Assembly: GCA_964035015.1 (NCBI GenBank)
Contig: OZ036005.1
Coordinates: forward strand, 4,495,247-4,559,246
From: Corallium rubrum
Taxonomy: Eukaryota; Cnidaria; Anthozoa; Scleralcyonacea; Coralliidae
Direction of reading: 5' to 3'
Length of the DNA stretch: 64,000 nt
Shown here: positions 1 to 64,000 of the stretch, piece by piece
Numbering within the stretch: position 1 is the stretch's first letter
How the letters are laid out: every line of letters starts with the position of its first letter
Position numbers and translations under genes: made by a program
Notes under the pieces: model-generated
The model's input: the letters and a program-made list of their open reading frames with translations, nothing else
Told to the model about the DNA's origin: nothing
Database searches by the model: none

Positions 1-407
1 TGTAGAGCTCATTGGTAATAATGTAGCCAATAGTGAATACTGGTTTTAATACGTACTCCATTCACAAATTAGGATTTTTCAATTATTTTAATTTTCAAAT
101 ACGAGTCAAAAATACATGAATTAAATAATTGGTCACGTGTTGGGTTTTTTCCATTCCCCATCCTTGGAAAATTGACCCGTAATGAAAAATCCAACAAATA
201 AAAAAAAGTCTGGCCTAAACTATGTTTACATACATCTTAGTGAAATACAGAAGAGCTGTAAATTGATATCCTTCATTATTTCAAACTTCTTTCGAATGAT
301 ACAAGGCTTATAGGCACTTCAAAATTGAGCTGATTTCAACTTCAAGAGAATCTGCTGCTCATAATTTAACTGTAGAGCTCCCTTGAAACATTTCAGTTTG
401 TTACAAT

Positions 408-427
408 TTTTCTTTTTTCTTTTTTAG
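408..427 (+). promoter_or_regulatory. 3' splice acceptor before FAM111-like ATG
   Basis: A run of T and C ending in TAG at 425-427 lies immediately before the start codon at 430. It indicates an upstream 5'UTR exon outside or near the left edge of the window, or an upstream coding exon if the true start is elsewhere. Confidence 0.6.
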
Positions 428-429
428 AA

Positions 430-2178
430 ATGGATACTGAGAAAAATGATGTGCAATGTTCCACATCTGAAGAAAATGTTAAATGCCGTGTTAATATTGG
501 GGGCGAAGAGCGACTGTTTGTTTGGAAAAAACACCTATCTCTAAAAGACGCCGTGGCAAATATTCAGAAATATCACCCAAATTTTTCCACAACTAATCAC
601 ATTCTATCTGCGGAAGTAAAGGGGCGTCCTAGTAAGGTTGTTGTGCCCCCTACGCTATTATGCGGTTGGCTAAAAGAGAACACCATCATTGAATTTGAAA
701 AAATTTCAGAATTAAGAAAAAATGGTTGTTCAATGGTTGGACATCAGACGAACTTGCCCAAGTTGGATCAGCAAACAATTTTCTTCGTAAAGATGGACGA
801 CAGAAAGAATAGACCATCTATTACAACGATTTCTTATCAAGACTACAAATACAGAGAACTTTGTGTGATTGCAAATGATGGTGATACGGTTTTGGAAGCT
901 CTGCGTAAAGATGGTAGATTTACTAATCCAGAATACTTTCAACTAAAGAATGAAGAAGGATGTATAGTTGACGGTATTGATTCAGTACAAGCCAAGGCAT
1001 TATTGCCTAATAATGTCTTCAGTGTCAAGGGCTCGCGTGGCAGAAAGAGAAATGCCGACTGCTCAAGAGATTCAAAAGCTGAATCTAAAAGAATTGCACT
1101 CGGTGATTGCACCAACACAGCAAGCGATGGTGTAACCATAAAGAAAGAACCAGATGACAACATCCCGACATCGTTTTCCAAGTCAGTAACCGAAGCTATG
1201 TATCAGGGTGTTGTACGAAAGGTTAAGTCAATGGCTTATGAGTCATTCTTGGATCCAAGTGAAGCCAAGAATGAAAAGACACGTGACAAAGCGATTTGTG
1301 AGTTTGTTAAAAAACAATTTTCCAAATCGCTTGATCAAAGCAAATCTGCCTGGTTAATTAAAAAAATTGCTGGTGCCACGTTATTAGTGGGGCGAATATT
1401 TTGTGGGCACATCACGGGTACATGCTTTCTGGTGAAAGAAGATGTTGTGATGACAAACTGCCATGTATATGACGATATTGTTAAACAAATACAGAATCCT
1501 GCGTTGCCAGAAGAGCACAAGAAAGCAACAGTCCTTTTCAACCATGAGCATCCAAATCAAATGGAAAACTTGGTTAAAGTGGGAGTGGAAATTGACGAGG
1601 TCATTGCCAAGAGTCCAGTTCACCAACTGGATTATGTTCTACTTGGACTGAAGGACCACAACCACCAAGCCCTAAGAACAGCTCAAGTGAAATTGTGTGA
1701 CGTGGTGTTCCAGAATGCTGATCAAGCAGACCAAGCAGATGGTCTTGTGACCATAATTGGTCACCCTGGTGGTCAACCAAAGGCTGTGGACACTGATTGT
1801 AGAATTATTTCAAAGTACCTATGGCGGAACCAGGTGCAAAAAAGGGTGCAGAAGAATGTAGGGTTTGATAGTTATTTTTATCTGTCCCAGAAGATAAAAA
1901 AAGAGATTATGAGTGATGAGTATGAACATAAGTTAGCTTACGATACTAGCTTTTTCGAAGGTGCAAGTGGCTCCCCCGTTATCAATGATCAGGGTCTTGT
2001 AGTTGCTATGCACAGGTGTTGTTATAAGATCGATGAAATGGGTCCTAATGCTATTGCTGTGATGGAATTTGGAGTTTCCATGACAGCAATATTTAATGAT
2101 TTGTATCAGAAAAATCGATCTCTTGCCACAAAGCTGTTTCCGCATTATCAGCTGCCTATGGATATCAGCCATGATTGA
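430..2178 (+). CDS. FAM111-like trypsin-fold serine protease, intact 582 aa
   Basis: Probable intracellular serine protease of the FAM111 type (trypsin-like family). Seen: catalytic His345 in TNCHV, Asp401 in LDYVLL and Ser513 in GASGSPV; the spacing of about 56 and 112 residues is close to that of human FAM111A. Residues 17-90 and 115-200 look like two beta-rich ubiquitin-like regions, as in FAM111 N-termini. A basic patch (RGRKRN, 203-208) may be a nuclear signal, and IKKEPDD (237-243) fits a SUMO-acceptor consensus. There is no signal peptide or membrane segment. The ATG has a good context (AAA ATG G). A polypyrimidine tract ending in AG lies two bases upstream, so the coding region fills one exon behind a 5' intron. 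Human FAM111A acts on PCNA-linked replication and protein-DNA crosslinks; whether this protein does so is inference. I saw no PIP box. Confident on protease fold, moderately confident on family. Confidence 0.85.
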   Translation: MDTEKNDVQCSTSEENVKCRVNIGGEERLFVWKKHLSLKDAVANIQKYHPNFSTTNHILSAEVKGRPSKVVVPPTLLCGWLKENTIIEFEKISELRKNGCSMVGHQTNLPKLDQQTIFFVKMDDRKNRPSITTISYQDYKYRELCVIANDGDTVLEALRKDGRFTNPEYFQLKNEEGCIVDGIDSVQAKALLPNNVFSVKGSRGRKRNADCSRDSKAESKRIALGDCTNTASDGVTIKKEPDDNIPTSFSKSVTEAMYQGVVRKVKSMAYESFLDPSEAKNEKTRDKAICEFVKKQFSKSLDQSKSAWLIKKIAGATLLVGRIFCGHITGTCFLVKEDVVMTNCHVYDDIVKQIQNPALPEEHKKATVLFNHEHPNQMENLVKVGVEIDEVIAKSPVHQLDYVLLGLKDHNHQALRTAQVKLCDVVFQNADQADQADGLVTIIGHPGGQPKAVDTDCRIISKYLWRNQVQKRVQKNVGFDSYFYLSQKIKKEIMSDEYEHKLAYDTSFFEGASGSPVINDQGLVVAMHRCCYKIDEMGPNAIAVMEFGVSMTAIFNDLYQKNRSLATKLFPHYQLPMDISHD

Positions 2179-2659
2179 TTTAAATTTAAAACGTGATTTA
2201 CAGTGCGATCTGTGCAGCCGCAGAAAGTGGGCTCCTATTAGTATGTTTGTTGATGTTTATCGAAGTTACTAAGTTGTTTGTTTTTTTTTAAAGTATTGTT
2301 TGTATAGAAAGGAGAACAAAGAAATGAGTCACGGTACTTTATAGTATAGCCTTTGCGAAGACATAATGAAATCAATGTTATGTAAGTAAACGCGCGACTA
2401 CCCGGATCGCACTGTAGGTCAGCTTTGAGCTCTGCTCTCTGTGTAGGCCAATTAGTACATTTAGGTCGTTTGTCTCTTTAATTTAACAGAACAATTTGTT
2501 ACTAATACGTTCTCTTCAAACCTTTAGTCTCTAAGGAACAGAAAAAATGTAAACGGTGTTATGATATATGTTTTCAAAAAATGTAATTTGTAGTTTTTAT
2601 TGAGTTTTGTGAAGAACTATCTTGGGAAGAATTAACTAGCTATTTTGAATGTAAACATA

Positions 2660-2665
2660 AATAAA
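2660..2665 (+). terminator. Candidate poly(A) signal of FAM111-like gene
   Basis: AATAAA lies 482 bases past the stop codon, in an AT-rich stretch with no further open frame. It is a plausible 3' end but is unconfirmed. Confidence 0.4.
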
Positions 2666-4443
2666 TGGAATATGTAGAATATGTAGAATATGAGTATATT
2701 TACTATATTATGCATACTGTATGGATATCAGGTTACAATGGCGAGCTTGCTATATTTAAGTTCATGTCACTGAATACTTTGTTTGGAAATCGTAGAAAAG
2801 GCAAAAAGAAATTTATTAATTCTTTTGGAAATTATTTTGACTAACGAAAATCTTAATTTGAACCACTAGTAAATTTTGCTACAATATTGATATGTTATAT
2901 CAAGTTTTCCAAACATTGCTTAAATATTAAGTTTTTTTGGATGTTCTTCATGAATTATTAATAAGTTGGAGAATGATGCACTATGAATGGCCAAACAGTA
3001 ATTGGCCACCAATATTGTATCTTGCCTAAAATACGGATCCATCTAAACATAGTGGAGGGGAGTGCTTTGGAAGCTACATTGTCTTTCAAGATTATGCAAC
3101 GGTCATGTTAATGAACACAATAGTTCATATTGGAGGAAGGCAATTGGTTGAAGAAAGCAAATTCTATGGACACACATGACGACGAAGGACTACATTAACT
3201 AAACCCGAACGTTTCTATTGGATGACTGCTTCATTATACAGAAAATACAATACGTTCAGTGAAATTAGGCAAATTGAACAAAAGCATGGAACGACGACTT
3301 TTGCTGAGTTTCCAAACCATCCCCCTCCACTAACTGTGATCTAAATAACCATGTTTACTGATTATTTTAGACATTCGAGCTATTTTAGCTGAGTAAATCG
3401 AAGTAAACGTTTCTGCAAACTAGGACGATGTTTGTATCCGATTTACAGCATACTAATTAGGACTTTTTTGTCTTTTCTCATTTAATTATTAATGATGTTT
3501 TTAGTATTAAATATTCTTGGAATAAACACTGTATTAAATATCTTATTTACTTTCATGTTTTTGTAACAAAGATTAAAGTAAACCAAAACTGTTTCTGGAA
3601 TGTTGTATTATATTAGGATTCTCTTTGTAATTTTCTTATACCTTATCCATTGAACAATTAAACAACGAGCGAAATTGAAACCTCGACAAAACGCGAGTTT
3701 TCTGACATTATTTTGCATTTAAAACTTATGACGCTTTCGCTACTAGGTCTATCACCAATAGATAGTGTCCGTGAGTAGCTCAGCTATTCAGAATATGCAG
3801 TAGTCTACTAGTTAGTTTATACTAATAATGATTATACACAATTTGTGTCAAATTTGGATGACGCCGGGTAGTGCAATTCTGCATGATGGTAATGGATGAT
3901 TTTCGGAAACGGAAGGACAAGGTCAGATTGCCTGAGTACGGCTTACTCCAGGGAAGTTAATATGGGAATGATCAAAGTGGTTGTGTTGGTGCCTTGGCCT
4001 TTGTTGTGGTTTAAGACGAAGGTTGTATTCTTAGAACAATGTCAATGACTTGTTCGTGTACACAATAGTGTATTTAGATCATAAATTGGTACATTTCATG
4101 ATCAGGCAGCACTTCCTTACGATAGAACTTCATTATTTTTTAGTTATTTGTTAGGGAATTATAATTATGGTATTTTCTGTTATGATCTGGAGAGCATCAG
4201 CGTCTTCGCCAGGAAATGTAACTTGGCTGTCCAAAGTGTTAATTTGGCGCAGTGTATATGTTCGCGGCAAAGGACGAGCCCTTAGTGAGGACTTGGGGCA
4301 TGGTCCCCTCAGAAAATGTTTAATTTCGTCCCAGAAACGCATTTTTGGCAATTCCTAAGAGATAATGTCCATGTAGTCAAACCGAGGAAGGATCGCATTC
4401 GGAAAGCACTAAACGACCGAGAATGGCACCCCCTTCAAAAGAC
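2666..4443. other. Stretch with no recognisable gene
   Basis: AT-rich sequence with only short open frames lacking domain features. I see no transposon ends, RNA gene or coding exon in it. Confidence 0.5.
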
Positions 4444-4619
4444 CAGTGGCGTATAGCCAAGGGTGGCTGCCCCACCCCCCCTCCCCCCAATAGATAGTTT
4501 GTAGAGGGGGGGAGTACAGTTTTTTTAAGGCTTTCAAACTAGGCATTTTTTCCGGTTGAAATCACGTCATTCGTGTTTGTATCACAGTACAGAGACACGC
4601 AAGTGATTTTCTATTTGTT

Positions 4620-4728
4620 AAATATATATATTATATATTATATATATATTATATATATATTATATATTATATATATATATATTATATATTATATATATAT
4701 TATATATTATATATTATATATATATATT
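4620..4728. repeat. AT-rich microsatellite (ATAT/TTATAT)
   Basis: About 108 bases of irregular TA repeats inside the 4444-6388 element. Confidence 0.9.
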
Positions 4729-5163
4729 TATTTATAAAATAACAGGTATGCTACGCACGCTCTGATTGGACGAGAGCCATTTTCACTCAGAGTACAGAGA
4801 CACGTTTGACGTCATTTTCATTTTATATTGTACAACGCATGCTCTGTTTGGTTAAATCTCACGTAATCACTGGCGTATTTATTTGATTACGCCATCATTC
4901 GTCAGCTGAGTCTCGGTCACGTGTTTCGCTGTACTACAGCTCATCAGTGCAACTTGGAACAACCTGAATGAATTTCATCAATTACTTATACACATGCGAT
5001 CGTCGGTGACAACCGCATGTGGGACAGCATCGGTGAAGTACATTCAGATAGCGTGAAGTGCGCATGGGCCCAGAGTGCTCAAACTTCCACAAGGGTAGTG
5101 AGCGTTGCATTATCGCTAATAGGTACCCCAAGATAAAACTACTGATATCACCTCGTCCCTCAT

Positions 5164-5165
<2 letters not shown>

Positions 5166-5243
<78 letters not shown>
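5166..5243. repeat. (AT)n microsatellite
   Basis: About 39 uninterrupted AT units directly abutting the ribozyme palindrome. Open frames across it (Ile-Tyr runs) are artefacts. Confidence 0.95.
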
Positions 5244-5246
<3 letters not shown>

Positions 5247-5280
5247 CAAAATGAAAACGAGTTACTTCATTGAAGATTTA

Positions 5281-5329
5281 TTCACGACAAATTTGTTTCG
5301 TATGGCACTTGCCACACTCATCAGGTGAA
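5281..5329 (-). ncRNA. Hammerhead ribozyme, inverted partner
   Basis: Exact reverse-complement twin of the ribozyme at 5336-5384, seven bases away. Stem I is 5281-5285/5325-5329, the CTGATGAG core is the complement of 5317-5324, and the stem III palindrome is 5287-5296. A transcript of either strand would carry one ribozyme plus its antisense. Confidence 0.8.
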
Positions 5330-5335
5330 TGATTG

Positions 5336-5384
5336 TTCACCTGATGAGTGTGGCAAGTGCCATACGAAACAAATTTGTCGTGAA
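5336..5384 (+). ncRNA. Hammerhead ribozyme (Penelope-type, self-complementary stem III)
   Basis: All core parts are present in order. Stem I is 5336-5340 with 5380-5384 (TTCAC/GTGAA). The core CTGATGAG is 5341-5348. Stem II is 7 bp (one G-U) closed by AAGT. The GAAA core follows at 5366-5369, and stem III is the palindrome ACAAATTTGT (5369-5378). The predicted cleavage site is after C5379 in GTC. Because stem III has no loop, cleavage probably needs pairing of two copies, as described for retroelement hammerheads. Confidence 0.82.
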
Positions 5385-5494
5385 TAAATCTTCAATGAAG
5401 TAACTCGAGTTTTCATTTTGTATTACATAGCTCTGCTTACGCATTGAGCACTCTATCCATATGAATTTGAAACTGCTAGTTTCTATAACCGCAC

Positions 5495-5523
<29 letters not shown>

Positions 5524-5525
<2 letters not shown>

Positions 5526-5627
5526 TTTCGCTTACCTCAAAAGTCTGCTACAGGCTGTTTCATCTAAAAAAGAATTTTCTTTTTTAGATGAAACAGCCTG
5601 TAGCAGACTTTTGAGGTAAGCGAAAAT
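5524..5627. repeat. Perfect 52-bp-arm palindrome
   Basis: Inverted repeat centred at about 5575, flanked on the left by an AT array. It has no ribozyme core and no coding content, and is probably a small foldback element. Confidence 0.8.
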
Positions 5628-5859
5628 CTATATTTGCTCTAACTATATGTTATCGAGCACTCTTTGCGTTTCGTAGACCAAAACCCACACGTATATATAT
5701 ATATATATATCACATGAGGGACGAGGTGATATCAGTAGTTTTATCGCTTGAGGGACGATATTGCTATTGTCACGAGTGAGCGCAGCGAACGAGGGACAAT
5801 TACGATATCGTCCTGAAAGCGATAAAACTGATATACCGAGTCACGAATGTGATAACCTA

Positions 5860-6107
<248 letters not shown>

Positions 6108-6412
6108 CATTCATATGCTATAAATTACAATACTAAGAGTCTACAAAATGCCTCCAACCTGTTTTTACATTTACGACTTGTTTTTAAATAAATCTAAAGA
6201 TATTCTGACGTTCTGTTATGGTTTCATTTCAACACATTATGTAATTTATGGCTTTCAGATTACTCTTAAATACTTGCCTTAAAATGCAGGAAATAGTGTT
6301 TCAGAGACCCTAGATATCAAAAATTTTCCGGACCCCCCTAAGAGACTAGTTATTGCCCCCCAAACCCAAGACCCTGGCTATGCCATTGCCAAAGACGGTG
6401 TCAAGTGGCGTA

Positions 6413-6577
6413 TAGAGCGTTTTCATCTTACGTCATGGCGGCGATATTGGTGTACCAAAACAATGAAATGGCGGCCATATTGGTGTACGGTATGGGAATT
6501 AGCTCTTTCTTATTCAAATATTTCGTATTGTTTCACCACCCCAATGGGCCACCGATCACGTGAGTGAAAACGCTCTA
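6413..6577. mobile_element. MITE with TAGAGCGTTTTCA ends
   Basis: TAGAGCGTTTTCA at 6413 is mirrored by TGAAAACGCTCTA ending at 6577. The interior holds GGCGGCCATATTGGTGTAC next to CCAAAACAATGAAATGG, the same words that form the 33-bp minisatellite at 19998-20850. TA-type flanks are possible but not exact. Confidence 0.65.
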
Positions 6578-6578
6578 T

Positions 6579-6963
6579 TAAACTACAATCCTGGATAAAA
6601 GTCCTTAGGACACCAGTTTAATATGAGGCCCCGCCTTTGCTACGCCTTACCCCCTCAATGGGGAAGGGATCTGGAGCAGAGTCTCTGCAGAGTTCCCACC
6701 CGCACCGGTACCACCCGCACGAGAGCCCTTATTTAATATGCATGTTCACCAAACCTTCTATACTCGACAAACAATCTGTTGTTCATGCATGTGGGAGCGT
6801 ATTTGTGTGATTTTCGAACAAATTGCGCAGAATTGCCGCGTCCAAGTTGTTTTTTGTTCGATTTTGTTGATTTTGCCATTTTCAGACAACCTGGACAAAA
6901 GTCCTTAGGACACTATGCGAAAAACGGCAAGATATCTTGACAATTTTCTCCAGGATTGTAGTT
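6579..6963. mobile_element. Possible MITE with AAACTACAATCCTGGA ends
   Basis: The 16-base left end is mirrored as TCCAGGATTGTAGTTT on the right, and AAAAGTCCTTAGGACAC occurs near both sides in direct orientation. No clean TSD was found. Confidence 0.4.
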
Positions 6964-7290
6964 TGCTGCGCACTCACAAGCTTCTCCAAGGTATGAAAGG
7001 TACACTGTTCTGATTAAGCCGCAGCCGCCCAAAAGCTGTCTTTTTCAAATGACTGTCTAAAATTGACAAAGATCGTCTAAACGATGGCTGGCTGGCTAAT
7101 AGACCATGAAGAGCATGAATCATGTTTAAACTATAGTACAACTACACGTACCTATAACGATTTATTGTTATTCGATTCAACCACTTTCTGATGCTGACAA
7201 AGTTTAATAGGGCCTGTTTGATCTTGCTTCTCAAACGGCGAGTAATCTAAGGCGGTGTTCAGACTGAGAGCCCTTGCCCAGTGCGGGTAC

Positions 7291-7940
7291 TAAGACTGCG
7301 TTCACACTAGTCCGGTGTAGAAGATAAACGGTAAAATGTGGTTACGTTCACACGAATCCGTCATAATTTAACGACGCTTTGAAGGCGTTCACACGACACC
7401 GGAACCTTCTGGTGTATATCCAGTATTTCAATGCTGTGCACTGTTTAAATAGCCATATCTCGTCAAAAGTAAATGGAAACGAGAAGCAATTCAAAGAATA
7501 TTATCCCCCAAGGTGTATAGTGCATTCTAGATTTACAATTTTAGTTGACTTTATCTTCTCCTATTTACACTGCCTAGTCATTGTTGTAATAATGCTATAA
7601 TTGTTCAAACAGCAGCACAAGTTCTTAGCAGAAGCTTTCCGAAGTCGAGAAGACAAATAAAGTTTTCCATCGCTGAAAAATACGCCAGCCGTTTGGTTAG
7701 GAGCCGAAAATTTAGGAACTGGGTACTAAAGCGGAGCGAAAAAGTGCCGGATCTTGTGTTCACACGACACCGCCAAGGGTTCTGTTTCATTTCGCTCCGT
7801 CTAGAAATCGTTTTCAAAACGCTCCGGTTAGAGCGCCGTTTTCACACAATTTCGATCCGGTGCCGAGTGAACGCAACTGCGTTTTGTGACTTTTTAGCGC
7901 CGTTTTCAACTCGCTCCGGACTCGTGTGAACGGGGTCTTA
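7291..7940. mobile_element. Non-autonomous DNA element, TAAGAC...GTCTTA ends
   Basis: The ends contain GTTCACACTAGTCCGG and its approximate mirror CCGGACTCGTGTGAAC. The interior repeats subterminal words such as TTCACACGACACCG. A second copy in opposite orientation lies at 57614-59860. It has no transposase; the open frames inside are chance. Confidence 0.6.
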
Positions 7941-8869
7941 ATGCACTGGTGTTCAGACAAATTGTTCAGACACGTTCCCAAACCCTGGATGCTTTTGGTG
8001 CTTCTTGGCGCGAAAATATATTTTGTCGATGTGTTCGCATTAAGAATGTATGTTGGTTGGCTCAGTTTATCTATGTTGTTTTGGTTAAAAGTGCTGGGCA
8101 CCGTAAAAATCCTGCTCAGATTGGCGCTCGTGCCCGGGAGACTTGTCAAGGAAAAACTTGCCATGTTTCCTCATACACACGGGCAAATAAAACTTGTCAA
8201 GTTGAAAATTGCATAATTGATCAATTACTTAAATGATTTCCTACAAATATCTAGGTGATGAACACAACTTTGCAGTGTCGTGCTACTTTTGTCAATTGTA
8301 GTTCTGTAAAATGATGTTCTTCAAGCATAAACATCTCTTCTCTTTAACTCATTCCTGCCTTAGCCGAACAAAACCATCGTCTTTATAGTTTTACTCTGTC
8401 TAACGCCAGCCAATTTTACTCGTCAAAGAGAGAACTTTCAGACACCCTAGGCAGCAATGCGTTAACAATTGATTCCCCCATTCCTGTCTGACCCGCCAAA
8501 AACGGTGTCCTTTATTGTTTTACTTTATCTATAACGCCAACCCATTTTACTCGTCAAGGAGAGAACCCTCAGACATTCAAGGTAGCGATTGGTTAACACT
8601 GCATTCGTAAGTGCCATGGCAATCAATACATGTACCGCCATTTACACAAGGTTTGGACGCACATGACAACTCTAAATAATATAACATAGTCAGACAATAT
8701 TATGTTTGCAGGATGGAACTGGCTATATTGTGCCATGGGTAGTTTGGGATAAGTTGTATGTAGTGCGAACCAACACGAGGTAACAATTTAGTGAATGGAC
8801 GTAATTTCATAAAATATTAGTGCGGCGCTTGGTCCATATAGTTTAGCTTTTTAGCAACAAAAGACTGAC
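7941..8869. other. Stretch with no recognisable gene
   Basis: Short frames on both strands without domain features. A word related to TCTGGCGTTAGCCAGA occurs around 8385 and 8520, as also at 27310, 30880 and 43840; it belongs to a dispersed repeat. Confidence 0.4.
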
Positions 8870-9440
8870 ATTTCAAGAGGGGCGCTACATCAGTGTAAGT
8901 CAAGCTATTAGCACCCTGCCTCTCACCACGAGGATTGAAGTAAAGTCCAATTTGATTGAGTTAGTATTTGAATGCGTGATCACTTATCTAATAGAACACC
9001 GCTGCCAAACGTTTGCCCATGAGTGAATTCGCTAGAATAAACATCAAGAGAAGCCGTGGCGACAACAACCAGACAGCGAAGACTAAGTAAGACTCGACTA
9101 CTCATTTGTGTTTTAAAAAAAGGGTAAAGAAAATTACAAAGGGGTAAATTCAGAATATGTTAAAATATTGACAAACAAGCCATGCACAAATTACCTACCT
9201 TATCTTTTTGGTAGTATGCTTATAATTTTAACTTTTGTGTCGGACTCTCGGACCAGTCCAAATATTTCAGTGTTTTCCCGCTTTTCTTTTTTGAGGACGA
9301 GCTTGGACGTCGCGCATGCGCAAAACGTTTGGCAGCGGTGTCATCTAATAGGGGAGGGGCTTTGGGACTCATGCCAGATATGAGTAGAGTTGTTAGTGCT
9401 CAGCCTCCTGTGCTTTGATTGCTTTACTCTGAATTCCTTT
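8870..9440 (+). mobile_element. Degraded 5S-derived SINE split by a MITE
   Basis: 8898-8985 aligns with the front of the SINE at 47858 (the CTGCCTCTCACCA word and a degraded 5S box near 8960). 9352-9425 aligns with its next part (GGACTCATG...GAGTAGAGTT). The MITE at 8995-9342 interrupts it. Confidence 0.55.
8995..9342. mobile_element. MITE with ACACCGCTGCCAAACGTTT ends, 9-bp TSD
   Basis: The ends are near-perfect inverted repeats (ACACCGCTGCCAAACGTTT versus AAACGTTTGGCAGCGGTGT). The flanks ATCTAATAG (8986-8994 and 9343-9351) are a perfect 9-bp duplication. Other copies are at 43121-43483 and, broken by a Helitron-like insertion, at 33535-34974. A 9-bp TSD suggests a Mutator-like origin (inference). 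Confidence 0.75.
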
Positions 9441-9794
9441 TTAGAACTTTGTAAGGTAAAAACACAGCATGGCTAGCATCGACAATCTTGACAAAAATCT
9501 TGTTCAGCTCTGAATACAATGCTGTAACTTGTTTTACCCAACCTGTCCTCCCACCTAGAATTACCAATAATCAGTAAGTGTCCAATGGCCTTCAATTACT
9601 AATTTATAATTGGTACTAATTGTAGGTGATGCTGTCCCACATGAGGGGTGTTGTCGTCAGGGTCTGAGAGGTGGGACTTTCTTCCCCGAGGGCTGTGGTT
9701 ATAGGTTTAGGTCCACCAAGATACGTGCACGTCTAGGCGTGCCTATTTTTTAGCATAAGGCGAGCAAATGTTTGTTCGCTTTACGAACTTTGTT

Positions 9795-10240
9795 GCGCAG
9801 TGGTGTTCCTCCAAGAGATCTTTGTTTGGTATATTGCTGTTTTATCCGCCCAGTTCTTGAATACGCCTGTGTAGTTTGGCACTCGTCCCTCCCTTAAAAT
9901 TGCGCGACCAACTTGAACAAGTACAACGAAGAGCTGTCAAGATAATTTTCCCTTCCTTTTCTTATGCAGATGTCCATTTGGAACTTAAAATTAATCCACT
10001 TTTCGAACGAAGAGAGACTTTGTGTCGGAAATTCTTTAAGTCAATTTTAGACCACGAAAGTAAAATCCATGACTTGTTGCCTGGTCCTACTGAGAACGTC
10101 TATTCTTTAAGACATCCACGTACTTTTCCTCTTTTTAAGTGTCGCACTAAGTGATATCAAAATAGTTTTATTTCTTATTCAATAAGGACATGGGATGCCT
10201 CTCCGTAGATTTTAACATTTGTAGTTTATTTTAAGTTATC
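9795..10240 (+). pseudogene. LINE reverse-transcriptase C-terminal fragment
   Basis: Two frames joined by a shift near 9895 give the motif order typical of the region after the RT domain in CR1/Jockey-type LINEs: RPVLEYACVVWH, then QLEQVQRRAVKIIF, then a Leu- and Arg-rich tail to about residue 92. It resembles the matching part of the LINE at 53323-54009 but is a different, degraded copy. It is truncated at both ends. Confidence 0.7.
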
Positions 10241-10296
10241 ATATATCATTGTTAACTTGAGTTTTTCAAATTTACCTTTGTATATTTGCCATTCAA

Positions 10297-11542
10297 GTTT
10301 TGTTAATGCACCTATCAATGTTAAGCCCGGGGGGGGGGGGGGGGAGGGAGGCCGGGCAGATGTGGGGGATTTGAACTTCATTGTCTTCCCCACACTCAGG
10401 AATTTGATTAAAAGTCTAGACCCCGGAGTGGGGACATTTGAATTTTTGGCGAGAAGAACAGAACTAACCCGGGCCTTTACCGGGTCTTTAATACCGGGCA
10501 TTGATACCGGGTCTAGCGCTGCCAATGAGCGCTGCTGTCCAAAAGGAGCGCAGGTTCTGGAAATGAGATTGCGGGGTGGCCATCTTGGATTTAAAAAAAC
10601 AAACCACGAGGAGACCATTTCTGAAGGTAAGCTGTCGTTTTCGTTTCAAAGATTGATGATTTGTATTTGTCAAAAACGTGTTTATAACCATAAGCTATTT
10701 CTAAATTCACTGTATTTGAACACAGGCGGCCCAAGTTCAAGGTGTGTGGTAGCCCGCAGTGCGGGTGTTTTAACGGTAATTTGAAAATATATGTGACTTG
10801 ACATAAACCCGTAAACAAACGAACGAATTTGTCTTAAATATCAACATTATGTGAATAAAATCTACTAACCTTGTCAATGTGATGTCTTGTCTCATGTTTT
10901 ATTCGTCGTCGAGTTGGTTTGCAGCGAGTTCTTTTCGACGCCGTTGCTTCCGTACTTCGGCGACTCTTTAATGGTAATACTATTAAAGAGTCGCCGAAGT
11001 ACGGGAAGCAACGGCGTCGAAAAGAACTCGCTGTAAATCGCTGCAAACCAACTCGACGACGAATAAAACATGAGACAAGACATCACATTGACAAGGTTAG
11101 TAGATTTTATTCACATAATGTTGATATTTAAGACAAATTCGTTCGTTTGTTTACGGGTTTATGTCAAGTCACATATATTTTCAAATTACCGTTAAAACAC
11201 CCGCACTGCGGGCTACCACACACCTTGAACTTGGGCCGCCTGTGATTTGAATTGATGCCTTTGTTTGGGCAAATAGTCGCCTTTGTTTTGCTTTTTGATA
11301 GAGAGTATAGTGTTGGAATATATTGCTTTTTGTAAAAATCCACAACTTTGAGAGGAAAATGCCTCTTTTGAAATGGACAAACAGTGACAGAGCCCAAGGC
11401 GGGGGGATTTTATCTAGTTTGACGTATATTTTGAGCTCCAGGGTGGGGATTTTGCCCAAAAATTCTTCAGAAAAATCAAATCCCCCACATCTGCCCCCGT
11501 CCTCCCCCCTCGGGCTTAACATTGATAGGTGCATAACAAAAT
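10297..11542. mobile_element. Foldback element with ~30-bp inverted ends, host of a nested palindrome
   Basis: CACCTATCAATGTTAAGCCC near 10309 is mirrored by GGGCTTAACATTGATAGGTG near 11512-11532. The interior is G/C-run rich on each side. The element at 10721-11244 is inserted in its middle. Confidence 0.65.
10721..11244. mobile_element. 524-bp near-perfect palindromic element, 7-bp TSD
   Basis: The arms (about 255 bases each) meet at about 10980. The ends are CACAGGCGGCCCAAG/CTTGGGCCGCCTGTG. The flanks ATTTGAA at 10714-10720 and 11245-11251 are identical. The paired open frames in the arms are mirror artefacts. Confidence 0.8.
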
Positions 11543-11828
11543 CTTATCTAAATCCAGATGAATAGTGCTTTTCACGCAATCAATTCACCATTCAAATTCA
11601 CATTCAGTTCATCACAGGGAGCAGAGAAGTCAAGTATGAGTTATATTTACTGAACGTCTTACCTTTGACAACTTATGAATCAATTCACAAACCTGGATGG
11701 CTTTGGATGGCTGGATTTTCAACTCGTACGGCTTGGCAAGTTAGCAAACACTTCGTGTATTAAAATTCAAGCAAATTCATTACACCGCAGCCTATAGTAT
11801 TGTGGGCTCGCATTGCCCCGAACGTCAG

Positions 11829-12183
11829 CACAGAATAGAAAGACAACCAGAAGTCCGACTCGAGTGAAAACTTGTCCGCATTTCTTCAATGCGCATGCGC
11901 GATATTTTACGCCATCCTACACCATCCTACGCGATCCTACGCAATGTTCTACGTCATCCTACGCCATCCTGGCAAGTTCCCCTGGCAGTTTTAACCTTCT
12001 TTTGAAGGTCCAAACTGCCGGGGGAACTTGCCAGGATGGCGTAGGATGGCGTAGGATGGCGTAGGATGGCGTAGGATGGCGTAGGATGGCGAGGAATCAA
12101 GATGCGCGAGGCGACATGCGCGAGGACATAAACTTCAAAGGTTCCGACGCGAGTCGGACTTCTGGTTGTCTTTCTATTCTGTG
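11829..12183. mobile_element. CACAGAATA-type element, 7-bp TSD, minisatellite core
   Basis: The ends CACAGAATAGAAAGACAACC and their mirror are flanked by ACGTCAG (11822-11828 and 12184-12190). The centre is a palindrome around GGCAGTTT with repeated CATCCTACG/CGTAGGATG units. Same TIR family as 14131-16603. Confidence 0.8.
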
Positions 12184-12189
12184 ACGTCA

Positions 12190-14030
12190 GCGAAGCTTGC
12201 TTCGGAAACGATATGCCAATGTACCCCGATGGTAACCCGAATAAAAATAGAGAAAGGGAGGAAACTCTTAACGTTCAATCGTTCGATGTGCACCACAACA
12301 CCTGGTGACGGAAGTGCACAAATACTGGAAGCGAATGGGTAATGACCTCACTAGACCAGTTGACCGTTGGAAATTTCAAGGAGATTTCAAACCATACATA
12401 CATCGAACACGGAATAACACGTTTTTGTTTCTAAATGCCGGTAAGATCTTTGAATATTAAGTGCATTCATACGTGTACGTAAGCATATTTCGATGAGATC
12501 TGATCATATAAAAGCTTGGGCCAAAGTAGAACTTTGATTAAATTTTTAAATGCGTATAAATATGAGTCGGTCGCTTGATGCAAAACCAGGGTATTCTCTT
12601 ATTCAAGCTATAAATTTGTTCATATTTTGAGTTCGATCTTGTGAGTCAACTCCTTTGTGTGAAGCTTTATAATAATTGAAACACTGAAGTGTGACGTTTG
12701 ACAGTCTAAGATAAAAATACGAATCTCGCCTGCCGTAATTACCGTAGGCTCGATTTCCAGCCTTATCTCGACTCGCGGGACTTTACCCGCCCTTACGAAC
12801 GGCTGGACGCGTGAACGGCTTGTTATGTCTGTGACGTAGTGCATAATTTACACACGGCAAAGATATTTTTGTCATTCATCCAACCAACACTATAAATAGA
12901 GTCAGTGAACGATAAATCGCAGATGTTTGAAATGGCAGAAATACAGCAAAGACACGACTTATAATTTCGTGAGCTTCGTGAACTGAAGCAAGGTGCAATA
13001 TTTTCTTATGGACATCTTTAATCAACAATTAGGCCCGCCATTTCACGAAGACACAAACTATATTAACGTAAATAAACAATCTCACATTCACCAGGTTCAA
13101 TTCGCTTTTTAGCATCTTCGTCGTTCTAGAAATCGTCGCTGAACTCTGCCGTGATTCAAACTGACGTGAGAAACCGCATCTGATCATCATCTTCCATGAA
13201 AGAAATCAAAGGCGAAATCGCAGTTGTGATTGATTTCGAGTTAGGTTTTACGATATCAACAAACTATTGACGCTGACTGAAATATCAGTGACTTTCCTGA
13301 CCTAGTAGGCTAAATGGCAAACACATCTTGGCCACTAATGGTTACGTTGCAAATCTTTAAAAAAAATCTTCAAAAGTTACGAAAATTCGGTCGTACGCCT
13401 ACCTTATCAGCTTTCCATTGACCGCCACTTCGGGCTGTCACGATAATTTATACAAATGTTCAATAATATATGCCTGCTGAAAATGTGCAGGCGCGTTTGT
13501 GATTGGTGGAAATTGACAATGACAAGCTCACGAGCCCAGCCGTGATTTCGGGGGCAGGTCGCAGCCCGAAATAAGGCTGGAAACCGAGCCTATAATTACC
13601 GTCGATCGGTTGATATTCCCTTCTGTTTCAGCCAGGTTTGGTGTATGAGAATTTAAGAATTGAGATCTAGTGAAAAGACCGCTCGCTGATTTAGTTATAA
13701 TAAGTGGAAAGGACAATCGTTTCTTAAAATATTAACTTGGGGGAAAACCACTTTTCACCATGTTCATATCAACAAATACGTCATTTCCGTCACCAGGTGT
13801 TGCGGTGCACATCGTACAAAAACAATCTGTAAATTTTGGCCGCCGAATATGCACCTTTAACAACCATTTCTACAAATATCTTGCACGATTTGGTGAGAAT
13901 ATTCAATGTTTAGATAAGATACTTAAAATACGGCTTTTTTGTTGAATCTCATGCGAGTTAGAGCAATTTGAACAAAATGGTCCAACGGCTGTTTCCTCCC
14001 TTTTCCTATTATTAAATCTATGTTGATCAA
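12190..14030. other. Interior of nested element, no gene recognised
   Basis: Only short frames on either strand. The words TCGATTTCCAGCCTTAT (12750) and GGCTGGAAACCGAG (13575) form an inverted pair, suggesting a further foldback at about 12690-13600. No transposase motif was seen. Confidence 0.4.
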
Positions 14031-14130
14031 TCAGCTCGCATGCGAGCCCACAATACTTTAGGTTGCGGTGTAATGAATTTGCTTGAATTTTAATACACGA
14101 AGTATTTGCTAACTTGCCAAGCCGTACGGG

Positions 14131-16603
14131 CACAGAATAAGGATCAACCAGAAGTCCAACTCTCGGAAAAAAGTGTCCCATTATTTTTATGCGCATGCGC
14201 CAGTCCGCCATTTTGAAAGTAAGTGCAACCGGGAAATTATCCCCCTCGTCCTTACGACCCTCGGGCTCCTGTAGTCAATTACCTTGGCCTTCTTGTGACC
14301 TTTATTTAACTTTATATTGTTATCTATACATATATAAATAATATTTATTAAGTAATAAGTAATTTACTTTAGAAAACATTTTGTTGGAGATGAAATTCTT
14401 TGACCACGAGGTTATTAAAACTTCAGTACGCGGATACTACGGGTAAAAGTCCGTGGCAAAAAAGTCCTGTACTCACGAAGCTGAGTTTTACCCATTGAAC
14501 TCTAAGTAAACTGGAACGATAACTCGATGGCGTATCATGAAGCCAACATGGGGGCCGCCATGCACGTCAACCCCAGTCCCTTTTACTTTATAGCCGAGAG
14601 AAAATGAAGCTGAATTTGGTGAACTGGGTTGCAAAAACAGCTTGAAATCAAACAAAAACTGAACTTGTTACCACTTTTAGGCTTAAATCAAATTCCAATA
14701 TACCGTAGAGTAGGTGAACACTGACATGACGAGTAAAAACAAGGAAAACAGTAAAAATATAAGCTCTCAAATGAAAGTCAACAATACGCAACCAAAATTG
14801 CCATTGGTTTGGACAAATATAAAGAAAATACATATGAAACCCAGGTTTAAAATGAAGAGGTTGTTTACAAAAACAGTTGGGTTTTAAATTTTTAAATTTT
14901 CAGTAGGAAAAAAACAACAAAATGCACTTTACCGTGTGTTATTACAGCTCTGGAATTACTCTTCGTATCGAAAAATGTCAGATTTAGCATTTCCACAACT
15001 AAAACTTGAGTTAAAGCTATAATTTAGCATGATCTTATTACTAATTCTTGGCAAGACAACCTTCAAACGTTTGAGATAACAAAGAAAAATAAGAGAAACC
15101 TGCATTTTCCGTACGAGTTTCGGACTCGAATTTTGCTTTTGTTCGGCAGATATTTCGTCATTCCATCCATTTTCGTGTGTAGAAATTGTTCAGGTACAAG
15201 GCCAATAAACCCAATACATACTATCTTCTTCGTTATCATCTATAAAAAAACTTTAGGTCTAAAAAATGGTTGTTTTTTGCAGCGAGTTTTCAGTTTTTCA
15301 TTGTACGTGCCGCTCATAGGTTCTGTTGACGTCAGACGTGCAATGGCGACCCCCAGCGGCCGGAAGTTTGACTTCACCCAATCATAGGGCCTTTCTTATG
15401 GAGTTAGCGTTCCAGTTTATTTAGAGTTCAATGGTTTTACCATTCTGAATGATGCCGACACACTTGTTTATAGAGAAAGATGGCTAAAAATTTCGGAACT
15501 ACGCATTGTTGAAATACATCGAGTACGTATGTTGTTAGAAATTTTATAAGCTTTCATTCGGTATATAGTTCAAATCATAGTGTTACCTGTAACTTTTTAA
15601 AATGTTCAAAATGTTCTGACCATTGACCATAAAAGTTTTAATATTTTTTCATATATTCAAAAGGTATGATCACTAATTTGCACCAAAAACGTTTTCAACT
15701 TCAATTAGAAATCTGCAAACGTTTCCACTCCTTTCGTATTTGAATTGGCTTCTGTTCAAGAAATATCTTAGGTTCATGCCAGAAGTATTTCTGAAGTTAT
15801 AGCAAACACCAAAACAACAAAAGGCAAAACAAACTTAAGAAATTCATCCATTTCAGACTGTCCACGTCAAAATAATAATGTTTTTTTCATATTTTAAAAT
15901 ACTTCCCAGCAAGAAAATTAAAAGTTCTGACATGAATAGCACTTGACAGTACCCTTTGTTTAATATCTTGTTCAGGGCTGTGCGTTTAGTATTTAAACAC
16001 TTGTGAGGAGTCCATTTCCCATTATACAATTCTTATTTTACGAACAATGGTGAGAACATTTTGAACATTTTAAAAAGTTACAGTTACACTAAAACTTGAA
16101 TTATATACCAAATGAAAGCTTATAAAATTTCTAACAACATACGTACCCGATGTATTTCAACAATGCGTAGTTCCGAAATTGTTAGCAATCTTTTTCTATA
16201 AACAAATGTGTCGGCAAAATCGAGAAATGTAAAACCCGCTTCATGAGTGCAGGACTTTTTTGCCACGGACTTTTACCCGTAGTATCCGCTCACTGAAGTT
16301 TTAATAAGGTCGTGGTCAAAGAATTCTGTCTCCAAAGAATCGTTTTCTAAAGTAAATTGCTTATTTACTTAACTAAATATTATTTATATATATAGATAAC
16401 AATATAAAGTTAATTAAAAGGTCACAAGAAGGCCAAGAGTAATTGACTACAGGAGCCCGAGGGTCGTAAGGACGAGGGGGATAATTTCCCGGTTGCACTT
16501 ACTTTCAAAATGGCGCCGGGATCGCGAGGCCGACATTTCCCGAGGACGCTTACATCAAAGGTGCCGACAGAGAGTTGGACTTCTGGTTGATCCTTATTCT
16601 GTG
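14131..16603. mobile_element. 2.5-kb CACAGAATA-type element with ~370-bp TIRs, 7-bp TSD
   Basis: The ends CACAGAATAAGGATCAACC are mirrored at 16603, and the inverted arms extend through about 14480 and 16240. GTACGGG at 14124-14130 and 16604-16610 is the target duplication. Removing the element restores the arm of the outer element, which confirms the boundary. It has no transposase. Confidence 0.8.
14493..15433. mobile_element. 941-bp hAT-like element, copy 1, 8-bp TSD
   Basis: The ends CATTGAACTCTAAGTAAAC and their mirror are flanked by GTTTTACC (14485-14492 and 15434-15441). It is inserted inside the 14131-16603 element. Copy 2 (42007-42958) is inverted and nearly identical. The 84-residue open frame found in both copies is preserved because the repeat is young and shows no domain. 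Confidence 0.85.
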
Positions 16604-16706
16604 GTACGGGTTTGTGAATTGATTCATAAGTTGTCAAAGGTAAGACGTTCAGTAAATATAACTCATACTTGACTTCTCTGCTCCCTGTGAGTTCATTTCA
16701 ATTCAG

Positions 16707-16712
16707 TTTATT
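16707..16712 (-). terminator. Candidate poly(A) signal of peroxidase gene
   Basis: AATAAA on the minus strand just past the read-through stop at 16730. It would give a very short 3'UTR, and it lies at the edge of the nested transposon stack, so it may be fortuitous. Confidence 0.3.
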
Positions 16713-16770
16713 TGAATTCAAATTAAATTTTACGCGTTAGCTATCGAAAATATTTCGTTGTTGTACATAC

Positions 16771-16912
16771 CTTCGAGACAACCACGGAATTCAACTCGCA
16801 TAGAGATGTGGCCATACCAAGTTTTCGGATGAATCCGGATGTAGCGAGCAACGATGGCTGGATAGACGCTATTTTTTACAATAGTTTCGCAATCTTTATT
16901 TCCTGGAAATAT
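16771..16912 (-). CDS. Peroxidase gene exon 8: end of F5/8C domain
   Basis: This exon lies 7.95 kb from exon 7. It starts in phase 0 after GTTTATAG and encodes IFPGNKDCETIV, VARYIRIHPKTWYGH and SMRVEFRGC. This completes the F5/8C fold with its closing Cys987, giving the usual length of about 154 residues. GAAG then GTATGT at 16771/16770 is a good donor (phase 1). If it is not used, the frame continues for 13 residues to a TAA at 16730-16732, with AATAAA 18 bases further on. Both endings are possible. Confidence 0.85.
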
Positions 16913-18084
16913 CTATAAACATATAATATCAGATTGAATTCAATGAAACCGGGTAAAGACCAATGACCTATATATAACTAGACTACGGGTCCACGCGATA
17001 CTTTTATATTTACATGAAGTGGCTTCAATTGAACGGCGTCATCTTGTTAGGTCTTCCGACGGCGTAAGGTAACCCGAAGTGTTGACGACTCACGCCGATA
17101 ACTCCGTTGAAGTAAATTAAAAATGCTTTGAGGATTAAAAGCGTTTACACAGAAATTTAATTCTGACATTGAAATACATGTAAATTTTGGCGTGAAACAA
17201 ATTAACGTTCCGTGAAAAATTCCAAGCTTTTTCCTTCGCCTTTGTTGTCGAATGAAGCAAGCTCAAAACGGACAGTTAAAACATCTTTCCGAACACGAAG
17301 AAACTCAAGAAACATACAAATACAACAAAAAAATTCAGAATTATCCTTTAAAAAGAAACCTGTAAATATGTTTGGTTTAGCTACACGTTGCTTACCGACA
17401 AGGGTTTTTGGCTTTCAAAATGTTTGTCAACTCTCAGCTCGTCATTGGTCAATTTCGCTGCTCAGACCTAACAAGATGGCGCCTGATGGCGTGTATTTGG
17501 GCCATTTTTTCGTGGGACACCCGCGGCTCATAATATGAACGAGCTTTCTGATTAAAAACCCCTTCCTGATATGTATATAGACAGGCATGGTTATAAAAAT
17601 ATGTTATTAACGAGGAAATGAAATGAAAATTAAGTTTTCTCTATCTTCAAGATCTCCAAAAATAATAAAGTATCACTTTAACAGTTTTACAGTAATTTAG
17701 ATTTGTTTTATATGTAAATTAGATGAACTATGATGTAAAGTTATGTACAGATAAATGTGAGTTATATAGAAAATCCTGATTATCTTCGACCTGTATATCG
17801 ACATCATGTTGAGATCCATGTATAGTTGCAAAGTTTTAAATAATATTGTTTAATTATAAAAATAACACGTATACTCTCGTCTCCAAACACGGAAATTTTC
17901 TCCAGTCTCGCAATTTCCCGCGTGTTTGGATCAGAGTATCCAAAACCGTTTGGTATTTCTTTAATAACTCACAATACCCTGCACATAACTTTACGTCATA
18001 TAGCTTATCTCATTTACATATCAAACAATTCTAAATAATTAATTCTTTGAAAGTTTTCATGGCGATAATGTAATATAAATAAGT
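16913..18084. other. Intron 7 sequence, no gene
   Basis: AT-rich intron. GGCGTCATCTTGTTAGGTCT at about 17036 is loosely mirrored by AGACCTAACAAGATGGCG at about 17464, hinting at a decayed MITE. Open frames here show no domain. Confidence 0.4.
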
Positions 18085-18115
18085 TTTGTGGAAACAACAC
18101 GTAAAATATTTCTTT

Positions 18116-18155
18116 GCTAAGCTTTCGGCCTGTTGACTCAGGCCTTCATCAGAGC
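18116..18155 (-). ncRNA. Hammerhead ribozyme of the Penelope-like element
   Basis: Read on the minus strand: stem I GCT/AGC (18153-18155 with 18116-18118), core CTGATGA (complement of 18146-18152), a 6-bp stem II GGCCTG/CAGGCC, then GAAA, then the palindromic stem III AGCT and cleavage base T. The ultra-short self-complementary stem III matches the dimer-acting type known from Penelope-like elements. Confidence 0.75.
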
Positions 18156-18282
18156 AATGACAACAAGTTGTTGCTCACGTCATTTATAAACTAAGCAACT
18201 GATCAATTAAACCATTAACTGTGATTAAACACGTAAGAATACAATGGCGTATCACGTTAATTTTATTAATTAGAAAACAAAA

Positions 18283-18591
18283 TCAAGAATGTTCTCCGAA
18301 TAGGGCACACCACGTACTGTTTAATGGCTGTCCTTCCTGAGAAATAGTTCGATGTTTTGCAATCTCAATAGACTTCCTTGTTCTTCGCGTGAAGTATTGC
18401 TTGTCGCTGGCTACGAGTGACGACTCTTCCCACTTTACACGATGGTCATACTTCCAAGTGTGTTTGGCAACAGCAGATTTATCCTGTTGGGCTTTAATTC
18501 AACATGTCTTGTGCTCCTTCAGGCGAGTTGAGAGATTTCTACCCGTTTCCCCGATGTAAACCAAGCCACACTCACACGGAATGCAATACAC
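18283..18591 (-). pseudogene. Penelope-like GIY-YIG endonuclease fragment
   Basis: The frame gives VYCIPCECGLVYIGETGRNL, then STRLKEH, a stop codon at 18499-18501, then SAVAKHTW and KSIEIAKH before the natural end at 18283. The CxxC-like pair before the GLVYIG core and the downstream TRLKEH helix are diagnostic of Penelope-like endonucleases. There is one in-frame stop and the gene is truncated, so it is not functional. Confidence 0.85.
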
Positions 18592-18670
18592 TTACGTGAT
18601 TTAATTGATCAATTGCTTAGTTTATAAATGATGTGAGCCAACAACTTGTTGTCATATCGCTCTGATGAAG

Positions 18671-18868
18671 GCTAGGCTGCATGCTCTGGCTAGGCTGGTA
18701 ACCACTGAAGACTTCTGCTTTCCCATTGGTTAAAATTTCGCGCGTTTTTAGTGGCTATGAGTAAAACTGCAATCGTCATAAGTGGAGTTTAGCCCTGATG
18801 ACGCGAGAATGAGATTAGTGGTTACGTGGCCCATATTTCTTTTGAAATTGGGCCAGGGTACCAGGCTA
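18671..18868. mobile_element. 198-bp MITE inserted in a hammerhead, 8-bp TSD
   Basis: The flanks TGATGAAG at 18663-18670 and 18869-18876 are identical and derive from the ribozyme core. The interior has inverted AGGCTGGTAACC/GGTACCAGGCT. A related copy lies at 24319-24506 (shared TTTAGCCCTGATGA and TTTCTTTTGAAATTGGG). Confidence 0.75.
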
Positions 18869-19048
18869 TGATGAAGTGGATATGGAGTCAACAGGCCGAA
18901 AGCTTAGCAAAGAAATATTTTACGTGGTGTTTCCACAAAACTTATTTATAATTCTAAATAACCTGTGAACGAAGAGTGAAATATGGAAAAACTGTAACTG
19001 AGTCATTCTTTATGTCGCTTTCTGCAAGGAGATCGTGAAGATGAAACA

Positions 19049-19253
19049 AACTTACAGTTGCCATTTCACATTATATACTTTACCGCCGTGTGTTGCGAAG
19101 TTCGTTGGGAAGTTCAGATATTCGTTCGGAAGTTCGGAATTACGTTGCCACGGTTGAAAATTATCCAATCAAATTGCGAGTTTTGGATCAAAACTCATTC
19201 TGATTGAATGGGATAATTTTTCCACCTTTTAGTAATGTGAAAGCAACTGTAAT
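19049..19253. mobile_element. MITE with TTACAGTTGC ends
   Basis: TTACAGTTGCCATTTCACATTA on the left is mirrored by TAATGTGAAAGCAACTGTAA on the right. An inner inverted pair around AATTATCCAATCA/TGAATGGGATAATT is also present. TSD not resolved. Confidence 0.55.
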
Positions 19254-19997
19254 TTTTATTTCATTTCTTCTTTAAGAAGAATTAAATACGTTGACCTCTG
19301 TCTAAAAAGTTTAAAAAAAGGATGTTGTCTTCACTAAGAAATGTCTGTTACACGGTTGTAACGAAAATTAATTTTAATTACTCGGGATACCTGTCTGTGG
19401 TAGACGAGTCTAGGTTTCGGCTCTGTTATTTTTATTTTTTTTTGTGTCGACAAACGGCACTTCTGACGTCACACTTAAATGCTGCTGATTTCATCATGGC
19501 CGATTTTCATGCAGGAGCGTGCAGGAGTCATTGCGTTTTTTCTCCTGACGGCCTTTGGTTGTGTTGCTCGAAGTGAATTTGTGTTTTAATGATAAACACG
19601 CTCACAATGCTTACAATAGACTATAGTAGACCTGGGTTGGTCGGCGATCTCGATAACGGTAGGCTGAAAATGTGTAGTACTCGATCAAACTTTATACGAA
19701 AATTCTCGATCAATGTGTTCTCAAACAATTTACATGTGTTATTAATTAAATTGTGCTGAAAAATGTTGCTCAAGTGCTGTAAATCAAAGAACAAAGAAAG
19801 CTGATAAAGCCAACTTGCAAGTGAAAGGTAAACATGCTGTGTTTTACATCTTCATCGAGGTTGACATTTAACTGAACTGACTTGTGTCTGTGAATGGCTG
19901 AATGCTGTATGTGGTTTGCTTTATTTTTGCTTGTACAGGTATTGTTTATTATTGTACTGATGTCTTGCACATTACTTTCATCAAGTGTGTATTATTG

Positions 19998-20850
19998 TTT
20001 GGGTACACCAATATGGCCATTTTTTCATTGTTTTGGTACACCAGTATGGCTACCATTTCAATGTTTTGGCACCCATATGGCTACCATTTCAATGTTTTGG
20101 CACACCAGTATGGCCACCATTTCATTGTTTTGGTACACCAGTATGGCCACCATTTCATTGTTTTGGTTCACCAGTATGGCCACCATTTCATTGTTTTGGT
20201 TCACCAGTATGGCCACCATTTCATTGTTTTGGCAGACCCGTATAGCTGCCAAATCAATGTTTTGGTACACCAGTATGGCCACCATTTCATTGTTTTGGTT
20301 CACCAGTATGGCCACCATTTAAATGTTTTGGCAGACCAGCATGGCTGCCAAATCAATGTTTTGGTACACTAGTATGGCCACCATTTCAATGTTTTGGCAG
20401 ACCCTTATGGCTGCCAAATCAATGTTTTGGTACACCAGTATGGCCACCATTTCATTGTTTTGGTTCACCAGTATGGCCACCATTTAAATGTTTTGGCAGA
20501 CCAGTATGGCTGCCAAATCAATGTTTTGGTACACTAGTATGGCCACCATTTAATTGTTTTGGTACACCAGTATGGTCACTATTTTATTGTTTTGGTACAC
20601 CAGTATGGCCACCATTTAAATGTTTTGGTTCACCAGTATGGCCACCATTTCATTGTTTTGGTACACCAGTATGGCTGATTGGCCACTATTTCATTGTTTT
20701 GGTACACCAGTATGGCCACCATTTCAATGTTTTGGTACACCAGTATAGCCACCATTTCAATGTTTGCAATTTGGTACACCAGTATAGCCACCATTTCAAT
20801 ATTTTGGTACACCAGTATGGCCACTATTTCATTGTTTTGGTACCCCCATT
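19998..20850. repeat. 33-bp minisatellite (~25 units) derived from a MITE
   Basis: Tandem units of about 33 bases with the core CCAGTATGGCCACCATTTCA plus TTGTTTTGGTACA. Since 33 is a multiple of three, several frames stay open on both strands (11-residue repeats such as HQYGHHFIVLV). They are not genes. The unit equals the inner words of the MITE at 6413-6577. Confidence 0.9.
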
Positions 20851-21141
20851 TGTTATTATTATATACTTGGGCTACTATGGTAGAATGAGTCTAGGTTTTG
20901 GCTCTGTTTGTTATTATTTTTTTGCCACACAAAATTGCATTATTGCATCATCCCATCAGGCCTTGCAAAACTGTAAAGGCAGTTCTTTGCCTATTTTGCC
21001 TTTGATCGAGTTGGGTTGAGTTGTTTTCCCACGGTATTGGTGAATTCATCAGTAATGTTGCTGACAAGGTTTGTCCATGAAGACAGAATAGGTGAATTTA
21101 TTACAGACATAAAAAAATGCTATGTTGACATCAGTACCTAG

Positions 21142-21617
21142 CAGGGGCGTAGCCAAGGGGGGGTGAGGGGGGGCAGTCACCCCCCCAATGGTCTCCAAGA
21201 ACGTTCTCGTGAAAAGTTTAAATCCGTGGAGAAACTTGTAGGGGGGTACAGTTGTTTTAAGTCCAAGTGAGTAGATAGTTGATGTGTTATATATATTGCA
21301 GGCATGTATATGCTATAAATTACAATAGTAAGGGTCTATACAAAATGCTTCCAACCTGTTTTTACATTTACAACTTGTTTATAAATAAATCTAAAGATAT
21401 TCTGACGTACATGTATCATTCTATGTTCTGGTTTGATTTCAACAAAATTATGTAATTTATTGCTTTCAGATTACTCTTAAATACTTGCATCAAAATGCAG
21501 GAAATGGTGTTTCCGAGACCCTAGAAATCCAAAATTTTCTGGGGGGCATGCCCCCGGACCCCCCTAGGAGACCGAGGTTCTCGCCCCCCCAAACCCAAGA
21601 CCCTGGCTACGCCCCTG
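21142..21617. mobile_element. 476-bp hAT-type MITE, perfect 8-bp TSD
   Basis: The ends CAGGGGCGTAGCCAAGG and CCCTGGCTACGCCCCTG are typical of hAT ends (CAGGGG). GTACCTAG occurs at 21134-21141 and 21618-21625. The right 230 bases match the right part of 4444-6388. No coding capacity. Confidence 0.9.
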
Positions 21618-21625
21618 GTACCTAG

Positions 21626-22407
21626 GAAGTTTGACTTGAGGACTAGATAGAACATATACTTACTGTTTATCTAGTAAGGGCTTTCTCCTGTTTGTTGACA
21701 TTGATCACAACAGTATCTTTATATTTTTGCATATTATTTAATATGTGCTTTTAATATTACTAAATGAGTTTTATTGTATGTTCTATGTACCATTTGTGTT
21801 TTTACTGACTGTTGCTTAGGCTTATTGATCCATTAGGATTTATATTAAATGTTGTATTTAAAGTGCTTTGAACCTTTGAGTATGTAATTTTGTTATTTTG
21901 TCACAATATGTTATCCATATCTTGATGTTCATTTTGATATACATTTTGATGCATAGATTGAGTATTAAGATATTCATCATAGAAACAACTTTGAATATAA
22001 CATACAAAAATGTATAGAGAAATTAGAGTGTCTGACATTCAACTACAGCACTAGCACTGCAGAGTTGAAGAGCCTTCCCAACATGCTCCAAAGCAAAAAC
22101 ATGGAATCAGGATTCATGTTGTATGAAGATATTGCATAGATGTAGGGTGCAGGTATATTTTACTAAGTGCATCTATACCTGCACCACATTCAGCCTTTGA
22201 TCCGAATCATCCGATCTTCCTCGGCCCACTCCCACCTCTTTGCTCGCGCATTATAGAGACCTCTGCACTTTCCAGTAGCCCGAGTGAACACCTGACCCAG
22301 GTGTCTTGTTCTAATAGTACTCGCAACTGATGATCCAGGCGGGTATATTATTTAAACTTATGGCTTTGCTTTGTGTAGTTAGCCTGTGTCACAGCCCTAG
22401 CTCGGTA
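21626..22407. other. Intron 7 sequence, no gene
   Basis: AT-rich filler without recognisable ends, repeats or frames. Confidence 0.45.
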
Positions 22408-22710
22408 ATAGTAACGTCTGTGAACACTCGAGAGATTGCTTGTTCTTGCAAAAATTAAATCCCTGCAAGTTTTGGGGAAAATAATTTATGTCACCTTAAA
22501 AAATGACGTAGTTTTGTAGTCACTATACCCACTTTTACATGTTTAAAGCCACAAATACAAGGTAAATCGAGAGACAGAGTCAGTAGTTGGTTTGTAATAT
22601 GTGTATACCTGTGTTATTTTGGTGGATTTGATCGCGTTGCATGATAATAATTAACATATTTAGCTCTAATATCGTCCCAAGCAATCGCTCAAGTGTTCAC
22701 AGACCTTACT
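22408..22710. mobile_element. Decayed MITE, GTCTGTGAACACT ends
   Basis: GTCTGTGAACACTCGAGAGA on the left is approximately mirrored by AGTGTTCACAGAC on the right, each next to an ATTGCTTG word. No TSD was resolved. Confidence 0.5.
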
Positions 22711-23194
22711 CTTACAGAGTTAGGCTTCGTGTACTTTGCGGGCCTTGATATTTATCTTAAGATAATTCTAAATATTATATCTCAACTGTAAATTGTCCAG
22801 TCAGAGAACTTGATTTGTACCACATGACCAGTTAATTTATCGTAGAATTGCCCGCCACAGCGGGGTGTAACCTCGAATACCCGCTGTGGCCGGTATTCGC
22901 GTTCGTGCACCACGCGTGAATGTCACGCACGATTCACGAAGCTGTCGCGGAGTTTGGCGAGACAAGAAAACGTTTCGCCTGAACATTCAGATGTTGACAA
23001 GAAGATTGTTAGGTTACAAGAAAATAAGGATTCAGGGAATACAAAGAAAGCAACAAACAATGCATCCAGAAGCCTTGAGACGACAACAGAATGGAAACAG
23101 ACAATGAAAAGCGGACAAAAGTTGAGCTAAGCGAACTTTATTAACATTATTTAAGCTTTTTTTGGAAAGGTTAATATGTTTCGATATAATATAT

Positions 23195-23312
23195 CATTTA
23201 TAGACCTTTCGCTCGGGAAATTCGATGAAATATTACCCCTTGGGATGATATATCATACCTCGGGGTAATATTTCATCGAATTCCCCTCGCTCCAGGTCTA
23301 TAAATGATAATA
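23195..23312. repeat. Palindromic element, ~50-bp arms
   Basis: TATCATTTATAGACC at the left is mirrored by GGTCTATAAATGATA at the right, with paired inner words TCGATGAAATATTACCCC and its mirror. Confidence 0.65.
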
Positions 23313-23505
23313 ATACTCAATTTTTTGCTGTTCAACGTCTTATAATTAATTCTAATCGCTTTTCTAGTACTTTATAATTGTATAGTCTATTATAATTTTG
23401 GCCACCGAGAGAAATTTTGGTCAAAAAGTATTTCTGGGCTCTTACACCCCCCCCCCCCCCCCCCCATTATGTTTGTCTAGCTTATTTTACCAAACCTTCA
23501 AAACC

Positions 23506-24056
23506 TCAATAATTCATGAGGAAAACACAAAGAAAATCAGTACCATGTCCGTGGTTTTATATCTGATAAAGAAACATCCTGATTTACATAAACTTTAGCT
23601 TTGATTTTCTTAGTCAGCGTGCAGATGCTTGTGTTTCCAGAGCTTGGGTAATCTATGATTTTCTCGGCTTAGACAACGTTATTTTTCAAACTTACTACCA
23701 ATGAACTTACCAAATGGGTCGTTTTTGAAGCTATTTAAAACATTCGCAGTATGTGTTTTATCAGATCTTCAAAAACTCAATAATTCATGAGGAAAACACA
23801 AAGGAAAATCATGACCGTATCGTATCTTTATATGTGATAAAGATTTCTCCTGATTTACATAAACTTTAGCTTTGATTTTCTCGGCTTAGACAAGGTTATT
23901 TTTCAAACTAACTCCGCCAATCAACTTACCAAGTGGTTTGTTTTTGAAGCTGTATAATAAACTCGCAGTTCATGTTTTATCAGATATAAAAACACTCAGC
24001 TTCACCTCGTGTCTTTATATCTGATAAAACACTCCTGCTCGTTTATTATACAGTAC
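23506..24056. repeat. Dispersed repeat, also at 41157-41445
   Basis: Starts AATAATTCATGAGGAAAACA and ends in CTCGTTTATTATACAGTA. The second half is nearly identical to 41157-41445. An internal duplication (two AATTCATGAGGAAAACAC words) shows it is itself partly tandem. Unclassified. Confidence 0.65.
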
Positions 24057-24318
24057 TAAAATACTTGGCTCTTGCCTTGAGTTTTAAATCTGATAAAACA
24101 CTGCTGCTCATGTTTTAAATATTACTTATCAAATCATTAATAATTCATGATGAAAATTCAAAAGAAATTAATGTTATCGGTAAATCGCTTAATCGCATAC
24201 AGATTCGTTCTGATTTACATAAACTTTTTCACCAGCTAAAATCACTCCAACTTGAAAAATAGTTTGAAAATATGGCTATTTAGATGTGTCCATTTGATAA
24301 GTACGATAAAGCATTTCA

Positions 24319-24506
24319 TAGCCTGGTAACCTGGCCCAATCAAAGAGTATGGGTCAGGTAACCACTCGGTAACCACTAAAGACTTCTGGCTATGAGTGAA
24401 ACTGCAATCATCATTGGGGATTTAGCCCTGATGATGTGAGAATTAAGATTAGTGCTGGGTTACCTGGTGCATATTTCTTTTGAAATTGGGTCAGGGTACT
24501 AGGCTA
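24319..24506. mobile_element. Second copy of the 18671-18868 MITE
   Basis: TAGCCTGGTAACC and GGTACTAGGCTA form the ends; shared interior words are noted under 18671-18868. It lies close to the 3' border of exon 7 of the peroxidase gene. Confidence 0.6.
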
Positions 24507-24864
24507 CAGGTGGGCCTAGGCGTACCATGCAGGAGGGCAGGGGGGGGGGAATTGCCCCCCAAACGTTTTAAAAATGAAAATTTCAGGCACTTTTTGATGA
24601 AAAAATATATTTTGAACTGTTTTAATATATTTTCGACTCTTAATTTTTCGGTGAAAAATGTCCCCCCCCCCCCCCCCCACAACGTAACTGGTCAGGTACA
24701 CCTATGGGCTAAGCAAATCGATGTTCTCGCGGGCAATTGTTATTTTATGATAATATTAAAATATGTGTATTATGAATTTAAAGCTTTCTATAAAAATATT
24801 TGTAAGAACTGCTTACACTGTATTCTATTTTATAATTATGATAATTATTGTCTTCCTTATTTAC

Positions 24865-25193
24865 CTTAAGCCATCTGTAACAACGATAAGATTTGAAATG
24901 AATTCCGTCATTGCTGTAAGAAACAGTGTAACTTTTCACCCATTGTTGGTGCCTGCCACTTCGGCCTTGGGTTTGTATTTCAGTAACAGTAGCTTGACGT
25001 TTAAAATCGACTTGGAGCCATTGATTGTCGGCATTATATCTTGCCGACCATGCTCCTGTTTTCGATCCAGTTGGTCTGAAATTTAACCTCGCGTTTGTTG
25101 GTCCATGGTTAGCATCATATTCAGAGGAAGCTGTGATTTGGGAATCCAAAATCTTTCCATCTTGCATACCAAGAGAATACGGCTTTTTACATT
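24865..25193 (-). CDS. Peroxidase gene exon 7: first part of F5/8C (discoidin) domain
   Basis: The acceptor is TTGTTATTATAG and the exon ends in phase 0 at CTTAAG then GTAAAT. It encodes Cys834, ILDSQITASSEYD, the WSARYNADNQWLQVDF core, TVTEIQTQGR and VSYSNDGIHFKSYR. F5/8C domains bind carbohydrate or phospholipid at the cell surface or matrix. Reading into the (CAAA)n array upstream is artefactual. Confidence 0.87.
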
Positions 25194-25220
25194 CTATAAT
25201 AACAAAACAACAATTAACAA

Positions 25221-25500
25221 CAAACAAACAAACAAACAAACAAACAAACAAACAAACAAACAAACAAACAAACAAACAAACAAACAAACAAACAAACAAA
25301 CAACAATAACAATAACAAACAACAATCAACAATCAACAACAACAACCAACAACCAACAACAACAACTAACAACAACTAACAACAACAACTAACAACAACA
25401 ACTAACAACAACAACTAACAACAACAACAACAACTAAGAACAACAACAACAACAACAACTAACAACAACAACAAACAAACAAACAAACAAACAACAACAA
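25221..25500. repeat. (CAAA)n and (CAA)n-type simple repeats
   Basis: About 20 CAAA units, then irregular CAACAA/CTAACAA repeats, starting 27 bases upstream of the exon 7 acceptor. Frames of Cys-Leu-Phe-Val or Lys-Gln-Thr-Asn are artefacts. Confidence 0.95.
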
Positions 25501-25944
25501 TTAAATACCGAGAACAGAGGCGTATAAAGCCTATACTTCCCTCGGCACGTAATAAGCTAATTTGGTTCATATTATTAGGTTGTTGTACATGTTGTTGTTT
25601 GTTAACTCTTACTTAGTAAGAAAACGCCTGATTGCATGTGTACGAATGGTTGAAGCCAATCCACAAAGTTGAGTGGATTGACTTGAGATTCATGTCAAGC
25701 AAGGATCAACCTGAATGTAACCTCCAATCTGATTCATCTGACGCCGCCTCCGTTCTACATGCATACCACGTTATTCAGATCATTTCAGTCACGTCTTCAG
25801 GACGACGTTAATTCGGGAAACGCCGGGAAAATCTGTTAGTTGAGTTTGACTTCAAACAGTATTCAATACTATACGTAAATGATTTGTGGTTTCTGCATGC
25901 TAGATACTGAACTTTAGATTGCCGTCGTCGTGATAGAAACAATA

Positions 25945-26668
25945 ATAGGGACCTTACGATGCTAGGACGACGACGGCGGTTAAAAAGCAACATAAACTTT
26001 ATAATTAAAAAACGTCACGGCTAACTGACTATTATATTTGATATATAAAGCTAGTTTAATGACTTTCAAAACGCCGCAGTACTGCTAAAAAGATTGTAGT
26101 GTCTGTATTGAAGTCAATCTTAAACAACAAGTTCTCATCTTTTGGCCGTTTAAGTCGTCCCGAAGACGTGAAAATGCTCTAAGTGGCGTTGTAAAAAGAA
26201 CGAGGACGTTGTTGAGATTTACTCTAGGGACTAAAAATTATTAATTCTCTTTGTTTCGCAACTAGAATTTTTTTGTTTAGAAGACGTCGTCGTTGAAGTT
26301 GCCGTCGTACTTGGTAAGGTCCCTATAATAGGGACTTTAAGTCACGACGGCGGTTGGAAAGCAATGTTTACAATTTAGAGAAGTAAGGGTTGACTGACTA
26401 TTGTATTAGTTTAATGACTTCCAAAACGCCCCAGTACTTCTAAAATGATTGTAGTGTTCGTATTGAAGTCAACCTTAACTGACAACAGTTCTCATCTTTT
26501 GGCCCTTGATGTCGTCCCGAAAACGTGAAAATGCTCGAAGTCGTTGTATAAAGAACGAGGATGGTGTTGAGATTACTCTTGGGTCTAAAGTTATTCATTC
26601 TCTTTGTTTTGCAAAAAGAATTATTTTGTTTAAAGGACGTCGTCGTTGAGGTTGACGTGGTGACATAT
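25945..26668. mobile_element. Two adjacent related MITEs (AGGGACCTTAC ends)
   Basis: Copy one runs 25945-26330 (ATAGGGACCTTAC mirrored by GTAAGGTCCCTAT). Copy two follows immediately to about 26665. Both share GACGACGGCGGTT, TTTAATGACTTNCAAAACG and GAACGAGGA words. A third partial copy occupies 41720-41985. They lie in intron 6. Confidence 0.65.
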
Positions 26669-26741
26669 CGCTACACGGTTGCGCAACCTGTGGACGCAAA
26701 ACCTGTTTCTAAAAGAGAGCAACATTAATTACTTTACTTAC

Positions 26742-26849
26742 GTTCACAGCTACTTCCACCCCACGGACCTTTACACTGGCACCAGCACTCTTTGCCTCTT
26801 GTAACTGATAAACCACCATGCAAACACGGTCGTTTAAAAGATTTATGCT
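26742..26849 (-). CDS. Peroxidase gene exon 6: EGF-like module
   Basis: A 108-base exon (phase 1 in, phase 1 out), the classic symmetrical class for shuffled EGF modules. It encodes RPCLHGGLSV, then ECWCQCKGPWGGSSCE, with the Cys-x-Cys and Gly-x-x-Gly spacing of the second half of an EGF domain. The acceptor is CTGTTGTAG and the donor GTAAGT. Confidence 0.8.
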
Positions 26850-27611
26850 CTACAACAGAATAAATAGTTATATGAAATGCTTTATTTGAAAAACACACAA
26901 AGTAACATTTTTTGAAGATTTTCGTTTTCTTCGTTGTTGAGTTGTTTCAGTTTGTTTGATATCCAAATTGAACATCTTGACGCGTCACACGTGCATAATG
27001 AGTAACCAGAGAAAATTAAAGTGTGTATATTTTTGCTATTATCAAATATAATCACTAATAACCCAAAAAGGCATGCATTTGCTTTGCATGTAATTACATA
27101 GTCACGGAGGCACTAAACAAAAGAATGCACACATGCGCAGAGACAAATTATTATCCCATAACTTTTGGAGGCTAAAACCAGATTAAATATAGAAGATGAA
27201 TTCAGCTTTGCAACAATCTTGACAGGGTTACTCAGACTACAGTCAATAGCGGGAAAGAGACTTTTTTGGTTAAGACTTTGAGACCTGGACCTCTCGCTGT
27301 GCTGAATAAAATCGTCTGGCGTTAGCCAGAATAAAATACTCTGGCGTTAACCAGAATAAAATACTAAAGACTTGTCTTTAGGCTTCAAAGTGTTATAACA
27401 GTGCATGTTCACACGCCCTTTCTTTAGCATTATGCCAATCTACTAGCATCACCCAGATGATTATTACGACGGAGGATTTCCTATTAATAGTAACGAAGGA
27501 AGTTTAGTCTAAATTTCCTCATGAATACTGCATAATAAACACAAATAAAAATCGTCCCTCTTGAAACAAAGGATTTCTAGGAGACCATGTAACTATTCAA
27601 GTAAACCTTAC

Positions 27612-28739
27612 CTTTCCATAGACACAAATCAATTCCAGGAATTCTTTCACAAGAAACTCGCGGATTTCCATACGGGCAGGGAGTCTTGAACGCATTACTC
27701 TGGATTGACACCAAGTTCTTCAAGTTATCGCAATATATTCGAGAGAGGGAGCTCTTGTCGATTTCTTTAAGTTTTTCTGGGGTAAAGATGCCACTCATTT
27801 TGTAGTAGAATCGATCTCCATCTCTTGTTCTACGAAACTGATCTGCAATTATACATTTGAAGGTAGGCCCCACTGAAGCACCTGGAACCGGAGCTTCGGC
27901 CAAACCAGCGACCCACAATTCAGCAAGATTAGGGTCATCGTTGTAGAGTTGCTTAAGAATCTGTCTATTGGAATAATGTATTTCATTTTTTGTATCTTCA
28001 AATGCCCCAGCGTTGGACATTCCACAAAACTTACGAAACTTGTTGTAACCAGGCAAACCATGGTCTCTGGAACGCTGGATATTCAAAGCGGCAAGGTTTT
28101 GTCCCGGCGAGTTTTTGCGTTCGAACAGATGTTTTACAACTCCAGGTGGTAATGTTCTATCCACATTTCCCGACAAGTTTCCCACAAGCCCAAATAGAAG
28201 TGGTTCAATTCCTCTTTCTCGAATAAAAGTATTATTGAAGAACATGAAACGAAGATTAATTGCTGCCGGAGCTATTGGATCAAAGTTTTCGTTCAAAAGA
28301 TCAAACTCAGGTCGAATGGTGCTGTGGCCAAATCTGAACGCAGCTGTTGCAAATGCGTTGGAAATGCCGGGATCTGTGTCTCGTTTATAACCGGTGTAGG
28401 TAGGTAACGAATTAGGTCCGAGAATCAGAGGGAGGTAATCATGATACGTGAGTTTTTGAAAAACAGCTCCCAAAATTTTCCTCGCTTCTTGGTACACTCG
28501 TTCACCGTTCCAATGACTGTTGATTGACTTTAGCTTTCTTGCAATTCGATTATGTTCACGAAGAAAGAGGGATTGGAAGGAGGCCAGTGATTGTTGTTCA
28601 TTTGATCTAGCATCTCCAGCAATAAAGCAACCACCGACATCTCGGCATAGCTGATCGGCTCCGCCAGCAAGCGTTGTGTCTATTGGTAGCAGTTCACCAT
28701 TTAATCCATTTGATGATGAGCGAAGAAGACCCTGGTCAT
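27612..28739 (-). CDS. Peroxidase gene exon 5: catalytic core of haem peroxidase
   Basis: The largest exon, 376 codons. The acceptor is TTGACTGTAG and the donor AAAG then GTAAGG. It holds GDARSNEQ, with catalytic Arg465 and haem-linked Glu468 (compare TRSSE of myeloperoxidase), and FRFGHSTI with proximal His559. It also holds the signature NIQRSRDHGLPGYN and the C-terminal GPTFKCIIADQFRRTRDGDRF. With exons 3 and 4 the domain is full length with no lesion, so an active enzyme is expected: oxidation of halides or tyrosine with hydrogen peroxide (family knowledge). The ATG at its left edge is not a start, since it lies on the splice junction. Confidence 0.93.
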
Positions 28740-28814
28740 CTACAGTCAATGAAAATTGTAAAAGTTTACCGAAAAACGGCGAGATTTACGTTTGATTTAT
28801 CATTTTATGTCAAT

Positions 28815-29340
28815 AAAGCCATGTTTACACGGCCAAAATTTAAGCGGGATCTGAGCCACATCTGACTTTAAGCGGGCTTAAAATGTCCGTGCAAACAGAT
28901 CGGCGTAAATTAATCGCGATTAGTTTGCACCACCTCAAGGAGGTGGATGAAACTGAGCACGATCAGTTAATTGCGCTTAACTTGGCCGTGTAAACGCAAC
29001 GGGATTGAAAAACGTTTGCTTTTAATACGGTGTTATTAATACGATAAAATGTATTTTCTTGCCCTGCTACAGAAGCTTCCATCTCGCTATTCTATGTTCC
29101 TTTGTTTATCTCTTTCTTTTAGCTATTACTCTTTCTCGTGTACCGATGTCTTCCGTTGTTCTTTGACGCACGCTACCCATACGAAGCTTCCAAAACTAAA
29201 AATATAGCTCGTCCGCCATGTTGAATAATGGTGTATGGTTTTAGTAAGGGATTATTAAATGACCGTGTAAACGCACCAAGGTGGCGCATTTTAAGCACGC
29301 TTAAGCGTGCTTAAATTTTGGCCGTGTAAACACGGCTCTA
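28815..29340. mobile_element. MITE with GTTTACACGGCCAAAATTTA ends
   Basis: GTTTACACGGCCAAAATTTA at 28821 is mirrored by TAAATTTTGGCCGTGTAAAC at 29309-29331, and subterminal copies of GCCGTGTAAACGC recur inside. It lies in intron 4, 76 bases upstream of the exon 5 acceptor. Confidence 0.7.
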
Positions 29341-29789
29341 GTTTCATTTTCACTACATGTTTATTTATTTATGTATTAAACTTCGTCAAGTATAAAATAA
29401 TAAATGGCAGGGTCACCGCGCAACAGTATACACCAGAAGGACTAACCGGTACAAAAAGGAATTCGGTTCGAGTGAGTTTTTCCCTGCAACTTTCTCAAAC
29501 ATGTTACTAGTATTATCTAGACCAATCAGATGCGGCGATAGCTCACTCTGTGCCAGCGCCTTGAGAAACAAGTGCTGTTGACAAAGGGCTACACGGTTGC
29601 GTAAACGCAAACTGTAGACGCAAAATTGCAGACTCATTTGTCGCTTAAATATGGTCTTACAAGCAAACGTCTTTGATAATCGCTTGTCACATCAAGTAAA
29701 CGCGAAATTACTTTTATATTATTATATAAAATCTACACACCACGCATAAATAGTAACTGAACTCAATAATTGCGCAGATATAGAAGAAT

Positions 29790-29903
29790 TTTATATCGAC
29801 CGCCTTTGAACGACTATATTTAGAAAAACTCAATTAGGTGAAGGTTTTTACAGATTTTCGAAGTAATTGAAAAAATTTATTTAAAAAGCGGTCGATATAA
29901 ATT
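29790..29903. repeat. Small inverted repeat TTTATATCGACCGC
   Basis: TTTATATCGACCGC is mirrored by GCGGTCGATATAAA about 90 bases on. Probably a tiny MITE. Confidence 0.5.
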
Positions 29904-30469
29904 CAGAGTCGTTTATTTTACAATATCTACACAATCCTTCACAATGTTGTCTAATGAAACAAGTTAACAATTCCGGTAAAATCCAGCGTAAACATGGTAT
30001 AGAACATTAAACGGGGGGGGGGGGGGGGGGGTGAGAGTTAGAAAACAAAAACATCACCCAAATCCAAAATATGATTTTTATAATGTCACTAGTAGCCGGA
30101 GTTTGAACTTCTAAACGAACTTCGTAATGAACTTCTGAACATTTTGGTGAAAAGTGACAAATGAGTTGCAAATGACTGTCGTTGTCTTTGTAAATATGTG
30201 ATACTGTAGTTTTAGACAAAATCTTTTGTAAAAATGAGAGAATGCGTCTTAAAAAATGTTTTAAAATGTTCAAAATTTTGCTCAAATATGATGTCAGATC
30301 GCGGGAAATGCTATTTCAGAGACTCAAAAAAAAATAGCTCAAACCTAAATTTTCTGTTGCTCTGGCGCGCTCGATGACAGAACTTCTTTAACATTTTATA
30401 TTCAAACCGGATGCTTTCTTGCGTACGACTTTGCAATATTGATACGCAACATTGCAATTTTGAGTAATG

Positions 30470-30795
30470 AGTAATGATTTATTTAACGTCGTAAACACAG
30501 GATGTGGTCGCCCAATCATCCGAGCCAGAGGCTCATGTTAAAAGTGCACGACATAAACTAAGACCTAAGTGTTGATTTTACGGAAGGAGGAAAACCGCAG
30601 AACCCTGCGAAAAACCCTCGAAGCACAGGAGAGACCAACTAAACTCTACTCACATGAAATTCAAGTTCGAGAACGGAGCTATTCCCAGACGGTCACCCAT
30701 CCAAGTACTAACCCCGTCCAACTGGGCTTAACTACAGCGGTGAGAGGCAGCGCCCTAACAACACACGCCACCCGTGTGATTGGCTTGATTGGCTG
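30470..30795 (-). mobile_element. 5S-rRNA-derived SINE, minus-strand copy
   Basis: On the minus strand, the 5S-like word GTTAGTACTTGGATGGGTGA is the complement of about 30691-30710. It is preceded by the CTGCCTCTCACC word and followed by TTTTTCGCAGGG. It is the same family as 47858-48217. Ends before a TTTA-type region near 30480. Confidence 0.75.
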
Positions 30796-31177
30796 ATTCA
30801 ATTAGCAACTTGCAAACGCTTTAATTGTCACGATTCCTCGACAAGTTGCTTAACTCTTTCCTGTCCGAATTGGTGTTTAGTATTTTATTCTGGCTAACGC
30901 CAGACGATTTTATTCACCTCTGGGGAAGCCCTCGGACAAGAACGATTTATAAACTATCTCTGTGAAGTATGGGTTTCAAACATAAAACTACACATAAGAC
31001 TCTAACTTTATGTAGAATTTCGAATTATCCAAAGTTTGGCATTTAAAACGAATTTTTACGGCAACCCACACTGACGTCGCGACGATCACGTGATCTCGCT
31101 TGCCAGTCACCCAACAGCTTTCAGTCATTGCGCACGATCGACCGTGCGTTTTCAGGGTCGTTTCAGCGTTTTATGCG

Positions 31178-32763
31178 GGTATCAGCGGCTTTCCCGAGGG
31201 GGCGACCCCCGGGCAACCCACGGGCAACCCACGGGCATGGCACGGGATTTGTTTTAAAATCACGCCCCAGAGACAGGGGATTTAGCCTACTTTTGGATTT
31301 TGTCAAATTACCCCCGGGGACATACCCCCGGGATTTGCACATCTCCTGCTGTTACCTGGGTCAGCGGTGATTCGTCGAGAAACGAACAACAGGAGCTGTC
31401 TTTGGCATTGTAGTCAATCTCGAGCCCATAGTCACCCCCTTTTTGGTCAGCGGGAGAGCGCGGGGGAGACTCTGGGGAAATTGGATTTAATTACCCCTGA
31501 AATGAGGGGTTCCGGTTGTTAAGCGCATGATCGTAGCCTCAGCTGCTGTGCAGAATGTTCGTTGTGTTCATGAGTTCGTTTCATATATTTGTTTGAAATC
31601 GCAAATACTATATTTGTGAGAATCCTGCATAAAATACACGTTAAATTTGTTGGAGAGGGACTGATACAGCTTGGGGTGGCACTTGACATAAACGTTCTTG
31701 AAATCCAAGGTAAAATATCCATTCACGACGCCAATATCGTCCTCGAGACCTCGATCACAAGCCTTTAAATACGAGATGCGATTGCGAAGGCTGATTCCTT
31801 CTTTAATTGTTTTAAATGTATATGCTTTTTAGTTGTTTAAATTGTTTTACATTTATGCATTATATATAACGACAAATCGCACCAGGGTTTGTTTTGTTCA
31901 TTGCGACTATTTGTTATTCTGAATTCTGAATTCGTCTTTGCTATGCCATGGGGTTTCAAGACTTCAAGTTTGTAGTTTGTTTGTGACTGAGACCTAGATA
32001 TAATTAAACAAAGAGAAGAGATGAGGCGTCTAAATTTGAAGATATATATGTTTATTGAATAAAGCAATATATGACTTTCGTTATTTCACAATCTGTGGTT
32101 ATGTTTTGAATCGATGAATCAATCAATAAATTTAAATGAACCAATCACAACGGAGAATCAATCCAATTTCCCCAGAGTCTCCCCCGCGCTCTCCCGCTGA
32201 CCAAAAAGGGGGTGACTATGGGCTCGAGATTGCATTGTAGTCAGGTAAGTGTTTGTAATTGAAGAATCCTTCATATTTGGATGAATAATTAAGTCATCCA
32301 TCACCAGTAAATGTTGGAAACAAAAGAATATTTGTTTGAAACTAAGGATGAAAACTTTTGTGAATATCAGTAATGACTAAAAGTGTTTTTTGTTTGTACG
32401 AGCAGCTGATACAAAATTAAGTCTATTAAAAAAGTTGTCATTTTAATAGCCTAATTGCACACTGTACTTTATTGATATTAATATATATTGTTGTCGTTGT
32501 GGTCAGTATTACTTTGTAGTAATTAAATTTCTTTATTAAACTGGCTTTTCTTCGAGTTTTGAAGCTTTCTTGTGGACTTTCTATTAGCACAATTGCATTT
32601 TCTTTGCAAATGACCATTGGAAGGTCTCCTTTTGGAAAACATTGTTTCCCAAATTTCCCCCAGGGGGTGGGGTATTTGTCACAATATTTCCCCCCAACCA
32701 CTTTGACAAATCCCACTGGGTCCCCGGGGGTCGCCCCCTCGGGAAAGCCGCTGATACCCGATT
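31178..32763. mobile_element. Foldback element, GGGTATCAGCGGCTTTCCCG ends
   Basis: GGGTATCAGCGGCTTTCCCG at about 31178 is mirrored at about 32743-32762; G/C-run subterminal zones follow. It carries the nested element 31417-32231. It lies in intron 4. Confidence 0.65.
31417..32231. mobile_element. Nested element with ATCTCGAGCCC ends and 12-bp TSD
   Basis: The inverted arms of about 80 bases begin ATCTCGAGCCCATAGTCACC. GCATTGTAGTCA is present at 31405-31416 and 32232-32243. Duplications of 9-12 bp fit Mutator-like elements. No transposase. Confidence 0.7.
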
Positions 32764-32928
32764 AGTGTTCGATGGAAAAACGATTCGAAAACGATAGTGT
32801 GAACGGAAAACGTTTGATACGTTTTCGCTACGAGCTCTCCGTTTTCGAACGGAAATGGATTAGCGTGGACATGGCTTCAACATTGCAAAGTCGTACGCAA
32901 GAAAACACCCGGTTTGACCATAACATAC

Positions 32929-33161
32929 CTGATTTATCTTGCCTCAGGAACTTAGCTAGTTTTTCTGTCGAGCCATAAATTTGGGACGCATCTACGAAAG
33001 CAGTAATGCTGTTGATTTGTTCTCTCGTTGTAGGATATCCCTTCTTTTCCTGACAAACAGCGGCTGATCTTATTGCACGAATACAAGTACTAGTGTTGCC
33101 TCCTGGCAATGGAAGGATTGGATAACAAGGACATTCAAAATCAGGTCGGGATCCAGTACAG
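32929..33161 (-). CDS. Peroxidase gene exon 4: calcium-site segment
   Basis: Acceptor TTTCTTAAG, donor TCAG then GTATGT (phase 1). It encodes CTGSRPDFECPCYPI and then SITAFVDASQIYGS. The latter is the conserved calcium-binding and helix segment of animal peroxidases (compare the SxxDASxVYGS pattern). Six cysteines are consistent with extracellular folding. Confidence 0.87.
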
Positions 33162-33676
33162 CTTAAGAAAGGAAACATATTTGTTACAACTTAGGTAAAC
33201 ATTAATATGATTGCGTTGTTAATACTCAAACAGCATTTATTTTATATTAGTTTAAATTTTACGCGGATTTCCCTGTTATCCATAAGTCTTTCTCTCCTAT
33301 ACAAGGCGGCGGAACCGGAACCAACTTTGTAAAAGTGGAAAAAAGGGGGGGGGGCTGAGTCCCCCTGCCTATGCGCCGAAGGTAAGGGTGATTATACGTT
33401 GAATATTTATACATCTTCGATATACAGCATTTTGAAAATTCCAGATCACTGCAGGGTGACAATCGTAAGAAAAATCGTGATCGTGTGATAGCTCAAAACT
33501 CATTTCATGAAGTACTCCACATATTAGCGTTTGATGACTGCTGACCAAGACAGTGAAGACTAAGTAAGACTCGACTATTCATTTGTGTTTTTAAAAAAGG
33601 GTAAAGAAAATTACGAAGGGGTAAATTCACACAAGGAAGCCATGCACAAATTACGCCTACCTTATCTTTTTGGTAG

Positions 33677-34849
33677 TCCCCGAGCCCGGGCGTAGGGCCG
33701 AAGGCCCGGAGCCCGGTGAGGGTGCTAATCTCGACACGCGTGGAGTCATTTTACACGCGTGGACAAACGTGATATGCGAACGAATTTCTGTGATCTGAAT
33801 ATTTATGTATTTGTATATATGTGTGGACGGACCATGGGCGGTTAAGATTGTGGGGCACTGGGGACAATATAGTTCTTGACAAAAAGATTTGAACTAACAA
33901 CATAATTTATTCTTGACAAAAAGACTTGAGAAAGGAGTTTTTGGGAAACGTATATCAATTTTTGAAAGAACAGAAACAAATCAACGTCTACGTATAAAGC
34001 AAAACAACGTCTTGAGTAGAAGGAAACCCGTCAAACCGAAACTCGAAAGGAGGAGAAAGCAAGAGTGAAACTTGAAAACCGACGAAGAAATAAAGGCCGG
34101 CGAAACGGTTTTAGTTTACGGTAAAAATATAGAGCAGCCACTCTCAGTAATCACGAACATTTAGTAGCAAAACTGTTCGAGTTTCCCACTTTCCTTGTGT
34201 ATATCCTATCACTGTTAATTTTGTTTTCTCTTACTAACGTAGCTTGTCCATAATTTGGCATAAAAATCGGAAAAGGAGCATTTTTTCTTCTGTAAAACGT
34301 ACAAATGCTGTTGAAATATTTATTAACATGTAGGTGAAAACAAATTCAGCACTTTGAAATATGTCATAAACGAATATTGCCATGGCAGGCTGCCAGGTTT
34401 GAAAAATGTTTTCAGATGCTGTAGCGATGTTTTTTTTTGTAAAACATGGAAAGAAAGAAGTGTACAATATAACCCTAATATTTCGACAAAATTTTTCCGC
34501 TTGCCTCGGTAGTCTGGTGGTTAACATACCGACTTGCACGGTAATATGGTCGAGTTCAAACCCTGGAAGCGACGTGCAATTTCCTTTATCTCAATATTTT
34601 TCACGAAATATCATCCTTAAATTTTTCTTTGTTCCTCGTTACCTTTTTCTTCAAAAAATAGATTTATTAAAACTGCAGTTTTTTTTATTTCAAATATTCT
34701 ACTAGAATTAAAACTATATTTTAATCAACAGGAGTGGCTATTTCCAGTCCCCCAATAAAAAAGAGCGCAAGGGGAATATCAGGAGGACGAGGTATTTACA
34801 AAAATTCATGCAAAAGCGGGCGAGGGGTATTGCGTTCATGTATTTCTAG
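33677..34849 (+). mobile_element. Helitron-like non-autonomous element, copy 1
   Basis: Starts TCCCCGAGCCCGGGCGTAGG and ends TTCATGTATTTCTAG. Insertion left no duplication (host GGTAG/TGTGC rejoins exactly). The 5' 80 bases contain a GGGCCGAAGGCCC hairpin and match the copy at 50722-53008, while the interiors differ. This is the usual pattern for Helitrons (5' TC, 3' CTRR, no TSD). No Rep/helicase is encoded. Confidence 0.6.
34502..34574 (+). ncRNA. tRNA-like sequence (degenerate)
   Basis: GTAGTCTGGTGGTTAACA resembles an A box and GGTCGAGTTCAAACCC a B box, with correct spacing. The anticodon and acceptor stems do not close well. Likely a captured tRNA pseudogene or SINE head inside the Helitron-like element. 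Confidence 0.35.
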
Positions 34850-35510
34850 TGTGCTTCTAATTTTAACTTTTGTGTCGGACTCTCGGACCAGTCCAAATAT
34901 TTCAGTGTTTTCCCGCTCTTTTTCCGAGGACGAGCTTGGACGTCGCACATGCGCAAAACGTTTGGCAGCGGTGTTGGGCCAATCACGTTTTCCAAAATTT
35001 TACATCGGATTTTGACGGATAAACACTCAACTCGTACCCAGGCTTTTCCTGCATGAAGCACTGATTTCGCTCAAATGCCGTGCACAAAATAAACAAAGAT
35101 GGCGGTCAATGGAGGGAAATTCGTTCAAATTTGAACATTATTCTGTAATATTGTCAAGTACAGTAGTATCTGCAAGAAAACTAGAAGATTCTTAGTACTT
35201 TGGGTAAACTCTTTCAAGTAGTGGTAAAAGAAGCAAAGCGTTTTTAAACAACCAAAATGAATATACGAGGAGTGGAGTAGTGGACGGGCCAAAGGGCATT
35301 GTGATTTTGTAAGTACACGTTAAATTAACACGTACAGTCGAACATTTTTTATGTATATTGTTTAAACTAAGTAATAGCACTGTTTTTCGTGCAATTTGGA
35401 AAAAACATGCACTTGTAAGTTTTTCAACTATCTCAAATAACATTCTTCCTTCGGTCGTGCTATTTTGATGCCTGAGTCTTTGAAAAACTCACTTGTGCAT
35501 GTTCTAAATA

Positions 35511-37100
35511 GACCCTTTCACGGTTTCGGACGCCATTTTGTTTGGGGGGCAAACCATAGATATAGGAGACCTAGATTGCTGACTGCAATATAATTTATAG
35601 CGCCCGCGCGCGCCAACATGAGTAATCCAAGATGGCGGCTCAACCGGTCAAAAATCATAGACAGTGCATAGGAAAAACGATGTTTTTCGCATTTTACGTC
35701 CGCCCACTGTTTCCGATCCCGTTCGACCACATTTTTTTGGGAAGAACTACCTATTGTGAAGGTCTTGGATGAAAATCGTACAATTTGAGTGGAATTAACA
35801 ACAAAATAATCGATCGTTAAATGTTTTTTGTTTGCCAATCATAGATATAGAACTGGAACTTTCACCTGATTGCTGCTGCAGATTGTATAGTATAATATGC
35901 TTTAGAAAGCTAATTTTGGGTTAAATGTACTTGTTGAAGTAAAATTCTGTCTTTTAACGAAAAGATGTATATAATACTTCGTGTTTAAAAGAAGCTAATT
36001 AGATAGTAAAATGTTCACTGGAATAGTGAAAATTGCTGAGGACAGATCGCTATCTGTTTGTCCACTAACTGACTAACACGTAAGCTTTCCATCTCGTATC
36101 TTACACAGAACATCCTAGAATCTTCCAACACCTCAAAACTAACCAAAACCTTTATTTTCGGCCAGAAATGTCTCGAACCGACCAAGTGACCGCAAGTGAC
36201 TGTTTCGGCAACATTTAACGATCGATTATTTTGTTGTTAATTCCACTCAAATTGTACGATTTTCATCCAAGACCTTCACAATAGGTAGTTCTTCACAAAA
36301 AAAGGTGGTCGAATGGGATCAGAAACAGTGGGCGGACGTAAAATGCGAAAAACATCGTTTTTCCTATGCACTGTCTATGATTTTTGACCGGTTGAGCCGC
36401 CATCTTGGATTTTCAAATTTGGCGCGCCTCTTCAGCCGAGTCAGCAATCTAGGTCTTCTATATCTATGGGGCAAACAAACCCGGTTGCTAGGTAACTACG
36501 CAAATTATTCCTTGTTGAAATGTTGTCTGATTCTACAATTCCACGTGTTTAAACGCTGTTTTTTACCTGAAAATCTGAAAGATATCCATTCATACCTCTC
36601 GAGGAATTTTCTCTAAGTTTGGAAAGGTACGTAGTAGTCTTTTGTTACGACAAAAACAAAGTTTAATGTGATTTACGCTTGATTAGCGAACCTTGGTCCT
36701 TGAATCTCTTGAATTCTGATGTTGCCGCCGAGGTTGCCGCTTATATATACTTCAAATTGAATGTAAAATTTCACAACTGCTTTATTATATTAACATATTA
36801 AGAAGACATTTTCTGTTTTCCTAAACTTTCTTTCCAGATTTGTGAAATATCGTTCAAAATACAACTATTTTACGGTATCTTCTGGAGATTTAGATGGGTC
36901 GTGGAGACAAGTGTTGTGTTGGTGGTTGTGATAAAACAGTATGAATGGATATCTTTCAGATTTTCAGGTAAAAAACAGCGTTTAAACACATGGAATTGTA
37001 GAATCTGACAACATTTAACAAGGAATAACATGCGTAGTTACCTAGCAACCGGGTTTGTTTGCCCCCCAAACAAAATGGCGTCCGAAACCGTGAAAGGGTC
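35511..37100. mobile_element. Tc1/mariner-like element with TA TSD, host of nested insert
   Basis: GACCCTTTCACGGTTTCGGA at 35511 is mirrored by TCCGAAACCGTGAAAGGGTC ending at 37100; both sides carry TA (35509-35510, 37101-37102). The inner parts CCGGTTGCTAGGTAACTACG are also paired. No transposase. It lies in intron 3. Confidence 0.75.
35555..36468. mobile_element. 914-bp nested foldback element, 8-bp TSD
   Basis: The ends CATAGATATAGGAGACC and CTATATCTATG are flanked by GGGCAAAC (35547-35554 and 36469-36476). Long arms (about 280 bases) include AAGATGGCGGCTCAACCGG and its mirror. hAT-like by TSD length. Confidence 0.75.
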
Positions 37101-37128
37101 TATTGCACTCGAAACCATGCTATTACCA

Positions 37129-37791
37129 TGGATAGTAAAAAGTAGGGTGCTTATATATAGGCCCTGGGGTGCTTATATATAGCGCCCTGGTAAAAAGACT
37201 GGATAGGAAACATGATGGCATAAGCATATTAACAATTGGTTGAAATTGACAAGCTTAAAAACCCCTAGTACTGTATATTCAAAGTTTAGGATTAATACAA
37301 CTTAAAATGAAAATCGAACTGCCTGTAAATATGACAAAGCCACAATACGATAACATTCCCATCTATTCTTACTTATTTTAAAAGAAAATATCAACTGTTT
37401 ACTAGTTAGAATATGCATTGCAAATTCCAAGCAAAACAGAGTACTATTTTACGACGCCAGTTTGTTTGAAACAACACAGGTCACAGAAAACATCAAAACA
37501 AAGATCAACAGCGTTTACCCCGAACACTCGATTGTGGTTTAGGCAGGTTTGTAAGGCGATAAAATCATTTGAAACGTCAACACAGTCATCTGAATGTGAG
37601 AACATGAAGAATTTGAAGAAAAGTTCACTTAAAAACCTCAGTAAAACAAGCATACTCGTGCCATTCGTGACATCACTATTTGCAACTAGGTTTCAACCAT
37701 TTTGCAAAGTGAGTGCATGAATGCGATTTAACCAATCAAAAGGCTCAAAACACCCCACATGACTATTAGTTTCCTATCCAGTTCTTTTAAA
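37129..37791. mobile_element. Possible MITE with ACTGGATAGGAAAC inverted words
   Basis: GACTGGATAGGAAAC (37199) is mirrored by GTTTCCTATCCAGTTC (about 37770). CCATGCTATTACC lies on both outer sides (37116-37128 and 37794-37806) as a long direct flank. Frames inside on both strands show no domain. Confidence 0.5.
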
Positions 37792-38074
37792 TCCATGCTA
37801 TTACCTATACTAATGATACTTGCTTAAAGATATTGCATGAGTGTGAAGGTCCATTGCTTTGCATGGGGCACACTTATACATGAGAGATTGAGCAGCATAA
37901 CTCCAGTGTACTTGCACATAACATTTGAAGACAATTTTGCTGAGATGCTTGAGAGTTTTTAAACTTTTTAAATCTATTCTTCTAGTCCAATTTCAAATGC
38001 ACGGTTCAAACAAGAAACTATCCTCATAGTTGTGATTGTTTTGAATTAAACATGATATATAGTCACAGGGTATA

Positions 38075-38340
38075 CAGTGCAGTACAGAAAATACAGTACA
38101 GTAATTGTACAGTACAGTGCAGTGTGGTGTGGTATAGTACAGTACAGTACAGTATGGTACAATACAGTATGGTACAGTAGGGTAGGGTATGGTACAGTAC
38201 AGTATGGTACAGTACAGTACAGTATAGCACACCACGGGATGGTGCAGCACGATACACTACGGTACAGTCCGATACACTACGGTACAGTCCGGTATAGTAC
38301 AGTATGGTACAGTACAACATGGTACAGTACAGTATAATTT
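38075..38340. repeat. Irregular TACAGTA/GGTACAG satellite
   Basis: Short variable units built on GTACAGTA, imperfect throughout. Both strands stay open as Tyr-, Cys- and Val-rich frames, which are artefacts. Confidence 0.85.
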
Positions 38341-38681
38341 TTATGAACAAATGTACTGTTTTCTTTGTTAAAACATGAATACCAAACCTGAGGGGTTGCA
38401 CTAATGTACTTTTAGAAGTCTAGTATATATTACACCAAACGTTTAATATAAGACACGGGGGTGAGGGTAGGGGGTGGGCAAAGAAGGGATTACACATTTT
38501 TTGTGCATGAATGTGTTTTCCATGGCTAAAACATACCGCACCTCACCAAAATTATAAAACGGTCTGTTATGTATCAGTCAATGCAGTGTACCCCCCCCCC
38601 CCCCCCCCCTGGGACATCACCAGGAGTTGCCCAGGAGTTGGGCATTAGATATATAATATTATTCTAATATTCCAAGCCCTC

Positions 38682-38903
38682 TTACTTTGTTTCCCCAGCA
38701 CTACAATGTGATTTGGGGGGGAGGCAATTGACTTGTGTTCCTCTCTCTCTAGTATTTTTATTGATGGATTCAATGCATAGTTTGAACTGTCTGTTTCCTG
38801 CTTGTTGGATTCGATTATGGAAATCATTTGCATTAGCCGGTCCGAGAGTAAAATTAATAAGTAGACAAAAAGCAATTGTGGCTAGTAATATTGGGCATTT
38901 CAC
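38682..38903 (-). CDS. Possible first exon of a small secreted protein
   Basis: The frame opens MKCPILLATIAFCLLINFTL, a convincing signal peptide, followed by an Asn- and Gln-rich segment with three cysteines. At AACAAA followed by GTAAGA (about 38688) there is a good splice donor in phase 2, just before the in-frame stop. It lies inside intron 3 of the peroxidase gene, same strand, and its ATG is 8 bases from a MITE. I found no second exon and recognise no family. It may be a chance frame: a 74-codon open frame with a signal-like start is not rare in AT-rich DNA. Confidence 0.3.
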   Translation of the reverse strand: MKCPILLATIAFCLLINFTLGPANANDFHNRIQQAGNRQFKLCIESINKNTRERGTQVNCLPPKSHCSAGETK

Positions 38904-38907
38904 TCGA

Positions 38908-39087
38908 TAAAGCCTGGTTCTCCGATCGTCGGCGATTTGTGATTTAGATGCATGTTAAAACGGGAAGTGCAGCAGCATGTTAAGTAATAATGAACAATAC
39001 AGAAAAGCAGTGCTTTTATTCTTTTACTTAACATGCATCTAAATCATGGGTCGGCGACGATCAGCGACGTATGAGAACCAGGCTTAA
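38908..39087. mobile_element. MITE with AAGCCTGGTTCTC ends
   Basis: AAGCCTGGTTCTCCGATCGT at 38910 is mirrored by GAGAACCAGGCTT ending about 39086. The inner pair TTAGATGCATGTTAA and its mirror is also present. TA or TTA flank is ambiguous. Confidence 0.65.
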
Positions 39088-39449
39088 AGGGTTAAAGCGA
39101 AAGATAGAGAATTTGTTGCGTCTTTGGTTGAAAAGCAAACGCCTGGAGAGTTTAGTAAAGGTGTTTGAAACAAGTATACTCATAATAAAAAGCTGATTTT
39201 TGTAGTGTGAATTGTTCAGTAACAGATTAAAGTAGAGTACAACTTTCCCCAGGGCGGGAATTTGCCGCAGATTTTTGGCCCCACCATGGGGCATATTTTC
39301 ACCTGCTTTTCATCCGCATTGCAGGAAATTAGCACCATTTTTCGAAAAATTGTCAAATACCCGGGGGTTGGTTCCGGGGGGATGGGAACGCTTGGATTTG
39401 ACTGATACATTGATAATGATTCCATTAGATTTAAATTTACACGCAGTAC

Positions 39450-39921
39450 CTGATGTTTCCACAATGGTCACTTCCTTCGCTATTACTAGTCAAGTCTAGA
39501 TCGTGATCTAAAAATTGTCCAAACTGCATCACTAGGTGTGTCAATGTTGATGACGATGAAGATGAAGAAGCAACCTCATCTTTAATAAAATCTTGGCTGA
39601 TTTTAAACGGAGAAGGTACTGTGGGCGCATTTGGTTGGTCGGGGTAACCAATTGGATCATTTAGGCCATCGACATCAAAATATTTAGCTGGTAAGAGTCT
39701 TATGAATGCTGTATTTGATGCACCACGATCTGCTTTCAAAAGGTTGTTACATCTTCCACTTATGGTTCTATATACTGATCGCAGTGGACACATTTTGGGG
39801 TCGACAACTGTCATATTCTTGCACCGCATTTTGCTTTCTATTTGGTTTATTATTTTTGGTGATAAAAGGCGTTTTATATGGAGACATGCGGACACTACTG
39901 CTTCTTCATCAAACTGTGCCT
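39450..39921 (-). CDS. Peroxidase gene exon 3: N-terminal part of haem peroxidase domain
   Basis: Acceptor TTGTATTTTAG, donor CATCAG then GTACTG (phase 2). It carries the family hallmark YRTISGRCNNL, the surface loop RGASNTAF, and the distal haem pocket FGQFLDHDLDL. There Gln321, Asp324 (haem-ester residue in mammalian enzymes) and His325 (distal His) sit as in myeloperoxidase. A seven-serine run (304-310) precedes TLTHLVMQ. Open reading continues on both sides into a tetranucleotide array; those extensions are intron. Confidence 0.88.
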
Positions 39922-39987
39922 CTAAAATACAAGAAGATATATTTTGATTAAAGTGCTTGCTCTGGACACTGACGGACAGATTTACCG

Positions 39988-40178
39988 ACGAACGAACGAA
40001 CGAACGAACGAACGAACGAACGAACGAACGAACGAACGAACGAACGAACGAACGAACGAACGAACGAACGAACGAACGAACGAACGAACGAACGAACGAA
40101 CGAACGAACGAACGAACGAACGAACGAACGAACGGACGGACGGACGGACGGACGGACGGACGGACGGACGGACGGACG
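39988..40178. repeat. (CGAA)n(CGGA)n tetranucleotide array in intron 2
   Basis: About 36 GAAC-type units followed by about 12 GGAC-type units fill half of the 360-base intron 2 of the peroxidase gene. On the minus strand it stays open as Ser-Phe-Val-Arg repeats continuous with exon 3, a likely cause of wrong gene models. Confidence 0.95.
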
Positions 40179-40281
40179 GGCAAACGAAGTGAATGAATAA
40201 ATAATACAGAGGAAAAAGAAAACCCCCAACTAAAGTCAACCAACACGCTAGAAGTGTGTAAAAATACCTGAATTCACTTAC

Positions 40282-40785
40282 CAAAATGCTTTATGATTGT
40301 TTTTTTAATCATTTCAATAACTTTCTCTAATTTCACCTGTGCCATCGAGATTGGTTTTGCTGTTTCCGATGTTTTTCTCAGAAAACGATTTAAGGCAGCA
40401 GCTGTTATCTTTGACGTGCCATATCTCAGAATGTGATTACTCATCTTTAGACGGTTTACTCTGTTTATCATTTCACGGACAAATCGATCTCCATAGAAAT
40501 CCTTTAGGATAATAATAATCACTTTTGTTGTTGTAACCTTTTGGAATTTGCTTTGTGCCTGAATAACAAGTCGAGTGTTGTTAAATTTCACCGCAGCTCC
40601 GTGATCCAGATGGATCAACAGCTTCAGTGTGCCAGTGTTTTTATCGATATTTAGTAACGATGTTTTGGTAAGAGAACTGTAGACAACATCAGAAGTCGTT
40701 GTTTCCACTTGTACTTTACCAATCACATCTTTATCAACACCCATGGTCGTCAGGAAGACATACGTTTTACTCGAAAATTTTAGAC
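40282..40785 (-). CDS. Peroxidase gene exon 2: cadherin-like domain and linker
   Basis: The acceptor is a TTACTTATTTTCTAG tract and the donor is GTAAGT. Residues 19-110 follow the cadherin-repeat pattern: KFSSKTYVF strand, DVIGKV, a Tyr strand, LLNIDKNTGTLKL, RLVIQAQ, then TTTKVIIIIL. The usual calcium ligands (DRE, DxNDN, DxD) are missing, so it is a degenerate, probably calcium-independent repeat. Residues 113-185 are lysine-rich and probably helical. No other cadherin repeat is visible. Exon in phase 1, out phase 1. Confidence 0.75.
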
Positions 40786-40867
40786 CTAGAAAATAAGTAA
40801 TCCAAAAAATTAGTTAGGCCTAGATCAAACGTTGCTCTTCTCATACGCCGAACCTAATTAGTTCAGG

Positions 40868-40938
<71 letters not shown>

Positions 40939-40941
40939 TAT
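40868..40941. repeat. (AT)n(AC)n microsatellite
   Basis: About 27 AT units followed by CA repeats, immediately before a hammerhead-like motif. Confidence 0.95.
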
Positions 40942-40961
40942 ATTCACACTCTTTACGTTTC

Positions 40962-40995
40962 TCTCTGACGAAGGGCCTTCGCTCGAAACGTTAGA
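40962..40995 (+). ncRNA. Hammerhead ribozyme, compact Penelope-type
   Basis: Stem I TCT/AGA, core CTGACGA (position 7 tolerates C), stem II GGGC/GCTC with one G-T pair, then GAAA, palindromic stem III ACGT and cleavage base T. Same architecture as 18116-18155 but a different sequence family. It lies in intron 1 of the peroxidase gene, antisense, flanked by AT arrays. No coding remnant is visible nearby. Confidence 0.6.
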
Positions 40996-41082
40996 CTCCT
41001 GCGTTCTCTGTTTCGGCAGTATATCTAACCTTACTATATTTCGATTGTTGTTTGTACACTGCCTACGCAGCACGCTACTTTT

Positions 41083-41084
41083 AT

Positions 41085-41152
<68 letters not shown>
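41083..41152. repeat. (AT)n microsatellite
   Basis: About 35 AT units between the ribozyme region and the dispersed repeat at 41157. Confidence 0.95.
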
Positions 41153-41155
<3 letters not shown>

Positions 41156-41156
41156 C

Positions 41157-41445
41157 AGAAACTCATTAATAATTCATGAGGAAAACACAAAAGAAAATCA
41201 TGACCGTATCGTATCTTTATATGTGATAAAGATTTCTCCTGATTTACATAAACTTTAGCTTTGATTTTCTCGGCTTAGACAAGGTTATTTTTCAAACTAA
41301 CTCCGCCAATCAACTTACCAAGTGGTTCGTTTTTGAAGCCGTATAATAAACTCGCAGTTCGTGTTTTATCAGATATAAAAACACTCGGCTTCGCCTCGTG
41401 TCTTTATATCTGATAAAACACTCCTGCTCGTTTATTATACAGTAC
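41157..41445. repeat. Dispersed repeat, copy of 23760-24056
   Basis: Nearly identical to part of 23506-24056, starting AATAATTCATGAGGAAAACA and ending CTCGTTTATTATACAGTA. Confidence 0.7.
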
Positions 41446-41494
41446 ATATATATATTATATATATATATAACAAATAGATTCCATTTTGCCGTTG

Positions 41495-41633
41495 TCTGTT
41501 CAGTTATAGATGCACAGATGACGTCACAACGTGGTAAGAACAAAAAAGTGGCCCACAAGACGCAGTCGAGTGGATCACTGATGTTCTTACCACGTTGTGA
41601 CGTCCTCTGTGCATCTACAACTGAACAGACGTC
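41495..41633. repeat. Palindromic element, ~55-bp arms
   Basis: TCTGTTCAGTTATAGATGCA is mirrored by TGCATCTACAACTGAACAGA, and ACGTCACAACGTGGTAAGAAC by its complement, with a short unpaired loop. Confidence 0.7.
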
Positions 41634-42006
41634 GTTTTGTGAAGTGATTTTAAACTATAGCATTAAACTAGCAAAAACCACGAATCCTTTTACGTAGTAT
41701 TGAATACTTAAAGTATGTTTTTCGACATCCAAATGCTTTAGAGTTCTAAAAGGATTTTGTCGCATAGTTTAAAGTCAAACTCAACTAACATGTTTTACCG
41801 TTTCACGAGTTGACGTCGTCCTGAAGACTTGGAAATAATCTGAATAACGTTGTATGTAGAACGGGGACGGTGTTAAGATTACTCTTGGGACTAAAAATTA
41901 TTCATTTTCTTTGTTGTGTGAGGAAAATTCTATTGTATTATAGGGACGTTGTCCTTGACGTTCGCTTGTATTTACTTAAGCTACCTATTGAGCGGTGACG
42001 TTAGAC

Positions 42007-42958
42007 CATTGAACTCTAAATAAACTGGAACGCTAACTCCATAAGAAAGGCCCTATGATGGGGTGAAGTCAAACTTCCGGCCGCTGGGGGTCGCCATTGC
42101 ACGTCTGACGTCAACAGAACCTATGAGGGGCACGTACAATGAAAACCTGAAAACTCGCTGCAAAAAACAACCATTTTTTAGACCTAAAGTTTTTTTATAG
42201 ATGATAGCGAAGAAGATAGTATGTATTGGGCTTATTGGCCTTGTACCTGAACAATTTCTACACACGAAAATGGATTGAATGACGAAATATCTGCCGAACA
42301 AAAGCAAAATTCGAGTCCGAAACTCGTACGGAAAATGCAGGTTTCTCTTATTTTTCTTTGTTATCTCAAACGTTTGAAGGTTGTCTTGCCAAGAATTAGT
42401 AATAAGATAATGCTAAATTATAGCTTTAACTCAAGTTTCAGTTGTGGAAATGCTAAATCTGACATTTTTCGATACGAAGAGTAATTCCAGAGCTGTAATA
42501 ACACACGGTAAAGTGCATTTTGTTGTTTTTTTCCTACTAAAAATTGAGAAATTTAAAACCTAACTGTTTTTATAAACAACCTCTTCATTTTAAACCTGGG
42601 TTTCATATGTATTTTCTTTATATTTGTCCAAACCAATGGCAATTTTGGTTGCATATTGTTGGCTTTCATTTGAGAGCTTATATTTTTACTGTTTTCCTTG
42701 TTTTTACTCGTCATGTCAGTGTTCACCTACTCTACGGTATATTGGAATTTGATTTAAGCCTAAAAGTGGTTAACAAGTTCAGTTTTTGTTTGATTTCAAG
42801 CTGTTTTTGCAACCCAGTTCACCAAATTCAGCTTCATTTTCTCTCGGTTATACAGTAAAAGGGACTGGGATTGACGTGCATGGCGGCCCCCATGTCCGCC
42901 ATTTTTGGCTTCATGATACGCCATCGAGTTATCGTTCCAGTTTACTTAGAGTTCAATG
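42007..42958. mobile_element. 952-bp hAT-like element, copy 2, 8-bp TSD
   Basis: Inverted relative to copy 1 (14493-15433), with the same CATTGAACTCTAA ends. CGTTAGAC at 41999-42006 and 42959-42966 is a perfect duplication. Lies in intron 1. Confidence 0.87.
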
Positions 42959-43120
42959 CGTTAGACCTAGGTACCAGTCTCATCATATACGCGCGTGTTT
43001 CAGAACGACGGGACAAGGCTGCATAAACTCTATTGTAAGACAAAGGCTTCGAACAATGAATAAAAGTGAATAGAATTCAAAAGAATGGAGCCGAGACTAC
43101 GCGTGCATGATAACGCACTG

Positions 43121-43483
43121 AAACACCGCTGCCAAACGTTTGCGCATGCGTGAATTCGCTGAGTAAACACTGCAAGAGAAGTGGGAACTAGCCGTGGTGA
43201 CAACAACCAGACAGTGAAGACTAAGTAAAGTAAGACTCGACTATTTAGTGTGTTTTAAAAATAGGGTAAAGAAAATTACGAAGGGGTCATTTCAGAATAT
43301 GTTACAATATTGACAAGGAAGCCATGCACAAATTACCTACCTTATCTTTTTAGTAGTGTGCTTATAATTTTAACTTTTGTGTCGGACTCTCGGACCAGTC
43401 CAAATATTTCAGTGTTTTCCCGCTCTTTTTCCAAGGATGAGCTCGGACGTCGCACGTGCGCAAAACGTTTGGCAGCGGTGTTG
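43121..43483. mobile_element. ACACCGCTGCC-type MITE, second full copy
   Basis: Same ends as 8995-9342; ACGCACTG flanks it at 43113-43120 and 43484-43491 (8-9 bp). A SINE fragment (CTGCCTCTCACC-like) follows at 43520-43610. Confidence 0.72.
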
Positions 43484-43519
43484 ACGCACTGTGGTATCCA
43501 TGCAAATGCATGCATGGTC

Positions 43520-43612
43520 CATTTTGGCATCATGGGTGGTACAAGCTGTTAGCTCGCCAGGTGCCTCTCACCACTGAAGTTAACCCCGGTTAAATGGGGG
43601 CGTAGTCTATTG
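43520..43612 (+). mobile_element. 5S-derived SINE fragment
   Basis: TGTTAGCTCGCCAGGTGCCT, then TCTCACCACTGAAGTTAACC and CCGGTTAAATGGGGG, align with the head of the SINE at 47858. Confidence 0.5.
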
Positions 43613-44147
43613 AGAGATGCATCATCTGGAACTCAGCAAAACTTGTGCACGGTGAGGACAATGTATTTTCGGTATATTGAAGCAATAATATAATAGCGAC
43701 GTTTAGCACTATTCACCTCCACCTCGGTGAATAATTGTTAATTATAATGAAGTTATATTGACTGATTTCGTTGGTTTTTACGAGTCAAAGATTCTGAGCC
43801 CCAGACAGACAGCCCCAAAATATACTCTGGCGTTGAACAGAGTAAAATATGGTTCGAAAACCAACCTTACGGACGGCAAAAAGTTAAGGAGATTCTATAC
43901 TCCTCAATTCGCTCGCAAAATTATTACATAAAACATGCAATATTTAGAATTTCTACTACGCAACTGACAAGCTAACATGCAAATAAGAACTCTTTATGGA
44001 AACATGATTTCTGTTTTAAACTGACCATAAATTGCATTATTATTGTAAATAAATATTAAATAATTATTTCTGTAATATGCTAATTTAGAAACTGATTAAA
44101 AATAAAAAAAAAAAAAAAATTAAAAAATTAAATTAAATTAAAATTAC

Positions 44148-44199
44148 CTGCGGACAAGCAAACAAAGCAAGAGAAAAGAAGACTTCTGAATAGCACCAT
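44148..44199 (-). CDS. Peroxidase gene exon 1: start and signal peptide
   Basis: The ATG (context ACA ATG G) opens an 18-residue stretch, MVLFRSLLFSCFVCLSA plus the first base of Gly18. It is a short n-region and hydrophobic core with a small residue at the likely cleavage site, a typical secretory signal. It ends at CCGCAG followed by GTAATT (phase 1), which fits the two-base start of exon 2 exactly. An upstream ATG (in ATGAAC) is followed at once by a stop, so this start is preferred. The exon is too short for ordinary ORF scans. Confidence 0.72.
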
Positions 44200-44334
44200 T
44201 GTAAACTTGGTTCAGTTCATTGACCTGGGACACTGAATGTGAAAACAGTAGAGTTGTTAAAAACGGCGAATTATTAGAGCGAGAGGTTGTATTAGAAGGC
44301 GTCAACAGTTATTGTGCAATGTCTGTGCGGTGCG

Positions 44335-44617
44335 TAGACTTGCTCCAAGTCTGCCTCTTGTTGCTTCGAGATGGGTTATGTTTTGATTTAAAGGTGTACG
44401 TGTGAAAAGTGGCGACGCGGGCGAGCAAAATGGCGAATATAAAAGGCGGCCGGCCACGGGAAGAAAAGCGGGCGAGCGTGGCCGACCGCCTTTAATATTC
44501 GCCATTTTGCTCGCCCGCGTCGCCACTTTTCACATGTACACCTTTAAATCAAAACATAACCCATCTCGAAACAAACCCGTCTCGAAACAACAAGAGGCAG
44601 ACTTGGAGCAAGTCTAT
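44335..44617. repeat. Palindrome upstream of the peroxidase gene start
   Basis: Arms of about 125 bases (left 44335-44461, right 44474-44617, with a 16-base partial duplication in the right arm) meet around GGAAGAAAAGCG. The inner arms are GC-rich with AAAATGGCGAATAT (a YY1-like AAATGGC word). It lies 136-418 bases upstream of the ATG at 44199, where the promoter or 5'UTR should be. Confidence 0.75.
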
Positions 44618-44735
44618 ATGCGGTGCGCAGATGGAAGTTATAATATGATAATTTGACATCTAAATTAGTCTTCTAATTACAACTTGTTTGCGGATGTTAA
44701 TAAGTAGAGCTTAAAGTGCTCATGACATGAAAATT

Positions 44736-44943
44736 AACTTTGTCTTATAATATAATATAATATAATATAATATAATATAATATAATATAATATAATATAA
44801 TATAATATAATATAATATAATATAATATAATATAATATAATATAATATAATATAATATAATATAATATAATATAATATAATATAATATAATATAATATAA
44901 TATAATATAATATAATATAATATAATATAATATAATATAATAT
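44736..44943. repeat. (TATAA)n pentanucleotide array
   Basis: About 42 near-perfect units. It sits about 540 bases upstream of the peroxidase gene start. The Tyr-Ile-Leu frame across it is an artefact. Confidence 0.97.
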
Positions 44944-45009
44944 AGTAAGACTCTTCAGTATTTGAAAGAACGCTTAACTTCGATTGTCTCATGTTAAAAT
45001 TGTGGGCCG

Positions 45010-46220
45010 CAAACTTCAAAATTGAGGCAAGGAATATCGATTCCAGACGGAAAAGGTAGTAATCTTGTTAGGAATATTATAGCCCAAACAATAGACACTT
45101 CCGAATTCGCTTCAAGTGGCTCCAAGTCGAGGTTGGCAATGAGATCGTGTCTTTCATGCCCAACCTCGATTTCAACCCGTTATTTGTGCTTACTGAAGGA
45201 AATTCGGGAAGTATCTATAACTTTGAAAAAGCCCATATATCAAACCCAAATGAAGATAAAATATGAAAACTTAACGTTTCGTTGCAACTAGCAATATCAT
45301 CAGAGTGATTATATGATTTACATTCAATATATAGGTGTGTACTATTTACAATACGAGTGGCCGTGTTGTATATCCTTGTTTTAGCTTGTATATCCAATAC
45401 AACACAAATACGAAGTGAGTAATATTTATGAGTAATATTCGTTCAGATTAATTCAGAAAATAGGCACGCTCAGGCGTGCATGTATCCACTGCAGCGAGTG
45501 CTCGTTTGGCTTCGAATCAAGATCTTTTTAGTTAAAAGGCTTGTAACAATGCGATTAGCGACCGCGTTTCCTGTTTTTCCCAATTTACCTAAAATTGTCA
45601 TTTTATGATTAGGGATAAGGCAAACAACAAACTATTCACAATACACAGTAGCTACTAAACACGGAATGGCACAACAAACCATATAGACACAACACGTCGT
45701 CTGATCGTATTTCTGATCGCCATTCAGTGCTCAACTCAGCGCGAACACATTCACAACACATTAAAACACAGCATGTCACTCTGATCGGATTTTACATCAT
45801 TCAGCGCGAACACTAGCAAAGCAAGTTCATTTAATTCATCAACTATGCTATAGTTTAAAATCACTTCACAAAACGACGAGGACATATTCACAACACACTA
45901 TTAATTAACACAAAATGTCGCTCTGACCGCATTTTAGATCAACATTCAGCGCGAACACCTACAAACCCACTAACTTGTCGTTTCTCATCGTATTTCGATT
46001 CGCCAATTCAGTGCTCAACTCAGCGCGAACTATTAGATTCGTGGCAAAGTATGCTATAATTTAAAATCACTTCGGAAAGCGACCAGAAATTCAGTATTCG
46101 GCTATCACTCGGTAAGTTGTTGTGCCACCCTGCATTTTCATTGGCTCCGAAAGCGTCATCCGCTAACATTCGGTACATTGTCGTTTAACCCTGCATTCGC
46201 ATTTGCTCCGAAGTTATTCT
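45010..46220. repeat. Unclassified repeat region with diverged tandem units
   Basis: Words such as TTCAGTGCTCAACTCAGCGC, CATTCAGCGCGAACAC and TATAGTTTAAAATCACTTC recur in direct order between 45690 and 46080, and CCTGCATT...TTGGCTCCGAA occurs twice at 46130-46210. No coding exon recognised. Confidence 0.5.
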
Positions 46221-46224
46221 ATTG

Positions 46225-46366
46225 TTAACTTAACTTAACTTAACTTAACTTAACTTAACTTAACTTAACTTAACTTAACTTAACTTAACTTAACTTAACT
46301 TAACTTAACTTAACTTAACTTAACTTAACTTAACTTAACTGATATAACTTAACTTAACTTAACTTA
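46225..46366. repeat. (TTAAC)n pentanucleotide array
   Basis: About 27 units with one break (GATATAACTT) near 46341. Confidence 0.95.
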
Positions 46367-46460
46367 CACGCACGACAGCAATGTATCTACTAGCGCATGC
46401 GCAGTAGATACAAAAAGCATAAGATTTTTAGAATTTTGTTAAATTCATGTGAATCACATT

Positions 46461-46849
46461 CAACCTCGTACCCAGGCTTTTCGCTCCCGCCCTCGCGAAC
46501 TCGTCGAGGGGGGGGGGGGGGAGTTTTCGCCTGGCACGATCGGAAATCGCATAGAAATCGGCCACTTTCATGGGGCAGTTCGCAGTCCACGAGTGTGCTG
46601 GCTCAAGTGAGTTCTGAGGACATTTGAAACTGATGAATTTGAGAAGGGTAATGGGTTCGTACATCGCAAGCCGAACTTTCGTGCTATGCGCTCGTGGAAG
46701 AATTATGGTCGAGCGACGATTTTGAGTGGAGATGTTTGACTTTGAGCGTCCTCGCTCCTGTCGGCCGTGTGTTGATGACGTTTACACGCAAGATATTCGT
46801 TCTACGCATGCGCAGCTAAAATAGGTCAGCCTGGACTGGAACGAGGTTG
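46461..46849. mobile_element. Mutator-like MITE, 9-bp TSD
   Basis: Ends CAACCTCGTACCCAGGC and GGAACGAGGTTG; AATCACATT at 46452-46460 and 46850-46858 is a perfect duplication. The small palindrome at 55073-55155 has the same ends. Confidence 0.82.
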
Positions 46850-46859
46850 AATCACATTG

Positions 46860-47857
46860 AGGATTTTTAAGAATTTTCCAGAAATTTCCAGAGATATATT
46901 TTAAAATTTCTATAGATTTTCAAGGATTTTTAATTCTTTAAGTGTTTTTTTTTTATTTTGAAAGATTTTTAAGACGTATATTGGATCTGCAGGAATTTCT
47001 GGATTTTTTGCATCGGGATTAGTTGCCCACCACCTATTGGCCAAATTGACCAACAACGTTACGGGCGATGCGAAGTGCCCGATTCACGTTGCATTCGGCA
47101 TGAGTCAGTCTACTTCGAGAGCACATAAAGGTCCTCATTTGTCTTTAGCATATATAGTACTTCCAAAAGCGTTTGAACTTGCTTGATTTCACAGTCCTTA
47201 TCGTCGTTTACAGGTTGTTTATATATACATACATGCACGATTTAGGGAACTCATTGACCTGAATAATGAAAAACACTAGAATACAGTAGAATTTTATCAC
47301 ACTCATTAGAAATTCTAGCCGCTGACCGAGAGCAGCGGCACAAATGACCCAAATTTCTGGTAATGCTTTATTTATACTAGATATATAACCCCATAAGTTA
47401 AGTATAAGTATAGATGAGGCCTATGCTTGCTAGAAGATTCCCCAGATTCCCTTTGGTAAAATACTTCATTTGTTGTGTGTTTATATTACACTTTTGTTAA
47501 TACAAGATTTTTGTTCTGTCTCCGAACTCTGATACATTAGCGCGCGGTCCCTGAATTAACCAATCACAATGAATCCCCCGAAAAGTGAGGGATCGACCTT
47601 TAACCTTCTGTTGCCATCACCTCAAATCCTTTATTTGTTCCCGCCTTCCGCTAAACCCTGCAGCGCGGGCAGAGGTGCGGGCGAGCGAGAAGGCGAGAAC
47701 TAATAAAGGCCTGAGGAAACTCTTACTAATGAACCTGCACAATCCAACGAATATGCAGTTATGCTAATTATATGGCAAGCAAAGTCTTAGATGTTCATTG
47801 ACTGACTGTTGCCGGAATGTAATCAATAGTCGTCAATATTCAGTATATTCAGTTTAT
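46860..47857. other. Stretch with no recognisable gene
   Basis: AT-rich, no frames with domains. The segment 47570-47610 (CCCCCGAAAAGTGAGGGATC) recurs inverted at about 60185-60230, so it belongs to a dispersed repeat. Confidence 0.45.
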
Positions 47858-48352
<495 letters not shown>

Positions 48353-48555
48353 ATAAGAACGACCAAAACTCGTATAGCCGTACTATACCTTCACGCTGGA
48401 ACCCGATCGAGAAACCATACATATCATGCTCTTCATAAGACCATTTCAATCATACTGGCAGAGAAATCACCTGAGGTATAGTGTTATGAAAATGTTCTCT
48501 TACTTGCCACAGCCAGCCCACCGCTTCACAATTTATGTCAACTCCAAATTGTCAT

Positions 48556-48815
48556 TAACAAACTGGATTGGTCTAGCTAAAACTGAATTGGTTTAGCTAA
48601 AACTGAATTGGTCTAGCTAGAACTGGATTGGTCTAGCTAGAACTGGATTGGTCTAGCTAAAACTGGATTGGTCTAGCGTAAACTGAATTGGTTTAACATA
48701 AACAGAATTGGTCTAGCGTAACCTGGATTGGTCTAGCGTAAACTGGATTGGTCTAGCGTAAACTGGATTGGTCTGGCGTAAACTGAATTGGTTTAGCGTA
48801 AACTGGATTGGTTAG
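48556..48815. repeat. 20-bp minisatellite, left end of giant palindrome (~13 units)
   Basis: Units AACTGRATTGGTYTAGCTAA or with AGCGTA; two variants alternate irregularly. Confidence 0.9.
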
Positions 48816-49909
48816 CCTTTCTCACGCTATGCGTCCAGGCCCACTGATCTCAAATAATATACGCATTATTTGAGATCAGTGACCAGGCCTTATCCGCCAT
48901 TTTTGGGTGGCAAACCGCGCGGGGACAGAGGCTGACAACAAGACAAAGTCGATTTTGTAAAATGAAAACTATAACGTTTGAGTTGAAATTCTTGGTGGTT
49001 AAAAATATACAAACGCTTCATTTTTTGCTTGGTTCGTAAAAGAGTGAAGTCACCTTGGTCCTGTAGAAATTTTAGCTGCTATCTTTTGAAATTTGAAAAG
49101 AAAACTGGTATGGTAAACTGGTACATGATTTGTTTAGTTTAAAGCACTGTTTTTAAACCTGAACTGTATCTACTCTGTTGCAACTAAGATCATACAATTT
49201 GATCATATGTTATCATGTACGATCGCTTTATCTTAATTCGGCAATAATAAAACACTAGCGCATAATATAAAAGGTTTTTAAGTTTTTTTTTAGACCGTGG
49301 TCGCCACACATTTTTCCATTCTGTTTGACGAAGCCTTCATGGATTTGAAATCTAAGTTACAACAATGGCATTAGTAAGCCTAAAAAAATTCTCCCAAATT
49401 GTTGTAAATAGTAATCATTTGACATTTATCTAGTGAACTTTATAGTTTATACTGAAATTACCTGCATGGTATTGCAAATTGTATAAAGTAGAATAAATAT
49501 AAAGTAAATATAGAGTAAATATAAAGCAGAATGGCAAACTGATTGTACAGGTATATAATGTATATATTATATATGTTAATAATAATATAAACATTTTGTA
49601 TTTTATTGTTTAATAAATTATATACTAGGTATTAATAAAATTAAATTCAATAATAATTGGAAATATATATATAAACAATTCAATGTTTACTATTTTTGCA
49701 TACTTAATAAATAATTTAAATCTTTTTATGAACATTTTTAGTTTAAACATAATATTCATTTACATTCATTGTAATAAAATAAATGAGATTTGTCTTATTC
49801 CCCAACCTGGTTGATTTGGGGACCAAGAGGTGGGCCCATGTTGACAAGAATGCCAATTAGTTTCCATGTAGGATTAAGTAAGTCATACTGGTTCATTGGG
49901 AAGACATTT

Positions 49910-50721
49910 ACTGATGCTAAAGATATCGCCAACCTGTTTAATCACCACTTTGCTAACATAACAAACTCTGTAAAGCTTAATAATTCTCCTAGCAACCCAA
50001 ATTGGGACTACCTTGCAAATTTTGTTTCTTGTAAACTTTCACCAAATACAACCCCTACTATTCCCCCAGTTTCAGAGGATTTTGTACTAAATTGTCTTAA
50101 CCATTTGTCTGCAACGAAAGCCGCTGGGTTGGATGGAGTTAAGGGATATTTCCTTAAAATAGCTGCCCCAGCTATCTCGCTCATTCTGACGAAGATTTAT
50201 AACCTCAGTATTACCTCAGCTAGTTTTCCTAACTTATGGAAAATTGCAAAAGTTTCTCCCCTATTTAAAACGGGTTCGCTTTCTGACCGTTCTAACTTCC
50301 GTCCTATCTCTGTTTTAGACATTATCTCTAAAGTTCTTGAACGTCATGTTCATGTTTCGTTTTATAATTTTCTAACTGACTACGATCTTCTTGTTGATAA
50401 TTGCAATTTGGATTTAGGACATCTCGCTCATGTGAACTATAGCAGTCACTGATCGCACTGATAAGATTCTAACTAATATCGATAACAAACTATTAAACGG
50501 ACTTCTTTTTATTGACTTCAAAAAGGCCTTTGATCTCGTTGACCACCGTATCTTACTTCTTAAGCTTAAGATGTACGGATCTTCTCCACTAGCGTTGGAG
50601 TGGTTTACTTCTTATCTTAGTGATCACTGTCAACGTACTTCTTTTAAGAGTACATTGTCTGATATGCTCCCTGTTACGATCGGGGTTCCTCAGGGAAGCA
50701 TTCTAGGACCCCTTCTTTTCA
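49910..50721 (+). pseudogene. LINE reverse transcriptase, N-terminal part
   Basis: Begins FTDAKDIANLFNHHFANI and continues with LSATKAAGLDGVKGYFLK, FRPISVLDIISKVLE, then after a frameshift near 50415 with GLLFIDFKKAFDLVDH (first catalytic Asp) and GVPQGSILGPLLF. Reading stops at the Helitron-like insertion. At least one frameshift plus the insertion inactivate it. Confidence 0.87.
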
Positions 50722-53008
50722 TCCCCGAGCCGGGCGACGGGCCGAAGGCCCGGAGCCCGGTGAGGGTGCTAATCTCGACACGCGTGGAGTTCATTTTACA
50801 CGCGTGTAGAAAAAGCAAGGCAGACGAAAATCTGGAAGCTGTTTATATATATATATATACGTCGTAGGGTGTCGTGCGGTAAGAATTGTTGTACTGGTGA
50901 CTGACAAAGAAGCACCACAACATTTTAAACTAAATCTATGGCTATATTTTGCGAAACGAAAGAAACGAAATGGAGCCCGCTCTACTAAAACAACAAACGG
51001 CGGTTTAATATATCTTGAAGAGAAACCAGAAAACCTGAAGATACTAAAGACACTAAACGCTTTATGGTAAACAAAAAGTCGATCTGAATTGGCAGTGTTT
51101 GTGGTAACTCAGGTAGGGGATTTGTATATTTATTTTGCTGATTGGATTCATTGTATTAAGTTCCAAGACCGGCAATACGTTAAATAAAAGCGCTTTTATA
51201 GTCACTCGTCCGTTAAACTTAATCTAGCATCTATTATACTAGAAATACATAAATGCAACAAACCCTCGTCTGCTTTTATATGCTTTTTGAAATGCACCCG
51301 ACCCACCCTATAACTCCTCAGGATAATTACAGAATTTATGATTAGGATAACTGAAATGAAAGTTGAACATATCACAGGAAAACTTACAGATTTCATATTA
51401 AACTCTGGTTGTAAAAATATATTGTTTCTAGCCATTTAGGAAGTTTCCAAAGGAATTACTTTTATGTTTTGCAAAGGCAGGATTAAAAGTTAACAGCTCA
51501 AAAAAAGTACATTTATAATAGGAGATAAAAACAACAGACAACCTATAAATTTCAGTCTGTATAATACAGGACAAAAGAAAATGGACAAAGCCTATGAGTA
51601 TTTATGATAAGTGCTTGCAATTAAGTCAATGAAAAACATCACGTCCACAGTAGCAAAGGGAAAGCACGAAAACGTGAAGCTGTATACTGCTTAATGGGTA
51701 AAGCAAAAACTTGAAAACAACATATTAAAGGACAAGGTATAAAACTTTATATGATAGTTGCTAGGTTAAGTTTACAGTAACTGACGAGTGTCTAAAAGGG
51801 TTCTATTTAAAGTGCCGTTCTTGGCGTTTACAGAATATATTAATGAATAAATGCTGATTACAATCAGCAAAATAAATAAAAACAAATGCCCTACCGTCAT
51901 TTTGAGACCACTGAGTGGCCTGTGACAAAAACACTACAATTGAGATCGAGTTTTGTTTACCATACGTTTGGTTTCTTCAGGTTTTCTGGTTTCTCTTCAA
52001 GATATATTAAACCGGCTGTTTGTATCCTCCTTTTATTCGTTGTTCTGCTTCTTTCCGTTTAAAACGAAACCATTTGAAACCATTTTGTTACGCAAAATAT
52101 GGAAATAACTATAAGTTTGCTTCAAAGCTAGTCACCAGTGCCCAATTATTTGTACCGCGTGACACCCTACGACGTATATATATAAACTATTTCCAGATTT
52201 TGTCTCCCTTGCTTTTTCTACACGCGTGTAAAGTGGACTCCACGCACGTCGAGATTAGCACCCTCACCCGGGCTCCGGGCCTTCGGCCCTACGCCCGGCT
52301 CGGGGATAAAGTTTAATACATTGTGTTGTTTTCATGTTTTCGCTTAAACCTAAATGATATACAGCTCCACTTATATTCGTGCTTACCTTTTTAAAAACTT
52401 GTAAAACTTATCTGGACGTCGTGTTTTTCATTGACTGTGTATATGCACTTCTTATTATTTATAATACTCATGGGCCGACTTTGCCGATTTTCTAGGCAGT
52501 ATTTCCAAATTTCCGCCAGAAACGTTGTCTGTTTAATATTTCTTTCTGGAATCCGATTCTACTGAATTGTTTTTATCTCAGACTTTATATTATAAATGTA
52601 GTTTTGGAGCTGTTAACTTTTAATTCTGCCTTTGCAAAACATGTATGCAGAACAGCAGAGGGAAGCCATTTAAAGACTTGCTAAAAATAATTCCCTTGGA
52701 AACCTATAAACAAATATGAATATATGTTTTACAGCTATAGTTCAATTAATGAAACCTAAGTTTTGCTTTCAAATGTTCAATTTTCAAATCAGAAATCTGA
52801 AAGTAAACAGTTAGTCACCTTATAAATGCATATCAGGAGGGCTTTAATATTTTAATCAGGGGGTGTGTGTTTCAAAAATACATATAAAATTTAAAGATGA
52901 TCTGTGTGTCATTAATACAACAAAAACAGAAATTAGGGGAGGGGGGGAGGGGGGGTTAAAAAATGCATATAAAACAGGCGAGGGGTTGTTGCATTCATGT
53001 ATTTCTAG
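50722..53008 (+). mobile_element. Helitron-like non-autonomous element, copy 2
   Basis: Starts TCCCCGAGCCGGGCG after host A and ends TTCATGTATTTCTAG before host T: insertion between A and T with no duplication, as in Helitrons. The GC-rich 5' end is present a second time, inverted, at about 52200-52307, so 50722-52307 forms a large inner foldback. No Rep or helicase frame. Confidence 0.65.
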
Positions 53009-54009
53009 TATTATTTATTAATGATCTTCCTTCTCAACTATCACACTCAAATTCTACAATGTTTGCAGATGACACCACTATACTAACAACAGGTTCTTCT
53101 ATTCATGATTTACATGTAAATCTTAATCTTGTTGCTAATGATATCTCAGCTTGGACCGAGCAAAACAAGATGGTAGCTAACACATCCAAGACTAAAACCA
53201 TGCTCATCCATTCCATCCAACAATTAAGGGTCAGTATTTCTGATCCTTCTCTCTCGGTCACATTAAACAGCGAAGGTCACGCAAGCTAAAGTACTGGGTG
53301 TGACCTCAGACAGCCATTTAACTTGACTAATCACATCGGAAACTTATGTTCAACCCTCAATAGTAGGCTTGCATTACTACGTCGGATTAAGCTTTTCTTA
53401 ACTAAAGATTGTGCTCTTCGTTTATATAACTCATGCATTCATGCCAATATTATTTACTGCTCTGTCCCTTGGGGTAATTGTTCCAAAACACTTTTGCAAA
53501 GAATTCTTTGCTTTCAAAAGCGTGCAGCACGCATTATCTTAGATGCTGAGCATTATACTCCTTCTGTTCTCCTTTTTTCCCAGCTTAAGTGGATTCCAAT
53601 TTTTGATCTAATTAAGTTTAGGAAGCTTCTTCTACTATTAAATATACTAATCAATCCTAATGCTCCACCGTCTTTTAAATTTATGTTCAATTTCTTATCT
53701 GCCACTCAACAACATGCTCGTACTAGAGCCTGCTTATATGACCTAAAGCTTCCTTACCCGCGTACTAATTCTGGTAAACGAACATTTCTCTACAGCACCT
53801 CAATTCTCTTTAACGTCTTAGAGAATGATTGCAAACAGCTTGCCATGTCACCTGCATGTACTTCTGATGCTTTCACGTTAAGATTAACTACTACTAAACG
53901 CAAACTCCGTAATTACTTTCTTCATAAACTTACCTGTATTAACCATCTGGAAGACATTTTTTGCGTCAATTGTAATTTTTTATTGAATTGTAAACGTGTT
54001 TCTACTTGA
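53009..54009 (+). pseudogene. LINE reverse transcriptase, C-terminal part
   Basis: Continues with LFINDLPSQL and MFADDTTIL (the FADD catalytic pair), then a frameshift near 53275, then NSRLALLRRIKLFLT, CFQKRAARIIL and a conserved tail to the stop at 54007-54009. It joins in frame to 50721 once 50722-53008 is removed. Confidence 0.87.
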
Positions 54010-54150
54010 CTAGTTTATCACTTGACATTATTTCCATATATAGTGTATTAGTTAAGTCTGTTGTATTTGTAAATATTGTAATATTGTGAGAGCCGTATGT
54101 TAGATAACCTTTACGGTTAATACGTCTTTTCCCTCGTAAAATAAAGTTTT

Positions 54151-54347
54151 ATTCTATTCTATTCTATTCTATTCTATTCTATTCTATTCTATTCTATTCT
54201 ATTCTATTCTATTCTATTCTATTCTATTCTATTCTATTCTATTCTATTCTATTCTATTCTATTCTATTCTATTCTATTCTATTCTATTCTATTCTATTCT
54301 ATTCTATTCTATTCTATTCTATTCTATTCTATTCTATTCTATTCTAT
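54151..54347. repeat. (ATTCT)n array, LINE 3' tail
   Basis: About 39 perfect units starting right after AATAAAGTTTT; the likely product of tail slippage during or after retrotransposition. Confidence 0.95.
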
Positions 54348-54564
54348 TGGCCAGACCTGTGACAGGATGTGCCAGTTTCTCATCCTTCCAATAATCCATT
54401 CAACATGAATGCATAGACCTGAGCTATGTCAAATGTTTTGGTGCAACATTGGTGGGGCAAAATGGTATAGCCCCCTCTCTGCACAAGTATCCTGGTAAGT
54501 GGATGGTACATGTAAATCCTCTAGCTGTTATCACACCTCTCCCAGGCTCTTTTGTTATCCTGAT

Positions 54565-54765
54565 TTAATTAAGTGTTATCTCATTGTCTGATGTTGATCC
54601 TGGCATTAAATCACTGAAGAAACAGCCAACTCCATCTGGGGTCATACCAAATAATCCCTTAACAGTTGCACAGCTTTTATAGGAAGAAAATTTCATGGAA
54701 TGAAGATCACAATTTGAAGCCCTCTGAACTTTTATCTCAGTGCAGTCCAAGATTACTCTGTTTCT
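54565..54765 (-). pseudogene. DDE_Tnp_4 transposase remnant
   Basis: ILDCTEIKVQRASN gives the first catalytic Asp, then SSYKSCATVKGLFGMTPDG and FSDLMPGSTSDNEIT with the second Asp. This is the DDE_Tnp_4 pattern seen in ISL2EU and PIF/Harbinger transposases. A mirrored copy on the plus strand (about 54765-55000) adds GVITARGFTIH, the region near the third acidic residue. Both are heavily truncated. Confidence 0.75.
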
Positions 54766-55072
54766 TCAGTGATTTAATGCCAGGATCAACATCAGACAAT
54801 GAGATAACACGTAATTAAATCAGGTTTACTGGCTAACATAGAGCCTGGGAGAGGTGTGATAACAGCTAGAGGATTTACCATCCACTTACCAGGATACTTG
54901 TGCAGAGAGGGGGCTATATCAGTTTGCCCCACCAATGTTGCATCAAAACATTTGACATAGCTCGGATCTACGCATTCATGTTGAATGGATTATTGGAAGG
55001 ATGAGAAACTGGCACATCCTGTCACAGGTCTGGCCAATGAACCAGTATGACTTACTTAATCCTACATGGAAA

Positions 55073-55155
55073 CAACCTCGTACCCAGGGTCTTATCTCCG
55101 CTCCCCCGCCCCCGGTGGGCGGAGCAGCGGAGATAAGACCCTGGGTACGAGGTTG
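55073..55155. mobile_element. 83-bp palindromic MITE, 9-bp TSD
   Basis: CAACCTCGTACCCAGGGTCT is mirrored at the right end; ACATGGAAA flanks it at 55064-55072 and 55156-55164. The left arm of the giant palindrome lacks it, so it inserted after the arms formed. Confidence 0.85.
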
Positions 55156-56009
55156 ACATGGAAACTAATTGGCATTCTTGTCAACATGGGCCCACCTCTT
55201 CGTCCCCAAATCAGCCAGATTGGGGAATAAGACAAATCTCATTTAATTTATTACAATGAATGTAAATGAATATTATGTTTAAACTAAAAATATTCATAAA
55301 AAGATTTAAATTGTTTATTAAGTATGCAAAAATAGTAAACATTGAATTGTTTATGTATATTTCCAATTATTATTGAATTTAATTTTATTAATACCTAGTA
55401 TACAATTTATTAAATAATGAAATATAAAATGTTTATATTATTATTAACATAATATATACATTATATACAATCAGTTTGCCATTCTGCTTTATATTTACTC
55501 TATATTTACTTTATATTTATTCTACTTTATACAATTTGCAATACCATGCAGGTAACTTCAGTATAAACTATAAAGTTCACTAGATAAATGTCAAATGATT
55601 ACTATTTACAACAATTTGGGAGATTTTTTTTAGGCTTACTAATGCCATTGTTGTAACTTAGATTTCAAATCCTAGGCTTCATCAAACGGAAAATATGTGG
55701 CGACCATGGCCTAAAACCCCCCTAAAAACCTTTTATATTATGCGCTAGTGTTTTATTATTCCCGAATTAAGATAAAGCGATCGTACATGATAACATATGA
55801 TCAAATTGTATGATCTTAGTTGCAACAGAGTAGATACAGTTCAGGTTTAAAAACAGTGCTTTAAAATAACAAATCATTCTCACTTCGAGTTGTCGACGAC
55901 GGCACTTCGCACCTTCAATACCAGTTTTCTTTTCAAATTTCGAAATTAGCAGCTAAAATTTCTACAGGACCAAGGTGACTTCACTCTTCGCATAGCGTGA
56001 GAAAGGCTA

Positions 56010-56960
56010 AATGCTAGACCAATCCAGGTTACGCTAAACCAATCCAGTTTTAGCTAAACCAATTCAGTTTACGCTAGACCAATCCAGGTTACGCTAGACC
56101 AATTCTGTTTACGCTAGACCAATGCAGTTTTAGCTAAACCAATTCAGTTTTAGCTAGACCAATCCAGTTTACGCTAGACCAATGCAGTTTTAGCTAAACC
56201 AATTCCGTTTACGCTAGACCAATCCAGTTTTAGCTAAACCAATTCAGTTTTAGCTAGACCAATCCAGTAGACCAATCCAGTTTAAGCTAAACCAATTCAG
56301 TTTTAGCTAAACCAATTCAGTTTTAGCTAGACCAATCCAGTTCTAGCTAGACCAATCCAGTTCTAGCTAGACCAATCCAGTTTTAGCTAAACCAATTCAG
56401 TTTTAGCTAAACCAATTCAGTTTTAGCTAAACCAATTCAGTTTACGCTAGACGAATCCAGTTCTAGCTAGACCAATCCAGTTTTAGCAAAACCAATTCAG
56501 TTTTAGCTAAACCAATTCAGTTTTAGCTAAACCAATTCAGTTTTAGCTAAACCAATTCAGTTTACGCTAGACCAATCCAGTTCTAGCTAGACCAATCCAG
56601 TTTTAGCAAAACCAATTCAGTTTTAGCTAAACCAGTTCAGTTTTAGCTAAACCAATTCAGTTTTAGCTAAACCAATTCAGTTTTAGCTAAACCAATTCAG
56701 TTTACGCTAGACCAATTCAGTTTTAGCTAGACCAATCCAGTTCTAGCTAGACCAATCCAGTTTTAGCTAAACCAATTCAGTTTTAGCTAAACCAATTCAG
56801 TTCACGCTAGACCAACCAGTTTTAGCTCGACCAATCCAGTCTTAGCTAAACCAATTCAGTTTACGCTAGACCAATCCAGCTCTAGCTAGACCAATCCAGT
56901 TCCAGATCCAGTTCTAGCTAAACCAATTCAGTTTTAGCTAGACCAATTCATAGCCTCCTC
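56010..56960. repeat. 20-bp minisatellite, right end of giant palindrome (~46 units)
   Basis: Inverted relative to 48556-48815; units TTTAGCTAAACCAATTCAG and TTNTAGCTAGACCAATCCAG alternate in higher-order blocks, for example a repeated block of about 120 bases at 56290-56600. Confidence 0.92.
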
Positions 56961-57267
56961 CACAGGCAACTCTGTGTCTTCCCACTTTGCGAGTATAGTG
57001 GCAACTGTAAAGTGGGAAGACACAGTTGCCACTATTGCTCGCAATGTGAGAAGACAGCTAACCAATTCACAACATTACACTAGACCGTTTTACAATATTA
57101 CGCTAGATCGATCCACAACAGGTTAGACCAATCTACTTTACGCTAGACTAATTCACATTTAGCTATACCAATTTACAAATGAATGCTGGACTGACCATTG
57201 ATTTCATTTCAGTGTAATACGTTCCGTTCCTATTTATGCTAGATCGTTTCACATTATTGGGCTATTC

Positions 57268-57572
57268 CAATTTTTATCCGCACCCCCCCCCCCCTGTTGA
57301 GGAACCTTGGAAATTTGGAAATTCCAAAGGGGAGGGGTGTTTTTGAGGAATCCAGTTGGAATTTCCAGGGGAGGGGGTTGAATCTATATGGAATTTCCAG
57401 GGGAGGGGGTTGAATCTACTTGGAATTTCCAGGAAAGGGGGGTTAAGTCGACTTGGAGTTTCCAGGGGGAGGGGTAAATTTATATCAAAAAATAGCGGAA
57501 ATTCCGAAGGGGGTGGTAAAAAAAAAGGAGGTTCCTCAACAGGGGGGGGGGGGGTGCGGATAAAAATTGTAA
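57268..57572. mobile_element. MITE with TTTTTATCCGCACCCCC ends and inner minisatellite
   Basis: The left end plus TGTTGAGGAACC is mirrored by GGTTCCTCAACA and GGGGGTGCGGATAAAAA. The interior holds four units of about 33 bases built on GGAATTTCCAGGGGAGGGGG. The frames it creates are artefacts. Confidence 0.7.
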
Positions 57573-58151
57573 AATACAAATTTTGTATTTTTGGTGGTGA
57601 TGGCCGCCTATACCGGAGCGAGTTGAAAACGGCGCTCTAACCGGAGCGTTTTGAAAAACGATTTCTAGACGGAGCGAAATGAAAACGGAACCCTTGGCGG
57701 TGTCGTGCGAACACACCCAGTTCCTAAATTTTCGGCTCATAACCAAATGGCTGGCGTATTTTTCAGCGATGGAAAAGTTTATTTGTCTTCTCGACTTCGG
57801 AAAGCTTCTGCTAAGAACTTGTGCTGCTGTTTGAACAATTATAACATTATTACAACAATGACTGGGTAGTGTAAATAGGAGAAGATGAAGTCAATAAGGT
57901 GAGTTCCTAACGGAAAGACTAAAATTGTAAACCTAGAATGTACTATACACCTTGGGGGATAATATTCTTTGAATTGCTCCTCGTTTCCATTTATTTTTGA
58001 CGAGATATGGCTATTTAAACAGTGCACAGCATTGAAATACTGGATGTACACCAGAAGGTTCCGGTGTCCTGTGAACGCCTTCAAAGCGTCGTTAAATTAT
58101 GACGGCTTCGTGTGAACGTAACCACATTTTACCGTTTATCTTCTACACCGG

Positions 58152-59831
58152 TGTCCCAGTAAATGTGTCCCCCCCAAAATGTGTCCCCCCAGGGACACAT
58201 TTCCTAGGAAATATTCCCCCTCTTCGGAAATTTGTCCCCACCTCAGAATGATTCCTTACAGGATAATTGACATACGTGTAATGTGGACAAAACTTTTTAA
58301 AAGTAAAAAATATATATTTCTGAAGGGTCCTACTAATTACTGCCCAAGACGGTATACATCTATATTAGAGGCCTTAAATAATAAAGAAATAGATCGCACA
58401 TTTACGGCACACCGCAAACTGCAGTTCGAAATCAGCAGTTAGCCGTTAGAAGTTAGGACAAGTTGTATGTTCAGACTGAAAGCTTCCGTTTGTGATTTGC
58501 CTTATGTAAGTATATTCGATTTATACTGAAAGGTCTCCCACGGCGCCATTGAAATGTTAATCGCAGTCGGCAATGATTAATGTATTTGTTTTTCTATCAG
58601 TTTGAAACCGAGTGCTTCGGAGAAAAACCCTTGCTGAAATAGTGCCTTTTTCAGAGTATGCCAGACCCGAAAACCGAGGTTTGTTTCAACGCTTTGAAAC
58701 ATCAGCTCAACGATGTTACAATCAATAAAAAAACGAAACTTGAACATCTATTTAACTAATAAATTGGAAATTCAGCATGCCATGACCATGACCATGACCA
58801 CTGACGAAATTGAAATTCTAATGCACTTCCGCGAGCTGGCTTTCGGACGTTCTCTTTCATTATTTTGACACCAAAACTATCGAATAACGTGGAACAGTCT
58901 GATAGCCATATGCACGCAGTAAGAGAAAATATCAGACGTCTACGAAATTGGACTTCGCAAAAAATGGAGGCGTATGAAAAGGAAGAGGCACACTATATAT
59001 ATGCACGGCACACTATATCAATATATATATATATATATATATACTGATATATATATGTGTGCCGAGCAAGAAAATTTCGAGTTTAAGAATATATGCAGCC
59101 CAGCAAACACACACACACAATATATATATATGTGTGCATGTGTGTTTGCTGGCCTGCATATATTCTTAAACTCGAAATTTTCCTTCACCAAAGACCCTCG
59201 CTATTATTAAAATTTGCTGTCTGCTTTACCAAGAGCGTGTTGGCTCGAGGTTAATGAAGGTTTCCGCGTGAAACGTCAGCTCACCATTTTCTTGCTTTGT
59301 TATTATTATAATAGTGTAGTTTGCCATTTTTCAAAAAACGGTATATACGGAAGTATTTATTATGCATTCACAAACGCAGTAGACGCCTTTTTTCAATGAG
59401 CGATGACTCTCAAAAGCGACCCGTATTGGTCATGCATACTGGTGTACGTAGTAGCTGGGAGATAGGTGATGCTGGCTTTGCCATGCATGTGCCATTCTTT
59501 GCCATTCTGGGGGTAGGTGATCGGGAATGGCTTTGCCATTCATGCATGTTCCACCATCAAAACTTAGTGACAGTCCAATTAAGCTAAAGTTTTTATTAAA
59601 TAAATAAGTTTATATATTGCAGTTTTTGTAAATATATATTTAGCTGTTATAATTTATCATTCAGAAATATATATTTTTTACTTTTAAAATTTTTTATCCA
59701 CATTACACGTATATCAATTATCCTGTAAGGAATCATTCTGAGGGGGGGACAAATTTCCGAAGAGGGGGACATGTTTCCTAGGAAATCTGTCCCGGGGGGG
59801 ACACATTTTTGGGGGGGACAGATTTCCTGTG
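58152..59831. mobile_element. 1.7-kb element with ~160-bp TIRs and 7-bp TSD
   Basis: Both ends are rich in TGTGTCCCCCC blocks, mirrored as GGGGGGACA, followed by paired CCTTACAGGATAATTGA words. ACACCGG at 58145-58151 and 59832-59838 is the target duplication; the copy at 7291-7940 shows the empty site. No transposase. The frame near 58865-59047 is unassigned. Confidence 0.75.
59066..59182. repeat. Palindrome, ~45-bp arms with (CA)/(TATA) loop
   Basis: GAAAATTTCGAGTTTAAGAA is mirrored by TTCTTAAACTCGAAATTTTC, with a GTGTGTTTGCTG stem inside. Confidence 0.75.
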
Positions 59832-59879
59832 ACACCGGACTTGTGTGAACGCAGTCTCAGGTTAAGCATTTGCAATTAA

Positions 59880-60890
59880 CCGTTAAACCGATAAACTCCA
59901 TCCTTTCCCATAAAAATCGAACGATTTCGGCTTCGTCGTTTGTAAATGTAGTGTAAAATACACTCGAGAACATGCTCTCACGTTTGTCAAACATGTGGGC
60001 TGGACTTGTCAAACGGTTGTCCATTCACGGTTCAAATCAGTTGGTTTACAGCTTTCAAACAACAAACAAGTACCGCCCAAAGTGAACGTTTCATAAAACG
60101 TAAACAAACGCGGAAAAACTATCACGTCTTACAAGTTATAACGGTGGATTGCAAATGCTTCACTCATTTGAGGTGTGGCAACAGAAGGTTAAAGGTCGAT
60201 CCCCTCACTTTTTGGGGGATTCATTGTGATTGGTTATTAATTGAAGGGAAAGGAAGGGCAGGGACCAGGCTACCTTAACACAAACAAAAACGAGCACATG
60301 CACTCAGTGAAACGAGTAATAAATATCAACGAATTTGGAAGAGATGGCATAGTCACATATAGATCTACCATAGTTTGGTGCAGAAGTTGAGATTAGATTT
60401 ATGGACCGTTAATTTATGGTCGACAGAGAGGTGATTAGGTTATGTCACGAAAATCTTTCTATGACCGCAAAAAAGAATTAGAATACCCTGTGTGTTATGC
60501 TTATAGAAAAACGAAGCCAATTTTGCTTTGTTATATCTCATTCTAGAAACCATAACCAGCCGACATTTAAAAAAAATAAAGAATAAAACATAATCCGAAA
60601 ATCGTCATCTTGTGACTTGATATTCAAGTTAAAAACAAGATAAGACAAAATGAGAGGTACTATTTCGACTCTATTTCAAAGTCATTATCAAACCAATAGT
60701 TTACAAGCTTACTAGTCCTATATATATATACAATAATCACAAGGATGATGTCACCGCTTAGTAACTGGAAATGTCGCCAAGTTGACAAAACAGGTTAGAC
60801 TGACATGTCAGCTGAATTGTTTGAAGTAAATGTAGATAAAAAATAAAAGTTGACAGTGGTGAAAGGATATATATATATTAAAGTTCTAAA
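59880..60890. other. Stretch with no recognisable gene
   Basis: A copy of the 47570 repeat lies inverted at about 60180-60240. From 60640 the sequence is probably the 3' non-coding part of the Penelope-like element that follows (ATTTCGACTCTATTTCAAAG next to TCATTATC resembles a decayed hammerhead). Confidence 0.4.
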
Positions 60891-60897
60891 AATAAAG

Positions 60898-61405
60898 CTA
60901 AGGAAATAGAGATAATTCTTTGCTAGCCTTTAGGCCATTGTTCAGTTCAGGCCTTCTAAATTTGATTAGAAGAGCTTCTAAAATAAGTAACTGATTTGTA
61001 TTACCAAATTTACAGGAGTGAATTATTTTAAAGTTATTAAATATTTGGTTCGATATACTAGGTCCAAGAAGAGGGAAATCAGAGGTGTTATTAAGGTTGT
61101 CATAAAGAATGTTGAGGTTGGCAAGGTGTTGAGCAAGAGGACAGTTAGAGTGTTCAGAAAGGCGAGTTTGAAGGCAGCGTTCAGTTTTTCCAATGTATTT
61201 GTGGTTGCAACCGCGACAAGAAATCTCGTAAATTACATTGTTTTTAGAAAGGTCCGGTATTTTATCTTTATTTGAAGTGAAGAAGGCAGTTTTTTTGGTT
61301 TGGTAAATTACAGCGAAATTGACATCAACTTTTAGGTTGCGCCGAAGTTTTTTTAATTAGGTTACGTACAAGAAATTCACCTGCCTTTCTCAAGTAGTCG
61401 TAATA
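60898..61405 (-). pseudogene. Penelope-like GIY-YIG endonuclease fragment 2
   Basis: The minus strand reads FAVIYQTKKTAFF, then NVIYEISCRGCNHKYIGKT, ERCLQTRLSEHSNCPLAQHL, ILEALLIKFRRPELN and ends FP stop at 60898. The CxxC pair, the IYE...KYIG core and the C-terminal ILEALLIK...P helix are typical of Penelope-like elements. A one-base shift in an A-run (T-run 61348-61354 on the plus strand) breaks the upstream frame (RKAGEFLVRNLI). Different family from the 18.3-kb copy. Confidence 0.83.
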
Positions 61406-61409
61406 CGAT

Positions 61410-62690
61410 TTTCGTCACTAAAATCAACCCGGTAAACCCACAGCTTTCACATGGTATTTAAATACATGTCTGGACTTGACAAACAGTTATTAGTACTACC
61501 GTATATACATAACACCAAAATGGCAGAGCTTACCGTTTAGAAACAAACTATATATAGGATGTAAGAGAGAGCTGAACCAGGATTCGTTGAGTGTCCACCA
61601 CAGCGAGCTGAGACCAAATGACCTTATCTGGTGGGAGCCTTGCTTAAAGGCGGTTTTCCACTAGGCGACATTTGTCGACCGACTCGACATTTTTCTTTTG
61701 TATTGGCTAATTATTTCCACTCGAGAGTTTGCGAGACAAAAGAAAATGTCGCTTCGCCGAGACGAGTAGGAAATTGAATTCTAAAAATTAATAGCCGAGA
61801 GCAATATATTTTAATCGTACATACATATCTTCAATTGTCATATGCTAAATAAGCAGTTTACAGCCCACATGCATATTCCGAAATAGGGTTGACTAACGTT
61901 GCTTTTCTAGCTGACAAGATGTCTATAAGACCCCGTCTACACGGTATCAGTTTTGTAGTTACATATATGTCTGTTGTTTTATATCAAAAGGGGGGGAGCC
62001 GCGGCTCCCATGGCTCCCCCTAGCTACGTCCCTCCGTGAAGGAATGATGTCGAAAAGAATTCATGGCATTCCCTAATTTGAATGATAAAACAGTTGAGTT
62101 AATTGCCAGAGACTATTAAGATTTCCCACAGCAACTTCAACAACTGACCAACAAAGGGACTGTTTACATGAGGCACGGGCTAACCCGGCTGACTCGTGTC
62201 ACGAAATTCTTTCCTCGACCGCAAACGGAGATTTGAATTAACGTTAGGATTTGTTTACATCTAAACTAAACCAATTCTTTGTAACTTTAGTTTATGCGAG
62301 TTTCAAAACCACAGTACGTTCCTAATCAATCGCGTGAGCCCAGCCCCCAAGAATCTTTTTCCAAAACAAAGAAAATGGATAACTTTTAGTTCCACTTTCC
62401 AGGAATAAATCTCAGTAGCGCGGTGTCATTGTTATTCTTCTTCTTCCTTATTTTTAAGGGGGATGAGTTTTTCAGCAGAGCTGCTGGTGTCCTCCATTTA
62501 CAGCTAAGACCTATAGGTGTTGATTTTATATATATCAGTATATAGGTGTTGTTCCTTATACAATGCATAAAGCCGTCTTTTGCATAATTATAAGATCATA
62601 AGCCAAGAGCAGAACAGAAGACGAAATAAAGAAAATTTCTCGTGGTTTTGTCTTCGCAAGTCCCAGAAGAGAAATTATGCTCTTTGTCAG
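61410..62690. other. Stretch with no recognisable gene
   Basis: No coding exon, RNA gene or clear transposon ends; a G-run with GGGGGAGCC/GGCTCCC pairing lies near 61995. Confidence 0.45.
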
Positions 62691-62699
62691 TTTTGTGCT

Positions 62700-63625
62700 T
62701 ATGTCCGATAAGAGCAATCGGCGTTTCTTGGCCCAGTAGGCGCGGTGTAGACTGAATAGAAATTTCTAACCACAAGACATTACTTTAAGGCAAATCGCAC
62801 TGCAAAACAACACGTACATGGACATTCTTTTTTCTATTATTATCAATTTAATTAGATAACCATTAGAACTAAACCCATTAGAACGTTATATACAAAGGTT
62901 TTTGTCTTGTATGATCACAGGTACTTCAGTATAGATTTGCTTTGGTTTATATCCGGCTTATTGTACTCGGTAGAGGTTTTGAAATTCAACGCATTAACAG
63001 TTACCTTCTTGTATTTATCAAATATACAGTGTGTATCAAAAAAATTCGAACCCTTAGAAAATGAATTAGCATTCTTTTCAAACAACCTATTGTAGTAGTT
63101 TGAAAGCCCTAAAAGCGCTGAGTTATAAATTAATCAGCACATAAGTTAAACAGGAAGAGAAAAAGCTTTTAAATACTTTCACCATGCATACACTTCAAGT
63201 TATCTTAATTTCCCAGGTGTATAAGACCGTGTTTTTTTACGCATCCGTGGCTCAGAAGTGTTTAGGGCTTTCAAACTACTACAATAGGTTGTTTGAAATG
63301 AATGCTAATTCATTTTCTAAGGGTTCGAATTTTTTTGATACACACTGTATGTATCTATTAAGAATTTCTTGTGTTTATCGAGAGATCAGGGCAAAAGCAA
63401 CAACAAGATTGATACTGCTCGACAAGTCAGCCATTTCTAAACATTCGTACCTCAACATCCAATAAGAACAATCGGTGTTTCTTGGCCCATGAGTAGGCGG
63501 TATAGACTGTATAGAAATTTCTAACCACAGGACATTACCTTAAGATGGGCATTTTTTTTTCTATTATTATCAATTTAGATACCAATTAGAACTATAAACC
63601 CATTAGAACCTGTGTTATACAACAT
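62700..63625. repeat. Direct repeat pair of ~190 bp
   Basis: 62700-62895 and 63452-63625 share CAATCGG-GTTTCTTGGCCCA, ATAGAAATTTCTAACCAC and CTATTATTATCAATTTA words in the same order. The unit is about 750 bases, so it may be a tandem duplication. Confidence 0.75.
63027..63347. mobile_element. Tc1/mariner-type MITE, TA TSD
   Basis: CAGTGTGTATCAAAAAAATT is mirrored by AATTTTTTTGATACACACTG, with TA on both sides (63025-63026 and 63348-63349). Arms of about 85 bases and no transposase. Confidence 0.87.
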
Positions 63626-64000
63626 ACAGATATATTAAGTTATAGTTGAACTCGGACCGGCATGAATTTTGCATTTCAGTTTTTGTTTACAAACTATATA
63701 TCGCCTTGGTTTCGCTGTTCCTTCAAGATTTGTGTCAATTGCCTTACAGCTCCTGACCGCCGGAGAATCATTATTTGATGTGGATTTGACATCAGTCTCA
63801 TTTACTACAACGTATTGAATTTGAATTTATTGAATTTACCACACGTTTACAAGCAAAACGTAAAATAACTAAATGCAATGAAAGAAGGTGGCGAGGAAGG
63901 CTAAAATGAAAGCAAAAAAAGCTTATAAAACTTTTAGTCTTCCACCTAAAAATCTAAATTAAATTGAAGTATATATATAAGCATAATATGGCGACTTAAT

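Follow-up and report, generated by a model that had tools for sequence, protein, structure and literature searches.

The minus strand of the window (the whole stretch of 64,000 nucleotides analysed) is predicted to code for a secreted haem peroxidase of the myeloperoxidase (MPO)/thyroid peroxidase (TPO) type, whose C-terminal F5/8C domain was probably acquired after a gene duplication, by exon shuffling at a phase-1 intron. As judged from sequence comparison, the peculiarity of the gene, which goes beyond what the preliminary description of this DNA had pointed out, is that the F5/8C tail was not found in the close paralog or in the further C8 paralogs looked at, whereas the copy most like it lies at another place in the genome.

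Gene Model and Domain Order

The model runs on the minus strand from 44199 to 16730 and joins eight exons, with GT-AG borders, in a single open frame predicted to code for 1002 aa and not for the 989 residues first proposed. Eight ordered exons had indeed been described, but their intron phases, originally given as 1,1,2,1,1,0,1, are corrected here to 1,1,2,1,1,1,0. Exon 1 (44148..44199) contains the start codon and a signal-peptide-like stretch (residues 1-17), the strongest hydrophobic stretch of the protein. Exon 2 (40282..40785) codes for a cadherin-like domain (residues ~19-110), recognised by paralog identity and a PDB profile, and for a linker (residues ~111-186) that is probably helical. 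The peroxidase is encoded by exon 3 (39450..39921; N-terminal part with the distal Gln and D-H-D, by Pfam and MPO alignment), exon 4 (32929..33161; calcium-binding loop TAFVDAS, by MPO alignment) and exon 5 (27612..28739; core with R..E, proximal His and Asn, by MPO alignment and paralog tree). Exon 6 (26742..26849) is EGF-like and, as paralog identity indicates, kept in the closest paralog. Exon 7 (24865..25193), assigned by Pfam and similarity to C1, and exon 8 (16730..16912), assigned by Pfam and splice score, code for the first and last part of F5/8C, respectively, with the stop codon ending at 16730. The unusual order cadherin-like, peroxidase, EGF-like and F5/8C, noticed in the preliminary description, is borne out by this model.

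Splice sites were scored with a generic consensus and ranked as percentiles against the GT or AG sites in the region. All sites of the model fall at or above the 93rd percentile, the lowest being the exon 3 donor (93.3) and the exon 8 acceptor (94.8). The length of intron 7 (~8 kb) counts against the joined model. Exon 1 is unconfirmed, since only short matches at chance level were found in the upstream DNA of the closest paralog. The protein is probably secreted. No membrane anchor was found beyond the signal peptide (best 19-residue hydrophobicity mean past residue 20, 1.07), thus leaving the membrane tethering previously suggested unsupported.

The Haem Peroxidase and its Paralogs

The animal haem peroxidase domain (PF03098) is complete in the model and over the curated cut-off (1.8e-162, Pfam positions 1-530). 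Alignment with MPO retrieved the distal Gln, D-H-D, R..E, the proximal His, the Asn and the TxFxDxS calcium loop, in accordance with the earlier statement that all catalytic residues are present. The nearest solved structures by sequence are MPO, LPO and EPO, matching across the whole peroxidase domain. Taken together, domain and residues support the prediction of a catalytically complete haem peroxidase of the MPO/TPO-like type.

The closest paralog, at C8:16.477 Mb, is joined to this gene with 100/100 support and, across 373 aligned columns in exon 5, is 84% identical to it. It retains exons 2-6, followed by a trypsin-like exon (Pfam Trypsin, 1.1e-15), in which TTRSC occupies the site of the catalytic-His motif of active enzymes; we infer that this trypsin-like tail is catalytically dead. 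A protease remnant was looked for within the window and not found. Between the two genes, dN/dS of exons 2-6 ranges from 0.25 to 0.61, with a silent divergence of 0.22-0.36. Members of the peroxidase family of this gene in this animal often carry EGF-like modules behind the enzyme. In a peroxidase gene on C25 the core is split over several exons, unlike the layout described here.

The Cadherin-Like Front

When the single protein was compared with Pfam, cadherin scores of 0.023 and 0.079 were obtained, both under the cut-offs, and across the paralogous exons the best match was RET_CLD1 (0.0029, in one member), also under the cut-off. A profile of seven paralogous exons searched against the PDB (E up to 10) retrieved 33 sequences, 32 of which are named cadherins (best 6.1e-7), whereas the reversed profile retrieved no cadherins and three unrelated matches (best E 1), so that similarity to cadherins beyond chance is found by means of the seven-exon profile. 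The remaining one of the 33 matches is 5v5x, whose name is uninformative. DRE is a calcium motif of cadherins; neither DRE/DYE nor the PROSITE cadherin signature occurs in any of the seven paralogous exons, a bare D-x-D being present in three of them, and the two marks by which an adhesive, calcium-binding cadherin was to be recognised (signature and DRE) are both missing here. The signature, as given in PMC3396595, reads [LIV]-x-[LIV]-x-D-x-N-D-[NH]-x-P. A structure model predicted for exon 2 from its single sequence had a mean pLDDT of 38.9. By sequence, the N-terminal part of exon 2 is cadherin-like, as a single domain; of the cadherin repeat originally called, the likeness holds at the level of the paralog profile, but neither a Pfam match of the protein alone nor a calcium signature goes with it.

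Exon 2 shares 77% identity with the exon of the C8 paralog, and relatives of it sit ahead of the peroxidase in eight C8 paralogs, some of the matches being weak, thus making the cadherin-like front a family feature. Being common to the family, this domain gives no argument for adhesion sites, and the idea that peroxide chemistry is placed there is not sustained by a single domain devoid of signature. The front may assist folding or be a pro-region, in the position that the propeptide takes in TPO. Should a transcript confirm the model, it would also suggest that a cadherin-like fold can form the fixed front of an enzyme instead of working as a repeat for adhesion.

The EGF-Like Exon

Exon 6 contains five cysteines, and a six-cysteine module over any Pfam EGF cut-off (PF00008 and kin) was not found in it. 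It is matched by a local EGF profile, built partly from exon 6 itself, and shares 62% identity with the corresponding exon of the closest paralog. The EGF domain claimed before is thus retained as an EGF-like exon conserved in the closest paralog, but short of a cysteine and of the Pfam cut-offs. By comparison, five EGF-like exons of paralogs C8e1, C8e2 and C8c were submitted to Pfam, and four passed the EGF cut-off.

The F5/8C Tail and the Presumed Junction in Intron 6

The F5/8C domain (PF00754), correctly recognised from the outset, is complete and over the curated cut-off (3.7e-33, Pfam 1-127 of 127), and its PDB neighbours are domains of coagulation factor V/VIII, neuropilin and lactadherin. 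It shares 78% identity over 81 residues with the EGF-F5/8C locus at C1:13604097. No peroxidase match was found on C1. Compared with C1, exon 7 shows a dN/dS of 0.34 over 78 codons (silent divergence 0.37); for exon 8, compared with the second C1 copy across 48 codons, the value is 0.20 (silent divergence 0.60), the comparison with the first copy being saturated. With these values, and those of exons 2-6 given above, each part of the gene looks constrained, although the F5/8C exons may have been under constraint before they reached this gene.

An F5/8C profile (four usable rows of eight, L035-L038 having been dropped) matched both exons in the window and nothing else in five C8 and two C20 stretches. 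No F5/8C was found downstream of the other seven C8 genes in the stretches searched (~7 kb for C8a1, 9 kb for C8b1), and none of the other listed F5/8C matches in the genome lies within ~0.7 Mb of a peroxidase match (150 of 182 candidates scored). Of all genes examined, this is the only one with the F5/8C tail. The choice between gain here and loss elsewhere depends on absence from the ~7 kb and 9 kb downstream stretches. Both absences speak against a tail ancestral to the pair, with the C8 paralog having swapped in its trypsin-like exon, a history that we regard as quite improbable, even admitting that the silent divergence of the F5/8C exons from C1 is not below that between the two peroxidases, so that the age of the tail may equal or exceed that of the duplication.

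At the DNA level, colinear similarity with the C8 paralog stops at 26698, and similarity to the C1 locus spans 24851-25500 and 16692-16977. These limits delineate a presumed junction within intron 6 (25500..26698), soft on the C1 side because nt 25194-25500 are rich in simple repeats. Since the C8 paralog bears another tail and the F5/8C match lies at C1, an exon shuffle at the phase-1 intron is probable. As to the direction of change, we infer that duplication from a gene like C8:16.477 Mb yielded this copy, and that its F5/8C (discoidin) tail came from a donor locus like C1:13.60 Mb, by an exon shuffle into the phase-1 intron that follows the EGF-like exon; the presumably dead trypsin-like tail of the sister C8 copy sits at the same place.

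The peroxidase and F5/8C exons might also be separate units, the peroxidase ending behind the EGF-like exon and F5/8C representing a stray copy in the same orientation, silent or part of another transcript. This would be in accordance with the match of the F5/8C exons to another locus, with an ERK-stop within a few codons past the exon 6 donor, which would close the protein, with the two ATTAAA in intron 6 (where no AATAAA occurs), and with the C1 copy having its own frame break part way through the F5/8C exon. However, both F5/8C exons are intact, ordered, in phase with exon 6 and provided with good splice sites, they look constrained, an AATAAA lies directly behind the exon 8 stop, and an unsystematic look at the 1.5 kb that separate exon 6 from exon 7 revealed no separate start exon, thus making separate units unlikely.

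The 3' End of the Gene

The 3' end of the model is uncertain. A motif search located the AATAAA (16707..16712, minus strand) ~18 bases past the stop codon, where it could occur by chance in AT-rich DNA. Exon 8 contains a strong donor (CTCGAAG in the exon, GTATGT in the intron; first intron base 16771), at the 99.8th percentile, so that the gene may end further downstream. Downstream of the gene, where the cysteine-rich open frames were inspected, a truncated EGF-like exon is present (8580..8671, minus strand; E 6e-4 with the local EGF profile), which may be an additional 3' exon or one that was used in the past. That the gene runs past exon 8, using donor 16771 to reach further modules such as this fragment at 8671, is possible though rather doubtful: both F5/8C copies on C1 have a GT at the corresponding position and the phase of the fragment is compatible, but the fragment has a weak acceptor (87th percentile) and its frame meets a stop, and the AATAAA follows the exon 8 stop directly.

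Possible Function and Meaning

Admitting the joined model, the F5/8C tail would most likely bind a carbohydrate or acidic-lipid surface, at which the enzyme could drive the oxidation of halides or tyrosines by H2O2, the outcome being antimicrobial oxidation or matrix cross-linking. More tentatively, we propose an MPO/TPO-like peroxidase family in which the cadherin-like front stays fixed and the tail can be exchanged. The phase-1 intron behind the EGF-like exon could be the docking site for tails that differ between close paralogs (F5/8C in this gene and an inactive trypsin-like domain in its sister), redirecting peroxide chemistry to different surfaces. If a transcript confirms the model, two peroxidases ~84% alike in the core exon bear unrelated tails at the same intron; exon shuffling would then have been caught fairly near its occurrence, offering a natural experiment in aiming an oxidising enzyme.

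Comparison with Known Peroxidases

The chordate peroxidases MPO, LPO and EPO give the best structure matches over the whole domain and have the same catalytic residues; to our knowledge, they possess neither a cadherin-like front nor an EGF or F5/8C tail. The Met that follows the haem-linking Glu in MPO, where it forms a sulfonium link to haem, is replaced here by Gln in the MPO alignment. Peroxidasin, similarly a secreted multidomain peroxidase, carries LRR and Ig before the peroxidase. No LRR, Ig or VWC was found in the Pfam scan of our model, VWC being assigned to peroxidasin in PMC3533774. In dual oxidase, according to PMC4420034, the peroxidase domain is fused to a membrane NADPH oxidase and has lost the proximal His; here the proximal His is present, with no NADPH oxidase domain and no membrane stretch.

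The known kinds listed in the preliminary description rightly set the gene apart from peroxidasin and dual oxidase, but omitted TPO, in which, according to PMC4666655, an N-terminal propeptide and an MPO-like domain are followed by CCP-like and EGF-like modules and a membrane anchor. The likeness lies in the MPO-like domain with an EGF-like module behind it; the difference is that TPO has the CCP-like module and the anchor and is not known to have F5/8C, whereas in our model only an EGF-like module, under the cut-off, follows the peroxidase, with no CCP and no anchor seen. Peroxinectin, an invertebrate peroxidase tied to adhesion through an integrin-binding KGD motif (PMC4420034), is represented by Peroxinectin A, which matches at 5.5e-67, more weakly than MPO, and neither KGD nor RGD occurs in the predicted protein. 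A literature search, mainly of open papers and by title or abstract opening, retrieved no description of the order cadherin-like, peroxidase, EGF-like and F5/8C. Secreted multidomain peroxidases as a general kind are already known; for the C-terminal part of this one, the nearest likeness is the EGF-F5/8C locus at C1:13.60 Mb (78% identity, as above), where an EGF exon is likewise followed by F5/8C exons.

Gene Model and Domain Composition

The haem peroxidase gene of the window (44199 to 16730, minus strand) is composed of eight spliced exons, every border being GT-AG, which encode a stop-free product of 1002 residues with intron phases 1,1,2,1,1,1,0. The eight exons of the preliminary description were confirmed in their order, but not its protein length (989 residues) nor its phases (1,1,2,1,1,0,1). 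All donors and acceptors reached at least the 93rd percentile of the minus-strand GT/AG sites between 16.7 and 44.3 kb, as scored with a generic consensus taken from general knowledge; the join between exons 6 and 7 is one we infer. A strong donor within exon 8 (16771), together with a truncated EGF-like exon detected downstream of exon 8 (8671) by a local EGF profile, indicates that the 3' end may differ from the exon 8 stop. An AATAAA at 16712, in AT-rich DNA, weakly favours a gene end at that position.

Long simple-repeat tracts were observed inside introns (39990-40190 and 25200-25400) and just upstream of the gene (44720-45070). A short minus-strand open frame at about 18500 contains a GIY-YIG-like motif (VYIGETGRNLSTRLKEH) and is probably a transposable-element remnant; a stretch resembling it is also present near C8:16471056, on another contig of the same genome.

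Pfam recognised An_peroxidase over the full length of its 530-position profile (residues 236-771, 1.8e-162) and F5_F8_type_C over all 127 positions (residues 851-984, 3.7e-33), whereas no above-cut-off cadherin or EGF match was found in the 1002-residue protein; of the domain order proposed earlier, cadherin-like, peroxidase, EGF-like and F5/8C, the second and fourth elements were therefore complete in Pfam and the other two below its cut-offs. Among the best 60 of 69 matches with solved structures, the peroxidase part was closest to myeloperoxidase (1.2e-110), followed by lactoperoxidase and eosinophil peroxidase and, further down, by Peroxinectin A (5.5e-67) and dual oxidase (2.5e-36). For the F5/8C part, factors V and VIII, neuropilins and lactadherin were closest among the best 60 of 66. 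As already described, the catalytic residues are in place: the distal Gln, Asp-His-Asp, Arg..Glu, proximal His and Asn align with myeloperoxidase, as does the calcium loop, which points to a probably active enzyme. Residues 1-19 form the strongest hydrophobic stretch and, in the hydrophobicity along the whole protein, no membrane-anchor-like stretch follows, suggesting that the product is probably secreted.

The Cadherin-Like Front

Exon 2 alone gave two weak PDB matches, both with desmocollin (best 0.13), and the corresponding exon of the paralog C8e2 matched only Cadherin-23 and Protocadherin-19 (best 0.042). A profile of seven paralogous exons retrieved 33 matches at E up to 10, 32 of which are named cadherins, with CELSR1 on top (6.1e-7), the remaining one (5v5x) having an uninformative name; the reversed-sequence control profile retrieved three unrelated matches (best E 1). 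In Pfam, none of the seven exons reached any cut-off, the best cadherin-type values being 0.0029 for RET_CLD1 (one member) and 0.023 for Cadherin_FAT4_N (better of two). A cadherin fold for exon 2 is probable at the level of sequence comparison; the structure predicted from this exon's sequence by itself was of low confidence (mean pLDDT 38.9). None of the seven exons contains the PROSITE cadherin signature or a DRE or DYE motif, and only three have a bare D-x-D, so that calcium-bridged adhesion by this domain is unlikely.

Peroxidase Paralogs in the Genome

Search of the genome (474 Mb, 312 contigs; window at C23:4495247-4559246) with PF03098 yielded 53 exon matches. Eight genes sharing the core-exon layout of the window gene are carried by contig C8, namely C8a1 and C8a2 (0.71-0.73 Mb), C8b1 and C8b2 (1.53-1.55 Mb), C8c (2.26 Mb), C8d (16.477 Mb), C8e1 and C8e2 (16.57-16.59 Mb). 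In the exon 5 tree of eleven genes, the window gene was paired with C8d with 100/100 support (84% identity over 373 columns). The two peroxidase genes on C20 are about 33% identical. The gene-by-gene comparison covered the window, C8 and C20 genes, with the C25 gene entering in the exon 2 search; further peroxidase genes lie on C53, C46 and C18. The main exon (exon 5) of C8a1 has a broken frame (C8:708860-709983), and the match at C53:6020124-6020714 lies within a 1936-residue open frame, unusually long for a single exon.

An exon 2 relative was found upstream of all eight C8 genes at varying strength: clear in C8b1, C8c and C8d, obtained for C8b2 (5e-5), C8a1 (0.006) and C8a2 (0.14) via the exon of a different paralog, in a local database of small size, and by genome-wide search for C8e2 (4e-4) and, at only 0.30, C8e1. 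The front exons of C8a1 and C8a2 are near-identical by eye. The C25 gene, whose core is split over several exons, has a weak relative upstream (0.012). With the local profile, built partly from several of the exons it detected, downstream EGF-like exons were found in six of nine genes (window, C8d, C8e1, C8e2, C8b2 and C8c, the one in C8c lying some 7 kb downstream of the peroxidase exon), and none in the downstream stretches examined of C8a1, C8a2 and C8b1.

A single, phase-compatible trypsin-like exon (C8:16473611-16474249; Pfam Trypsin 1.1e-15) comes after the EGF-like exon of C8d, with TTRSC in the position of the catalytic-His motif of trypsin-like enzymes. Its one other relative genome-wide (E up to 0.001) is weak (31%, C28).

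Origin of the F5/8C Tail

A four-row profile detected no F5/8C in the seven paralog stretches examined, five from C8 and two from C20. Among the matches listed by a genome search scoring 150 of 182 candidates, hence a lower bound, identity to the window F5/8C was highest at C1:13604097 (78% over 81 residues), followed by C1:13604954 (74% over 47 residues); the intronless C1:36300979 had a better full-length score (3e-43), yet 49% identity. At C1:13.60 Mb, F5/8C is preceded by an EGF exon (Pfam EGF 9.3e-9), and the PF03098 search gave no peroxidase match on C1. The F5/8C exon frame breaks part way in this locus (C1:13602597-13605839).

DNA similarity to C8d consists of colinear patches around exons 2 to 6 and stops at 26698, other matches being scattered repeats, and similarity to C1 starts at 25500 and takes in exons 7 and 8 with their flanks, its start (25194-25500) being mainly simple repeats. 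Such limits of similarity are the pattern expected of exon shuffling within intron 6. By simple estimates on short stretches, silent divergence was 0.22-0.36 between the window and C8d peroxidases and 0.37 (exon 7) and 0.60 (exon 8) between the window and C1 F5/8C, so that the tail may date from the peroxidase duplication or from before it. Estimated likewise, dN/dS was 0.25-0.61 in exons 2-6, 0.34 in exon 7 and 0.20 in exon 8; each part thus looks protein-coding and under constraint.

Possible Function and Comparison with Known Systems

With its presumed surface-binding tail, the MPO/TPO-like enzyme may act as a local oxidant, oxidising halides against microbes or, alternatively, cross-linking matrix tyrosines. 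The axial-skeleton proteins of red coral are reported to include a haem peroxidase, in a study that also mentions how haem peroxidases outside the cell can cross-link (PMC7853314); domain shuffling is described as a source of coral matrix proteins in PMC4890752, in whose main text the word "peroxidase" had no match. In the passages concerned, neither source treats the cadherin-like/peroxidase/EGF-like/F5/8C architecture.

In the titles and abstract openings listed by searches of the open-access literature, no peroxidase with a cadherin-like front and an F5/8C tail was found. Thyroid peroxidase likewise has an EGF behind its MPO-like domain; this portion of the architecture is already known.
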